From Acanthococcus lagerstroemiae (taxonomy: Eukaryota; Arthropoda; Insecta; Hemiptera; Eriococcidae): a stretch of 64,000 nt of DNA. The stretch covers positions 42,712,268 through 42,776,267 of the forward strand of contig CM063108.1 of assembly GCA_031841125.1 (NCBI GenBank), read 5' to 3'. The notes under the pieces are model-generated. The model did not search any database. It was given only the letters and a program-made list of their open reading frames with translations, and had not been told where the DNA came from. Below, piece after piece: positions 1 to 64,000 of this stretch. Positions within the stretch are counted from its first letter, which is position 1. Every line of letters begins with the position of its first letter. The translations under genes and the position numbers were made by a program.

Positions 1-1502
1 CGACTCATAGTTCACTACGCGGGACGTCGCCTTCCTTTGGTATATCGAATTGTGAATCATCGGGCACCAAGCGACTCAAAATGGCGGATGTCAGTACTCG
101 AGTGTTTCCAGGTGCTCTACCAGGGTGAGGCCTCTACCTATTAGCAGTGTGGCCACTCGTCAAAATTCCCGTTTCGATTTTTCACAAACGTTCACATCTT
201 CATTTGCGTTTACTTTGAGAGCATATTTATTGGGCAGCGCATTACATCAGTTTTTTTTCTTCTTTTTTTTTTTCTCCTAAATTGCTAAGGAAAGAAAATG
301 TAACACATGTAGATGCGACAAATTTCAGAGAAACTGGGAAGATCGCAATTGTGCGTTATTTGAAGGATGAGCCGCATGAGCAGGATTTAGAAAGTTTTGG
401 TCACTAAAAATAAAGCTAACATAGGCTGTAAACTGCGGTCCAAATGCAAAATTATTTTTTCCATCATTTTAAAATGTTACGTTGAAAATTCATTGTTTTC
501 ATCACTTTGTCGACTTCCATTTTATGTTCCTCAGTCCTTACAATTTAGGAGAATAGCTCATTACAGTCCTAATTTACTCGGTAGAATCTTCTCTTCAATT
601 AGAAATTAGATTTTGTGAATTTATTTCATTTCTAGAGATTTTATAAAAGAAAATGTACATTGGTTTTACTTTGTTAAAATCAGGTGATGGAAATTCAGCC
701 TTTTATTTTCTTTGCGAAGAACTCTAAAACGAAGCGACTTAGAGACTAGAAGTACTGAGCTGTTTTGAAAGACCGCAATCTTCTGGTATTGTTTAGCCTA
801 AAATATCATGGTGTTGATAGGTCAGTTTCTCAAATTACAATAAAAAACAGTGTTTCGAGTCAATTTTTGATTTTTTTTTTCATCACTTCTTTTTTATTTT
901 TCTTGGTCCCAGATGAACAAAAATTGTTCGCTATAGTCTCAATTTATCCGCTAGGATCGCTTCTTTAATTTGTTATCAAATATGGTAAGTTATATCTTAA
1001 TTCAGAATTTTAATAAACCAAAATTCATCATATTTTATTCGACTTTTCGATACACGAAAATTGAATTTTAATTTTCAATGCCGCAGCGCCTTTAAGTTAC
1101 GGAGCAATGCAACCCTTATAACGTCAATGTACTAAGTCTGGTGTATAACCAGGCGACGTTTTATCGTCCACTCCCGGAACACCCTGTATATAACTTGTTG
1201 GCAAACTTTTCTTCGCTAAAAACACGTTGAATGCAAGAACGTAGCGAAGAGAATCGCTTTGGCAGGGGGAGACTGCTAAATTTCCCAACTGGGAAGGTTT
1301 CCAAATTTCGCGAGACTAACGAGTGAATTTCTTGTTTACATGATTTCAGTCGCTAAAATAGGCCAAAACAGATATCATTCTTGCTTTTGGGGGTTAAATT
1401 TGCCAAACTTTTCCCGGCTGACCGACTTGATGAAGGGAGGCTTCGCCCTGTCCCACCTCCTACCCACTACGTCTCTGGCCTAATACGTATAATACATAGA
1501 TA
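1..1502. other. Upstream intergenic DNA without a supported gene
   Basis: AT-rich, with poly-T tracts (250-276, 869-880) and only short spurious open frames. The reading at 397-609 (ending RIAHYSPNLLGRIFSSIRN) faintly recalls the end of a LINE ORF2 but has no motif I can support. Nothing else is recognisable. Confidence 0.4.
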
Positions 1503-1757
1503 CAGAGGGTGGTCCAAAAGTCATTGAGCGACGCTTCTTACGGACTACGTGCGCGATCTAGCGGAGCGTGACCGAACTGAAAGTGAAGCTTATTCAATTT
1601 CCAGTCGAAAGAGGCCAAAACGAGCGCGCTTGCATCTGCTTGCGTACATAGTGGCCGAGCTACAGCTGTTTGAAGTTAACGTGTTCGTGTACCGCCTACA
1701 AGCTAAACGTGTGTAGTATAAAATGAGTTGAGAACGGAACAACGGTGGGTGATCCTG
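1503..1757. mobile_element. 255-bp MITE flanked by TA (copy 1)
   Basis: Starts TA|CAGAGGGTGGTCC and ends GGTGGGTGATCCTG|TA, i.e. imperfect terminal inverted repeats with a TA dinucleotide on both sides, as in Tc1/mariner-derived MITEs. A second copy lies at 22454-23531, where it has been split by two hAT elements. No intact coding capacity. Confidence 0.6.
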
Positions 1758-2129
1758 TATGGTGTTCGTCGTGGTCTGACATCCGCTGCGAGATGGGCGG
1801 GTCCTTAGCAATCGAAGCTGCCACTGTGTTCCGGTTTACTTCGGTTACACTTGTTCGCAGTTGCCCAGTTTGCGGAATCGACGAGGCTGATGTGCGGCCA
1901 TCAGTTTTCAAAAAATATTTGTCGGCAAATTCTTCTTCAGCACCTCCCCAAACTAAAAGTCAAATTTCGTTTCTGAAAATGGAGTACCCTGGACTCCTAT
2001 CAGAGACTAGTCAGTCAAAAGACCGTAATCACCTTCACTGACGGTTTCTATTTGTGGAGTTAAACTTATCTACTTCCTTGTTATCGAGTTACAGCAAAAA
2101 AAAAAAAAAAAAGAGTTGCATGTGTAAGC
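1758..2129. other. Presumed 5' flank of CAL1
   Basis: No gene other than the CAL1 first exon that follows. A poly-A run at about 2095-2112 precedes it. A 98-codon open frame (1745-2041) has no recognisable domain and overlaps the MITE end. Confidence 0.35.
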
Positions 2130-3121
2130 ATGGAAAAAGCCCGAAGCTTTTCGTGGCATTCCTCATTACACAGTTTATTTAATCACTTCAGCAGAATATA
2201 TTCAAGTATTATAGTGGTTTACTTCTTAGCTGGATTCTGCATATTCAGCACCACACCCAACTTCAGTTCAGGAAGTCGAGGTGAATATTGATTTTTTTTT
2301 TTAATTCCCAGTTGCCCCGTATTGAAAGCATATCAGTTGCTGTTAATATTTTCCACTCTTTTTTTCTTTTCCTTTTATATGAAAGAATCAACATGGCCTA
2401 CTGATCTCAAGAGCGAATTTTTCTATCCTACACCGGATCCGATCAACATTAATACATCGACTGCTGAAATTTACAAGTCACCTGTTGTACTCACAGTAAC
2501 CGTTGGGCTGCTTGATATGCACATAATAACAAATACTGGATACGGTGGTAACGTTTTTTGTTTTTTTTTTTAGTTTCCCATCAGTTAAGAGCACTACTCA
2601 ACTACAGTATATCCAAGGGCGTAGTAAAGCGTAAAACATTGGAAGGTGAAAGGTAGATAAATTTCATAGTTAAAGTTTATTAATTTCGCGAGCGGAATGA
2701 TCAAAACATTAATGAGTTTTTCCCCGATTTGAATTGTATAAATAGGCTAAAAGAGGGCTCTTATACCTGCAATCAAATTCCCCCAACTTTTTCCAACCGG
2801 CTAACTAGATTGAGAGAGAGCCTCCTTCTTATACCCTCCTAATTCCGAAGCTCTCGTGATGTATAACTTACGTATGTACCTATATAATACCGTATTTTAT
2901 ACCTATGGGTATTCATAACCACTTTCAAAAAAATCAAAAGGAATTTGTATAATTTCAACTATTATTATAATAATTCAATAAAAAAAATCAATAAATTTAT
3001 AAATATTATTAAAATATAAATTTAATAATTTAAAATAAAAATTAACAATATTTTTTTAATAATAAAAATAAAAAAAATAAAAACTATAATAAAAATAATA
3101 TCATAAGAAATTATTGGTAAA

Positions 3122-4480
3122 TTGACAAGAATGGGGTTTTCTAAATCATTAATACAACTATTCACATCTTATTTGGCCAATAGACAGCAATATGTTACAT
3201 ACAGGGGGTCTACCTCCCGTAAATTTACATGCACATCTGGTGTTCCTCAAGGTTCGAATCTAGGTCTCTTATTATTTCTCATATTCATTAATGATATTAC
3301 GCAACATATAGAATATTCAAAGGTCTTACTATATGCGGATGATTTAAAGCTATTCCGGCAAGTGAGTGGAACTATGGATAGGGAACTGTTACAACAAGAT
3401 CTCAACGCTCTGGTAAACTGGAGTAAAATCAATAAATTATCTTTTAATGTAAAAAAAATGTTCCTCTGTCACGTACACAAGAAAATTGTTGCCTGTCCCT
3501 ACTGAATATACAATGGACAATTATATCCTTGCTAAGAATAGTGACATTAGGGATTTAGGGGTGATTTTCGACTCTAAACTAACCTTCAAAAAACATATCA
3601 GCACAGTAGTCAACAAGTCAAGAAGAATGCTAGGGTTTCTTATTAGGAATGCGGTGAACTTTAGAGATATTCAGACAATACAAACCTTGTATTATGCGCT
3701 TGTAAGACCTCATCTTGAGTACGCGGAAATTGTATGGAATCCATTCACGGCAGAAATGATCAAAACCATTGAGAAGGTGCAGAAACGTTTTTTAAGATAC
3801 TTGTATTATAAGCAATTTTCCTATTACACTTACTCGATTAAATATAAGGAACTACTTCAGGGTTATGAAATGAAAAGTCTTCGGGGTCGTAGGGACATTT
3901 TCTCGTTATTGTTCCTACACGGGATAGTACAGTTTGAAAAACGCAACACACCTTTACTGGAAAAAATTGAAATTCGCGTACCTACTTTCAATAGTCGTAG
4001 CACTGATCTCTTTACAATCCCTTATTCACGCACACAAATTTTGTCTAATTCCCCCATCGCTCGAGTTCTGAAGTTATATAACAATGTTAGTAGAATTCAT
4101 AACCACCTTGATGTACTCGACTCGATAAACAAATCAGCATTCAAACAGCAAGTTTACAAAATATTTGATTGACAGCTATATTAGTCTCTGATTCTAGCCA
4201 CGGACTGACCTGATTCTGGTTTGAGCGCGTATGTGGGGATGGGCACTAGGGTATGGGGGTGGGGGCAGATAGCGATCTTTCTCCCGTTCGTTTCGCATTT
4301 TTAGTTTTTTTGTTTTTTTTTTAATTTCATTTTTTGTTTGGGTTAAATACGAGTGTAGCATGTAACTTTTTTTATTTTTTAAATTTTTTTTAAATTTGTG
4401 TTTTCAAAATTCTATCAAGTTAAAGCCCCCAGTCGTAATTGGCCATTTTGGCTGTGACCGGAGGGCTTAAAATAAATAAA

Positions 4481-4546
<66 letters not shown>
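3122..4546 (+). mobile_element. 5'-truncated jockey/CR1-like LINE with (ATT)n tail
   Basis: Reverse-transcriptase C-terminal half: SGVPQGSNLGLLLFLIFIND, then YADDLKLF (catalytic YADD) in 3122-3475, continuing in another frame at 3456-4172 (DLGVIFDSKLTFKKHI, the thumb, and the LYYALVRPHLEYAEIVWNP block typical of insect non-LTR elements). The frames are separated by one extra A in an A-run near 3451-3458, a decay frameshift. The 3' UTR holds a hairpin (4423-4468), AATAAATAAA and a pure ATT repeat to 4546, the element's tail. The N-terminal endonuclease and the first half of the RT are missing. It sits in CAL1 intron 2, same orientation as the gene. Confidence 0.85.
4481..4546 (+). repeat. (ATT)n microsatellite
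   Basis: About 22 ATT units directly after the LINE 3' UTR; probably the element's tail, which can expand as a microsatellite. Confidence 0.9.
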
Positions 4547-4547
<1 letters not shown>

Positions 4548-4800
4548 ACAATTCTGAATTTGCTTCATCATTCGTTCTTTTTAGTTGAAGTCACCAATAC
4601 CAGCCTGCTTCCCATACTGACAACAGTCACCGGCGGTCCTCTTGGGACAGATATATACACGCTTGAAAAATTGCAATATTTTTGGGCCCGTTCTTTCGAT
4701 GGTCCAGCGAGCGGTGCCATTGATGGGATTAAGTAAATATGTATATATTTCATGTAATGTAGTAAATGTCGGTAGTAGACGGAAGAAATCCCTGCGCCTG

Positions 4801-4841
4801 ATGCGCAAAAACCCGCGGATAACTGGCGGGTTTTTGCGCAT
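4801..4841. repeat. Perfect 16-bp-stem hairpin in CAL1 intron 3
   Basis: ATGCGCAAAAACCCGC, nine-base loop GGATAACTG, then the exact reverse complement. A related but expanded structure lies in the same intron of CAL2. Confidence 0.85.
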
Positions 4842-5381
4842 TGGGAGATTAGCGTATGTTGGTAATGATTATTACGTCTATGTTAATTTATTCATTTGCC
4901 TGTATTCAGCGCTGCTGTTCAATCTAGAGCTATTTTTATCAATAACAAATACGCTACAAAGGAAGAAGCTCTATATAAACGCAATGGTTTCGCGATTGCA
5001 GTTTTCAATATATAATCGGTAGGATGTGTTTCAATTCGTTTGCTAGCTGGTAACCTATATCCGAATTAAGGCAATTAAATTTTATAGGAAGGATTTTTGA
5101 ACGCTACCTCGTTCGCACCGTTCGGCGAAGCACTTAAGAAAATCAGAAAAGCAGGATCCAGCATACCAATTAGTGCTCCTCCAGTGTTTTTGTGGTTTAA
5201 CGAACTGAATACTGTCCAGTACTACTATTCCTATCCGGGTGCATATTTTGATTTAAAGAACAAAGCGAAGCAGTACTATTGTGCCACTATCATAGAATTT
5301 CCGAAATCGTTCCAGCCTGGAATTTCCATCCCACAGGTAAATCTCACCTTAAGCATTATTGTTACCTGTCTTTATCAATAG

Positions 5382-5552
5382 AGTAGCCAGAATTTTTGCA
5401 AGGGGGGGCAAGTAAAATTTGTTAAATGTGCCTTTTTTTAATCGCGTTGTCCTAAATTTACTGTAGCAAAAAAAAGGTAGCGTAATTAGGATGCTCATAC
5501 GGGACATGGCACCCTTGCCCCCTCCCCCGCGCTATGGTACGCTACTGGTAGT
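5382..5552. mobile_element. Probable short MITE in CAL1 intron 5
   Basis: Ends resemble each other in inverted form (GAGTAGCCA.. and ..GGTACGCTACTGGTAG) around G-rich and C-rich runs; no coding sequence. Target duplication not resolved. Confidence 0.35.
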
Positions 5553-5789
5553 TATATTTTGTCACTGCTGACACTCAAGTTATTCATTTGCAGTGGATAG
5601 ACGATAGATATGTATAGACTTGGAATTTCAAAAATACTTTTCGCTTATTGTATTTTTTAGTATAAACTCTTCACACAATTGCTTGATTTTTACAACAAGA
5701 CGCTCATCAACGATCTGAAACCAGCTCCATGTGGACCAAGGCCATTGAAAGAAGTTTTTGGTAATATAGAAATTTTGTTGCCCGCCTAA

Positions 5790-6480
5790 TTTTAACGTGT
5801 TTCGTACCCCGTATACAGAATATTTGAAAATTTGTACATGTAGGTAGTAGGTACTGTTAATATAGGTATTATGTAAAGCATTGTGCCTGGAGGCATCAAA
5901 TAGCCATCAGTTGTCATTATTTCTAACAGCAGATAAAAGGATACTCCTCTCTTCGAAGATGTATATGAGTCGAGAGATCCCAAGTTCAAATAGAATCATT
6001 CTACCAAGTATATGTACATGTACATATTTGATGCGAATAGCTAGAATATAGGTAGGTATTTAGGATCGTAACTAGCCTCTTATACAGAGGAGTAGCAAAC
6101 AAACTTTTTAGAGTAAAAATGGATTTTTTCGTTTTATTAAAGAACAAACCAAGTCCTATGTCACAGTGGCCTCATCTGCTCGCCCTTTTTTCGCTGGTTA
6201 CGGCCCTGACACTTTTATTTGAAAAAATGTTGATTTCTTCCAAGCAACCGACAAAAGTATGACAAATTCGCCAGATTATAGTATTCGAGTTAATGAGGGC
6301 TTAATGGGTCAAAATACGTACATCACACCTAAGAAACGATATGATACCTAATATGAAAGACGTACGTTAGATGATTAAAAATTAAGCAGGCTTTTTACAT
6401 CAGACTTATGCTGAGTGTGACAAGGAGTAAAATTTGTATAGGTTGCCTATTCCTCATAGTTGTATGTTGCACTATCCAGT
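5790..6480. other. CAL1 3' flank
   Basis: AT-rich with no recognisable gene or exon. The 65-codon - strand reading at 5792-5989 has no supporting motif. Confidence 0.4.
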
Positions 6481-6489
6481 TTAACGAAT

Positions 6490-7016
6490 TCAGTCGAAAA
6501 GTTTCACGTGTTAAAAAACTATTCATCAACGATATTCTTGATTCACTGAATCAATTAAAATTTAAACGTGACATCAACGACTTCTTCAGCTGAACTTTTC
6601 TGTACAACTAACCCTTTCCTCGGGATAATTATCTATATCAATTCTTCTTGTCCGTTTCCTCTGTCGTGTTGGTTTAAAAGACCCCAAGACGGGGCTAGGT
6701 ATCGCTGGAAGTGAGGTCACTGGGTGGCCTACAGCTGACGGGTGGATGGGATAGAAACACGGGGGAATGGCTGGCGATTCGAAAACTAGGTAACTTATTT
6801 TTTTTCATAATTTTTTTATTTCTCATTATTATTATTTATTATTCTTTCTCTCTTTCAGTTGTCTTTTTCCTTTTTCTTTTTCTTTAGTTACTTTTTCTTT
6901 TCTTTTCTTTTTTTCTTCTTTATACTATACTTACTTATATTAAGAACTTTTTGTATATGCCCTCCACTGTAATTGGCCATCAGGCTGTTGTGGAGGGCTA
7001 ATTCTCAATAAATAAA
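6490..7016 (+). mobile_element. 3' end of a second LINE related to the one in CAL1
   Basis: The last codons of an ORF2 (INDILDSLNQLKFKRDINDFFS, stop at 6591-6593) match the position and style of the end of the LINE at 3122-4546 (DVLDSINKSAFKQQVYKIFD). The 3' UTR ends in a hairpin with a perfect 9-bp stem (GCCCTCCAC 6959-6967, GTGGAGGGC 6990-6998), then AATAAATAAATAAATAAA. Confidence 0.68.
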
Positions 7017-8875
7017 TAAATAAACACTGAGAATTTTTTTAATGATCTTCAGACAACTAGTTTCATTTATTCGTTCATTCATTTATGAACTTGATCAGCC
7101 CATGTAACCCTGTCCTCTTAAATACACCCCAAATGTCCATATGTAGAAAAAAAGAGGTAGAACATTTTCACGAACAGTCCAGTAGACATTTGGTCATCCT
7201 GTCCAGTAGACCGTTCCAGAAGCGTAACTGTTATCGGTTATTGGTTGTATTATTTTCAATGGATAGTTTCGAAAACAGTTATCGTATCCAGTAGATATTC
7301 TATAAGTAATCTACTAGACACTGTATCCAGTAGACTGTCTAGACTGGACATTTTGTAACCTCGCTAATTCCATAACAGACAGTGTCATTGGAAAAATTTT
7401 AGTGTTGTCTAATACCACGGTTATGTTATAGAACGCGAAGGGAAAAACTAGAAGTTAAGTAAGAATGCCTATAAAAATAATAAATTTGGAAATTTGTGAA
7501 ATCTATACTCTTGCGTAACTGGCACGATGCCGCATAATATGACGAATGAGTGAAACAACAGATTTATGTCCTGAAATTTCTCTTAACATAATATAAATAC
7601 TTGATAACAGGCAGAAAATGGATTGGCAACATATTGACAATCTGCAAAAACTAAAACATTCCAGAAAACTAAAAAAACTGGGAAAATCGAGAATATATTA
7701 ATCACTGACTATTTACAAAAAGTTCTGCGATTACAGTCAGGAACAGAGTCGCCCCTTCCACAAACTGTTAAAAAAGAAAGTGGGAACAGCGAAGAGAAAA
7801 GATATGGGTTGGAACCGTGACACGGAAAGGCGGACCCGGGACATCCCGATTGACCATTTTGAGAGCACTCACAAAACTTATTTGTATCACAAACCATTGC
7901 CATTTTGAGACTTTTGGCCACTCACATTTTTTTGTGAGTGTTCAACATCTCATCTTTTTTAAATTGTATGTGCGATGATGATCACTCAGCATTAGTTCAC
8001 GTCGTGTGATTACACTGAGTGATGTTCACAAATGCACTCACAATGAAGATTGTGAGTGGTCTCATTGTCAATCGGATGGAAAGGCAGGCTCCGTGCAGAC
8101 CAAAGTCGCAACTGAAATGTTCAGTTCTGGTTAACCAGGTAATGGGTGTAGTGGAAGACCCGCACGTACCGTTACTAGAGTGACGTGAAAACATGTGAAT
8201 ACGATTCAAAATTCAAGTTTACGGAATTCTGCAGGCATTAGTACGTCGTCTCCTCTATCCTTTCCCGCAAACCGCTTTTCCACCTTTTCTCTCTGTCAAT
8301 TCAGCGATTCCCTGTGCTCCACATACAAACGTTTATCTTCCCACATGAAAACTTGCAGTTTTCCTCTCTCTACCCCTCCTGAAATGCTGGCATCGGCTGC
8401 TAATTGCAACCGAGGCGGTGTACCGATATAATGAATCAGTCTTTTGACGGAATAACGTCTTTTTTTACATTTTTCTTTGAGACAGAGCTTTTCTGGTCGT
8501 TTTGATTTCCTTTTTGTAACTTCTTTTTACATTTTAAAGAACGTTCTGGGTGTGGATCGTTTTCCTACCCAACACCGCGACTGGCAGAGAGATTTTTGTG
8601 TGATTTTCCGCGGCCTGCCAAGCTCCGCGACTTTTCGTTTTTCTTCAGCCCGGAACCTGACCGCGTGTTCGCGAACTTTCTCGTGCGACACCTTTAGCCG
8701 CAGTTTTCGTGACCGCCACCGCGTCCGTGGAGTTCTTCTTTATCGATTTTTCTTACGAATAAATGTCTGTCCGCGATGTGTAACTTATGTTATTATTTTT
8801 TATTTTTATGGGGCACCGCGTGAACGACATGAAGTCGTATGTACTGTTTTGTGAGAGAGAATGTAAGGGACCATG
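7017..8875. other. Intergenic, repetitive, no supported gene
   Basis: Contains recurring (T)CCAGTAGAC words at about 7177-7350 and short inverted ACTCAC/GTGAGT words at 7860-8080. The long frame at 8477-8854 (125 codons, arginine/phenylalanine-rich) has no recognised domain, and its composition suggests a repeat. Confidence 0.35.
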
Positions 8876-8886
8876 GCTTAGAGCTT

Positions 8887-8888
<2 letters not shown>

Positions 8889-8917
<29 letters not shown>

Positions 8918-8918
8918 A
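8889..8918 (+). repeat. (GA)n microsatellite
   Basis: Uninterrupted GA repeat after a run of GAGAA words. Confidence 0.85.
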
Positions 8919-8929
8919 ACTGAAACTAT

Positions 8930-9340
8930 CTCAAACGCTTAGTCAAGGTTCGCCATATAGGGCACAGCAGAAATTTGCGCAGTCCTATCAGTTGCTCTCC
9001 TGTGAATAAATCTGACTCCTGAACGTGAGAGAACAGACTTTGTGGAGACCGAAGGAAGAACTTGAAGGCTCAATCAAGGTTGGCGATATAGGGGTGCCGA
9101 GGAAATTCACGGAGCCCTAAGAGCCGGCAATCACAACGCTCAATTTTTGAATAGTTAGTTACAGAACACGAAAGGGCAAATTCCATGCAGAGTAAGTCGT
9201 GAATGGAACGTTCAATTTTTGTCTGCAATCACCAGGTCTACAGGACCGGCGGCGGAGAGAGCAGCTAGAAGCGGAGACGCGACAGAGCAGGCTCCGTGCA
9301 GATTGAAGTTAGGATAAGAATGCTCAAGTCACATCAAACA
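8930..9340 (+). repeat. Divergent tandem/dispersed repeat
   Basis: Related sentences recur: GTCAAGGTTCGCCATATAGG at about 8942 and ATCAAGGTTGGCGATATAGG at about 9072; CAGGCTCCGTGCAGA occurs at about 9288 and also at 8086. No coding potential. Probably degenerated units of an unidentified repeat. Confidence 0.5.
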
Positions 9341-9817
9341 CTCCAGAATCCCTTAAGGTACCCTAGTTAGAAAGGAAAATCCAAAATTCACCGTTTAAAA
9401 ATATCTAAGTTTTCGAATATGTGAGGAAAGGCAATACCGCGTCAAACAAAGCAAGTTAAGATCTGATTTAGGACTATACCAAAACCTTCTTATGTAAACT
9501 GGGATTCGTAACACACGTCAATAGTACTCTCCCCCCCCCCCCCACCCAACAAAAAAATCAACTACCGGCTCGTACACTTTGCAGCTCAAACGTCGATAAA
9601 TTAAGAATAGTTGCTCCGATAAGAGACTGGAAATGAACAAAAATAAACTAAATGAGCTAAAATCTGAACTTTTATGATAACACGACGTTTACAGTGTGAA
9701 ATGGACAAGATAAATATAAGTATTTGCGTCTGTTTGGTACGTTTATGTATGTATTTTAGTAGACATTTTGGAGATACCTCACATCAAATAATCTGATAAA
9801 TCTGTCACCTGTCCTAT

Positions 9818-9849
9818 GTTAAATAAAACTTCCTGTGTTAAATAAAACT
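9818..9849 (+). promoter_or_regulatory. Duplicated GTTAAATAAAACT box upstream of CAL2
   Basis: Two copies of GTTAAATAAAACT (9818-9830 and 9837-9849) lie 143-174 bases upstream of the CAL2 ATG. The same 12-base word occurs on the coding strand upstream of CAL3. It is AT-rich and TATA-like; a core-promoter role is inference from recurrence only. Confidence 0.4.
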
Positions 9850-9991
9850 CAAACTTTTTTTCACATATTTGTTGTGAAAGTAATCCATAAATAATTATAT
9901 TACACTAAAGAAAAGAGTTGTGGGACTTTCATTCACTTTCTTACGTCCTTCATCATTTAACATCCATTTCACTGCATTAGTTATCGGAAAC

Positions 9992-12900
9992 ATGGTATTA
10001 AAAAGTGCTGTATTGTGCCTGTTGATCTTCTCCAGTGTGACCCATGCAGTACCTTATTCGATTAAAAGCTTGGGTGAGTGTCGCTTTTTTACAAATCTAC
10101 GAATCCATTGAATACACTTACAATTAAGTAAGTATAAGCAGTTCTACTCTCGGTAAATCAAAAATGTTGGTATTTCAGTCCCCAATAGTTATCTCACAAG
10201 TTATTAATGGTAAGTTTTTTTTTTTTTTTGATGGATATGACTGAATTCTACTTTTTCAAGGTTTCAGAAGAAACTTTGATCCATTTTTAATGGGTCAAAA
10301 TTGGATTAAATATGCTAAAATGTCCATTCGGCATGACGGTCCCTCTAACAATTTTTATTCCTTTTTTTTTCAATCTAAATTTTTCAGGCTATAGGTAGAT
10401 ATTAGAACAAACGGGCAGAATAATACTACTCTAGATGAGTGAATGAATGAGTTGGTAACGTGGAAATTGCGTCTTCACAGTTGAGAGTCAGCGTTACCAA
10501 TCTTGAAAATTGTCCCTCGGTTTTTTGTCTTTCGTCATGGCTCTTTTTCAACCAATCACAAAAACAGGAGTTTCAATATTTTTTCGTTGCAAACTGTATA
10601 TTCTTATCAGAGCAATACGGTCCGCACATCAAATCCCGGTGTTTTTGCGACGAGACTTGTGCAGTCGGGTATTATTGTTGAAAATTAAAAGCTAAAAGAA
10701 AAACGTGTCTTTCGGCATGGTCATCTTTACGTAACGATAGACGTAAACTTTCCATATAATTTTTAGGGTCGGCTAGACCCTATTGCAATCGCTTTTTATT
10801 ATTCATGTTCATGTTCTTCAAGTTGTTCAGTACTCAGACGTTATCAAGTGGTAATATGGATGGCGATTCTGTCGTAGTTCGTAGTTTCGTAGGATGTTTA
10901 TTATTGATGAATATAGAGAGCGTTAGTGAATGCGGGTAAGTTCCGAAAAATTTATTCGGACTTCCCAAACCGGTGGCGCGCTAGCATCGGGCCTTCCTCC
11001 CTTTCCGCACTTCAGGAAATAGTGCCATAGAATTCTTATCAACGTTAGGATACACTGTACGTAAATAATGCCTAGCATCTCATGTAATCCTAACGTTGAT
11101 AAGGTTCTGTTGAATCTTGGGAAGTCCGAATTACTGTGAAATGTATTGAAAAGGATTCAGATTCGAGCTATCTGAAATGCTTTTGGTATTTGTTGACTAC
11201 ACATACATGAGCGTCACTATCCAGTTCGACATGTGTATGTGTTAAGTGTGCACGTTCAGTTTTGTATAGATACGTACCTATTAGATACTCACTCTCTCGT
11301 ATGTTTTTTGTCGTCGGATTAGTTACTGCCTTACTGCTTACTCCTGTACAAGTTGTTATTTATTATTCTTCAAGTTGTTCAGTACTCAGACGTTATCAAG
11401 TGGTAATATGGATGGCGATTCTGTCGTAGTTTGTAGTTTTGTGGGATGTTTATTATTGATGAATATAGAGTGTGTTAATGTTTAGCAGAATTCAGACGAT
11501 AGGAATTGCAGCATTTGCCGACCCTAGTCGTGCAGCATTGCTGCTTGTTTGTTTTGGAATCTACTAATCGACGACAGAACACTTTTGTTCGCTATTGTCT
11601 TTCTTCACGGACTTTCATGTGTCCTTCGGCATGGCATTCATCATTTTGATTGCCATGCCAAAATACTAAATTCCCTCACTATCGGCCCAATCTTACCAAT
11701 ATGTTCTGCAGAACGGCTCTTAACAACTCCCATCAAAGAAAGTTCAAGTATCCCCCACCTTCCACCATGAAGAAATATGCCTTATGAAATATCAATATTT
11801 CTGAAGAATGACGCGTACATATTTGTAAAACTTCTCATTTTCTCTCACTACACTGTTTGTGGAGGAAAAGAGTAGGCGTCTTTCAGAAAACGACAGTGCT
11901 CATGAATTGGATATTAATTCATCAAATGATCACGAAGGATATATGTAAGTCTGCGCGTGACTTTGCCTTACAGTCAGGTAGCAGAGATGAACGATACGAC
12001 AGTCGTGGTACAATTGCTGTAGCCGGATGAGCATACTTAGTTACGATTCAGGTGTATAATTTGTTTAAAAGTGTTTAAGTTAATTTAATTGCGTTTATAT
12101 TTTCGTTATTCATGTACATTTTTCCAATTACAGTAGCAAACTACATCATCTAAGCGTGTTCATTGAAACCAGCTTATAAATCGTAACTAAGTATGCTCAT
12201 CCGGAACATTCGCTCTTTCACCTACAGCAATTGTACGATAACTGTCGTATCGTTCTCTGCTACCTGAACGTAAGGCAAAGTCATGCGCAGACTTACATAT
12301 ACGAGTATATGTCGAGTATGGCAGTATGTACCCAACCATTTCAGCTATTATAATGTAAATTTTATATAGTTATCCGTCAACTCGGAACTTACTCTTCTCA
12401 TGGTGCAATAATTTAAGGGAATAGTTAAACTGGCGAATCTTTCCCAAAACCATAATAACTCGACAAGGTTTCTCTTTCTACAAATTAATAAATTTTTTGC
12501 ACTCCAAGTAAAACTTGTGGTACTTATCCTGTGTCGTTTCAGATACACTGTACCTACATTCATAGCTAGGTGTACTATTACATAACATGGCAAACAGAAA
12601 ATTCCTCACAAGCATATTCTGTACTTCAACAAAATCCTGTATTTTTTCGCATGAAGTACTATGATTTTCAAATCCTATAAATGATCTGATCTTGTAGAGG
12701 ATTCATGGCCGGCAGATCTTACCAAGCCGTTTCCATACCGTACACTGGAACCAATAGACATTGATACGTCCTCGGCGAAACTTGTCAATGTATCCAAACC
12801 GCTTACACTAATAGTGTCAGCCTCTGAACTACATAATCTGACAAACACCGGATGTAGTGGTACGTTTACAAATTGTTTTTACGAGATCTACATTATGGTA

Positions 12901-15900
12901 TTACAATTCTAATCTTACAAACTTAAAATCATTGAAAATTATTAGCGAAAGTAAGTGAACATGAAGGGTACGCAGGGAAAGAAGTAAGTTAGTCACTCTT
13001 GTGGCGAAGCGAGAAAAATGAAAAACAATTTGTTTACATACCTGGTTCTTTACCTGTATGTGAATTTTGAAACCCGTTTATCTGGACTGTAGCATCCTTT
13101 CAGGCATCCTACCATAGCTCATCAGCTACTATACTCATTACTCTCGTTCCAATGGTATTAATAACTCAATTTTGCCAAAGACGTGACTTACCTTCTTCTT
13201 CCCCTGTACTCTTCACATTATCTTCTATGTATGTATACCTATGTACTTATAATCGCCTACATACAAAATATCATTTTTGCATACCTTCCTATGTTACAAG
13301 AAGTATCAGTATTATTAGATAAAACGATGTTTTGTCATTCTACCAGAGAAACATTTCATCTTTTTTTGTTATGTCATAAATTTTGTCATCTTCAGAGTTT
13401 TGTCATTTTGTTTTTTCATGACTTTGTTATGTCTTGACAAAATTGTCATTTTGTCTTCCTTTTTGTCATGTCACTTTCACCACATACTTCCAATGGAATG
13501 TCGCTTAGCATAATCTGTTTTAAATTATTGTGTTGTTTAGTATAGTTCATTGTTTAATCGTAAACGAAATGTTATAACATAATTTTTTTTGTTATTTTGT
13601 TTTGTCGTAGGATTCATTTTTGCGTTATGTCATTTTGACGAAATGGTCCTGACAAGAAATAATCTAAGATTTTGTCAAATGACAAAATTTTGAAAATTCA
13701 GTTGTCGTTCCGTCATGTCATCTTTTTTTTTTTTTTTTTTTTTTTCAAGTTGAACAACTTTGCTACGTATATACGAATGTGGGGGTGGATAGCGCGTGTT
13801 AGTCTCGGAATCCGGAGGTCCCGGGTTCGAGCCCACATAGCAACTCGCCAGATTTCGACCTGTGACGGGTTTTAGGTCAGAAGGGAAGAGGGCTAAGGCA
13901 GCCCTAACAGCCTCTCCGACGTCTCTGAGGAAATTCTCGAAAGGGCGGATTCCAGGGTGAGGGTTGAGAGCAAATTAGAAAAGAAGGTATACGAATATAT
14001 GGTACCTCAGTATCATTCTTTCTATGGTGATGATTTTGACATTGCTTTTTCAATTGTAGATAAACATTTTTTTTTTATGTCTTATAATTTTCAGTTGAGG
14101 TTACTATCAATACTTCTCTTCCTAAGACTTTGGTGACTGGTGGTCCGCTGGGTAATGATACGTACGTGTTTTATAAGCTAACATATTATTGGGCCGGTGC
14201 CTATACAGATGCTGCCAGCGGAACAACTGATGGAACGAGGTACATACGAGTATTTTCATCAGAAACTTACTCGTTGTATAACACACACTATATCTACCCG
14301 ATGCGCAAAATCCCTCAAGTTACCCGAGTAACTAAAGGGGAATAAGGGGAATCTGAGGGTAACAAATGGGTAACTATTCCGCCGTGGGTAACTAGTGGGT
14401 AACTGAAGGGTAACTAAAGGGGAACAAGGGTAATCTGAGAGTAATTCGAGGGTAACAAATGTGTAACTTTTCCGCGGGTAACTGGGTAACTAGAGGGTAA
14501 CTGATTGCGCATCGGGTTCTTGAGAATTCGAGATAACTGCCCAGCTTATTTATTGATTATTTTTATTTTTACATGCTCGTCACATTCTATACAGCACTCC
14601 ACTTGAAAGTAGAACTGTTTTCCGCAATCTGAAATATCCAACATTTGAAGAGGCTGTGTGCCATCGCGATGGTCTTGCGGTTCTTGTTGCCGACCTAGTA
14701 GTGGTATGTAACCCAATGGTAAAATTACTTAATTTACACTGGATAAAATGCAATAATTTTTAAACTTGGCCAGCCCTGAAAAAGAAAGACCCCTTTCTAG
14801 GAAAAAATCCTGGTAGTGCCCTTGGTATAGTTTATCTTACAACCCTATTCTCTCGGTACATCCTTGCGGTAAGATATCTGTAGTTGTGTACTTCTCTACA
14901 CCAGAAAATTGTGACATACGTATATAGTAACGATTATAACGTGCTACCTACTACACGGAGTTCAATTTGCGGCCCGTTTACAAATTTTGAACGAACGTAT
15001 TACTCATCGCGACAGAAAATACATTACTCAATTTGCGACCCACGAAAGAACGTAAATTACTCAATTTGTGGCCCTTAGGTACGAGCCTTCAGCACTTTTG
15101 CTGCGCTACATTTTCGTTAGGCCTAATTGTTGGATTTTACGGAACCAGGCCTATTCCAGATAAAATCGGCATCCGAGAAGTGACGCAGACGGCCACACTT
15201 CTAAGTGGTTGGCGAGCTCAAAATCCACAAAAATAGTCCGCCGCGTGAACGACGAAGGCAAAAAATTTTCAATTTCTGGGGGGGGGCGTAACAATTCGAC
15301 GGTGTCTCATTCCAAAGAAGTACATGAGGGGTACATACGTACGTTTCCTCCTTCCATGGAGAATAAAAAACTGCGAAAACAATTTCGGACACGCATAGAA
15401 AGTTCCATCCATGAGCACAGCACTGCACTTCAAAACAAACTGTAATTTAGTCTCGGTGAAGAACATGAGGATATTACTGACGTCATCGTTTACCATGAGG
15501 AATTCTTCTCCAATTTCGGTAGGAAATATCACGCCCTTTAAGGACTCGAGCAAGTTAGTCAAAGTGTTGGGCAGTGGGCCCCAAATTGAGTAATTTTTAT
15601 TTTTCCGTGGGCCGCAAATTGAGTAATCTTCATTTTTCCGGGGGCCGTAAATTGAGTAATCTACGTTATTTCGTGGGCCGCAAACAGGTACCTTTCTACT
15701 GCTTTCGGCCGCAAACTGGCATCTATGCTACTGCAGCGGCTGATCTAAAAACTAAAATGAACAATTGCTACGATAGCGCTCTTGCGCGCGTGACCATGTA
15801 GCAAAAGGTACAGTGCTATACTATCTGATTAGTCTCAAAAAAAAAAAAAAATGGTTGCAAATTATTGGCTGGGATATCTAATACATAGATATTATCGAAT

Positions 15901-18900
15901 TTTTCAGGAAGGATACGCGCCAAACCCAGCATTCATACCGTTCAGCAACAAACTAGCTTCGATCCGTAAGCCCGGTAGTCGTGTTCTGATTACTAGTATT
16001 CCAGTGTTCTCTTGGTTCAATGAGATTCCTCTTGTTCAGTATTACTACGCGTTCCCGGGAGCTTATATCGATAAGAAGAACTCGGCTCAATACGACTGTG
16101 CAACCATTATTGTGTCTCCCAAAGGTTACGCGTTTGCCATATCCATCCCTCAGGTAAAAGTGGTACAAAATGACCCTTGTCCTAATCTTCTATATTTGCG
16201 AACACATACAATACAATACAATAGCCTTTATTAGCGGTTATATGTAGGTAGTAGGTACATTTACAGCTTATGTAACTATTTGTCTTAAGATGTAGTTTAA
16301 GGCTACTTTTACTCCGCTAGGCCCAGAATTGGGCAAAGGTCTCCTGCAGCCTTCCCCATTCTTTTCGGTCTTGAGAGATTCTATGGAAAAGTTTGTGTCC
16401 CAGAAAATTATCAAGATCATCAGTCCATCTAGCCTTTTGCCTTCCCTTTTTTCTAGTCCTGTGTGCTAGAAACCAGAAGGTTATTTTGTGGGTCCATCTA
16501 TTATCTGTCCTCCTACTCACGTGTCCCGCCCATTTCCATTTGTTTCTCCTGATCCAGTGTACACAGTTTAGGTTGTGTTTCAGTCTAGATTTTATTATTT
16601 TAGTTCGAATTTTGTCTGATTTCTTGATGTTTAGCATGGATCTTTCGATGGAATTTTGTGTTGTTTCTATTTTTTTCATTATTTTTTTTGTCATAGTCCA
16701 AGTTTGAGATCCGTAGGTTAGTGTGGGTAGAACGCATGAGTTGAAGATTTGACTTTTGTGATAGTTTTGGAATGGTCCTTTGAAGATGTCTTTTAACGTC
16801 CAGTATTTTTTCCAAGTTAGTGTAATACGCCTGTTAACCTCTTTTTCAAAATTGTCGTTGTAGGATATCAACTGACCGAGATAGATTACTTCTGATATTT
16901 TTTCTATTGTTTGATTCTCAATTTTTATTTCTTTTTTTGTATCCCTTGTTAAAATTTTTGTTTTATTCATGTTCATTTGTAATCCCGCTTTTTTCCCCAA
17001 TTCGTTCAGTTCGTTAAGCATTTGTTCTAATTCCTTGATGTCGTCTGTGATTAGTACTACATCGTCTGCAAAACGTAGATTATTCAAGCGCTCTCCCCCA
17101 ACCAGGATTCCCTTGCTGTCCCAGTTTGTATGTCTAAAGATTTGTTCCAAAGCGCAATTGAATAGTATTGGAGATAGAGGGTCTCCTTGCTTTACTCCTC
17201 TTTCTATGTTAAAGTATTTTCCAACTTTGTCTGTAATTATTCTTGCCCTTAGATTTTTGTACATCTCTTTTATTAGTTTTACTAGCAATGTAGGAACCCC
17301 TTGGTCAGCAAGTGCCTCTAACAAAAAACTATGCTTCAGAGAATCAAAGGCCTTCGTATAGTCTATAAAGGCTAGATGGACGTCGATCTGATATTCATTG
17401 CAGTTTTGTATTAGTAGATTAATGGTATGTAGATGGTCGATAGTTGAAAAGTTTTTTTTGAAACCTGCCTGTTCGCTTTTTTGATGTTGATTTATTATGT
17501 TTACTATTCTATTTTCTATAGCTTTAGAGAATGTTTTTGACAACGCCGTACTTAAAGAGATTGGTCTGTAATTGTTGATTACGTGTTTGTCTCCTTTTTT
17601 ATACAGTAAAATAATGTCTGCGAGTTTGAAATCGTCCGGGATTATTTGATTTTTTAGAATGTCGTTAAAGTAGTCTGTTACCTTTTTGGCCAGCAGTTTT
17701 CCTCCGAATTTGAGTTGTTCGTTTGTAATTTGGTCGTGACCTGTTGCTTTGTTGTTTTTTAAGTTTTTTAGTATTTCTTCTATTTCGCTAGCCATAAATT
17801 CCGGTACAGTTTCATTTTGTGTCCCAACGAAACTTTCGTTGTCGGTTCTGTCTGAATATAGTTCTTCGTAGAAGTTTGTAGCTATTTGATTTATCGTGTT
17901 TCTGTTGTACTGATTCATACCATTTTTGTCTTTGATATACGTTGTCCATGTTTTGCCTAACGTTAATCCCTTTTTTATTGTTTTTGTACTTTTTGTTGTT
18001 TCCAGTATGTCATTTATCAATTTTGTTTTTCGTTGATAATTATTTTCCCTTAGTTTTTTCTTTACCAGTTTACATATTATATTTAGTTCTATTTTATCGC
18101 GCCTTGTTTTGTTTTTTATACGTTTAATTTTCTCTCTTTCTTTAATTAAGTTTTTAATCTGTGATGGTAGTTCGTTGGGATTCAAGTTTGTTGGTTTTTC
18201 GGCTACTATTTTAGTTGCATTCTTGATAATTTCTGTTATATTTTTCGTTGGATCGTTCCTTATCTGTTTGTTTATTTCTCTTTCGTATGCGTCTGCATTG
18301 TTTTTAGTTATTTTATAGTTGTAGTTCTTATTGGTGTGTTTAAGATTTTTTGTTTTTCGCATTTTCATCTCACAGAGTACTAACCTGTGATCCGAGTGGT
18401 ACCATATCGAGTACCTATTACATTCATGGACGGTATCTTAAAATTTTTCCGTGTAAAAAAAATATGATCATAAGATTCATTACTAGCCCCCCTCCTCCCT
18501 CACTCGTCCCTCAAGAAAAATTAAATGTTTACAACCAACTATAATCGAAAGAAAAATGATCAGTATAACCGAACTCTACTGCAATATAATTGCAAAAAGC
18601 GTTAGATTAGGGCATAAATTATTTTATTTGGCGTGAGTTCAGTGGAGCAACACTATGTTTGCCGCCACTGACATGTGTAGTAGGTATATGTTCACATAGT
18701 AGGTATGTATGTTCACGCTAACTAGCTGTTAATAATACCTAGTCTTTCTCATGGGTGCCGACGTAAGCGCCTATTAGTCTGTATTATTATGTAAGCTTGA
18801 CTGAAAGGTTCATGTATTCTATAGGATTCGTATGTTTGATAGCACATATTTCTCACAGGAGACCTCACTACCTATAGAGGGTTCCATGCAATAAGTGCTT

Positions 18901-19233
18901 ATATTCAGTATCTTGCAGTAATAGATTATACTAATTACAAACGTCCGTTGTAGGTTAACATAGTCTGTCACTGCACAACAATCAACATAACCACTTCTAT
19001 CTCGCTAAACCTTCCATGGGTTTTTGATGAAAAGCAGCCTGCTATATCTAGACCTTTAGATACATAGTTCTATTGTAGTATGAATTAACTGAATCTGTAT
19101 TTTATAGTTTGCGTACTTCCAAAACCTGACGAATTATGCGGGTACACCACTAACTAATGCATTAACGAGCTATCCGGCAGGAAGAAGACCAATAGTTCAA
19201 ATCTGTGGCACTGCGGAAATCATTAGGTTATAA
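9992..19233 (+). CDS. CAL2: intact secreted carbonic-anhydrase-like protein, zinc ligands absent
   Basis: Six exons: 9992-10073, 12698-12859, 14095-14239, 14595-14703, 15908-16153, 19108-19233; 870 bases, 289 residues plus stop. All junctions are GT/AG and phases are 1,1,2,0,0. The ATG at 9992 begins a classic signal peptide (MVLKSAVLCLLIFSSVTHA, probable cleavage after A19). Then follow EDSWPADL, PIDIDTSSA, TNTGC, LVTGGPLGNDTY, YYWAG, NLKYPTFEEAV..RDGLAVLV, QYYYAFPGAYID, DCATIIV, and GRRPIVQICG at the C-terminus: the block order of alpha-carbonic anhydrases. The positions equivalent to the three zinc histidines are T111, Y113 and R136; the buried glutamate (E117 of human CA II) is kept as E134. 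NLT and NTS sequons suggest glycosylation in the secretory path. Enzyme activity is not expected; a binding or structural role is inference. The introns carry Harbinger-like, SINE, MULE and RTE insertions, yet the coding frame is intact. Confidence 0.9.
10766..11527. repeat. Inverted-end element with internal 105-bp direct repeats
   Basis: AGGGTCGGC near 10766 mirrors GCCGACCCT near 11519. Two near-identical direct repeats lie inside (10814-10920 and 11367-11471, TTCTTCAAGTTGTTCAGTAC...). A Harbinger-like MITE sits between them. Whole block lies in CAL2 intron 1. Confidence 0.5.
10955..11130. mobile_element. Harbinger-like MITE with TTA target duplication
   Basis: 176 bp. Terminal repeats TTCGGACTTCCCAA / TTGGGAAGTCCGAA and an inner inverted pair CTTATCAACGTTAGGAT / ATCCTAACGTTGATAAG. 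Flanked on both sides by TTA, the 3-bp target duplication typical of PIF/Harbinger elements. Confidence 0.75.
11941..12300. mobile_element. Long-inverted-repeat MITE (about 360 bp)
   Basis: The left arm ATATGTAAGTCTGCGCG.. and right arm ..GCGCAGACTTACATAT pair over roughly 110-120 bases, then a further outward pair (CGGATGAGCATACTTAG / CTAAGTATGCTCATCCG) continues inward. Flanked by TA-rich sequence compatible with a TA target. In CAL2 intron 1. Confidence 0.7.
13330..13745 (+). repeat. TTTTGTCAT-rich degenerate repeat and poly-T tract
   Basis: The words ATTTTGTCAT and TTTTGTC recur about a dozen times between 13330 and 13690, with an inverted TTTTGTCAAATGACAAAATTTT near 13670. A pure T run of about 23 bases follows at 13723-13745. 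No coding content; in CAL2 intron 2. Confidence 0.6.
13781..13987 (+). mobile_element. tRNA-derived SINE with target duplication
   Basis: A tRNA-like head: TGGATAGCGCG (box A-like) and GGTTCGAGCCC (box B), about 45 bases apart, followed by a unique body and an A-rich end. Flanked by TATACGAAT on both sides (13770-13778 and 13988-13996), a target-site duplication. Inserted in CAL2 intron 2, sense strand. Confidence 0.75.
14297..14518. repeat. Inverted-end element with GGTAAC minisatellite core (CAL2 intron 3)
   Basis: CCCGATGCGCAA at the left and TTGCGCATCGGG at the right enclose a degenerate minisatellite of GGTAACTAAAGGGGAATAAGG / GGGTAACAAATGGGTAACT type. The ends match the stem of the 41-bp hairpin in the same intron of CAL1. 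Confidence 0.75.
14964..15722 (-). mobile_element. MULE (Mutator-like) relic with tandem-repeat inverted ends
   Basis: A - strand frame, 15562-15269, encodes MDGTFYACPKLFSQFFILHG..YVPLMYFF, the DGTF...P.LF.Q.F..HG...PL.Y segment of the MULE transposase core, and then breaks. Both ends carry tandem copies of a 19-20 base word (CAATTTGCGGCCC on the left, GGGCCGCAAATTGAGTAAT on the right, three to four each) in inverted orientation. Internally deleted, non-autonomous. In CAL2 intron 4. Confidence 0.72.
16200..18368 (-). mobile_element. 5'-truncated RTE-like LINE with long intact RT frame
   Basis: A single - strand frame of 683 residues (18368-16317) has the reverse transcriptase in order: LKNNKATGHDQIT (about 203-215), YKKGD....NYRPISL (255-272), FIDYTKAFDS with the first catalytic Asp (334-343), RGVKQGDPLSP (390-400), LRFADDVVLI with FADD (432-441), TYGSQTW, and the C-terminal WAGHVSRR and GRQKARWTDD blocks typical of RTE/craniofacial-development-protein-2-like LINEs. 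No endonuclease domain upstream, so 5'-truncated. The 3' end runs into a short ATTGT-type repeat near 16200-16225. It lies in CAL2 intron 5, antisense to the gene. The uninterrupted frame implies a recent insertion. Confidence 0.87.
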
Positions 19234-19790
19234 GCTGAGTAACTCAACATGAATTCAGCCTCGGTTTTATGCAGATTCACTCAAATTTCATATTCGCATA
19301 CTTGTATCTACTTTTTAATTTAGATACCTGATGAATAGTGACACACTGAATCAACCCTGTTCGATAAGAATGGGGAAAGTGCTCCATTTTTTCATACAAC
19401 AAAATGCAATTTTGAAATTTTCAAGCCGAAAACAAAAAACCTACTGTAACTCTTTTTTTTTGTGCGAAATATTTTATCTTGACAACAACTTAATAGTATA
19501 TTATTATATAAGCTGCTAAAGTGAGCGATTAAGTGTTCGAGTGCGAGTTTATCAAACGAGCCGTTAGGCGAATGAAGTAAACGCACGAAAGAATCGCTCA
19601 CTTTGGCATCGTTGTATATATAATACAACGTTTTATTCTACAGACGAGAGAAAAACAATAAAATTTAATCTGGAACATCAAAAACGTAATGAGTTATCAC
19701 ATTATCAGTTATCGGTGAGCCTTCAATGTAGAAACACGCAGGCGTGGAAACGTAGAATAGCTGTTTTGTGGAAATCATTAATTCCGACAT
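19234..19790. other. CAL2 3' flank, no gene
   Basis: AT-rich; no clear polyadenylation signal close to the stop. At 19500-19625 a GC-richer palindromic patch (GAGCGATTAAGTG..CGCTCACTTTGGC) resembles the repeat block that follows. Confidence 0.4.
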
Positions 19791-19796
19791 TTATAG

Positions 19797-20790
19797 TATA
19801 TTATACTGCAAGGATTGAAAGCGAGCTTTATCACGCCGAGTGCGACTGTTAGCGGAGCCAGCCGAAGGCGAGTGAAGCTAGTCGTATAGAGACGTGATAA
19901 CTCGCTTCAATCCTTGCATTGTAAGATATTTTGTATTACACATGCATCGAAACAACGGTTTAACAGTCTCATTTTGCAGATTGAAAGTTCACATTATCAC
20001 GATAGATCGTAGCTGCGTTTGTAAACGCTATGTCACGTGCGCAGAAGACTCTTTTCAGTCCTAGGACTTGTAAAAGGACTGAAAAGAGATGACGTCACGT
20101 ATTTTTCTTTCACAGATGTGTACAATCAGCTGTTCGATGCATTTGTAATACAAAATATCTTACAATGCAAGGATTGAAGCGAGTTATCACACCTCCACAC
20201 GACAAGCTTCACTCGCCTTCGGCTCGCTCCGCTAACAGTCGCACTCGGCGTGATAAAGCTCGCTTTCAATCCTTGCAGTGTAATATACTATTGTATTACA
20301 CATGCATCGAAACAACGGTTTAACAGTTTCATTTTGCAGATTGAAAGTTCACGTTATCACGATAGATCGCAGCTGTGTTTGTAAATGCTACGGCACATGC
20401 GCAGAAGACTCTTTTCAGTCCTAGGACTTGTAAAAGGACTGAAAAAAGATGACGTCACATATTTTTCTTTCACAGATGTGTACAATCTAGGTACAATTAG
20501 CTGTTCGATGCATTTGTAATACAAAATATCTTACAATGCAAGGATTGAAGCGAGTTATCACGCCTCCACACGACTAGCTTCACTCGCCTTCGGCTCGCTC
20601 CGCTAACAGTCGCACTCGGCGTGATAAAGATCGCTTTCAATCCTTGTAGTGTAATATACTATTCTGCGCAATTGCCATAGCATTTACAAACGCAGCTGCG
20701 ATCTATTGTGATAACGTGAACTTTCAATCTGCAAAATGAGACTGTTAAACCGTTGTTTCGATGCATGTGTAATACAAAAATTTTATTTAA
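19797..20790. repeat. Complex direct and inverted repeat block
   Basis: A unit containing GCAAGGATTGAA.GCGAG, TTATCACGCCGAGTGCGACTG and ACACATGCATCGAAACAACG recurs about every 362 bases (19936, 20298) and again in reverse orientation (20660-20772). Shorter blocks GCACTCGGCGTGATAAAG and CTTCACTCGCCTTCGGCTCG recur at 20200 and 20570 and inverted at 19835-19885. Boundaries read TATAGTATATTATACTGCAAGG. It looks like nested copies of one long-inverted-repeat element; no transposase seen. Confidence 0.7.
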
Positions 20791-20799
20791 TCCCGCTTG

Positions 20800-22450
20800 C
20801 GACGTGTCCAAGAAAAGGGCCTTGGTGGTAGATGAACATTCAGACCCTTTTCTTGTGTCACGTCACGCTTCTATTCTTTAAAATCATGATGCACTTAAAC
20901 AGTCTCTTTAGCTCCTAAAAACTGTGATTAAAATCGTAGGTACATGCACATCCGCATCAAGATAGTAGCTAGGTAGATTGTAATTTTCATGTTTCAATTT
21001 CTGTAATTTGCAATATATCAATTATAGTCGGTATTGTTATATTTTACTTATATTTGAATTGTAACATTAGAACGTATTCCTGCTATAAGGAAATCCACAT
21101 AGTGAAATTCATGCTAGGAGCTCCATCTTCCCGAGGAACTACCTTCGTGAGCCAAATAATTTTTAAAGAGAAGTGTGCAATAAATTCACAGTCAAGAGAT
21201 TCCAATATTTTCGAGAAACGTAATCTTCGGGAAGGTGTTGTGTTGGACAAAGGCTTTGATGCAACTGCTTTATCATTACCAAAGTCATATAGATAGACCA
21301 AGTCGTTCGACTCTCCATTTAACCAATGTTAAACTTCGTATGTTACGATAATTTATCCCGATAGCAGCGCTGGCAGCGTTCGACTGCCGTGAAATCAATG
21401 TAAACGTTGGGAGCCCTAACAAGGTTTTGCGTTTATCTCAATAACGGGTCGAGTTTTATGAAAAAGTGAAAAGAACAAAATTTATTCTACCTGTTATTTT
21501 CTATCAGGTAAGATCAGTTTCAAAATTTTACCCATAAAAATTTCGAATTTACTCGCATTCGATGGGAAATTCCAAGGTGAACAAATTTAGCTCTTTCCAA
21601 TTTTTCATCAAAATTGATAGTTTTTGAGCTAATCCGCAAAAACGTAAAAATGTCCATATACGCGCAATGCAACCAAAGGAGTTCAGCGATAGCAGCGCGC
21701 TGGCATGACGGCAGAACGCAGAAACGCGCTAGTCGTCTAACTTGGTGTATCCCTATATGACTTTGATCATTACATTGAAAATGTGACTAGCTTTCATGAG
21801 CTGCATGGCTAAAACGAATGGGTTACCGATATTCTCGATGGATGAAGTTAAATATATCGTCCACATCGACAGAAACATTCATTTTGCGTGACAAATATAT
21901 AAATTACCTATTAAAATTCAAAAATCTACTCAAAATCAAAAGATTACACAGTCTTATCAGATCACGTTTGTTCAGCGACTGTAGCACTCCTACAGGGCAT
22001 GTAATTCACGACTGCGACTTTTCGTGTTTTCGTCACGTGTTGTAGGCAAGCCGTGAGGTAAAAATTTTTACATCATTCTCCGGTTTTTACCTCACTCTCC
22101 ATTCCAGTCAAATAAAAAAGCTAGTTTACTCATTCGATGCTGTTTGGAAAAGTAGTCTTTATCAATTACATGTTGGATAAAGCCAGTTTACTCATTCGAT
22201 GCTGTTTGGAAAAACAGTATTTTTCAATTGTATGTTGGATAAAAACACTTTTAAATCAGTAAGAAGAAAATAAACAAATAAAGTGATACGCTCTTTTTCA
22301 GTTTTGCTATAGCTGATGATGCTTTGAATTTGTCAGCTTTCGTTAGCTAATGACCATGTCTTTGTAAAAAGGGAAGATCCCCACCCCGTTCCACGCACGT
22401 CCCTGTACCAGTAGATCAATGAACACATAATTACTCGTATATTCAAGTTT
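20800..22450. other. Intergenic, no supported gene
   Basis: Only short frames with no motif. A local duplication (AGTTTACTCATTCGATGCTG at about 22121 and 22181) and AT-rich sequence are all I see. Confidence 0.35.
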
Positions 22451-22495
22451 GTACACTCTCTGAGACTCCAAAAGTCATTGCGCGACGCTCCCTAT

Positions 22496-22891
22496 TAGTG
22501 GTCTCAAATAAAAGTCATTTTTCATATCGATAATATCGATAATTATTGATATTTTTTAAAAGGCTGTACAATTTTTAAAAATGAGTTATGAAGCTAAAAA
22601 TTGTGAATCTAAGTTCGCCTAATCTTCTATTATATAAATTGATAGCCCGCAACGAATATTAAGACAAAATTAGATTATAGAAGGATACAAGAACGAACAA
22701 TGAAAACCGCCGTATTTTTCATTTTTCCCTCGTGCCGCGTGCTCGCGTCCTTTTCGTTTCTCGTGTCTTTCTTCTAAAGCAAACTGATAGCAACATTATC
22801 AAAAATATCAATACATTAGAAACCTATCGATATTTTCGATAATTTTTATATCGATATTTTATCGATAGTATCGATACACTTGAGACCACTA
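22496..22891. mobile_element. hAT-type MITE, TIR TAGTGGTCTCAA, TSD CTCCCTAT
   Basis: 396 bp with perfect 12-bp inverted ends and a perfect 8-bp duplication of CTCCCTAT on both sides. The interior is rich in TATCGATA words. Nested in the MITE at 22454-23531. Confidence 0.88.
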
Positions 22892-22973
22892 CTCCCTATG
22901 GACTACGTGCGCGATCTAGCGAAGCGCGACCAAACTAAGAGTGAAGTCTATTCAATTTCCAGTCGAAAGAGAC

Positions 22974-23399
22974 TAGTGAGGGAAAATGCTTGAGCATTTT
23001 CTTTTGGTGATCATATTCTCAAAATGCTCGAGCATATGCTCAGCATGAGAACATGCTTAAAATGGCAGAGCATTTTCTATTGGATGAGCATATGCTCAGC
23101 ATTTTCGAGATTTATACTAGTTTTATCTGTATAAATGAAAAAATGATCAAAAAATGAGAAAATGCTTGGGAAAATGCTCATTATTTCTATACTTTCCCGA
23201 GCATTTGCTCATTGAGTATATATAAATGAGAAAATGCTCATTATTTCAATGCTTAGCTGATCATTTGCTCATTGAGCATATGCTCAAATTTTGGAGCATT
23301 TGCTCATTGAGCATATGCTCAAATTTTGGAGCATTTACTCAACGAGCATATGTTGAGAATATTCTCAAAAGGTTTAGCATATTCTCATTTCCATCACTA
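22974..23399. mobile_element. hAT-type MITE built of GAGCATATGCTC words, TSD AAAGAGAC
   Basis: Ends TAGTGA..TCACTA with a perfect 8-bp duplication AAAGAGAC (22966-22973, 23400-23407). The core is almost entirely overlapping GAGCATTTTC, GAGCATATGCTCA and GAGCATTTGCTCA words, i.e. tandem palindromes. Confidence 0.85.
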
Positions 23400-23779
23400 A
23401 AAGAGACCAAAACGAGCGCGCTTACGTACATAGTCACCAAAATACAGCGATTTGAAGTTCATGTGTTCGGATGCCGCCTACAAGCTAAACGCGTGTTGTA
23501 TTTAAGAATGGAACATTGGTGGGTGACCCTGTATTGTGTTCGTTCGAAGAAAATGACTGTGGTACTGTGATTGAACATTGAAATTGCTGTTTGAAATAAA
23601 GAAAATTATTTCGGGAAATTTGTTTATAAATTAATGGGGACCCCCTCATGGAGGTCTCTCATCTGACCATTTTCTCCTACGGGTATGAGTGTGAATTCAG
23701 ATCGTTTTCTGGAGAGAAAGTACCCGCCCTTATTAATTAAAATTGTCAGTATTTGCACCTGCTTGGAAATGCTTTCAAC

Positions 23780-24375
23780 CAGGGATGTTAAGCTGAATAA
23801 TAAAGCTTAGCTTACAGCTTATAACTTACAGAAATAAGTAGCGTTTTAGCTTAGGCTTACAGCTTTCGGCTTAAGACTGAAAAGCTCATAGCGTAGTGCT
23901 TATAGCTCAATCAGAGAAAATATGACTGAATAAAGATTATGGCTTAAAGCTTACAGCTTAATTATGACAATTTTCGATATTTTTCTATGTACCTGCCCAC
24001 CCATTGGTAAGCTGCAAATGAGCCGAAAGAATACAGCTTAAAGCCCGCTGTACACGGTCAATAAAAATTATCATTATTGAGTGCTGCGTCAATAATAGTG
24101 AACGTGTACACAGATCAAGGTCATCATTATAATGAAAAATGATCACTAAAATGATCAAATGTCATTAATAATTCAAATCGTTTTGAATTTTTAATGACCT
24201 TAGATCATTTTAGTGATCATTTTTCATGAGATAATTTTTATTGATCGTGTACAGCGGGCTTAAGTTTATGGCTTTCAACTCATTATTATACAGCTTGCAA
24301 CTTACAGCTTATAGCTCAGTGCCCAGAAATATGGCTGAATACAGCTTTCAGCTTGCATCTCATTTCACATGCCTG
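23780..24375. mobile_element. hAT-type MITE of TAAGCTTACAGC words
   Basis: Ends CAGGGATG / CATGCCTG, flanked by CTTTCAAC and CTTTGAAC (7 of 8 identical). The interior is a degenerate repeat of AGCTTACAGCTTA. A second inverted-repeat element (24043-24259) is nested inside. Confidence 0.7.
24043..24259. mobile_element. Nested 217-bp inverted-repeat MITE
   Basis: Ends GCCCGCTGTACACGGTCAAT / ATTGATCGTGTACAGCGGGC, with further pairing through TTTTTATTGA and ATCATTTTAGTGATCA. TTAA borders both ends (left TTAAA, right TTAAG), suggesting but not proving a TTAA-type target. Confidence 0.68.
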
Positions 24376-24783
24376 CTTTGAACAAACTTCTGCATTTTGA
24401 TCAGGGTTTGAAAGTCAGCCGATAGCCAATAGCTATAAGTCGAAAGTCGATGAATAACTTGTAAACAAAGCCGAAAGCCGGTAGCTTTAGCCAATTCTGT
24501 AAAAGCCAAAAACTGTAAACATAAATAATCCATATCCTTCCGGCTTCTTATCCGGCTTTTGGGCGTTGGGAGGTTTCTCTGAATTAATCAACTTAAGGAC
24601 CAATAAATAACTCATTTATTTTAGTCGGGTGGAAAACTATGGCTTCCTATGTTTTAATAACAATTTAGGATATATACTCGTATTCTTCACCAAATCTGGC
24701 TACAACTTTCAGCAAACTAACAAACCATTCATGAAGATGCAAAACTGCTTCTCGAGTCACAATCACAACTAGGTATTTAACAC

Positions 24784-25817
24784 AACTGGACATTGTTCCG
24801 CAAAAGGGAACCAACTAGCAAAATCCACTTTTTGAATTTTAAGAACACGTGATTCGATAATTCAAAGTTCATGAGCCATGTAGAAACTATATGGCATTGC
24901 GTTTACTGATAAGCGTTTTTCAACGTGAGTACACATTTGAGGAGTTATCTGTTAAAAGGGCACCTGTCAAACAAGGGCCCTTTTTGCGGAGATGCTGATT
25001 TTCAAATTTTCCGTGTCCTACTTTATTAGGAAACCCCCGCTCCATGTAACAACATATGATATTCAGCAAAATTGGCGCCAATAAATGACTACAAACGCAT
25101 TTTGGTAGGAACGCGTCATATACATATATAGTCAATGAAACTAAGCATACATTACATTATGAAAAGCGAGTGACTCCATCCAGGATAGTACACCTCAGAA
25201 ATTAGCAAATTACACATTTTGGTTGCATTATGAGCAGGGAGAGACTTCTTTGCAACTACATTAGCTTCAATCACAAGAATGGACAATACAACAATAAGTA
25301 ACTCATCATGCAGCAAGTTAGGAATTGTATTGTTTCATAAGTTGTATTGATGTACTTATGGTAACTAGTAAAGTAGAAGAGTAAATGGATAAAATTCACC
25401 AATATTATCGTGGGAAAACAGCTACTGATAAATCACAACACATTCCACCACACTAATTTTTCCATCGCTCTGAAAAGGGCACCTGTCATCTTCCTTCTTT
25501 CTTAATTCATCCACATTTGTTTCTGAACGAGCTAAACAATTAATCAGTCATTTCTGTTAATGGAGTCACCGTGAACATTTTTTTATAATTTAACATATTT
25601 TTCAGTTAAATCAGTCTGATAGGAGTATTTCACCTTGAAAACTTTGAAGTTGTTTTTCTCAAAATCATCTTTCCTTTTGACAGATAACTCATTTTTGAAT
25701 CGGGGGCTCAATTTTGAAAAATTCTACGTTTTACGCTCTTTCCTACGATACTAATAACTCATTTTGTTTACAAATGTTAGTAGGTTGGTTGGTTCCCTCT
25801 TGCTGAACAGCGTCCAT
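24784..25817. mobile_element. 1.03-kb inverted-end DNA element (longer form)
   Basis: Ends TGGACATTGTTCCGCAAAAG.. and ..CTCTTGCTGAACAGCGTCCA form an imperfect inverted repeat of about 32 bp. Both subterminal parts match the short element at 43310-43563 in opposite orientation; the middle 0.7 kb is present only here. No transposase frame seen. Confidence 0.65.
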
Positions 25818-25976
25818 TTTAGCTCCTTGCTTATAATGATAATCCCACAGCGAGATAAGAAATCATGATGTAAATAAGCGGGTAGGGAAAAGCCTTATCG
25901 GCAATTGGGATTTAAACTCAAAGTAGCTGACATCTGACGGCGGAATACATATAACTAACAAAACCGGGATCTTGGT

Positions 25977-26370
25977 CAGGGATGGCAAACGAAACAAAAC
26001 GAAATAACGAAACAACGAAACAACGATTGATTTTTGTCTAAAATATTGAAACGAAAAATAACGAAACGAAAAAAAACCGTTTCGTTCGCCATCCCTAGTT
26101 TTCTGATTTGTGATTTTTAGGATCGGCTACTAGTAGCCGAGCCTATTGCACCCACTCTCTAGGGTCGGGTACTAGTAGCCGAGCCTACTGTAATCGAAAT
26201 TTCATTTCTTTTCCCGGGTGAGTTGAGTTAGGGTGAGTTAAGTAAATAGCAGGGATGACAAACAAACGAAACGAAATAACAAAATTACGAAATAACGATT
26301 GATTTTTGTCAAAAATATCGAAACGAAATAACGAAACGAAAAAAAAAAACGGTTTCATTTGCCATCCCTG
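25977..26370. mobile_element. Composite hAT MITE pair mobilised as one unit, TSD ATCTTGGT
   Basis: Two small foldback units (25977-26096 and 26250-26370), each CAGGGATG.CAAAC...GCCATCCCT with a core of AACGAAATAACG words, flank a 153-base spacer. The perfect 8-bp duplication ATCTTGGT (25969-25976, 26371-26378) surrounds the pair; neither unit has its own. The spacer holds two GGCTACTAGTAGCC-like palindromes. Confidence 0.8.
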
Positions 26371-26587
26371 ATCTTGGTTCTTCTTTACATGCTGTTTAAT
26401 AAGACAAAGTAATTTTTTGAAAAATTGTAGTTAATTCAGGAGTGGTTGTCAAGAATTAAAATTTGGTGGGTAAGTGCACAAAAGTCTTCAGAATGATGAA
26501 ACAAATAAATACAATTGGAAAATTACTCGGGTGTGTTACCACTAACCTTCTGAATATTATGCACAGTGGGTTTTCAATGGTATTTCC

Positions 26588-27759
26588 CAGAGCATTGCAG
26601 CCAGCCGAAAGCGGAAAGCTAAAGCCGAAAGCCAGCCGTATTTTTCATGAAAAAGTCGAAAGCTTAAGCCGATACATGGGCAGCTGTATTTTTGGAAAAG
26701 CCGTAAAAAGCCGTATTTTTTTGGCTAGCTTTCGGCTTACAGAAATAAAAAATTCGCCAAGAATACAGAAAAATTCGATGAAAATGATGGAATTTGCAGT
26801 TTCTTACACTGGGAAGCTGACTGGCTAACGCTTGACGCGCTGTTTCTAAGTTCTGAGTTTCATTCTGATGCTTGTTTGCAGAGATGGGCGTTGTTCACTA
26901 TTTAATGAATTTGCTCTTGCTCTTGTTCTTTTCTATTTTTAGTGAACTAGTTCTTGCTCTTGTTCACTTGGTCTCCCAAGTTCCCACTGATCTAGTTCAT
27001 CGTTTGTTCATTAAAAAGAACCTTTGCTCTTGGTCTTGCTCATTTAAAAATAGGGGTTTTGTACAAAAAAACTGCGAGTAAAAATGTTTTCTGTGTAATA
27101 GCTTACAACTGAAAACTAGGCTATTACCCAAACAATTATTGAATTCCTATGAGATTGTTGATTAAAATTTAATCAAATAAAAATTCACTAATGTTATAAT
27201 TCATAATTGTAACTCTGAAACCATTATGAAAGTTGAAACTAAAGTCTGGAAAGTGGGAATATACAAGAAAAAGCCAAAAAAAAAAAAAAAAAATACAAAA
27301 AAATAAGTGAACAAAGAATGAACAAGTTGATCAGGTCCGAAAATCGTGAACTAGTTCTTGTTCTTTTTTTGGGGAGATGAACTAGTTCAGAACTAAGTTC
27401 ACCAAGTAGTGAACAAGAGCAAGTGAACAACTTGCTCTTCAAGAGCAACGCCCATCTCTACTTGTTTGCTAAATTACGAAAACTCAACTTCCAGACTGGA
27501 ATGAAGACTCTAGAGAGGGAAATAGACTGGTTTGGGTTAAGAACATCATCTCAGGAACAAATTAAACCAGTTGTGGGCCAAAATAATGGCTCCAGAGCAG
27601 AAAATGAAAAAAATTGAAAAAGCTGAAAGCCAGCCATAAAAAAGCCGAAAGCTAGCTTTATTCCCACGAAAGCCGAAAGCCGAAAGCTGAAGCTGTATTT
27701 TTGAAGGTTGCAAGTTTAAGCCGAAAGCCAAAGCCGTATAATACGGCTGCAATGCTCTG
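26588..27759 (+). mobile_element. 1.17-kb hAT element, copy 1, TSD GTATTTCC
   Basis: Ends CAGAGCATTGCAGCC / GGCTGCAATGCTCTG (perfect 15-bp inverted repeats), flanked by GTATTTCC on both sides. Subterminal AGCCGAAAGC repeats face inward from each end, a typical hAT transposase-site arrangement. No transposase; a second hAT element is nested inside. An inverted copy lies at 29498-30666. Confidence 0.92.
26879..27460 (+). mobile_element. Nested hAT MITE, TIR CAGAGATGGGCG, TSD CTTGTTTG
   Basis: 582 bp with ends CAGAGATGGGCGTTG / CAACGCCCATCTCTA and a perfect 8-bp duplication CTTGTTTG. Subterminal regions consist of (CTTG)TTC and TTGCTC words. Interior is AT-rich and non-coding. Confidence 0.88.
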
Positions 27760-27767
27760 GTATTTCC

Positions 27768-28600
27768 TTCTCTGTGATCCCGGTTTCATCTTGTTATCAG
27801 TCGCACAAGAGCGCTCTCTTTATTCAGGTTTAAATTTTAAATTCCAATAACTAGAGAAAACGTCTCTAACTTGGGAACACTGAAAAACAAGATCAGAACA
27901 TTGCATCAAAAAATAATATTATTCAGGTTATCAGTGATTTGTGTGTAATTTTGCTGTCTATTTAAATTTTAATAAATTAATGAATAATTAGATCTATTTA
28001 TTAAAACGTATGTATTTTGCTGTTGGTGAAGTGCTGTGAATCATAGGTGATTAAGTGTACTCGTAATGTTGTAATGAAATCATTCCCATATTCCCTGGCC
28101 CGCAGTGTTATTTTGTGAATAATTGTCTTTTGTTTATTGTTTTGGTCGGTGCAGTGTGTTCGGTATTTTCAGATAAATATTGTGAAATAAGGTAAAGTCG
28201 GTGCCATGTTATTAGTGTTGTGAAACAGAACTTGAAGTTAGTGCTATATTTGTCAAAAGTCTGTGCGTGGTCCTATTATCAGTTATCACTGACTGTCTGT
28301 ATATCTGAAGATTCATCTTCCAAGATGTCAAGAAAGTTCGTGCATTTATATCTGTGCCACACACTGCTGGGTACTTCAAAGGGCCAGAAAGCCGAGGTAA
28401 GATAACTTTTTTGTAAATATCCTACATAATACATTGTGCAACTAAGTGATCTGGAGAGATGTCAGATGGCCGCAGACAAAAGGTAGATTACACGTTTGTT
28501 GAAGTTCATTGATTGACAAGAGCAAAGATTGGAGTCCCAAATTACGCAAAACTCTTCATGATCCATGACAGTGGGAAAAAATGCTACAGTAGCTGAGGAA
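27768..28600. other. Non-repetitive spacer with one exon-like reading
   Basis: No clear gene. The stretch 28325-28396 reads MSRKFVHLYLCHTLLGTSKGQKAE and stops at a good donor GAG|gtaaga, so it could be a first exon, but no downstream exon was found; the right part is already retrotransposon. Confidence 0.25.
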
Positions 28601-29497
28601 TATGTGTGTGCGTAATTTATACACCATGCAAAGTTTGGCTGAACTTTTCCCAGATATGTATGGCCTGATAGTTGAGTATTGCAATAATTGGATCTGGATT
28701 CTTCCTTAGTATTCTTTTCAGCGTTTGAACCATGTGTTCAGCTGCACCATTTGTTTGGTGGTAAAGAGGACTGCTGAAGACAATGTCAACCCAAATTTCA
28801 TCAAGAGTTTTTGCCGTTCTAGGCTTGTGAATTGTGAGCCTAAATCAGAGACAACGACTTCTGGGATACTCCAATATGCAAAAATTGCTTTTGCTGTTAC
28901 TATGTGTTCTTGCATGGACACTGTCAATACATTAATATAATTTCTGTGAAATGTGAATAATAGGCTACCACTCCTAAATTGTTGGAACCCTTATACATTG
29001 CTAGAGGATAGAGTAGTGTTCTTGTCAGTATCATCTTCAGTTTTTGTTCTGTAAAATTCTTTATGCACACATCACAGTTTAGTACTAATTCTCAACTTTG
29101 TTGAGTAATGCCAAGCTAAAAGACTGAATCTTTTGCCCGCCGCGTTGAAGAACACCTGTTACACCCAGACGACCTTCATGTTGGCGCAATACAGTTTCTC
29201 TGGGTAAAGTCTTTGGAACAATTAAGCGACCCTTCAGACACAGGAGTCCACTGAGAACTGTGATTTGGTCACAATAGAGGGAAATCATTTTTCCACGTTA
29301 AAGAGAACATCCTTCTGGTATTCTGGTCTTCTTAGTACAAAACGAGGTAAAACTCTGCACTCATCACTGTAAAGTTGGCCAAACTCTAATTTGCTGGACG
29401 CGCTGAGGTGATGCTGGGAATGATTTGAGTAACTGAATGTGAACATGAACCTTCACCTCATCTTGAAAATCATCTGATGATAGTGGCAAAGGCAAAT

Positions 29498-30666
29498 CAG
29501 AGCATTGCAGCCGTATTATACGGCTTTGGCTTTCGGCTTAAACTTGCAACCTTCAAAAATACAGCTTCAGCTTTCGGCTTTCGGCTTTCGTGGGAATAAA
29601 GCTAGCTTTCGGCTTTTTTATGGCTGGCTTTCAGCTTTTTCAATTTTTTTCATTTTCTGCTCTGGAGCCATTATTTTGGCCCACAACTGGTTTAATTTGT
29701 TCCTGAGATGATGTTCTTAACCCAAACCAGTCTATTTCCCTCTCTAGAGTCTTCATTCCAGTCTGGAAGTTGAGTTTTCGTAATTTAGCAAACAAGCAGA
29801 GATGGGCGTTGCTCTTGAAGAGCAAGTTGTTCACTTGCTCTTGTTCACTACTTGGTGAACTTAGTTCTGAACTAGTTCATCTCCCCAAAAAAAGAACAAG
29901 AACTAGTTCACGATTTTCGGACCTGATCAACTTGTTCATTCTTTGTTCACTTATTTTTTTGTAATTTTTTTTTTTTTTTTGGCTTTTTCTTGTATATTCC
30001 CACTTTCCAGACTTTAGTTTCAACTTTCATAATGGTTTCAGAGTTACAATTATGAATTATAACATTATTGAATTTTTATTTGATTAAATTTTAATCAACA
30101 ATCTCATAGGAATTCAATAATTGTTTGGGTAATAGCCTAGTTTTCAGTTGTAGGCTATTACACAGAAAAAATTTTTACTCGCAGTTTTTTTGTACAAAAC
30201 CCCTATTTTTAAATGAGCAAGATCAAGAGCAAAGGTTCTTTTTAATGAACAAACAATGAACTAGATCAGTGGGAACTTGGGAGACCAAGTGAACAAGAGC
30301 AAGAACTAGTTCACTAAAAATAGAAAAGAACAAGAGCAAGAGCAAATTCATTAAATAGTGAACAACGCCCATCTCTGCAAACAAGCATCAGAATGAAACT
30401 CAGAACTTAGAAACAGCGCATCAGGCGTTAGCCAGTCAGCTTCCCAGTGTAAGAAACTGCAAATTCTATCATTTTCATTTAACTTTTCTGTATTCTTGAC
30501 GAATTTTTTTTTCTGTAAGCCGAAAGCTAGCCAAAAAATACGGCTTTTTACGGCTTTACAAAAAATGCAGCTGCCCATGTATCGGCTTAAGCTTTCGACT
30601 TTTTCATGAAAAATACGGCTGGCTTTCGGCTTTAGCTTTCCGCTTTCGGCTGGCTGCAATGCTCTG
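29498..30666 (-). mobile_element. 1.17-kb hAT element, copy 2 (inverted), TSD AGGCAAAT
   Basis: Reverse-complement relative of 26588-27759, including the nested second hAT. Ends CAGAGCATTGCAGCC / GGCTGCAATGCTCTG; perfect 8-bp duplication AGGCAAAT (29490-29497, 30667-30674). Inserted between the RNase H and integrase parts of the gypsy-like relic. Confidence 0.92.
29797..30377 (-). mobile_element. Nested hAT MITE inside copy 2, TSD CAAACAAG
   Basis: Same nested element as 26879-27460 in reverse, with the same target duplication (CAAACAAG = reverse of CTTGTTTG), so the nesting predates the duplication of the outer element. Confidence 0.88.
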
Positions 30667-31167
30667 AGGCAAATGGCTCAAAACATCTCCAGTGAATATT
30701 TCTTTCCTGTGAATGTATTGGATGTTGTAATCAAATTTCATGAGACCCATTCAAAACTATTGAATACAAACTGGAGTTATGTTGAGATATCTTTCACTCG
30801 AAAGGAGGACCAATGTTTTATAGTCAATGAATATGCCTAACCTCTTTCCTCAGAGAAAATTACAAATTCATTCACACGCCCATGTTATAGCTAGGGCTTC
30901 TTTTTCTACTTGCGCATAGCAGTTGTCTGTCTCTGTCATGCTGCGGTTGATAAACATTCATGGGACACCTTTGACTACCCGATAATAAGATTGCGCACCT
31001 ATGCCAAATGCTGATGCAATTGACTGAATCACGACTGAGTTCCATCGGTATCTTTCTGAATTTTCCCAACGGTCTGCTCCTATGCTGCTTTTTGAAGCAT
31101 TCCTCCTGAAGAATGGCTTTTTTTTAAAAAGCAAATTACAAAGCAGTACAATTCTATCTGATAAATG

Positions 31168-31825
31168 CAGGGATGAGAAGTTTAAGCCGATAACCGCTTA
31201 AGCCGAAGCTTAAGCTCATTATTGAACGGCTTTTAAGCGAATGAAAAAGTCAGCCATTTGCTGTTCATTAAGCGCAAAGCCAGCCAAAAAGGATACGCTG
31301 AGCAGCTTAATTAAGACATTCACATTTTCTATCAAAAAGCCGAAAAAAATCACAACATTTAGTTTTTATGGTTGAAAAATCAAGTCAACGGCCGCGGGTT
31401 CTGGGTTCCGGCTTATTATTTCGTAATTGTTGATTCTCATTTAGCGTCGCAAACTGCTCATTTTCATGAATATTTTCTATTTTGTGATTTCTCTATTAAA
31501 TTTTGAATGATTTCGTTGCAAAATCAAATATAATACAGGCTATAAGCTATAATTTACCTGTGAACGAAGTGATGGTCTACATGATATAATATATAATCAT
31601 ATAATTTGATTTGGAAGCTTTGAAATGGTAAACCGTTATAATTTTTGAACTCTGTGGTCGATTTCATGCGGAATTGAGTATAATGTTGAAAAAAAAAGCC
31701 GATAGCGAAGCGCTGAAAAGCGAATGATAAGGGCAAAAAGCTGAAGCTAAGCGAATGAGATTTTTGGAAAAACTTTTAAGTTTAAGCGAAAGTTTAAGTT
31801 TAACAGTTTAAGCTTCTCATCCCTG
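31168..31825. mobile_element. 658-bp hAT element, TIR CAGGGATGAGAAG, TSD GATAAATG
   Basis: Ends CAGGGATGAGAAGTTTAA / TTAAGCTTCTCATCCCTG and a perfect 8-bp duplication GATAAATG on both sides. Subterminal words TTAAGCCGAAGC and AAGCGAATGA recur. Non-coding. Confidence 0.88.
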
Positions 31826-32350
31826 GATAAATGAGGAATGAACTTGCTTAATTGAATAATTGTTATAAACATTCTTGTACAGTCAATGTATTATTTTCTT
31901 TTGTACGTAGACAACATCTGCGGGAACAAGTTTAGGATAATTTGGTAAGATTTATCTGGGATTGCCGTTACATATCAGTACCAGAATCAATTTTATTAGT
32001 ACTAACTGAATGTCCATCAATCAAAACATCTACAAACCAGGGCTTCTTTGCCCCTTGTAGAAGTACTTATTTCACCAAGGTTGTTCTTAAGATGAATTAT
32101 TCTTCGAATTTATAACAGTGTTTAGCAAAATGGCCAATACTTTTGCACTTCTGACTCATGATTTGTCTGGCTAGATACTCTGACTGAAGATGTTTGTCAC
32201 TACTGCAATTCCAACACTTGCTAATAGATTTAGAGGACTGTTGATTCTTGTATTGACACTTATTTCTTGTAGATTTAACCTGATCGATTAAATTTGGTGT
32301 TTTGATTCGAATTTATGACAATTCCCAATAAGGTATTCAAGTTCATTTGA

Positions 32351-33681
32351 TTGTTAAAGAATCAATTCGCATAGTTTAAGCTTTCTAAATAGCTTTCTCC
32401 AGCATTCTTCATAATCCTGAAGTTTCAGCTACAGTTTCTCATCTTTGATACCCATATTCAGACTTCGACCAAGGGAACCTTTTTAAACACTTCACAGAAT
32501 TATAGGATCAATGAGACAAACTTTTCTAAATATTACCAACTAGGTATTTACAATGTTAAAATGAAAACTTCATGAAAAAAACATTTTTCTCAAACATATC
32601 TCCAACCTTGGTAAATCTACTTACAGTCCCCTACATCCTTTCTCTTGTCCTGCGACTCAACCAAAACTCATTTTAAACTTCCTAAATCTCTCCCTGACCT
32701 AAATTATTAATCCATAACTTATGTATCTTTAATTCTCCAGTTCCTAATGATCTTGAATTTTCTGTCCCTTGTCTGGTTTCACCACATAGTCTAGCACATA
32801 ACCAAAAAAACAAAGCAAAAACAAAAAAAAAAAAAAACATACTTTTTGCTACTTTTTATTTATTGACTAACTGAAATATGTATTCTATTTAGATTATAAT
32901 GATGGGACAATTATTTTAAATATATGAAAACACCAAACTGCATTAATATCCTTGCTTTAATAATACAGAGGTATCCTTCTGAATCAGACAGATATTTAGG
33001 AACATTATTCTGATTGAATACTTGGTTCATGTTTCAAACAATTAGTCTTACATCTGAAGGATGAATGAGTGGTGTTTTAATGGATTTTCTTTTTCAATTC
33101 GAACCTTGCAGATTGAAATGAACTATTCTTTTTAGGATCAGCAACTGTAGAAAGTTCGTTTTGGGGGAGGGGGGTTGGTAAAAAATTTGAGTAGGCTAGT
33201 TTTAAACAAATTCTAGTCTATAAAATCTTACAAATTTTAATTCACAAGCCCAAAAAATTTTAAGGTGTTTGTATCAGTTTTTGATTTTCTTGGGTTGGGA
33301 GGAGTGCAAATGATATGTGTATAAATGATACTGACGTTATATCCCCCTTTGTTGTTTCGGATTATAATATTTCCGCTCAGAATGTAACAGAAACAACATA
33401 TTATTATCACCAGTTCTTTTAAACTAATTTCTTTCTCATTTACAATGACACAATACTTTAAAAAGTTACCTACTTACGAATATGAGTACTCTCCCGCAGC
33501 ACATTTGATTATAGTTCTTCAAAATTAAATAATATACAAGTAGTGAAATTATGAAACATCAACTGAAAATTAATATTATTATTATTACAGAAAATTGGTA
33601 CCTAACTTTCTAATACTTCAATAACACTGTAATGTAGAAGATGCGTTTATAATGAATGAGCTCCAGTTCAGGAATCCTCCA
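32351..33681. other. Spacer between the retrotransposon relic and CAL3
   Basis: AT-rich, no recognisable gene. May include the remaining gag and LTR of the relic (to about 32.8 kb, ending near a poly-A run at 32823-32838) and the CAL3 3' UTR. A short (ATT)n at about 33571-33586. Confidence 0.35.
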
Positions 33682-36600
33682 TTAAGGAAACACAACTTGA
33701 TTGGTGCCGGCCGCTTCAACAAGCGGTCTGCAACCAATTGGACTTGGTGACAACACTGCATTCACTGGTGCACATGCGGCATTACGTAGATTTTGAAATG
33801 CTTGGAACTAAAACGGCACAACAACATTGATTTTTACAATTTGTGAACTTTTATATAAGACACATATTTCAGTGGTAGAATGTATTTGCAGAAGTACAGG
33901 TAGACATAGGTGACGCACCTGACTGTAGGAAATAGCAGCCGTTGCAGATGTAGGAAACTGTATGACAATCGCACTGCAGACCTGTCCATTATTATCAGTT
34001 AATGTGAAGGATCCTGGGTATGCGTAATAATACTTCGCCACCGGTAATACATTATAAAAGAAAGAAACTGAAGCGCTATTAGCACACGTGGTGGAAGAAC
34101 CTGCTGCTTGAATCTGGTGCAGTGCTTTTTCGAATGATGTGAATAACGGATTAGGAACATTACCCTCCTAAACCAGAATAAAACTATTTTAGATTCGATA
34201 TTATTGTACTATGGATGTATGTTGCGGAGATAATTGGAGAATTGAACACAAGAAGTCAAGTCGATTTTTTGAAGTGACAGACTAGAGGCTAACGAAGATC
34301 ATGCACGAATGTTAACTAACATAGTTTGTCAAAACTGACTTTGCAAATTGCTGCAGACATATCTGTAATTGGACGCTAATATGTGAAAAGTAAATAAACA
34401 CTGTATAAAAATCAAGTCGAATAGTATGCCGAATTATATAAATCTTTCTTATTGTTATCAAGAGCACCAAATTATACATACCACTTCTACATTAGCTATT
34501 ATAATTGCAAAACCATCACGATGAAGTGCAGCATTGTAAAATGATCCGTATTTCTGATTGTGAAACACAGTAACAGTTTGAATAGGTGATCTTTAAGCAA
34601 AGGATTCCATAATGTTGATTTATTAAATAATAGTGTACAAGGATAGTCAATGTTCATTTATGAGTTCTGAAAATTGAAATATCAGAGCGTACCCCTCTCC
34701 GTCGACTAAACCAGCGGCCGCTCCTGTGGCTTCGTTATTCCAATAATAATAAACTCGATCGTAAATAAAAATATCCTTCCCAAGAACACCTCCGGTAACC
34801 CGAGCTGCCGTTGTCGGCTGATTCAGATATGCTACAACTGTAATGAAAACTAGGTGATGAGCTGAAAGTTGGAAGTGAGCTGGGAAGTTATTATTGATAA
34901 CGCTGAGATGTGTGTTTTTCATGATACGAGTAGGCGTTTTTCAAAGTTGAAGACATACTGTCGCCCGCTTGAGTTAATATTCTAAATCCATTGAAGTGTT
35001 TTTGTTATTTCAGAAGGGTGATGAAAAACGGATGAGGATTCCTCAATGTCCTATGTATGCAGATTGTTTGCTCGACCAGTATTTTGTTGAAGCCAGTACG
35101 ACATAGGTCTCTACCAAAGTGCGCCTTTTCACAATTTTTGGAGAGAAACGAAAATAGAATATATTCTTGAGCGAGTGACGATGCAAAAATAATTTATTAG
35201 TTTCTTTCTGCTATACCAAAACTCGACGTGCGATTAGTAATAATGTGACAACTTACCATTGTGTCCAGAATTTAGTACAAGCTGCTTTTCACTTGCTCCA
35301 ATGGTGACTGTTAATGGAACCGTGGTAGGGTACACTCTAGCTTGACATGTTTCAATGTTCACTGGAGAGAAGGTTGTATATGGAAACACTGTACTCAAGT
35401 TTGACGGCCACGATGCTAATTAAAAAAAAAAAAAAAGATCAGAATTTATCTTACTACAGAGTTAAAGGATTGCACGGATGTTTGTACAGATAAGGCCAGA
35501 TTTACGTGATTTGCCGCTGTGTGCCATTTTTTCCCACCCCAAAAATATACGTGAAACAAATTGTATTCCCATCTTATTCGTTTTCCGTGGTTCCCCTGAA
35601 TCTTGCCGCCCTCAACATTGTTTCGCTCTGTGATTAAGCATACTTGAGCACAATCGTAAATCTGCCGTACAGAAGGCCTGATTCTATCACTGATACACTT
35701 TCATAAATATGGGGCAGTGATGTGGTTTTATTTAGTATCAGCAATGGATGGAACACAATGTATAGACATATTTTTGCTAATTAGTTGCCCTCGTTCTGCG
35801 AATATAAACTGTAAAAATGTTCCTCCTCCTATAATGTCGACCTTGAAAAGGTTAAATCGCTTTATAAGTATCTTCCTGTCTCTAAGTTTTTCTACAGGCC
35901 TGCCCATCCATTCGTCACTTTTCCTTTCTCAGCTCGTGTACGAAAACATGGGAGATGGATATCTGCTTATACATATAGAACTATTCTTCTTTCATTTTAA
36001 TATTAAGAGTTTCTAATCGGCTTGACAAGAAGATGGAATGCCAAGGCTCTATGGAAAGTACCTCTGGATAACTGCCGCAAAAATATGTACATCGAGAAGG
36101 GTCAAACAAATGGCTGATTGGAGATGGGTGATGCCTTGTGACTGAGGGCTTTTTGTTGCAATCCAAGATCAAGTGATTAATATGAGACAGGAAAACATAC
36201 TTCGACCGAGGTAGAGGACAAATGCGGAAAGGATGTGGATTAGCGAGTGGACCATAGAGCATGAGATGAGCGAATGTAGGAAGTCCCCCCCCCCCTTGTA
36301 TAGGCTATCTGAAGCAGCACAACAACATAATGGCGGTAATTCATCAAAGGCTAACACGAAAACATTACCTGACGAACTAGTGTTCGGGATTACAAGAATA
36401 ATCTGCAAAAAGTATTAGAGCATACTGAAACACAACGGTGATGATAGAGGAAAACGACTATGAAGACAGGCTGGACATATTTTTGGTTGATAAAGAGAAG
36501 TTGAGCGTGGCTATATTAGATACTGCTATATCCCAAATACAAAGAACGTTTGTTCCGGTATTTTTAAATGGCCTGAATTTCAATCATACTGTACATCAAA

Positions 36601-36991
36601 TCAGCAATCACTCCTGGCACCATGAAAGAAACCTCTTTTATCCTGTAGCTTATAATTTTTTCCCATCTAACAAAAGAACAAACTGAACTGGTAGGAGAGG
36701 GGGGCCCGTGGAAATTCCCCCAGGCTCTGTTTTCTCTCTATGAGGCTGAACATGAAACTCTAACGAGCCTTCCTTAGTATAGAGTAACTATCAATAACTG
36801 AGCGAAGATCCTAGGCTACACCGACGTATAAAGTTAACCCGCACTAGTAGCAACGAAGCTGAAAATCCCATAGATGATGATAATACGTGAATTGACTTAC
36901 CTTCTAGAGAAGAGTTCGCAAATGGGATCGATGTCACTTCCCTGAAACTCACCAGGCAAACAAACCCAATTAGAAATTTTACAAAAGCCAT
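33682..36991 (-). CDS. CAL3: intact secreted carbonic-anhydrase-like protein, zinc ligands absent
   Basis: On the - strand the exons are 36991-36901, 35415-35257, 34837-34693, 34590-34482, 34167-33919 and 33807-33682: 879 bases, 292 residues. All junctions are GT/AG with the family's phases. The ATG at 36991 starts a signal peptide (MAFVKFLIGFVCLVSF...). Domain blocks: ASWPSNL, SPVNIET, NSGHNV (H82 matches the proton-shuttle position H64 of human CA II), RVTGGVLGKDIF, YYYWN, NQKYGSFYNAALHRDGFAIII, KYYYAYPGSF, QVCSAIVI, FQAFQNLRN, GCRPLVEA. The zinc histidines are replaced by Y113, Y115 and V138 and the gatekeeper glutamate by Q136. A threonine in SFTLT lies where T199 would be, so this copy keeps more active-site surroundings than its paralogs although the metal site is gone. 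Sequons NSS and NLS fit secretion. A GTTAAATAAAAC box lies 63 bases upstream of the ATG. Confidence 0.91.
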
Positions 36992-39900
36992 GGTGCTGTT
37001 CAACTGTAGGTACTGTTTGTTACTACAAGTACAGAATTAAAAGGTTGCTGCGGGTTTTATTTAACTTCGCGACCTAGAAAATACGAGTAAAAATAGCTGT
37101 TCAAATTATTGTTGACAGTCAGATTTCCGAGTAACAGTCGGATCTCAACTGTCGATATTATGCGTATACATACCCGCTGGGGGGTGCTGTCAATGTTATT
37201 GTCTCATCATGCACGTGCTTTCTGGTACTTACTTGTGGGCTTTTTCCACCTCGAATTATAAATGTTTGTTTTTTCGAAATGACTTAGAGTGCAGGTCTGA
37301 AGGTACAATAACATACACTGTATTCTGATCTGGTATCGACTAGCATGAATGAATAAATGAATGGCAAATATGAGCAAGTGAACGTTTCTCCTATGAAAAT
37401 TAGGAACCCTAAATTTCCCGAGTAAGTTCGCTTTTTGGGACATACCTAATTCACAATTCAGTTGTTTTAATTCAAATGTTATAAATTATTGAATGTAAAG
37501 CGTCCGATTCCAAGGTGTATAAAGTTATAGGTTTCCTTCCCAACTTAGTTATTAAATTATCCATTCAAGCTGTATTAATAAAGGTCATTTTTTGTGTGTA
37601 AGGTGGCACTGTATGCGCCGAGTGCTCAGACCTTATAGTCCATTGAATTTTTCCTCAGGTTGCTGTTGAGGACCAGCTCAGCAGCCTCACTGAGAATTTT
37701 CTTAGTTCTATCTCTTTGACTTCATTGGGTGCTGGATACTCCAGTCCTAATTCTTTGCGCCTCGTCCTAGTTATTGCTCGGCATTGGCGTACGATGGGGA
37801 TCGAGGTTTCCTCCTCTTCTCCAGAATGCTGACAGAAGCTGCTTTTTTCCACTCTTTATTTTATACCACACTAGCTGATCCGCTTTGCGGCTCATCTAGA
37901 TCGTGGGCTAAAGTGAGTTAGCTTGATTGAGTTAGATGGAGGGGTATGCTAAAATTAGAAGAAAAAAAACTATTTAACGAAGTTGCAAGGGGGTCCAGAC
38001 CTCCTGGACACCAGCTCTTCAAGTCATATTGCGTTCATTCGGAGTGTCCTGATTCATTTGCAGCTTATTGCTTTCTGTTTGTATTGTTCAGATAAAGATG
38101 TTTAGGTTCTTAAAAATTCAATTGAATAATTAGAATATAAATGCTGAATATGGTTTCCAAAAACCTGAAATCTTTGGGGCATCGGCTGCTAACGGAAGTG
38201 GGTTGAGTTGCAGAACCGGATCCATTTAATAACTATGTCGTACCATGAATACAAAACCGATGGTCTATTAGGGTAAATATTACTGGGGAAAATGTCTTTA
38301 GGAAAAATGTCCTTAGAGAAAACGAACTTAGGAAACTTTGCTTTAGGAAAAAAGTCGTTAGGATCTAGGGAAATTGTCTGTATAAACAATTATGCCATCT
38401 CTTTAATATCAGCCTATGGTAGAAACGGACATCGCTCCACTTCAACGCATATGTATTTAATGTTGTCTGCCTTCATCCTTGAAGGGGCAATAAGTGTGAT
38501 GTTCACGCAGACATACTCGTTGAAAAATTTATGAATTGATGTAATCTATCAACAGAGTCCAGTTCTCGTAATTACACAAATGCCTGATTTGTGCTAGTGA
38601 TTTTGCTTGTCTTAATTTTTGTAGGGATGGGAAATTTAATTTTTGGCTATTTTTGAATTACAGATTCTATATTTTTACCAACATATAACTTCATTCTCTT
38701 GGATCTCATTCTCCTGTCTTAGTACTTTAAGAAATCGTGGGTGTTCATGTGTTGTAGTGTTGAAACGTGAGCCAAATTAAGGTTTTAACGACTTGGGAGT
38801 GGGTATTCATAAGATATGCGTAAGAAAATTCAACCGGTAAGCAGAAAAAAAAACAGGTTAAACTTTGAAGTCCTAAATGCTCTCTTTTTGGAGAGTGAAC
38901 CATAGATACAGTAAGAATTCAACCATATGACAGAATTCCTGACACTATAAAATTTGGTAATGAAGACTTTTTTCCTACCTGATCAATGGAAAGGATATCA
39001 AGAGTTTTAATTTTAATACTTAATTCCCAACCACGTTTTTGGAGTTTCTTAGAAACAGTCTTTCCTGATATTCTTGAATCGCTCTATTTACTATACTAAG
39101 AAAATCGGTCACGATTCATTTAAAAAGTTGCACCCAAGTATATTTTATGTAGATATTCCTGAAACAAAGCTGTGACGAAATCTGCTACAACAATATCGAA
39201 CCACGCTGTAAACGAAGTTGAGACTGATGAAGTTATAACATGTGTATCTATGTTTGAATTCTTATTTATGAGGACAAAATATAAATGCCAGCTGATCCGA
39301 CTTTCTACGTATTAGATAATTAATTTCTAAATGATAACATAATAATCAGTGAGAAAAGGAAACCAGAGCTTGAAAATATCTACATTACTTACTATTAGGG
39401 CTATTGCATTGGTTTGTACTCGACGTACTAGCTAAAATCTGAGAAGTTCATATATCAGAACCAGCGCTCGATGGGCATTATTCTGGACTCAGTTTCGAGT
39501 TCGAGCCCAGGCCTAAGTGTCCGCCAATAAAAGCGTTCACATTATACATATATAGTTCTCTGTGTTAGCATTTGTTCTATACCAGCTTGCGTGGCCGAAA
39601 AAGATGCCAAAAGGAGAGCCAATCTTAAATTTATTGTGTGTCTGCCCTGCATATTTGAAAAACCAACAAAAAATGTTAACACTGATACTGGCCATATTCT
39701 GTTTAGTGTTAGTTTTGGAAAATGAATTTCACGTTTATAACTACTGCGTTTCATTCACCAAGTGTGAAGTATAAATTTTCATATGCAGGATTCTGAAAAC
39801 CTAATGCCAGAGTTACTGCTGGTGGAGCGATTACATTGTATTAGTTCACAGGTAAACGTCTTTAAAAGCACTGTATACCCACCTATTTAATCTTATCTAA

Positions 39901-40540
39901 TATAATTCATGTTCAACATAATACGTGTCAATAACTAGTTTACCTACGTAAAGCTTTCTTATCAGAAAAATAACGTAACAAATAGTTCTGACCATGTTTG
40001 TTAGCGTTTAATCAACGTCAGTGGTGTAATCAAAATTTTCTTAGTAGGGAGTCCCACCATTTACATTATTTTCAATTTTTCAAAGGAATTTCAGCAATGG
40101 AGAGCGAGATCTAAATCCCGAAGCCCCCTGACCTCTAGATTTCTTGAAGATCTTGATTTTAGCTGTGATGTTATCCCCGAATCGCAAATTGAAATAACAT
40201 AAATAAGAACGAGAAAGAGAATATACACGAAGTAAAAAAGTTGTCTTTAAATAAAATATAGCAATATAAAGTATTATAAATATTATATGTATTTTCAATA
40301 ATGAAGGTCACGGAATTAGGATTAACAGATACGAAATGCGAAGTACCAGCAGGAGAACCACTCGAACAAAGCAAGTTTGAGCTATGAGGTAATCAGGAGC
40401 CAATGACGATTTTAATTTACTAAAAAATAAGAAAAGCAGTGTTAGATTTCTTCGCCTTTTAAATTTAGTTTAAAATGATTATTTACAAAGCTTTGAATGA
40501 AGAGGGAAAAAACCATGACATCATCGGATATAAGAAAGTA
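36992..40540. other. Spacer upstream of CAL3, no supported gene
   Basis: Apart from the CAL3 promoter box I find no exon of the family and no domain. At 38280-38360 a degenerate AAATGTCTTTAGGAAAA word repeats about five times. At 39465-39510 GAGTTCGAGCCCAGG recalls a SINE box B, but no flanking duplication was found. Confidence 0.35.
37054..37065 (-). promoter_or_regulatory. GTTAAATAAAAC box upstream of CAL3
   Basis: On the - strand GTTAAATAAAAC ends 63 bases before the CAL3 start codon, a distance that fits a TATA-like element plus a short 5' UTR. It is identical to the box upstream of CAL2. No such box was seen near CAL1 or CAL5. Confidence 0.42.
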
Positions 40541-40717
40541 GGGTAGGGAAGATGTGCCCAATGTGTCCACTTTGACCAATAATGCGCCAGAAAGAGTCTG
40601 TAAAAAAAAAATTACCAAGTGAGAAAAATGATTTTCCACTGACTCGGCATTCCCTTCTTCATGATTCTTGTTGCGCATTAATTTGAAAAGTGACCACATT
40701 TAGCGCATCTGCCCTAC
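40541..40717. mobile_element. Probable small inverted-end element
   Basis: GTAGGGTAGGGAAGATGTGCCC at the left is mirrored by GCGCATCTGCCCTACATC at the right. The left end resembles the larger element at about 58065-59012. Confidence 0.4.
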
Positions 40718-42447
40718 ATCGGCATTATGTATCTATACATTTACTACGTAGATTGTCTGTGATGGTAGTTGCCCATGGAAAGCTAATTTATTGTAATACT
40801 TCACAATCAATCTAATCGTGCATCAAGTGTAACTCCATCGCATTGATAAACGGCCCTGTTATACTCCGAGTGCTGTAACTTGTCTGCACAGAGGCTAGAT
40901 AATTTCCATTGTAGTCTAATAAGACAACAGATTCTCGAAACTGTAATACAAAATTAATGAAACAGTAAAATTACGTCAAGGATTGTTAGGGAAGAGATGC
41001 ATAAGGAGTTTACACAATCCTTTCTTAAGTCGACGGTTCACTCGCTGTCGGACTTTAATTTGCCTCATTCAGAAGGCAGGAAAATCAAAAAAGCAAACAT
41101 TTCTTTGCTCGACAAGTATTAAAATTTAGAGGTCAGTTATCTTGCTTTAGTTTGTCCTCTCTCCATGGAAAAACAATTATACTACCAGGCACCTATTAGA
41201 GCTTTTCAGAGGCAGTATTGCACATTTTTATTACTGACATGTATTCAAGTACAAAATGGCTGAATTTACTCATACCGGTGGATGTTGACATATTAATGGA
41301 TGTCTGAGGAAAATAACAAGATTAGTATGACGTCCGTATTCCACTTCTGAATGCTGACATATGTATAATAAGGTGTAGCCTGAAATTTCAATCATATGGG
41401 ATGTTTTTATAGTCCTGAGTCTCTCGACTATCGTAGGTTACGTCTCTCCGCTTATTTCTCTTTTGTGTTTATCTTTTCATTTCTGAGAAGTTCTTACACT
41501 TTGTATCCTTCATTATCTGCTCTTCGTAGCTCATTCTTTGGCTTCCATTCCAGTTCTTTCCCTCAGCCATTTCCTCTAGCAGTAATAACAATATCCCTGG
41601 ATCTGTAATTCTAACTCTTCTCTTTACGACTGTGTTCCCTTCCTATTCGCCCAACACTTTTTCATTCTTGATTTTGTTCTGTTCATTTGATTTTCAACAT
41701 TTTCCTATAATACCACATTTCAAAAATTTCTATCTTTCTTGTGTTCCTACTGTCCAGGTCTCACATCTATATAATGCTATACTCTAAATACACGTTTGAA
41801 GAAATCTCAGTCTTAATTTTAAATCCATATTTGCCCTAAGCATGTTTCCATTTTGAAAAAAAACAACTTTTAACTTGTCCCATTCTACTCTTTATTTCTG
41901 TTTTACTTCTTCCATCTTACGTTATCAGATTACCTAAATATTTAAATTCTCATTCACCTCCTTCATTTTTTCATCTCTCATTTCCATATTTATTGGATTT
42001 GGTTTCCATCTACTGACTACTATCACTTTTGTTTTATTTTTATTCATTTTCATCTGCATTTTACATTTTATTTTCAATTTTTCATTCAATTTTTTCAATG
42101 TTTTCTTTAGTTTTTCGTTATTACTTTCGACTATTGCTATGTCGTCTGCAAACCTTATCATTCTTACCGTCTCCCCTAGTATTATCACACTTGATTTCCT
42201 TTCATTCATTTCTTTAGTTACTTTTTCTATAAATAGGTTTTAAACAGTACTGGTGACGAAGAGCAACCTTGTGGATGTTAGCTTCTCCCACTTCGTCCTC
42301 TATTTGTATTTAAGCCTTTTGATCCCTATATGAGTTCCGTATTACTCTTCTATCTTTATACCTAATTCCTATCTCCTTCAATATTTAAAACATTTTTGAG
42401 CATGCAACATTATCAAAAGCTGTTTCTAAATCTGTAAATGCTGCTGC

Positions 42448-42705
42448 ATATCGAGTGTCTCATGCACACTTGGCCTAAGTGACATTTTGACGAAAAATGA
42501 GTTTAATACGTATTCTTATAGATCTCAATGCCCTCTATCGGGCTACACTCGCAAATGACGAATTACTTCCTTTTTTAGCCTGCTAGATGGCGTAAGCCTT
42601 TTGAGTCACGTATATAACACAACGTTATTTATAATTTTCAAATCGCTCTCCTGATAAAAAAAAAAAGTTTTTGTCATTTAAGTCAAGTGTGCATGAGACA
42701 CTCGA
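42448..42705. mobile_element. 258-bp MITE with TA target, TIR TCGAGTGTCTCATGCACACT
   Basis: About 33-bp inverted ends with a few mismatches; TA precedes and follows. Removing it joins the interrupted LINE reading (..AATGCTGCA|TA|TGTATTC). Tc1/mariner-type MITE. Confidence 0.82.
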
Positions 42706-43309
42706 TATGTATTCAAACCTTTTTACAGACTTTTTTCTAGTATAAGCCTGGAAGATAAAATTTCTTCCCTGGTTCCTCTACCGTTTCTGAATCCAAACTC
42801 ATCTTCCATTTTATTTTGTAATCTCTGATTTATTGTCCAAGCTAGAATCTGTGATGCATGCGATAGTGAACTTAATAATCTCCTCATTTGCTCGCTCTTG
42901 CTTCTTTAAGGATCATAAGAAACCTGTTTTTCTGTAAATTATTGGCATTTCTCTTCTTCACACATTCTGTTAATTAATTCATATAATTTTTTTTAAACTA
43001 CTTCTCCTGCATTCTTCAATAACTCACTAGCAATTTCATCAATTCCTTCAGCTTTACCTGCTTTTATTTTATCAAATTCCGATCTCAAAATAGGATCTCC
43101 TCTTTCTTCGTCCTCCATATCGTTCCATACATTTACTTGTACCTGTACTCCATTCTTATGCAATTTTTCTACATATCTCGCCCATATTTTTATTTCCCCT
43201 TTTTGAGAGTCTAATAATTTTCCCTAGGAAGAAATATTTGGGGTCAAAGAATGTAATCAGCACATCAGCGAATCCAGCAGCTAAGAAGTGTAAGTGAACA
43301 GCAAAATGA

Positions 43310-43563
43310 ATTGGACGCTATTCAGCAAGAGGGAACCAACTAACATTTGTAAACAAAATGAGTTATTAGTATCGTTGGAAAGAGCGTAAAAAGTAGAATT
43401 TTTCAAATTGGGACCCCGATTCAAAAATGTGTACTCACGTTGAAAAAAGCTTATCAATAAACGCTATGTGTCATATAGTTTCTACATGACTCCTGAACTT
43501 CGAATCACGTGTTCTCAAAAAGCGGATTTTGCTAGTTGGTTCCCTCTTGCTGAATAGCGTCCA
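43310..43563. mobile_element. Short (254-bp) deletion form of the element at 24784
   Basis: Ends TTGGACGCTATTCAGCAAG / CTTGCTGAATAGCGTCCA, about 31-bp inverted repeats. Its two halves match the outer parts of 24784-25817 (reverse orientation) with the middle missing: an internal-deletion derivative. Inserted in the decayed LINE. Confidence 0.75.
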
Positions 43564-45109
43564 GTTGGAGTCCGCGACAGTCAGTGCGCACCAATTCATG
43601 CTTTTAGAACGACAAAATTATCGACGATGACCAACCGGGAAAAAATAAAAATAAAAATAGTTGCACAGCGACATAACGTATGAATGGGTAGCTACGTAGC
43701 TAGATAGCAGTTCAAGGTGTGGGTTATCATTATAAACTTTCAAAGATTAGACGAGTCATCGTGCAGTAATGACAAACCTATTTTGAAAAAATCGTATTTG
43801 CTGTTCGGCCAATTTACAGACGGCCACCAATCTTATCTGATGTATTTTTCACTTTCATATTATGTTCATTTGAATTTTCTGCCGATTAATACATTGTTCT
43901 GCTGTTCATTTTTCTTTTTAACTGTTCACTGCATTTGACGATGTGACACGCATTTTTCAGCTGTTTTTTTTTTTTTTGTACCTACTTCATTGCTCTCACA
44001 GCATTTTTTGATGAGCCGATAAATGCATAGCATTTTCCTTCTCCATCCGTTAAATTATTTGTTCTTTTTCTTCCTCCAAAACATCGTTTGACTTTATTAT
44101 ATACCTGATCGGGTTTTCCTGCTTATTTGCTCCTCAATTTGCTCACAATTCTGACTTTTTTTTTGACCTTGCATTCTTTCTTTATTTGATTTGTTAAAGC
44201 CTGATATTTGTGCTCACTTTCTCTATCGTTGGCTTGTTCATACTTTCTTCTTTCTTCCATTAACTCTAGTATCTCACTTTTCACTCATGGGTTTCTCCTT
44301 TCTATTATTTGAGTACCTAATTTCTTCCTGTCAGATTTACTGCGTTCCGTAGTGCTATCCACTCCCCTTAAATATCATTTCCTCCCTTTGATTTATAAAA
44401 TTCTTTCATTATTTCTTTTTGATATTCTTCTATTTTCTTTATCTCTTTCAATAACTCCAAATTCCATTTTGTTTTTACTTTCTTCTTGTTCATCCTTTTA
44501 AATTTAAACCTACATTTCATAACTATTAAATTGTGATCAATCGATAGGTATTATTAGTTCTTCAGTACCAAACTATACCTGGCAGTTTGATATCCATCCA
44601 GTTAGATGTTTGGGGAATGAAATGAAGACGGAGTCGTAAATCTGTACATCATTCCCCTTAAATTCGTAGAATGAACCACTATATTATGCGTAGTAAAATT
44701 CAGCTTTTCCTGCTACATCAAACCACTGCGCATCTTCATGCAGATCTAATTTAACACATGAACCTGCTTGTACTATTTTTCGAAGTTCTTTACCGAACGA
44801 ATCAAATAATGAATTCGGATAGTTTCCCTCCTGATAAATACAAAAAATGTTAACGATTTTTCGTCTTTTTTCTATAAAATTGATGTGCACGTATCTACTT
44901 TTTTTAATGTGAGTATATTTATTTATTTATTATTCAGTAAAACTCACTACTTTTACGAAATTTCCTAGAACCACGCAGTTATTGTTGTAACTCCCATCAC
45001 GTATCTGATTCTTTTGACAATATACAGCCTGAATACCGAGGGGATACCTGCGTAATATGAGAATTTCTGATTTGAGCTTGTAGATGTAAGTGACTGTATA
45101 CTTAACCTA

Positions 45110-45690
45110 CAAAAGTTGTCAGAAAAGTACGCGGACTAAAATTCGTATGGCGCGATTATGCAGCCAGTCGAGCAGGTGAGTAGCAGAAGTAGTAGAGCAA
45201 CTCATTCTAAGGTGGTATACAAAGTTTCAACTCGCTAACTTTGTTACCAGTTTACAGCAATTTAATGCGAACATGTACCTATGTTACTTTTTTGAAGAAT
45301 ACGAAAAATTCGTAAAAACGTATTAATACAATTTCTTTTGTCAGTTACACCTCTTGGTCTTCTTCAAAATATTGTCCCTCCGAATTAATACACATTTGCC
45401 ATCAGGCACGCCATCGTTGAAACGTTTTGTCGAATTCAGCAGGCGAGAGTTGTCTGAAAAAGTTATCGGCGTTACGCAGGACTTCGTCGTTGGTTTCGAA
45501 GCGCTGACCGCGCAAGTTTGATTTTAGACCAGGCGCAGGGTGCTAGATCAGGGTAGTAGGGTGGATGCAGCATGATATGTTGCTTCTTGACTAGATTTTG
45601 TTTCATTTTACATTTTAGCATAAATTTTGTGCTGAGAGGGTGGTCTGGACTGCCCTCGCTGACCAAGCGTGACTGGGCACCGGTGGGCAG
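45110..45690 (-). mobile_element. mariner-like transposase relic
   Basis: - strand, frameshifted: MLHPPYYPDLAPCAWSKIK (the PHPPYSPDLAPCD box that carries the third catalytic acidic residue, here changed) at about 45575-45520. Then, in another frame, LRGQRFETNDEVLRNADNFF and a C-terminal block WQMCINSEGQYFEED at about 45510-45360. Degenerate fragment; TGTCAGAAAAGTACGCGGAC near 45118 may be its inverted end. Confidence 0.68.
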
Positions 45691-46087
45691 TGAGCTGAGA
45701 GAGTGTTATATTAATTATTATTAGGTTGTTTTGATCTCGTCGTCCTATCGATTTTTCTTGTTTCGATAGTAGGTTCGTGAATAATCTCGACAAACTCTGA
45801 CAATTGGGTCTTATCTGTAATTTCTAAAGCTGGAACATCCTCTGTTTTCCTAACGTAGATATATTCATTAAATGACCACCTGCAAAACAAACAGTTCGGG
45901 AGTGTTCGGAGGCTGATAGAGACATTTGCCCAAAAGGGCAGTAGTGTGCAACATATGTTTTTATCATTTTTAGTTACTATTAGCTTAGGTATCTTGCAAT
46001 TACGGTATGTACACGCTGCTGAATAAAAGTTTATTATTATTTTGACAAAAACACTAGGAAAGGTGATATTCTTATCAGTAAGAAATG

Positions 46088-46215
46088 TTTTGGGATTAGG
46101 AAATGGTGTGGTGGGACGTATGTCGATGCACGCATGCCAAATGGGCCCCTATGACACCGCACCCCCGGCCACAGGAACAACCCTTTCGAGTATCACGTCA
46201 GTGACCGGAGGGAGG
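46088..46215. repeat. Dispersed repeat, copy 1
   Basis: CACGCATGCCAAA.G..CCC.TATGACACCGCACCCCCGGC.AC is shared with 53266-53392 over about 125 bases (roughly 80% identical by eye). GGTGNGGT..ACACCGCACC form an inverted pair. No tRNA boxes recognised. Confidence 0.6.
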
Positions 46216-46791
46216 GATTAGGAAATGAAATTTTATTTTAGTTTACTTCATGCATTTATAAAATGCATTCTACTCGTGTTTGTAGTTGTTTTTTTTTTTT
46301 TTTACTTTGTAGTTCTTGGTAGGGGAAGAGAGTCTCACTATAAGACGATGTTCTCAATGGGTATCAGTACCTTCATAACCTACAAATTAGTTATTGAAAA
46401 TGTACTAATGAGAAGTTTCGGGCTCGTCTATCTTGAATAATTCATCGTAGTTATATAATACCATTTTAATATACTCTGATAAAATCATAGCCCAGCAATG
46501 TGGGCATAGGCGCAGACAGGAATTTGTCAGCCCAGCATGGGCGTCTCTGCTCCACATCGGCTATTGGTGTTTATGGATTTGGGTAGAAACAATCACTCTA
46601 TTCTGCTACCTCTCGTATTATCAGTTTATTGCTTCATGTAAAACAAACATACTGGTTATTATATCACTTACATTTACTACTGAAATATGAACTTAGAACA
46701 AATGGTTTAGTTATATTTCTACGTGATGCGGTACTTGTAAATCCTTATAAACTTGCGAAGTACAATCTTCAGATCAACTCTTTGGAACATG
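46216..46791. repeat. CAL5 3' flank, duplicated at CAL7
   Basis: GAAATGAAATTTTATTTTAG.. through ..TCTACGTGATGCGGTACTTG matches 61663-62324 with small indels. It contains no gene. Confidence 0.7.
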
Positions 46792-48170
46792 CTAGCGTCT
46801 AGTTGGAAGAATATTAACTGTTACTCCCGAAGCTTGCACTATTGGAGTGCATCCTTGTTCAAAATTCGGTATCACTCTGCTCAAGTCTGATCCTTTGAAA
46901 TTCCGTAAACTTTGGAACGCTTTGAACTACGTACCATACAAACAGTGAAAATTAGTGCCGATTGATGGGCAGAAACTCATATGAAATATCAGTCTTGGAG
47001 GAAGAAAGAAAAACAGTATAGAACCGAATCTTTACCTGATCAATTGATATCACTGGCGCGACATATTTTGGTGGAGTGATGAAAGTAGCGCAAAAATATA
47101 CCGCATCATTGTTTTCAATATCGACGTAAGATGCGGGGTAGGCGTAGTAAAATGGCATTTTAGATGTGACTTCCTCAAGGAAAGAAAATAAAGGCAATGT
47201 TCTTGTCTCAACTACAACCGAACCTGGTTTGGTTAGGTTTCTCAGAATACATTCTAGACTCCGGAATGATGGATTGGGGATGTATCCTTCCTATAAAATA
47301 TTGGAATCGAAACATATCATCGATCTTAATCATGAATTTTTAAAGTTATTTTGAATGCTAGTTTCCTGTTGAATACTTCTAACTTTATGGTGAATAACTT
47401 GAACTTACCACTGATATTGGGATTCCAAAGATGACCATACCGTCGCGGTGAGAAAAGGCGTTCGCGTATGACCCGTACTTTTTGTTATAGTAGTAAAAAT
47501 TCATGTATATCGGGGCTCTGAAATGAATCATTATAATGGATTATTCTCCAAAAAGTTGGCATTTTATAACACATTATGGCTTTATTTTGCAATAATTTCT
47601 TCAATCTTGAATTCCCTTCGTATCATACATATTTTTTGATCCTAGAATATAAGTCAGTTGAAATGATCTCATTTCCCCTTACCTTAGTGAAAAAACTGCC
47701 GAACACTTCTTTTCGCGTTACTCTGGTCTGTCGCTTATCATAGTACGTACCATATTTATTTGATTTACTGTTGACCTCAGGCACGTTTTTTGTGACTAAT
47801 TTTATAGGATGTAGGGAGATTAAGTCTAGTCTTTTACGAAAAAGAAATATCAGTATCTATGGAGAGAGAGAAGCATTGCAAAGGAAAGTTCGTACGTCAC
47901 AACTTGTCTACCTCGTGTCAATGCTCATATGTTAACAATTAAACACTGTAAGGAGACAGCATTTTCAAACGTGATTTTGGCTAGGTGGCAGTGCTGTGAT
48001 GTTATTGAAGGTTCATAACTGACCTTGCGTTGTTCCTGGGAACTTCTCAGAAGTCGTAAACACTGAGTGCTCAGTAGCGTATTTCGGTAGTGTGTGGCTT
48101 TCTAACTTCTAATTCCTCTAGAGATGATTTTCCGTTCTAATGATGAAGTTATTTAATCTTGTAAGGAAAT

Positions 48171-48205
<35 letters not shown>

Positions 48206-51200
48206 GTATTTGGTTATTCGATGAGATCTCCATAGTATGGCAACATGACACGCAGAATTGCGACATTTTTACCTGCTTAACTTCATTTTCATGACTTATT
48301 GCTGCAAGGAATTATATGCTTTTATTTGTTTGGTGAAATATGGGCCAAATTGAGATTTCGATGTGAGAGTAAGTAAACGTGAGATACGTAGGAAAAAATC
48401 AACCAAAATTTAAAAAAAAAAGGGTAGTCGACATTTGAAGTCCAAAGATTTCTACTTTTTGGAGAATGACCCTGATATGTTCATGATTTTACTTTTCAAG
48501 CTCACACATGCTTATGAAAACTTGTTTTTTTTTACTTTGCTTTACGTCTGTGAGGAGATGAGAATCAAAAGTGACATTATCCGCCAGAAAATTTTTTCAG
48601 AAACTAAGAAAAACTGATAGGAGTGTACTGCGCGCAGCCTGGTGCCGTTTCTCCTACTAAATGATAGACAGACAACTCAAAAAACGTACGTGACGAATAT
48701 TTCACATGTTCCGTAAAGTACGCAGAAACTGCAGGGGTATAAATTTTGGATAATGAGTTTTGACTCTATGTAGGCTGGAAAAAGAAAAGAAGGAAAATTG
48801 TTCCTGTCGTTCACAGTTTTGCTGAGTTTCGTGAAAATATTCGTACTATCAATTTATATTTTTGCAGCACCCTGTGACATAACCGATGATTATATAAGAA
48901 GAACGGATTTTATTATATGTATGAGGGATATAGGTACAAACAAGACATGTTCCAAAAACTCTTTTTTTTTCAGAAAACATGAAAAACCGTTTCCCAATAC
49001 CTCTGTCTCTTATTTGTGGTAAAAAGTATTTTAAAACATCATTCAGAGGTTTAAAATAAAATTGATGACTCTCCCTCCTGGCGGGTTTGGGACCTCAGTT
49101 ATGTGTTGGTCAATTTTGACTCCAAAGCTATTTTCAAGGCATATAATTCGCGTAGAAGCGTCGAATATCACTGTCTAACGCATACTGAAATTGAAATTGC
49201 ATTGAAATGACCCTTCATCTCTTCATTTTTACTAAAATTGATGAAAAATTCCAAAGAAATACGTTCTCAAAGTACGTTTGAAAAATCGTCAGAACAGCGA
49301 CAAAAACATTCTTTGTCATTCCAGCAACGTGAATTGAGAATGTTTTACACTATACAATCTCAATGTTGTCAACCAGCCTGCCCAAAATGTGATAATTCGA
49401 AGCCTAATCCTCAAAATTAACATGATCCATTGGAACATGTGTGAGAACACCAGTTGTACAAATAACTGATGAGTTTCTATACCTTTAAGAATAAGTCACA
49501 CCTTTCAATTTGATCTATTAGAGGAAGCACCCAGGACCTCCACCTTCACTACGACTAGGGTGGGAAAGATCCTTCACCACAACTGCCTTCCCATAACAGA
49601 ACCCCCTCCACCATCCGCCGCCGACTCCACCTCTGGGAGAAAAAAAGTCACTGCGGGTTGCCTACATTGCCCCTTAATTGCTCATTTCTCCAGGGGCAGC
49701 CTACCCTTGGGAGGGGGTTCATGGCGGAGGAAGAAGCAGGGAAAATCTGCTGCCGCCTCCGGGAGAAAAAAAACCCACTGCGGGTTGCCTACCCTGCCCC
49801 TTAATTGCTCATTTCTCCAGGGGTAGCCTTTTCCGGCAAAAATCTGGAGGTTTCTCTATATACGTCGTGGCCGTCCTCTGCAGGAGCTCCCACCTGCACC
49901 GAGGAGACCCTTCCCGGGGTAGGGTACCACTGGCGAAACGTGAGATTGGGGTACAGGGCAGGTCACCAGGAATTTATCCCCACGCCTTCATTTCTTTTCT
50001 CGTACCACGCCTCCACCAAGACCTCTTCACTAATCACTATGCTCTTCCCAATTGCGGCCTTAATCCCTCGCTACGGTCTTCCCCTTCCACTGCTCCTTCT
50101 CTGTGGCTTCCTCGTCCCAACTCGCTCGAAGATCCCCTGGTCTTCCACTCAGAAGCTCCCACCACCATGACCACCCTTCACCTTCAGACGCCCGCCCGCC
50201 ACCAACCCCTCCCGCACCACGGCTCTCATTTCTCTCCCCGGTCCCTCTTTCACCCAGGACTTCCTCCTCCACCAGAACTTCTTACTCACCATTACCCCTC
50301 ACCACCCAGGGCCTTTATCCCCCTCCTGAGGCCGCACTCCCTATGGATCTCTTCCCTATTCTGGAGCTCCATCCACCATGAACCACCTCCTCCTAGGGGT
50401 AGGCTACCCTTGGAGAACTGAGCAATTAGTGAGGCAAGATAGGCAATCCGCAGGCGGCGGATCCTCCCGAGGGTAAGCTACCCCTGGAGAAATGAGCAAT
50501 TAAGGGGCAGAGTAGGCAACCCGCAGTGAATTTTTTTCTTCCCAGAGGTGGTGGAGGCGGTGATGGCAGATTTTACTTTTTTCACATTATTACGTTAGCA
50601 TGTCATATCCGCCGACTACCATGGCCGAATATTTTTATTTACTAACAGGTTTTCTCTCAATTATTCTCACTATCAGTGTATGATGTTATCAGGGCCGGAT
50701 TTAACATGCTCGCGCCTGTAGACTCCCCTCCAAATGGTAGGCTACCCTGGAGAAATGAGCAGTTAAGGGGCAGGGTAGGCAACCCGCAGTGGGTTTTTCT
50801 CTTGGAGGCGGTGGCGGCGGCGGATTTTACTAAGCTCCCTCCCCCACCATGAGCCCTTACCCAAGTGTACGCTACCCCTGGAGAAATAAGCAATTATAAG
50901 GGGCAAGGTAGGCAACCCGCAGTGGGTTTTATCTCCCGTAGGTACCGTGCAGCCACGCAGCCGCCGCCTATGATTTTGGGAAAATTCTCAGTGAACAGAT
51001 CTAATGAGATGATGATGACGTTATAAAGACCTGAGATCTCACGTCAGAGTCCAAGGTAGCTGGTCTGCCTTATTCATGAACACTATATCTGCCTTTGTAC
51101 ATATCTTAAGTTAGATCTTGCGACTTGAGATCTTGGAGATTATGGGTAATTGTATCATTATATGTCTTTTTATGTCTTACTATGTCGGTTATGTTTTAAA

Positions 51201-53889
51201 ACTTGGGCAACTTTTATGTTAGAATGATCCGCTATCTCCCAACATTTTCGATGCAGTACTGGAGGTAATTTTTAGAAAAGTAGACTGGAGGGGTAAAGGA
51301 CTAAAAATGGGGAACAGATTATGTCCTTGAAAGTAGCTGATCTGACCTGCAATTTTTCTGATTTTTAGGTAGGCAACCCGCAGTGGTTTTTCTCCTCCCG
51401 GAGGCGGTGGTGGCGGCGGATTTTATTATTTAAACCTAACGCATAACCTCATTTAGTGGATCAGACCTCTTCGACTAAAATACAGGGACGTACCGATAGG
51501 GGAGGGGGAGCTTCCTTCCCTGTAGGGATTTTTCACTCAGCAGTTGGGAAAATTTACCATTTTAGTCAGGTAGAGTTGGGAAAAATCCAACAAGTCAAAA
51601 GTTTTTTTTTCTGCTTTGATACTTGGGAATTTTGAATTGAATCATTTGGCACTTTCACCCCCCCCACCTTCCCCTAGGAAATACTGCTCGGTATTTCTCT
51701 GGTGGAATCTTAATTGATTGGATCCGAAAATTATCTTCAAAATCGAAATCAGCATCCTCGAAAACCGAATCGGTATTTCCAAAATTTATACATCGACCAC
51801 CATTTCGAAATTTTTCTCTATCACTTCTCAACTCATTTTTTGAATCCACCCCCGTGAGGTCCGTATTTCATGTAATTTCGATCTAATATTGCTTTCTTTA
51901 GATGTTCGAAAGGGCGCATTTTGCAGAACATTCTACGTTTAATGGATACAATTTTTTATAACCTACTAAAATATAAATCTATGCGTTCTTAATACCTTTC
52001 AGGGTGATGAAAAAAATTTCTTTATGAAAATTCAAAATCTAAGCTTTTGTACATGAAAAAAAAAAGGGTCGAGGCGCCCAGCGTAACCATAAAAAATTCG
52101 TAGTTGGGTCAAGCGAGGGCCGCCAATGCTCTTAGGGTGGGTTAGACCCAGGGGCTAAAGAAACCAGGGCCTCCTTCTCAAAGAAATCCCACTTTTCAAG
52201 ATGTTGAATTTGTGATATTGAACAGATGAAATGATGAAACTGAAAAATGTATAATGAAAAATTACTCTATTGTAAAACAGTTTGCCAATTATGATTAGTT
52301 GCAAATAACGCAATAAATAAGTCGAAATAAACATTTTTTGATGTATGTTTTTCTACATGTAAAATTGATAAATTTGGGAGTCTTTCATGGGTCATAGTGC
52401 TGCGTCAATAATTTTCCATACGCCTCATACGTGAAAAACTGCACTTGCAAGGTGCATTTGAAACCGCAGCTGTTATTTTGAGCTTCTTTAAAAATGAGTT
52501 TATATTCATTCAACATATTAACTAATGACATTAAATTTGAAATTTTCCATTTTTTCCCTCTTCTTTATACGATTTGATGACGTTTTTCAGAATGCAGAAG
52601 CAGAATTCTAATTTCAAAATAATATCAAAATCTAAATGATAAAGTCTAGCTAAAACACTTCTATTTATCAGAATTAAGAAAGTTAACATTTTGAATGTAA
52701 GTAACTGATAGCAGAAATTTCAGTATTATTTGAAGAGTGAAGAAATATTTCTTGAATTATCATCGAAATCACAAAATGAAGTTCAAAATTATTTTCTTAT
52801 CAAAATCATTTTAGTATAAAATGACCTCATCTATTTCTCCATGATCGATTTATCACCCCCCCCCCCTGGGATTAGGGAGGTTTTAGTATCTGAACGGCAC
52901 TGGAGGTGCCACTTATTAATATTATCCAACTGAGCTAAGATTTTCAGGGGTTTACCTTTCCACATTCTGGAAAAATGATACACCAAAATTTTTCAAGTAG
53001 GTGTAAATAGCTGGCTCAAATAGCAATATTATGCACTTTACATCATCTGTGATTCTTACCCATATCCATCAATCTGGGAGCAACAAAGGCTGTTGAAAGC
53101 ATCATTCCAAAAGAATCTTGCCATCTCAAATATGTATGCATCCGTGCTCAGGACACCACCCGTAAGTGAAGCTTGTAAACTAGGCTGAGTGAAACGTATT
53201 CGAACTAATTTTTGAGAAATCGGTATGAATCTTATTAATTAAATGTGAATCAAAATAGTTATATTTATATGGGTGGTGCGGTTGGACGTATCGCGATACA
53301 CGCATGCCAAAGTGACCCATATGACACCGCACCCCCGGCACCGGAAACTACCCTTTCGAGCATCGCATCAGTAGCCAGGGATAGGTATATGAAGTTATAA
53401 TTTAAAGAAAAGAGGGTGATAATATCTCTTAGGTATAATATTTTTTGTCGTAATGGAAACACCTACCCTCACATTAATAATATTATCAAGATAATTACTT
53501 GTATATCCAGTATTATTCAAAGTATAAGTCTGAAATGCATCAACTGTGAAGACCAGCGGAGTTGCATTAACTGGCCGTACATTCTCTGTTTCAATATTGA
53601 GTGGCGTGTTAGTATCAAACGGAAATGGTGTAGTGAGATCCGATGGCCACGTACATGCTGTTGCACATTAGAAGTAGATATGTAATTTGAAATTTTCAAA
53701 TTGACTTTCCATAAGAAGTTGAAGTATTAGTACATCATTATAATATGAATCATTTGGGCGGCGAAGTGGATTTCGTGGCGTCGCGAGTGTGACATGTGGG
53801 CCGATCATATGTAGCAGAGAATCGGTAAGAATTTTTCTGAAAGTGTACTTACCAGCAACAAAACTACAAAGCGTTTCAAAGAAATTCAT
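46792..53889 (-). CDS. CAL5: intact carbonic-anhydrase-like protein, zinc ligands absent
   Basis: - strand exons 53889-53853, 53657-53499, 53204-53060, 47517-47409, 47290-47036 and 46926-46792: 840 bases, 279 residues. Exon sizes and phases match the family; exon 3 is joined through the acceptor aaaaattag and has exactly 145 bases. Blocks: CTWPSDL, PLNIET, NNTGY, SLTGGVLSTDAY, RFFWND, NKKYGSYANAFSHRDGMVIFG, PFYYAYPASYVD, YFCATFI, FKAFQSLRN, GCTPIVQASG. Zinc-ligand positions are R95, F97 and N120; the glutamate position is Y118. The first exon encodes only about 12 residues (MNFFETLCSFVA), a short and weak signal peptide, so export should be tested; an alternative 5' exon is possible beyond the poly-A/T tract at 53899-53922. 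Intron 3 is 5.5 kb and contains the GC-rich repeat island. Exons 4-6 and the 3' flank are duplicated at CAL7. Confidence 0.86.
48174..48200 (+). repeat. Poly-T tract in CAL5 intron 3
   Basis: Run of about 27 T bases. Confidence 0.9.
49500..51440. repeat. GC-rich inverted-repeat island in CAL5 intron 3
   Basis: A block word CACTGCGGGTTGCCTAC.CTGCCCCTTAATTGCTCATTTCTCCAGGGG.AGCC (about 50 bases) occurs forward at about 49649 and 49776 and inverted at about 50465, 50735, 50865 and partly 51365. Between the arms lies a C-rich tract with an open frame (49678-50421, 247 codons, proline/serine/leucine-rich, many PPP and HHxxP runs) and no recognised domain. The base composition differs sharply from the AT-rich surroundings. 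No transposase and no clear ends; perhaps a foldback element or a captured fragment. Confidence 0.65.
51441..53059. other. Remainder of CAL5 intron 3, no gene
   Basis: AT-rich with short C-runs (51660, 52855). CAGGGACGTACC at about 51483 resembles the end of the hAT MITE at 59784 but no partner end is evident. Confidence 0.35.
53266..53392. repeat. Dispersed repeat, copy 2
   Basis: Partner of 46088-46215; lies in CAL5 intron 2. Shares GACACCGCACCCCCGGC and the following CCCTTTCGAG.ATC.C.TCAGT. Confidence 0.6.
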
Positions 53890-55940
53890 TGTTTACAAAA
53901 AAAAAAAAAAAAAAAAAAAAAACAGAAAACCGGTGAACGTCATCCTATTAATCACACATTATCGTGGTCTCTTCGTACCAAAAAATCTACCTGAAGTCAG
54001 CCATGACTCACTTGATTGTCTGGATGCTACTGTCCTGCTTACTGGGAATTCTGGCGACCTATGAAATTTCTAGATTTCGCCGCCTATAATATGAATTATA
54101 ACTACCTAAACGAAAAAACTTAGATACCTCGAGCAATAGCAGTTTTCGAGGTACAAATAGCAGTAGAACTTTCTAACCATCCTAACGTCAGCAGCAAAAG
54201 TGGTAACAAATGATACATATTTAATATTTGGTATACACGAAAACTTCGAGTACATGCAATGTACACTAAAACACTTTGTACACGTATAAAAAATTGTGTG
54301 TAGACTTCTTTGCTTATGTACATGGAGTAGACCATTTAATCTATATGTATCTTTGAAATTTTTCGTATCCTCGAGCTGATGTGGCACTTGTTTAAGCATC
54401 AAATTATTAGGTATGCCCCGTAAATTAGATATACGAGTATATTCAAATTATCTCACATTCCCTTGACAAGTGTGTCTACAGGATATGTACGTATTTGGTT
54501 TAACTTATTCTGTGCAGTATTTTGAAAAGCTGATACATAGATAATGTTTCTCATTATGACAGAAAAATTAATGTACATTAGTCATTTTGTGCTTCTCGAA
54601 TACCTGTTAGAATATTACATATTACGATATACCTAGTGTTGAGCTTACGGAGTCTTCGTCATCACATGAAATATACTACTGAGGTTCTGATGTAATAAAG
54701 TGGTGAGAATTTGGTTATATGTATAATAGGTGTAAGTTTAACATAAATCTGTGCATACTTAAAGCTTTATTTTTTTTAAATAATAATTCTTAGCTTTGGG
54801 ATAAAATTTACTTGATGTTTCTTCAACTTCTAATTCTGCATCGTGATGGTTGCTTAAACTGTTCAGTGATTCTTGAACCATGGCGTCCTTAAATCGTTTT
54901 TCAGCATTGAAATGTAGAGAACGTTCGTGACGCTAAACATACCCATGCACCCTAATAATTATATTTAAGGTGGTAGCGTGATCAAATTTTTTATCCTTTA
55001 ACTCGGGGAGCAAAGATTCAGGTCTCGTTTTATGAAGGTTTTCCTATTTGTTTCGATTACTCTTTTAATTTGTAGCCAGTGTTATAGAGAAATTATTTCA
55101 GTAAGAATTTACCCTCAAATAACTAATCTTTCAAAATTTAAAATATCGATTCATCACGGATCATCACGAATCATTTCTTGCAGGTACATTTCTTGTGGGA
55201 GGTTGCAGCACAAACTGGATAGGTTCTGAAATATGTCGCTAGGTGTCAGCCGCTTTGATTCCGAGTCCCAATACATAACTGTTGGCTGTATATTCTAAAT
55301 GTGTATGTCAAACTGGTAGAGGAGGTGATAGCGTTCGACGAGAGGAACTAGCCACGTTGTACATATGTACATGTATGGCATTTATTCTACATAAATTGAA
55401 GGGGCTGCAATTCGTCGATGTCTGAAAAATAGCAGGGAAACTTTCGTTGCGAGTTTGATAACTAATTATTTTAGACATTTTTTGGAAGATAATTAATAGG
55501 TATAATGGTAATAAAGATCTATCAAACTGAATTTGCTAGCTTTGATATTGAAGGGGCTACACCAATTCTAGATAAAATTGAAAATCTGTTTGCCCGTTTC
55601 ACTTGCAATCACTCACCACTAAAAAATAAGGTCTCTCAACTTTCAAACCCTCCTTCCTCTCTCTTTCTAGATCTGCTGCCAATTATAAGTATGTATTGCA
55701 TCAAAATTTGCCTCCTCCATCTCTTGCTGTCAGTACATTACTTCAAATAAGGATACGGTATGTGGTTATTACTCAGCATTAATGTCTATTAAAATTAAGC
55801 GTATTTGGGGATCTTAAAGTTGATATTTAGTTATTTGTACTATCTATCTAGTTTTACTGTGCATAGAAGTAATTTTCATGCTTTGCAATCAAAGTTTGAA
55901 AATTTTTTGGTATTTTTGGATTATTTCTGTTTCCAGACTG
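53890..55940. other. Spacer upstream of CAL5, no gene
   Basis: A poly-A run of about 24 bases (53899-53922) lies just beyond the CAL5 ATG. No family exon and no domain-bearing frame. Confidence 0.35.
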
Positions 55941-55944
55941 CGTA

Positions 55945-56400
55945 ACTGCAGTTGGGAAATTATTAATCGCCATTCCCGCTACTTATACAACAGGAATACT
56001 TCCTTGACAGAAATTTGGCGCAATGTTGGTCAAGATTGTTCCTTGAAAGTTCCTCATATTTTGGAACGACGAAAACCCTAGTTATCACATAGTAACGAAA
56101 ACTATTACCCTTAATATTGCATTCATCATAAAAATTATTTTAATAGAAAGTATTTACCTGAGGAACAGATATTGGCCATAAATGTTTGGGTAAAGAAAGA
56201 AGAGTGGAGCAGTAATATTGTGTATCCCTCATCTCAGCATTGATGTATGATCCTGGATAAGTTTAGTAAAATTGCATTTTCAATAGGGCATCCTGCATAG
56301 TACCAAACAATCTCCATTCTGAAGAATAAACGAACATGACCTGGTCTCTTGTCTTCGTATGCCTACTCAAGGAAAAAGTACACATTTGAAGGACTTGTGC
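55945..56400 (-). pseudogene. CAL6: relic exons 5 and 6 of a carbonic-anhydrase-like copy
   Basis: Exon 5 relic, from about 56400 to 56158, ends in QFY*TYPGSY..YYCSTLLSLPKH..ISVPQ followed by a good gtaaat donor; the third tyrosine of the YYY motif is a TAA (56265-56263) and the 5' half of the exon cannot be kept in one frame. Exon 6 relic, 56075 to about 55945, reads FSSFQNMRNFQGTILTN..PNFCQGSIPVV and then TAA (55985-55983) where CAL5 has glutamine (CAA to TAA). The expected acceptor AG before exon 6 reads GG. At least three independent lesions make this a clear pseudogene. It is closest to CAL5/CAL7 (LRN/MRN..NF.QG). I found no exons 1-4. Confidence 0.75.
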
Positions 56401-57308
56401 GTTCAGAGTTCAGAGTTCATTTTGAAAACGACTTTCAAATTTCGACTTAGCCGCCAAATAGCGATATGGATGCTGTAGACGTAATATGTGTAGGGCGTAC
56501 AGAAGGTATTTTGTTTCTAAGACTGATGCCAGTAAATTGAGGAATCTATTTTGAAAACGACCATGTAGTACATTTTGAAATTTCGACTTGGTCACCAAAT
56601 AACGAAGTACTCGGTGTGCCTGATGAGTTCCCGAACTTACTCTCTGATGCCCAGTCCCGAACACATGTTGCTACATCCATCAAAAGATTATTTTGAAGAA
56701 AAAAACAATTATTTTATTCTTGAGTTTTTTCCCGAACCATATCGAGAAAATTACCTTCGCCTGACCTTTTATATTCGTATTTTGTGACCCTGAAGTTGTG
56801 AAACATAAAATTATAAATTTGAGTATGATTGATAACATTTCGTTTTGCATTTTTGGTTTAGTTCGTGAAAGCTTGCGAATGAGGGTTTTCAGTCCTACTA
56901 TCGGAGAATCCGAATTGGCTTCCGATTTTTCTGCCATTTTAATACCAGGCTTCCTTCTTTTCGCGATTAAATAACCAAATTCGCTCTGTTGGATACACAT
57001 ACGACACAACACCCATACAGTGATTTTCCTTCCCATTTTTGCAGACTTAGAACTGTATCAAGTGTGTTGCGCAAAAAAGGCCAATTTGCGTTTCAGAAAA
57101 TGGTTCCTAGACTTCATTGTCGAATAAGCTATATTCATATACATCGTAACCGAATGTTCCCGCGTTTACTGTTTCACACAGTCTCTGAGAATCACTTCAC
57201 TAAAAAGAAAGAAAAGAAAACTAATTTCCTGCGTACAAAATACAAGAAAAAAAGAGAAAACCGACTGATTACCCTTTTTGTACTTAGCAAATCTGTAATT
57301 ACCAGTGA
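56401..57308. repeat. Spacer with a local duplication
   Basis: TTTTGAAAACGAC..TTTGAAATTTCGACTT.G.C.CCAAATA.CGA occurs twice, about 56418-56465 and 56550-56605. The 118-codon - strand frame (57036-56680) has no recognised motif. Confidence 0.4.
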
Positions 57309-57697
57309 CGCAGTGGCGGAACTACGATTTTTTTTCGGGTGGGCACGGAAGGGCTGGATTGTTAAGGACGGGGATTTTTGAATAAAACGCCAGCTTGAAT
57401 AAAACTATGTACTTGTTATAAAAATTTGTATATGTATGTACTTACATGATATTAACAATTAATATAAAAGAATACGACTATTTTTATGATGAAAAGCAAA
57501 ATTCTCTACAACATTATCTAAATTTAAACTTTTGGCAAATCGATTATAAGTATTTTATTTTTGAATTCTTTTCGTCTATTATAAATGAGTTATTTTTCGT
57601 AAAAAAATTTCACATTCAAAAAAAATTGGGCGGGCCAAAAAAAATTTTGGAAGGGCCTGGCCCACCCAGGCCCGCCCTTGGTTCCGCCACTGCGCAG
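57309..57697. mobile_element. Inverted-end DNA element, TIR CAGTGGCGGAAC
   Basis: Left CAGTGGCGGAACTACG and right GGTTCCGCCACTG, with GGGTGGGC / GCCCACCC pairing further in. The ends look hAT-like; I could not fix an 8-bp duplication. AT-rich interior with no transposase. Confidence 0.65.
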
Positions 57698-58064
57698 TGA
57701 GACCATAAGGGTTAGTTTTCATCACTTTGGTCCATCGCATTTCGAAGACTGAATTGTAGGAAAGGGCCAATCTACTTTTGCCCCTTCTGATTTTTGCAGT
57801 TGAAATTTGAAAAAAGCCAATCTGTAATTTGACTATTTTCAAGTATGATAATAACTGTAATTTGAGCTTGGAGTGAGGTGAAAGAAGAGAAATCTTGGAG
57901 CAGTTAGGGAAAAATATGACTTCAGTACCAATGACTGAGAATAGTAACACTCTGTCTTCTCCTTTACAACATAAGAAAGAGTAGCTAGAAAATTCTGAAT
58001 TGGAAAAGATTTGGTTTTATTTTGAGAAAATTTTATAAGTGATCAATTAATAAACAAAAGATTA

Positions 58065-59012
58065 AGGTGAGGTAGGGTAAGATGACTCACATTTTGAAGA
58101 ATGGTCGTAGCTTTTTGACAAAACATCCGATAGGGCAGAAAGTGCGGCTACAGATACCTACTCTGATTCTTTATCTACAATTTTTATTAAGATGTGTTTT
58201 GGTATAACTCATCCCACCCAACAGAGGTGTAATCATTTTCCTAGACCCAATTTTTTTGGCTAGATGCCTTTCTTTGATGGTCGGGTACGATATGGAAATT
58301 ACATGTTAAATCAATAAACTGTAACGAAAATATGCCAACTCTTACGATTATTTTTGATTCAAGTGTAAAGCGTATAAAATGCAACTTTTAAGTAAGTTAG
58401 GGTTCTTTCCGAAATTCTTAAAAATCGGCTGGCTTTACGTATGCTATGATTTTTTTCACATGTTCCATCGCGTCTTTCAGTTGCGTTTCTGCATGTCTCA
58501 GACCCTCTAGTGGTATTTCTGACGTAATTCGACACCATAATTTGAAATAAAAACTGAGAAATTTTTGTTAGAACATTAATAATCGAAATTTACCATTCAT
58601 TAAATTGCGGCACCTTGCCCTACTCACACTTTGGCCATCTTACCCACCATTAGAAATTGCCGTACTGTGTAACTTGGAGGACAAAAAAAAAAAAAGTATA
58701 ATAGTTCGATTTAAATACCATGTATCTAACCCATAATAATACATTGAAAATCGTCAAAAATTAATTACAATTTCGCAAGATTACTTCAAAACGATCAAAC
58801 ATTTTCAAGCACTTTTTCACATATAAAAATCACGGAAAAAATCATAGAAAAAGAACGAACGGGTCTTCGGCTTTGAGAATTTGAACACAAGGTCTGGTAT
58901 AGAATCGCTACAAACCTACTTCGTCACTTTTATTCTACAGGGCTGTTAACATGGCAAACAGACACCTATGTGTCATCTTACCCACTGCATCATATTACCC
59001 TACTTTACCTTT
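58065..59012. mobile_element. 0.95-kb inverted-end element
   Basis: Left AGGTGAGGTAGGGTAAGATG and right CATCTTACCCACTGCAT..ACCCTACTTTACCT. An internal CTTACCCACCAT near 58637 repeats the end motif. No long frame with a recognisable transposase. Confidence 0.55.
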
Positions 59013-59783
59013 TATTACCTTTGGAAAATTACACTATCTTACTCCTCCTTAAAATGGTTTGGTATCGTCCCCTTTTCGCATAATTTCATCAAGTCATCAT
59101 ACTTCGGTTTGGAAAGAGACACTCTTGATAAGTGGGCTGGCTTCAAGTTATTTAATACCTTATTTCGTTTTCTCTTTGTTATAGTTGAAACCATACTCTT
59201 TAAAATTTAAAGCGCTTTTTATCACCTTGAAATGACAATTTTTCGGATCGTTCTTTTCAAAAATAGCAGTCTGAATTTCAGCAACCTTGAAGTCAGTTTT
59301 ATCATCGCACTTCAAACTTGACAACAATGTTGTTCGAAATAATGTCTCAAAAAATACCGATTTGGACGGTTTTGACAGCGTTTGATTATTGTTGAGGGAT
59401 AAGGCTCGCTCGACCTTGGTAAGACCGAGGCTTATTCATGATTTTAAATCAATTCGTGTTATGCATTTTGTAACCGATTCTCGTATATTTTCTCTGGCAC
59501 TCATCCTCGTAAAAACAGTTTTTAGAAACGTTAAAATCGGGAAGGAAGAGGCTGATCATTTTTTAGGGGAGCCGGAATCTAAACAGTATTTGCTAAAGCA
59601 AGCGCCAGTTTCAAAAATTTACCGTAACCAGAGCCAGAGCTGGATCATATTTTCGGCCTTAGTTTCGGTCCTTCTATTTGTCGTTTCCCCCTCCAATTCC
59701 TTGAACCTTCTCTGAAACACTTCCCTCTTTCTCTAAGAATTATCTGAAAACCGATCAGAAACTACATTTTTTAGCGAAGACAG

Positions 59784-59952
59784 CAGGGCCGTACCGACGG
59801 GGGGGGGGCATTGGCAAAAAACCATGGGTTGAGACGGAGAGGTACATGTAGGAAATTGGATAAATTTAGAGTATTTGTAGCCCCCACCCCACCAAGAAAT
59901 AATATTCATCTTAATCGAAACCCCCCTTACTTAAATCCTAGGTACGGCCCTG
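59784..59952. mobile_element. 169-bp hAT-type MITE, TIR CAGGGCCGTACC
   Basis: Ends CAGGGCCGTACC / GGTACGGCCCTG; flanks GAAGACAG and GGAGACCG agree at 6 of 8 positions, a worn target duplication. G-rich and C-rich runs pair inside. Confidence 0.7.
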
Positions 59953-61660
59953 GGAGACCGACATTGGGAACAATTACTTACCGGAGCGGAACTGATCTCA
60001 AAAATTGTAGCCGAAGAAGTATCGAACAAATTTGTTTTAGAACTGGAACCAGATCGGAGCAGTTTCGGTTTCGAGGCGGGCACCGGATCCCGAACTACAG
60101 TCAGGGACGAAAAGAAGGGGCGAGGGGCTTGTCCCTAAGCCTCAGTCTGAGTTGGGGCATTTTAGTAGATGGATCAAAAGTTCGGTAAATCCAACCAGTC
60201 ATAAGGTTGTTTTTTTTTAAGCATTTACAAATAAATTTTGATACTTGGGAATTTCGAGTTGAGTTAGTTGGGAATTAACAATTTTTGTCCCTCCAGAAAA
60301 AACTTTTCGCTAAATCCCTGATTACAATGTATACTTTACATTGTATAGTAATGATGAGGGGGGAAAAAAACTGAAAATATTTTACGAGTAAGTAATCTGA
60401 GCTTGAGGATACGTTTGCGTTACTCACCAGGTTGGTTGCATTGATTTGTGTCAATGTACTTCGTATACCTAATCCTAGAACAGTATGTACCAGCGCCAGT
60501 TTTGGAACTTGGAGGTGAGCTCGGCTTTTGTCGACTTCAAAATCTCGCCGACTCTAGTATTCGCACCGTACCTGCCAGCAGTTGTACTAATTCCTTCATG
60601 GCCTGTTTGAGTTCGAGAATTACCGAAAGAAGCACTCGCACCATATCCGCCTGTAGCTGCACCAACCCCCCGTCAGTCTGCTGGAGCATGACTGTCATCG
60701 AATGTGTCTCAACTCACATATATGGCAAACCAAAAAATATCAACAAAGTTAATGGCCCCATTCTGTTAGATCCAGTAGTATTAAATTATAAATATGAATG
60801 TGACCTCGGTAATTTGCTATCATTAAGATCAGCACGTTAGTGAAGGTCTCTCAAAAATGTAACTGCCTTACAGATGCATTCGTTTAATCTTATCTAATTT
60901 GCAAATAGTATGCATCTTGATATCTCTACACAATGTCTAAAATTTTATCAGCAAAAATACATTCTAAATGTGATGTTGAATAAGAAAACATTCCGAAGAT
61001 AAGAGAAATCCAAACATCAGGTTACTTTTTTAAAAAGTCCGAAAAATAGGATGGACGCTTATGTATGAGTTCTTACATGTTTTTGTACTCTTGGGAATAT
61101 GTTTATTCAAATAAGGGGGAAAATGTATTCAAGGGTTAAGCTCTCCACATAGGAGAACTGATTATTAGGACTCCGAATCGCAAAAAATCCAAAAATGATT
61201 TTTAGACGCTTGGGTATATTTTCTCGTCTAAGGTCACAAATGATCTGACCGTATGTAAATATGATATAAATATCGTATGCACTTGTAGCGTAATCAAAAT
61301 TTGAGGACTGCTATCCTGACTTTTGTTCGAATTTTCAAAACGACTTCCGTTAAAGTATCCTGACTCATCCGGCCTCGAAGTCCCTGAATTCGTTTTAGCT
61401 CCGTGATATTGTCAGTTTCCTGCATAGGACATTGGTTTAAGGCGAAATGTGAAAAAAGGGATTGCCTTCAGAGAAATTAAAAATTGAGGAAACATAGTTT
61501 CGATATAGTATTGTTCGTTGCATTGTAGTCAACATGTTAACTGTGTCAAAATCAATCAGATTACCTACGTTTGTTTGAATGCATGTATCGTGACCAAAAT
61601 ATTGGGAAAGGTACCTACTACCTACCTAATATTCTCAGCGTTGAGAAACTTCTTGGAATT
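59953..61660. other. Spacer with a coiled-coil-like - strand reading
   Basis: The - strand at about 60695-60535 reads MTVMLQQTDGGLVQLQADMV..ILELKQAMKELVQLLAG, a leucine-heptad pattern such as transposon-encoded ORF1/gag proteins have, but short and isolated. Nothing else is recognised. Confidence 0.3.
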
Positions 61661-62324
61661 CGGAAATGACATTTTATTTTAGTATATTTAATGCATTAAT
61701 AAAATACATTCTACTCGCGGTTGTGTTTTTTGTCTTCATAGTTTTTGGTAGGGGAAAGAAGTCCCACTGTAGGCGATGTTCTCGATGTCAGTACCTATAC
61801 CTTTATAGACCCCACAATTAGTGATTGAAATTGTACTGATGAGCAATTGCGCTCTCGTCTACCTTCAGCAATTCCCATTTTAATCCACTGTGATAAAATT
61901 ACAGTCCGGACGTAAACATAAAAGAGAACTAGGGGCTTAGCATGTCAAATCCTCTGAAAGCTCCTTCCCCCTCTCCCTCAAAAAATTAAGACGTTACACA
62001 AGCGAACGAATTTTCAGAATTATTTTGATACTTGTTCGCCCCCTATCCTGATCCCTGTACTCCAAGTCGGCTATTTGCGCTTATGCATTTGTGTATATGA
62101 ACAATGATTCTGCTCCGCTACCTTTCTGTTATCAGTTTATTGCTTCGTGCAAAATAAACATATTGGCTGTGTTACATTGCTAATAAAATATGAAAATTTT
62201 GAAATCTTAGAACAAATGGTTATAATTATGTGGCCGCGTGTGGACATTTTTCTGTGTGATGTGGTACTTGTAAATGCTTAGAAACTCGTTAAGCACAATC
62301 TTCAGATCAATTCTTTCCAGAATG
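61661..62324. repeat. CAL7 3' flank, duplicate of the CAL5 3' flank
   Basis: Matches 46216-46791 with an extra CT-rich insertion around 61930-62060. With the exons this makes a duplicated block of about 1.4-1.5 kb. Confidence 0.7.
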
Positions 62325-63047
62325 CTAGCGTCTATTTGGAAGAATATTAACTATTACTCCCGAAGCTTGCACTACTGGCGTGCATCCTTGTTCGAAATTC
62401 GATACCACATTGCTCAAGCTTGTTCCTCTAAGATTCCGTAAACTTTGGAACGCTGATCGGAACTACGAACCATATAACAGTGAAAATTAGTACCGATTGA
62501 TGGGCAGAAACTCATATGAAATATCAGCCTTGAAAAAAGAAAGAGAAACAGTAGAACCGAATCTGTACCTGATCAATTGATATCACAGGCGCGATATATT
62601 TTGGTGGAGTGATGAAAGTAGCGCAAAAATATAGCGCATCATTGTCTTCAATATCGACGTAAGATCCGGGGTAGGCGTAGTAGAATGGCATTTTTTTTTG
62701 TGATCTCCCGAAGGAACTCCAATAACGGCAATGTTCCTGGCTGAACTATAACCGAACCTGGTTTAGTCAAGTTTTTCATTATACCCTTTAGAGTCCGAAA
62801 TGATGGATTGGGGATGTATCCTTCCTAGAAAGTATTGGAATCAAAATACACCATCGATCTTAATCATAAAGTTTTAAAATTATGTTGAATGTTGGTTTCC
62901 TGTCGAGTAGTCGTAGGTGAATACGTGCGTAAACTTACCACAAATATTGGAACTGCAAAAATCATAAGACCGTCACGTTTTGAAAAGGCGTTCGCGTATG
63001 TCCTGTACTTCTTGTTATAGTAGTAAAAATTCATGTATATCGGGGCT
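62325..63047 (-). pseudogene. CAL7: exons 4-6 of a carbonic-anhydrase-like gene, frameshifted
   Basis: - strand exons 63047-62939 (109 bases; APIYMNFYYYNKKY, KRDGLMIF), 62824-62569 and 62462-62325 (FRSAFQSLRN, GCTPVVQASG, stop TAG). Very similar to CAL5 along exons, introns 4-5 and the 3' flank. Exon 5 is 256 bases rather than 255 because a run of nine T (62691-62699, nine A in the coding sense) has one base too many; downstream of it the original frame (FYYAYPGSYVDIE..) is otherwise open to the splice donor. A single homopolymer indel is as easily a sequencing error as a real lesion. Exons 1-3 are not found in the last 950 bases and, judging from CAL5's 5.5-kb intron 3, would lie beyond the window. 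Confidence 0.8.
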
Positions 63048-63880
63048 CTGAAATGAATCGTTGATGGGTCACTATCGAAAAAGTGGCCATTTTGTGACAC
63101 ATTACGACGTCATTTCGCAATATTTTCGAGAGTCTTGATTTCCCTTCGTATCGTATATATTTCCTGATTATGGAATAAGTCAATTGATATGATCCCATTC
63201 TCCCCTACCTCCAGTGGAAAAACAGCCTAACATTCCTTTTGTCATTCTCCTGATCTACGTACCATACTTCTTAGACTCACTGTGGGGCTCACACACATTT
63301 TTTTGGGACTAATCTTATACAATTATGGAGGTTGAGTCTAGTCTTAAAAAGGCATACGCGCCATAGCCCAATCCATTTGACAATTTTAATTGACTTTATT
63401 TCACCTCCCCATAATTGTTCAAAATTCAAACTGTCTTATTTTGTTATGATTATCGAGCCGTGAAGCTACACTCTCGGGCTATGGGCTCGGAAAAGGTTGT
63501 TATCTACATATATGTCGCATGGGTATCCAGCAGCGGAAAGGTAGATAAGAGGCTGTTGTTTATGCGCATGTGGGAGTGGGAGAGGACCGAAATTCGACTA
63601 TTTTAAAAGGTCGCTTGTTCACTAATGACGCGGCTCCCCATGAGGCAGTGATTTGAATCGCTGCCGCCTCCTTATGGAGACCCTAAACTGGGGCAGAGAG
63701 TTGGAAAAAATAAAACTGGAGATTGGTGCTGTTTATGATACCAGTCAATTATACGTGATAAATGTCTTTGTTTTAATGTCAAAATGAATACTTTGTTGGA
63801 TAGAGAGAAGAGGTGAAAATTAAGACGTAACAGTGCATTTTCTTGCTTTTTAAGTATGAAAGTCTTTCAAAAAGTAAGGT
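63048..63880. other. Intron 3 side of CAL7, no gene
   Basis: The first ~140 bases continue the similarity to CAL5 intron 3 (47518-47660). No exon 3 block (TGG..W) was found. Confidence 0.4.
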
Positions 63881-64000
63881 AACATGGCCAATAAAAAAAT
63901 ACAACAGATGTATTCACATACTATTTCTCGACATAATTTCGCAGTTCATTTGAACATTTGTCCTACTGGTGGATTAGTTTTTCTATACCACTGGCATACC
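63880..64000 (-). mobile_element. Tc1/mariner transposase C-terminus at the window edge
   Basis: - strand reading YASGIEKLIHQ*DKCSNELRNYVEK*, matching the G...L..RW.KC....G.YVEK ending of mariner-type transposases with a stop in place of the tryptophan. The remainder lies beyond the window. Confidence 0.5.

Follow-up and report, generated by a model that had tools for sequence, protein, structure and literature searches.

A family of predicted secreted carbonic-anhydrase-like proteins without an intact zinc site in Acanthococcus lagerstroemiae and Planococcus citri

A cluster of carbonic anhydrase (CA)-like genes and gene remnants (CAL1–CAL7) in Acanthococcus lagerstroemiae has lost the zinc-binding histidines of the alpha-CAs, and its sequences indicate that the family is very probably non-enzymatic. 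The cluster lies in a 64,000-nt stretch of CM063108.1 (GCA_031841125.1; forward-strand positions 42,712,268–42,776,267), hereafter the window. The explanation that we favour overall, with a probability of about 60%, is a coccoid family of secreted, metal-free CA-fold proteins that was multiplied separately in different lineages and may be used as a salivary binder. Within this explanation, a secreted, non-enzymatic family with the CA fold is highly likely in its own right, while a role of the CAL proteins as binders in saliva is proposed tentatively, by analogy with a planthopper protein discussed below.

Homologous exon sets were found at the positions where the original prediction, made from the DNA sequence, had placed them (Table 1). 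The intact copies CAL2, CAL3 and CAL5 share a six-exon plan with GT–AG introns, identical phases and products of 289–297 aa. The original prediction had implied that the copies were intact in general; this did not hold, because four of the seven (CAL1, CAL4, CAL6 and CAL7) are broken or fragmentary. It had also described a tandem family. The copies are indeed many, but they do not follow one another head to tail, with CAL1 and CAL2 on the forward strand and CAL3–CAL7 on the reverse strand. In each of the three intact genes, a hydrophobic N-terminal exon, chosen among several mechanical candidates by hydropathy and donor phase, joins the remaining exons in phase and provides a predicted secretion-type N-terminus. 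The earlier claim of a secreted family was thus borne out, as a prediction, for these three genes, and export via the N-terminal signal can be inferred. The CAL5 model spans a third intron of 5,542 bases, and exons 1–3 and exons 4–6 could therefore represent two separate genes. No 5′ exons of CAL7 were found within the 64-kb window, which also contained no tRNA genes and no Rfam families at gathering score.

Table 1. Positions in the window, exon structure and state of the CAL genes and remnants. Residues are those at positions 94/96/119 (human CA II numbering).
Copy	Extent	Strand	Exons	Residues 94/96/119	Product and state
CAL1	2130..5789	+	2130-2280, 2386-2547, 4585-4732, 4910-5018, 5088-5336, 5661-5789	Q/F/R	Broken in the splice model common to the other copies (single in-frame stop, at the 3′ end of exon 4)
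CAL2	9992..19233	+	9992-10073, 12698-12859, 14095-14239, 14595-14703, 15908-16153, 19108-19233	T/Y/R	289 aa, no internal stops
CAL3	33682..36991	-	36991-36901, 35415-35257, 34837-34693, 34590-34482, 34167-33919, 33807-33682	Y/Y/V	292 aa, no internal stops
CAL4	44576..44830	-	Exon-5 fragment alone		Broken, in-frame stop within the YYYAYPG region
CAL5	46792..54218	-	54218-54128 (predicted signal exon), 53657-53499, 53204-53060, 47517-47409, 47290-47036, 46926-46792	R/F/N	297 aa, no internal stops
CAL6	55950..56352	-	Remnants of exons 5 and 6		Broken, with stops
CAL7	62325..63047	-	Exons 4-6: 63047-62939, 62824-62569, 62462-62325	third residue N	Exon-5 frameshift at an A-run

The relationship to alpha-CAs was confirmed by a profile search with the spliced proteins. 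CAL2 (78.7 bits, 6.8e-22), CAL3 (82.3 bits, 5.4e-23) and CAL5 (68.2 bits, 1.1e-18) all scored well above the curated PF00194 cut-off of 27 bits, and in the PDB, CAL2 matched human CA VII (7.5e-16). Splicing was needed to reveal this relationship, since among three lone exon-5 pieces one gave a sub-threshold match to PF00194 and two gave none. The CA beta-sheet fold was predicted with confidence for P0020, a relative in Planococcus citri and the family member whose structure was modelled. Neither of the outcomes that the original prediction had named as refuting, a fold unlike the CA core or histidines restored by a transcript-supported splice model, emerged from the genomic sequence and the P0020 model. 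Descent of the CAL family from an alpha-CA is supported by these sequence comparisons.

In human CA II, zinc is held by histidines 94, 96 and 119. None of the 12 corresponding positions in CAL1, CAL2, CAL3 and CAL5 is a histidine, and the residues found there, as well as the asparagine at the third position of CAL7, agree with the original reading (Table 1). The loss extends to the catalytic residues: in the alignment, E106 together with T199-T200-P201 was present in all 10 canonical CA rows and in none of the 14 family rows, although P. citri P0023 has threonines at columns 199 and 200, without the proline and in a shifted loop. Position 96 is aromatic in 11 of the 14 family rows and aliphatic in the other three. 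The window family thus combines CA homology with the absence of at least one zinc histidine, which defines acatalytic CA-related proteins. Given the loss of both the zinc site and the catalytic loop, the CA shape has probably been turned from chemistry to binding.

The family is not confined to the window species. In P. citri, seven relatives of 290–300 aa are annotated in addition to the double-domain P0001; the P. citri proteins include LOC135839113, LOC135841398 and LOC135847983 and carry names such as carbonic anhydrase 2-like, 7-like and carbonic anhydrase-like protein 1. Identity between the window copies and P0001 and P0018, the two relatives measured, was 26%–38%. Like the window genes, the P. 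citri relatives have lost the triad, E106 and the TTP motif; unlike them, two domains retain one triad histidine each (His 94 in P0025 and His 119 in the first domain of P0001). The earlier statement that the triad is gone in every readable copy is therefore correct for the window but not for the family. In a tree that contained no CA VIII, X or XI sequences, the window genes and P. citri relatives grouped together against the canonical CAs (support 100/100), and the P. citri relatives formed a clade apart from the window genes (92/90). We propose that the shared ancestor of the two species already lacked metal binding and catalysis, and that copies were multiplied in each lineage afterwards.

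Non-enzymatic relatives of alpha-CAs are already known, so the original idea of a new non-enzymatic use holds in its second part, as the likeliest reading, but not in its novelty. CA VIII, X and XI are described as inactive relatives presumed to work via protein interaction (PMC6609565); CA VIII is reported to lack one of the three ligands (PMC13253706), and CA X and XI to have the first and third changed (PMC4265532). They likewise lack an intact zinc site, whereas in the CAL family E106 and the TTP motif have gone along with the whole triad, in several copies. A match at 1.8e-17 was obtained to the ectromelia model of the poxvirus cell-surface-binding protein OPG105 (D8). This protein acts in binding and shares the CA fold predicted for the CAL family, but it belongs to the viral envelope. 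Toxoplasma TgCA_RP, in which two of the three ligands are replaced, is also described as an inactive CA relative; however, this parasite protein has 519 aa and a GPI anchor and stands closer to the eta class (PMC5437132). A salivary CA peptide of the aphid S. avenae (PMC3584018) was considered as a CAL-like triad region and rejected, as it scored no better than its own shuffles against 24 sequences (21 vs. a shuffled median of 22; second peptide, 20 vs. 20), and its apparent aromatic triad pattern may equally represent an N-terminal FGY motif. In the open PMC literature, no such protein appeared among the matches listed (titles and abstract openings) for carbonic anhydrases in mealybugs, scale insects or the genus Phenacoccus, and no such family among those listed for the broader literature. 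The main text of a Coccomorpha genome comparison (PMC12510726) contains no word starting with 'carbonic'.

The mechanism that we propose starts with the loss of metal binding and catalysis before the split of A. lagerstroemiae and P. citri, after which copies would have expanded independently in each lineage, with frequent copy death in the window. The N-terminal signal would direct export, the former active-site pocket, mostly aromatic at position 96, might form a filled scaffold, and the protein surface might bind another molecule. In saliva, this partner could be a host-plant protein or sugar, met in the apoplast or phloem. The closest model is LssaCA from the saliva of Laodelphax striatellus, which is reported to bind a rice thaumatin-like glucanase and so to raise its activity, an effect at least in part separate from catalysis by LssaCA itself (PMC12774414). 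CAL proteins resemble it as hemipteran CA-type proteins, with secretion predicted in their case. LssaCA is enzymatically active, with histidines in its active centre (PMC12774414), and it is thus a precedent for binding by a salivary CA but not by a dead one. The most serious competitor, to which we give somewhat less than even odds, is that the same dead secreted family is used outside saliva: in the haemolymph, gut or cuticle, in reproduction, or in the secretion of wax or of the ovisac. Coccoids produce abundant wax secretions, and a secretion signal is compatible with any of these sites; a salivary site is favoured by the presence of CA-type proteins in hemipteran saliva (PMC12774414, PMC3584018).

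That the CAL genes are functionless, decaying relics is a much less probable explanation, despite the four damaged copies. The dN/dS ratio, calculated for CAL5 and CAL7 alone because the remaining window pairs were too distant, was 0.62, with a bootstrap range that spans 1 (0.34–1.16) and so does not demonstrate constraint for this pair. Identity between these two copies was 0.844, 0.871 and 0.874 in the exons and 0.915 in the last intron, as might be expected of relics, although it was only 0.754 in the preceding intron, so that exon and intron identities overlap. However, CAL2, CAL3 and CAL5 hold open frames and splice phases even though CAL3 and CAL5 are only 36%–38% identical to CAL2, and P. 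citri keeps its seven relatives besides P0001. Neutral decay would probably have destroyed the frames over such divergence. Metal binding or hydration through a rebuilt site is less probable again. It would be compatible with the single triad histidine that each of two P. citri domains retains, with the His 64 present in CAL3 as well as in one P. citri domain, and with the activity reportedly left after a His-to-Asn change at position 94 of CA II (PMC5437132), but the window genes lack all three ligands, E106 and T199-T200-P together. Least credible is that the histidines are missed because the splice model is wrong; although the signal exons are predictions, the triad-bearing exons 3 and 4 are flanked by AG and GT in each of the four gene models and have near-equal lengths (145–148 and 109 bases), and the independently annotated P. 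citri proteins show the same loss.

The P. citri records of this family labelled 'carbonic anhydrase 2-like' or '7-like' are very unlikely to be enzymes. A coccoid CA might even have become a fast-evolving, multi-copy, metal-free salivary scaffold, with lineage-wise birth and loss of copies resembling an arms race with host plants, although we regard this extension as rather unlikely. The inactive relatives described in PMC13253706, PMC4265532 and PMC5437132 retain at least one zinc ligand, whereas the CAL family appears to have dropped all three, E106 and the catalytic motif, while multiplying in two lineages and, judging from the modelled relative, keeping the fold. In a group of plant pests, such reuse of an enzyme's fold in binding could thereby be tested directly.

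Stop-to-stop frames across the window were compared all against each other. The recurring exon-like frames formed five families that join under GT-AG rules into a single gene plan, with a signal exon of 82–151 bases followed by exons of 159–162, 145–148, 109, 246–255 and 126–135 bases, and intron phases of 1, 1, 2, 0 and 0. Three carbonic anhydrase (CA)-like (CAL) genes in the window are complete and free of internal stops. Their signal exons were selected by the analyst among several mechanical candidates, and that of CAL1 was taken from the raw sequence at the start given in the original prediction. CAL5 is the least certain model because its intron 3 spans 5,542 bases, and CAL7 may extend beyond the window. 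The G+C content in 4-kb steps was 0.43 at 48–52 kb versus 0.35–0.40 in the remaining steps.

CAL copies, repeats and reverse transcriptase frames in the window
Feature	Position	Strand	Description
CAL1	2130-5789	+	common gene plan, but one in-frame stop closing exon 4
CAL2	9992-19233	+	complete, no internal stop, 289 aa
CAL3	36991-33682	-	complete, no internal stop, 292 aa
CAL4			broken copy; one stop
CAL5	54218-46792	-	complete, no internal stop, 297 aa
CAL6			broken copy; stops
CAL7			broken copy; frameshift
Reverse transcriptase frame	3107-3505	+	RVT_1 at 2.4e-14; second intron of CAL1
Microsatellite	4481-4546		perfect (TAT)22, 38 bases upstream of CAL1 exon 3
Reverse transcriptase frame	16317-18437	-	RVT_1 at 5e-36; last intron of CAL2
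Direct and inverted repeats	19793-20779		right after CAL2; 125-197 bases, identity 91-97%
Large inverted repeat	26588-30666		three blocks, arms 134-559 bases, complementarity 97-99%; perhaps a recent foldback element
Repeat-rich stretch	49473-51448		CAL5 intron 3; raised G+C

As judged from sequence, the CAL proteins are carbonic anhydrases by descent. The spliced proteins scored 78.7 (CAL2), 82.3 (CAL3) and 68.2 bits (CAL5, without its signal exon) against Pfam PF00194 (cut-off 27), and CAL2 matched human CA VII in the PDB (E 7.5e-16). Exon-5 pieces taken singly did not reach the PF00194 cut-off.

The original prediction held that the zinc triad had been replaced in CAL1, CAL2, CAL3 and CAL5, and alignment with canonical CAs recovered the same residues at positions 94/96/119 (Q/F/R, T/Y/R, Y/Y/V and R/F/N, respectively). 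The losses reach further than it had named, to E106 and T199-T200-P201, neither of which is kept in any of the 14 family rows (four from the window, nine Planococcus citri domains and one Sarracenia contig protein). Within these rows, His was found at 94 in 1/14, at 96 in 0/14 and at 119 in 1/13, and W97 was retained in 13/14 and E117 in 8/13. Columns 198–201 lie in a loop that is difficult to align owing to an insertion, and there the Sarracenia contig protein (P0023) has Thr at 199 and 200. The triad, E106, E117 and the TTP motif were all present in 10/10 canonical rows; these represent 10 of the 17 non-family proteins retrieved by homolog searches, after omission of the unnamed proteins P0005, P0007, P0010, P0011, P0012, P0015 and P0016 (three <190 aa).

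Besides ordinary CAs, the relatives comprised at least eight P. citri proteins (P0001, P0018 to P0022, P0024 and P0025) and P0023. This count is a lower bound and further members may be missed, because the searches need shared five-residue words; two of them scored the best 7,996 and 7,992 candidates by word sharing. The alignments report identities of 26%–38% between the window copies and two P. citri proteins, P0001 and P0018, which points to a coccoid other than P. citri as the source of the window. P0001 (LOC135839113), annotated at 448 aa, joins two CA-like copies, the first incomplete, and is probably a fused gene model. P0023 comes from a 56,632-base contig named Sarracenia purpurea var. 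burkii, pairs with P. citri P0021 (support 100/100) and is probably mealybug contamination in a plant assembly. A tree of 24 rows separated the family from canonical CAs (100/100) and divided it into a clade of the four window genes (95/95) and a second clade made up of the P. citri domains and P0023 (92/90); it contains long branches, a first P0001 domain covering less than half of the columns, an X at the CAL1 stop and a deviating composition in CAL3. In the simplest history, the metal site would have been lost ahead of the lineage split, and the family would then have expanded separately on each side.

Acatalytic CA-related proteins as such are well known. The first and third zinc ligands are changed in CA X and XI (PMC4265532), the action of CA-related proteins VIII, X and XI does not involve catalysis (PMC6609565), and two of the three ligands are missing from TgCA_RP (PMC5437132). 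No multi-copy secreted insect family that has lost the entire catalytic apparatus was found among the literature matches listed, partly the best of longer results.

CAL3 and CAL5 are 36%–38% identical to CAL2, and apart from P0001 seven relatives, each 290–300 aa long, are annotated in P. citri. The retention of open frames and splice phases in the three complete genes at such identity, together with these relatives, argues for function. In the only close pair, CAL5 and CAL7, dN/dS was 0.62 over 161 codons (bootstrap 0.34–1.16, <1 in 94%), which does not demonstrate selection. Likeness was 0.754 and 0.915 in introns and 0.844, 0.871 and 0.874 in exons; CAL7 is probably a dead copy.

The analysis establishes the homology, the lost catalytic apparatus, the gene plan, the two-clade tree and a relative's predicted fold. 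The CAL proteins would be secreted, free of metal and enzyme activity, and may work by binding. Their use in secretions other than saliva is a serious possibility, somewhat short of even odds. Delivery in saliva, to which we assign a probability of about 0.35, is suggested by analogy. The best analogue is LssaCA, a planthopper salivary CA: by binding to a thaumatin-like glucanase of rice it makes that enzyme more active, with pH unchanged, and the authors of the study concluded that LssaCA acts at least in part independently of its own enzyme activity (PMC12774414). Cereal aphid saliva also contains CA, according to another report (PMC3584018). By this analogy, a sap feeder already delivering a binding-active CA could do without the metal.
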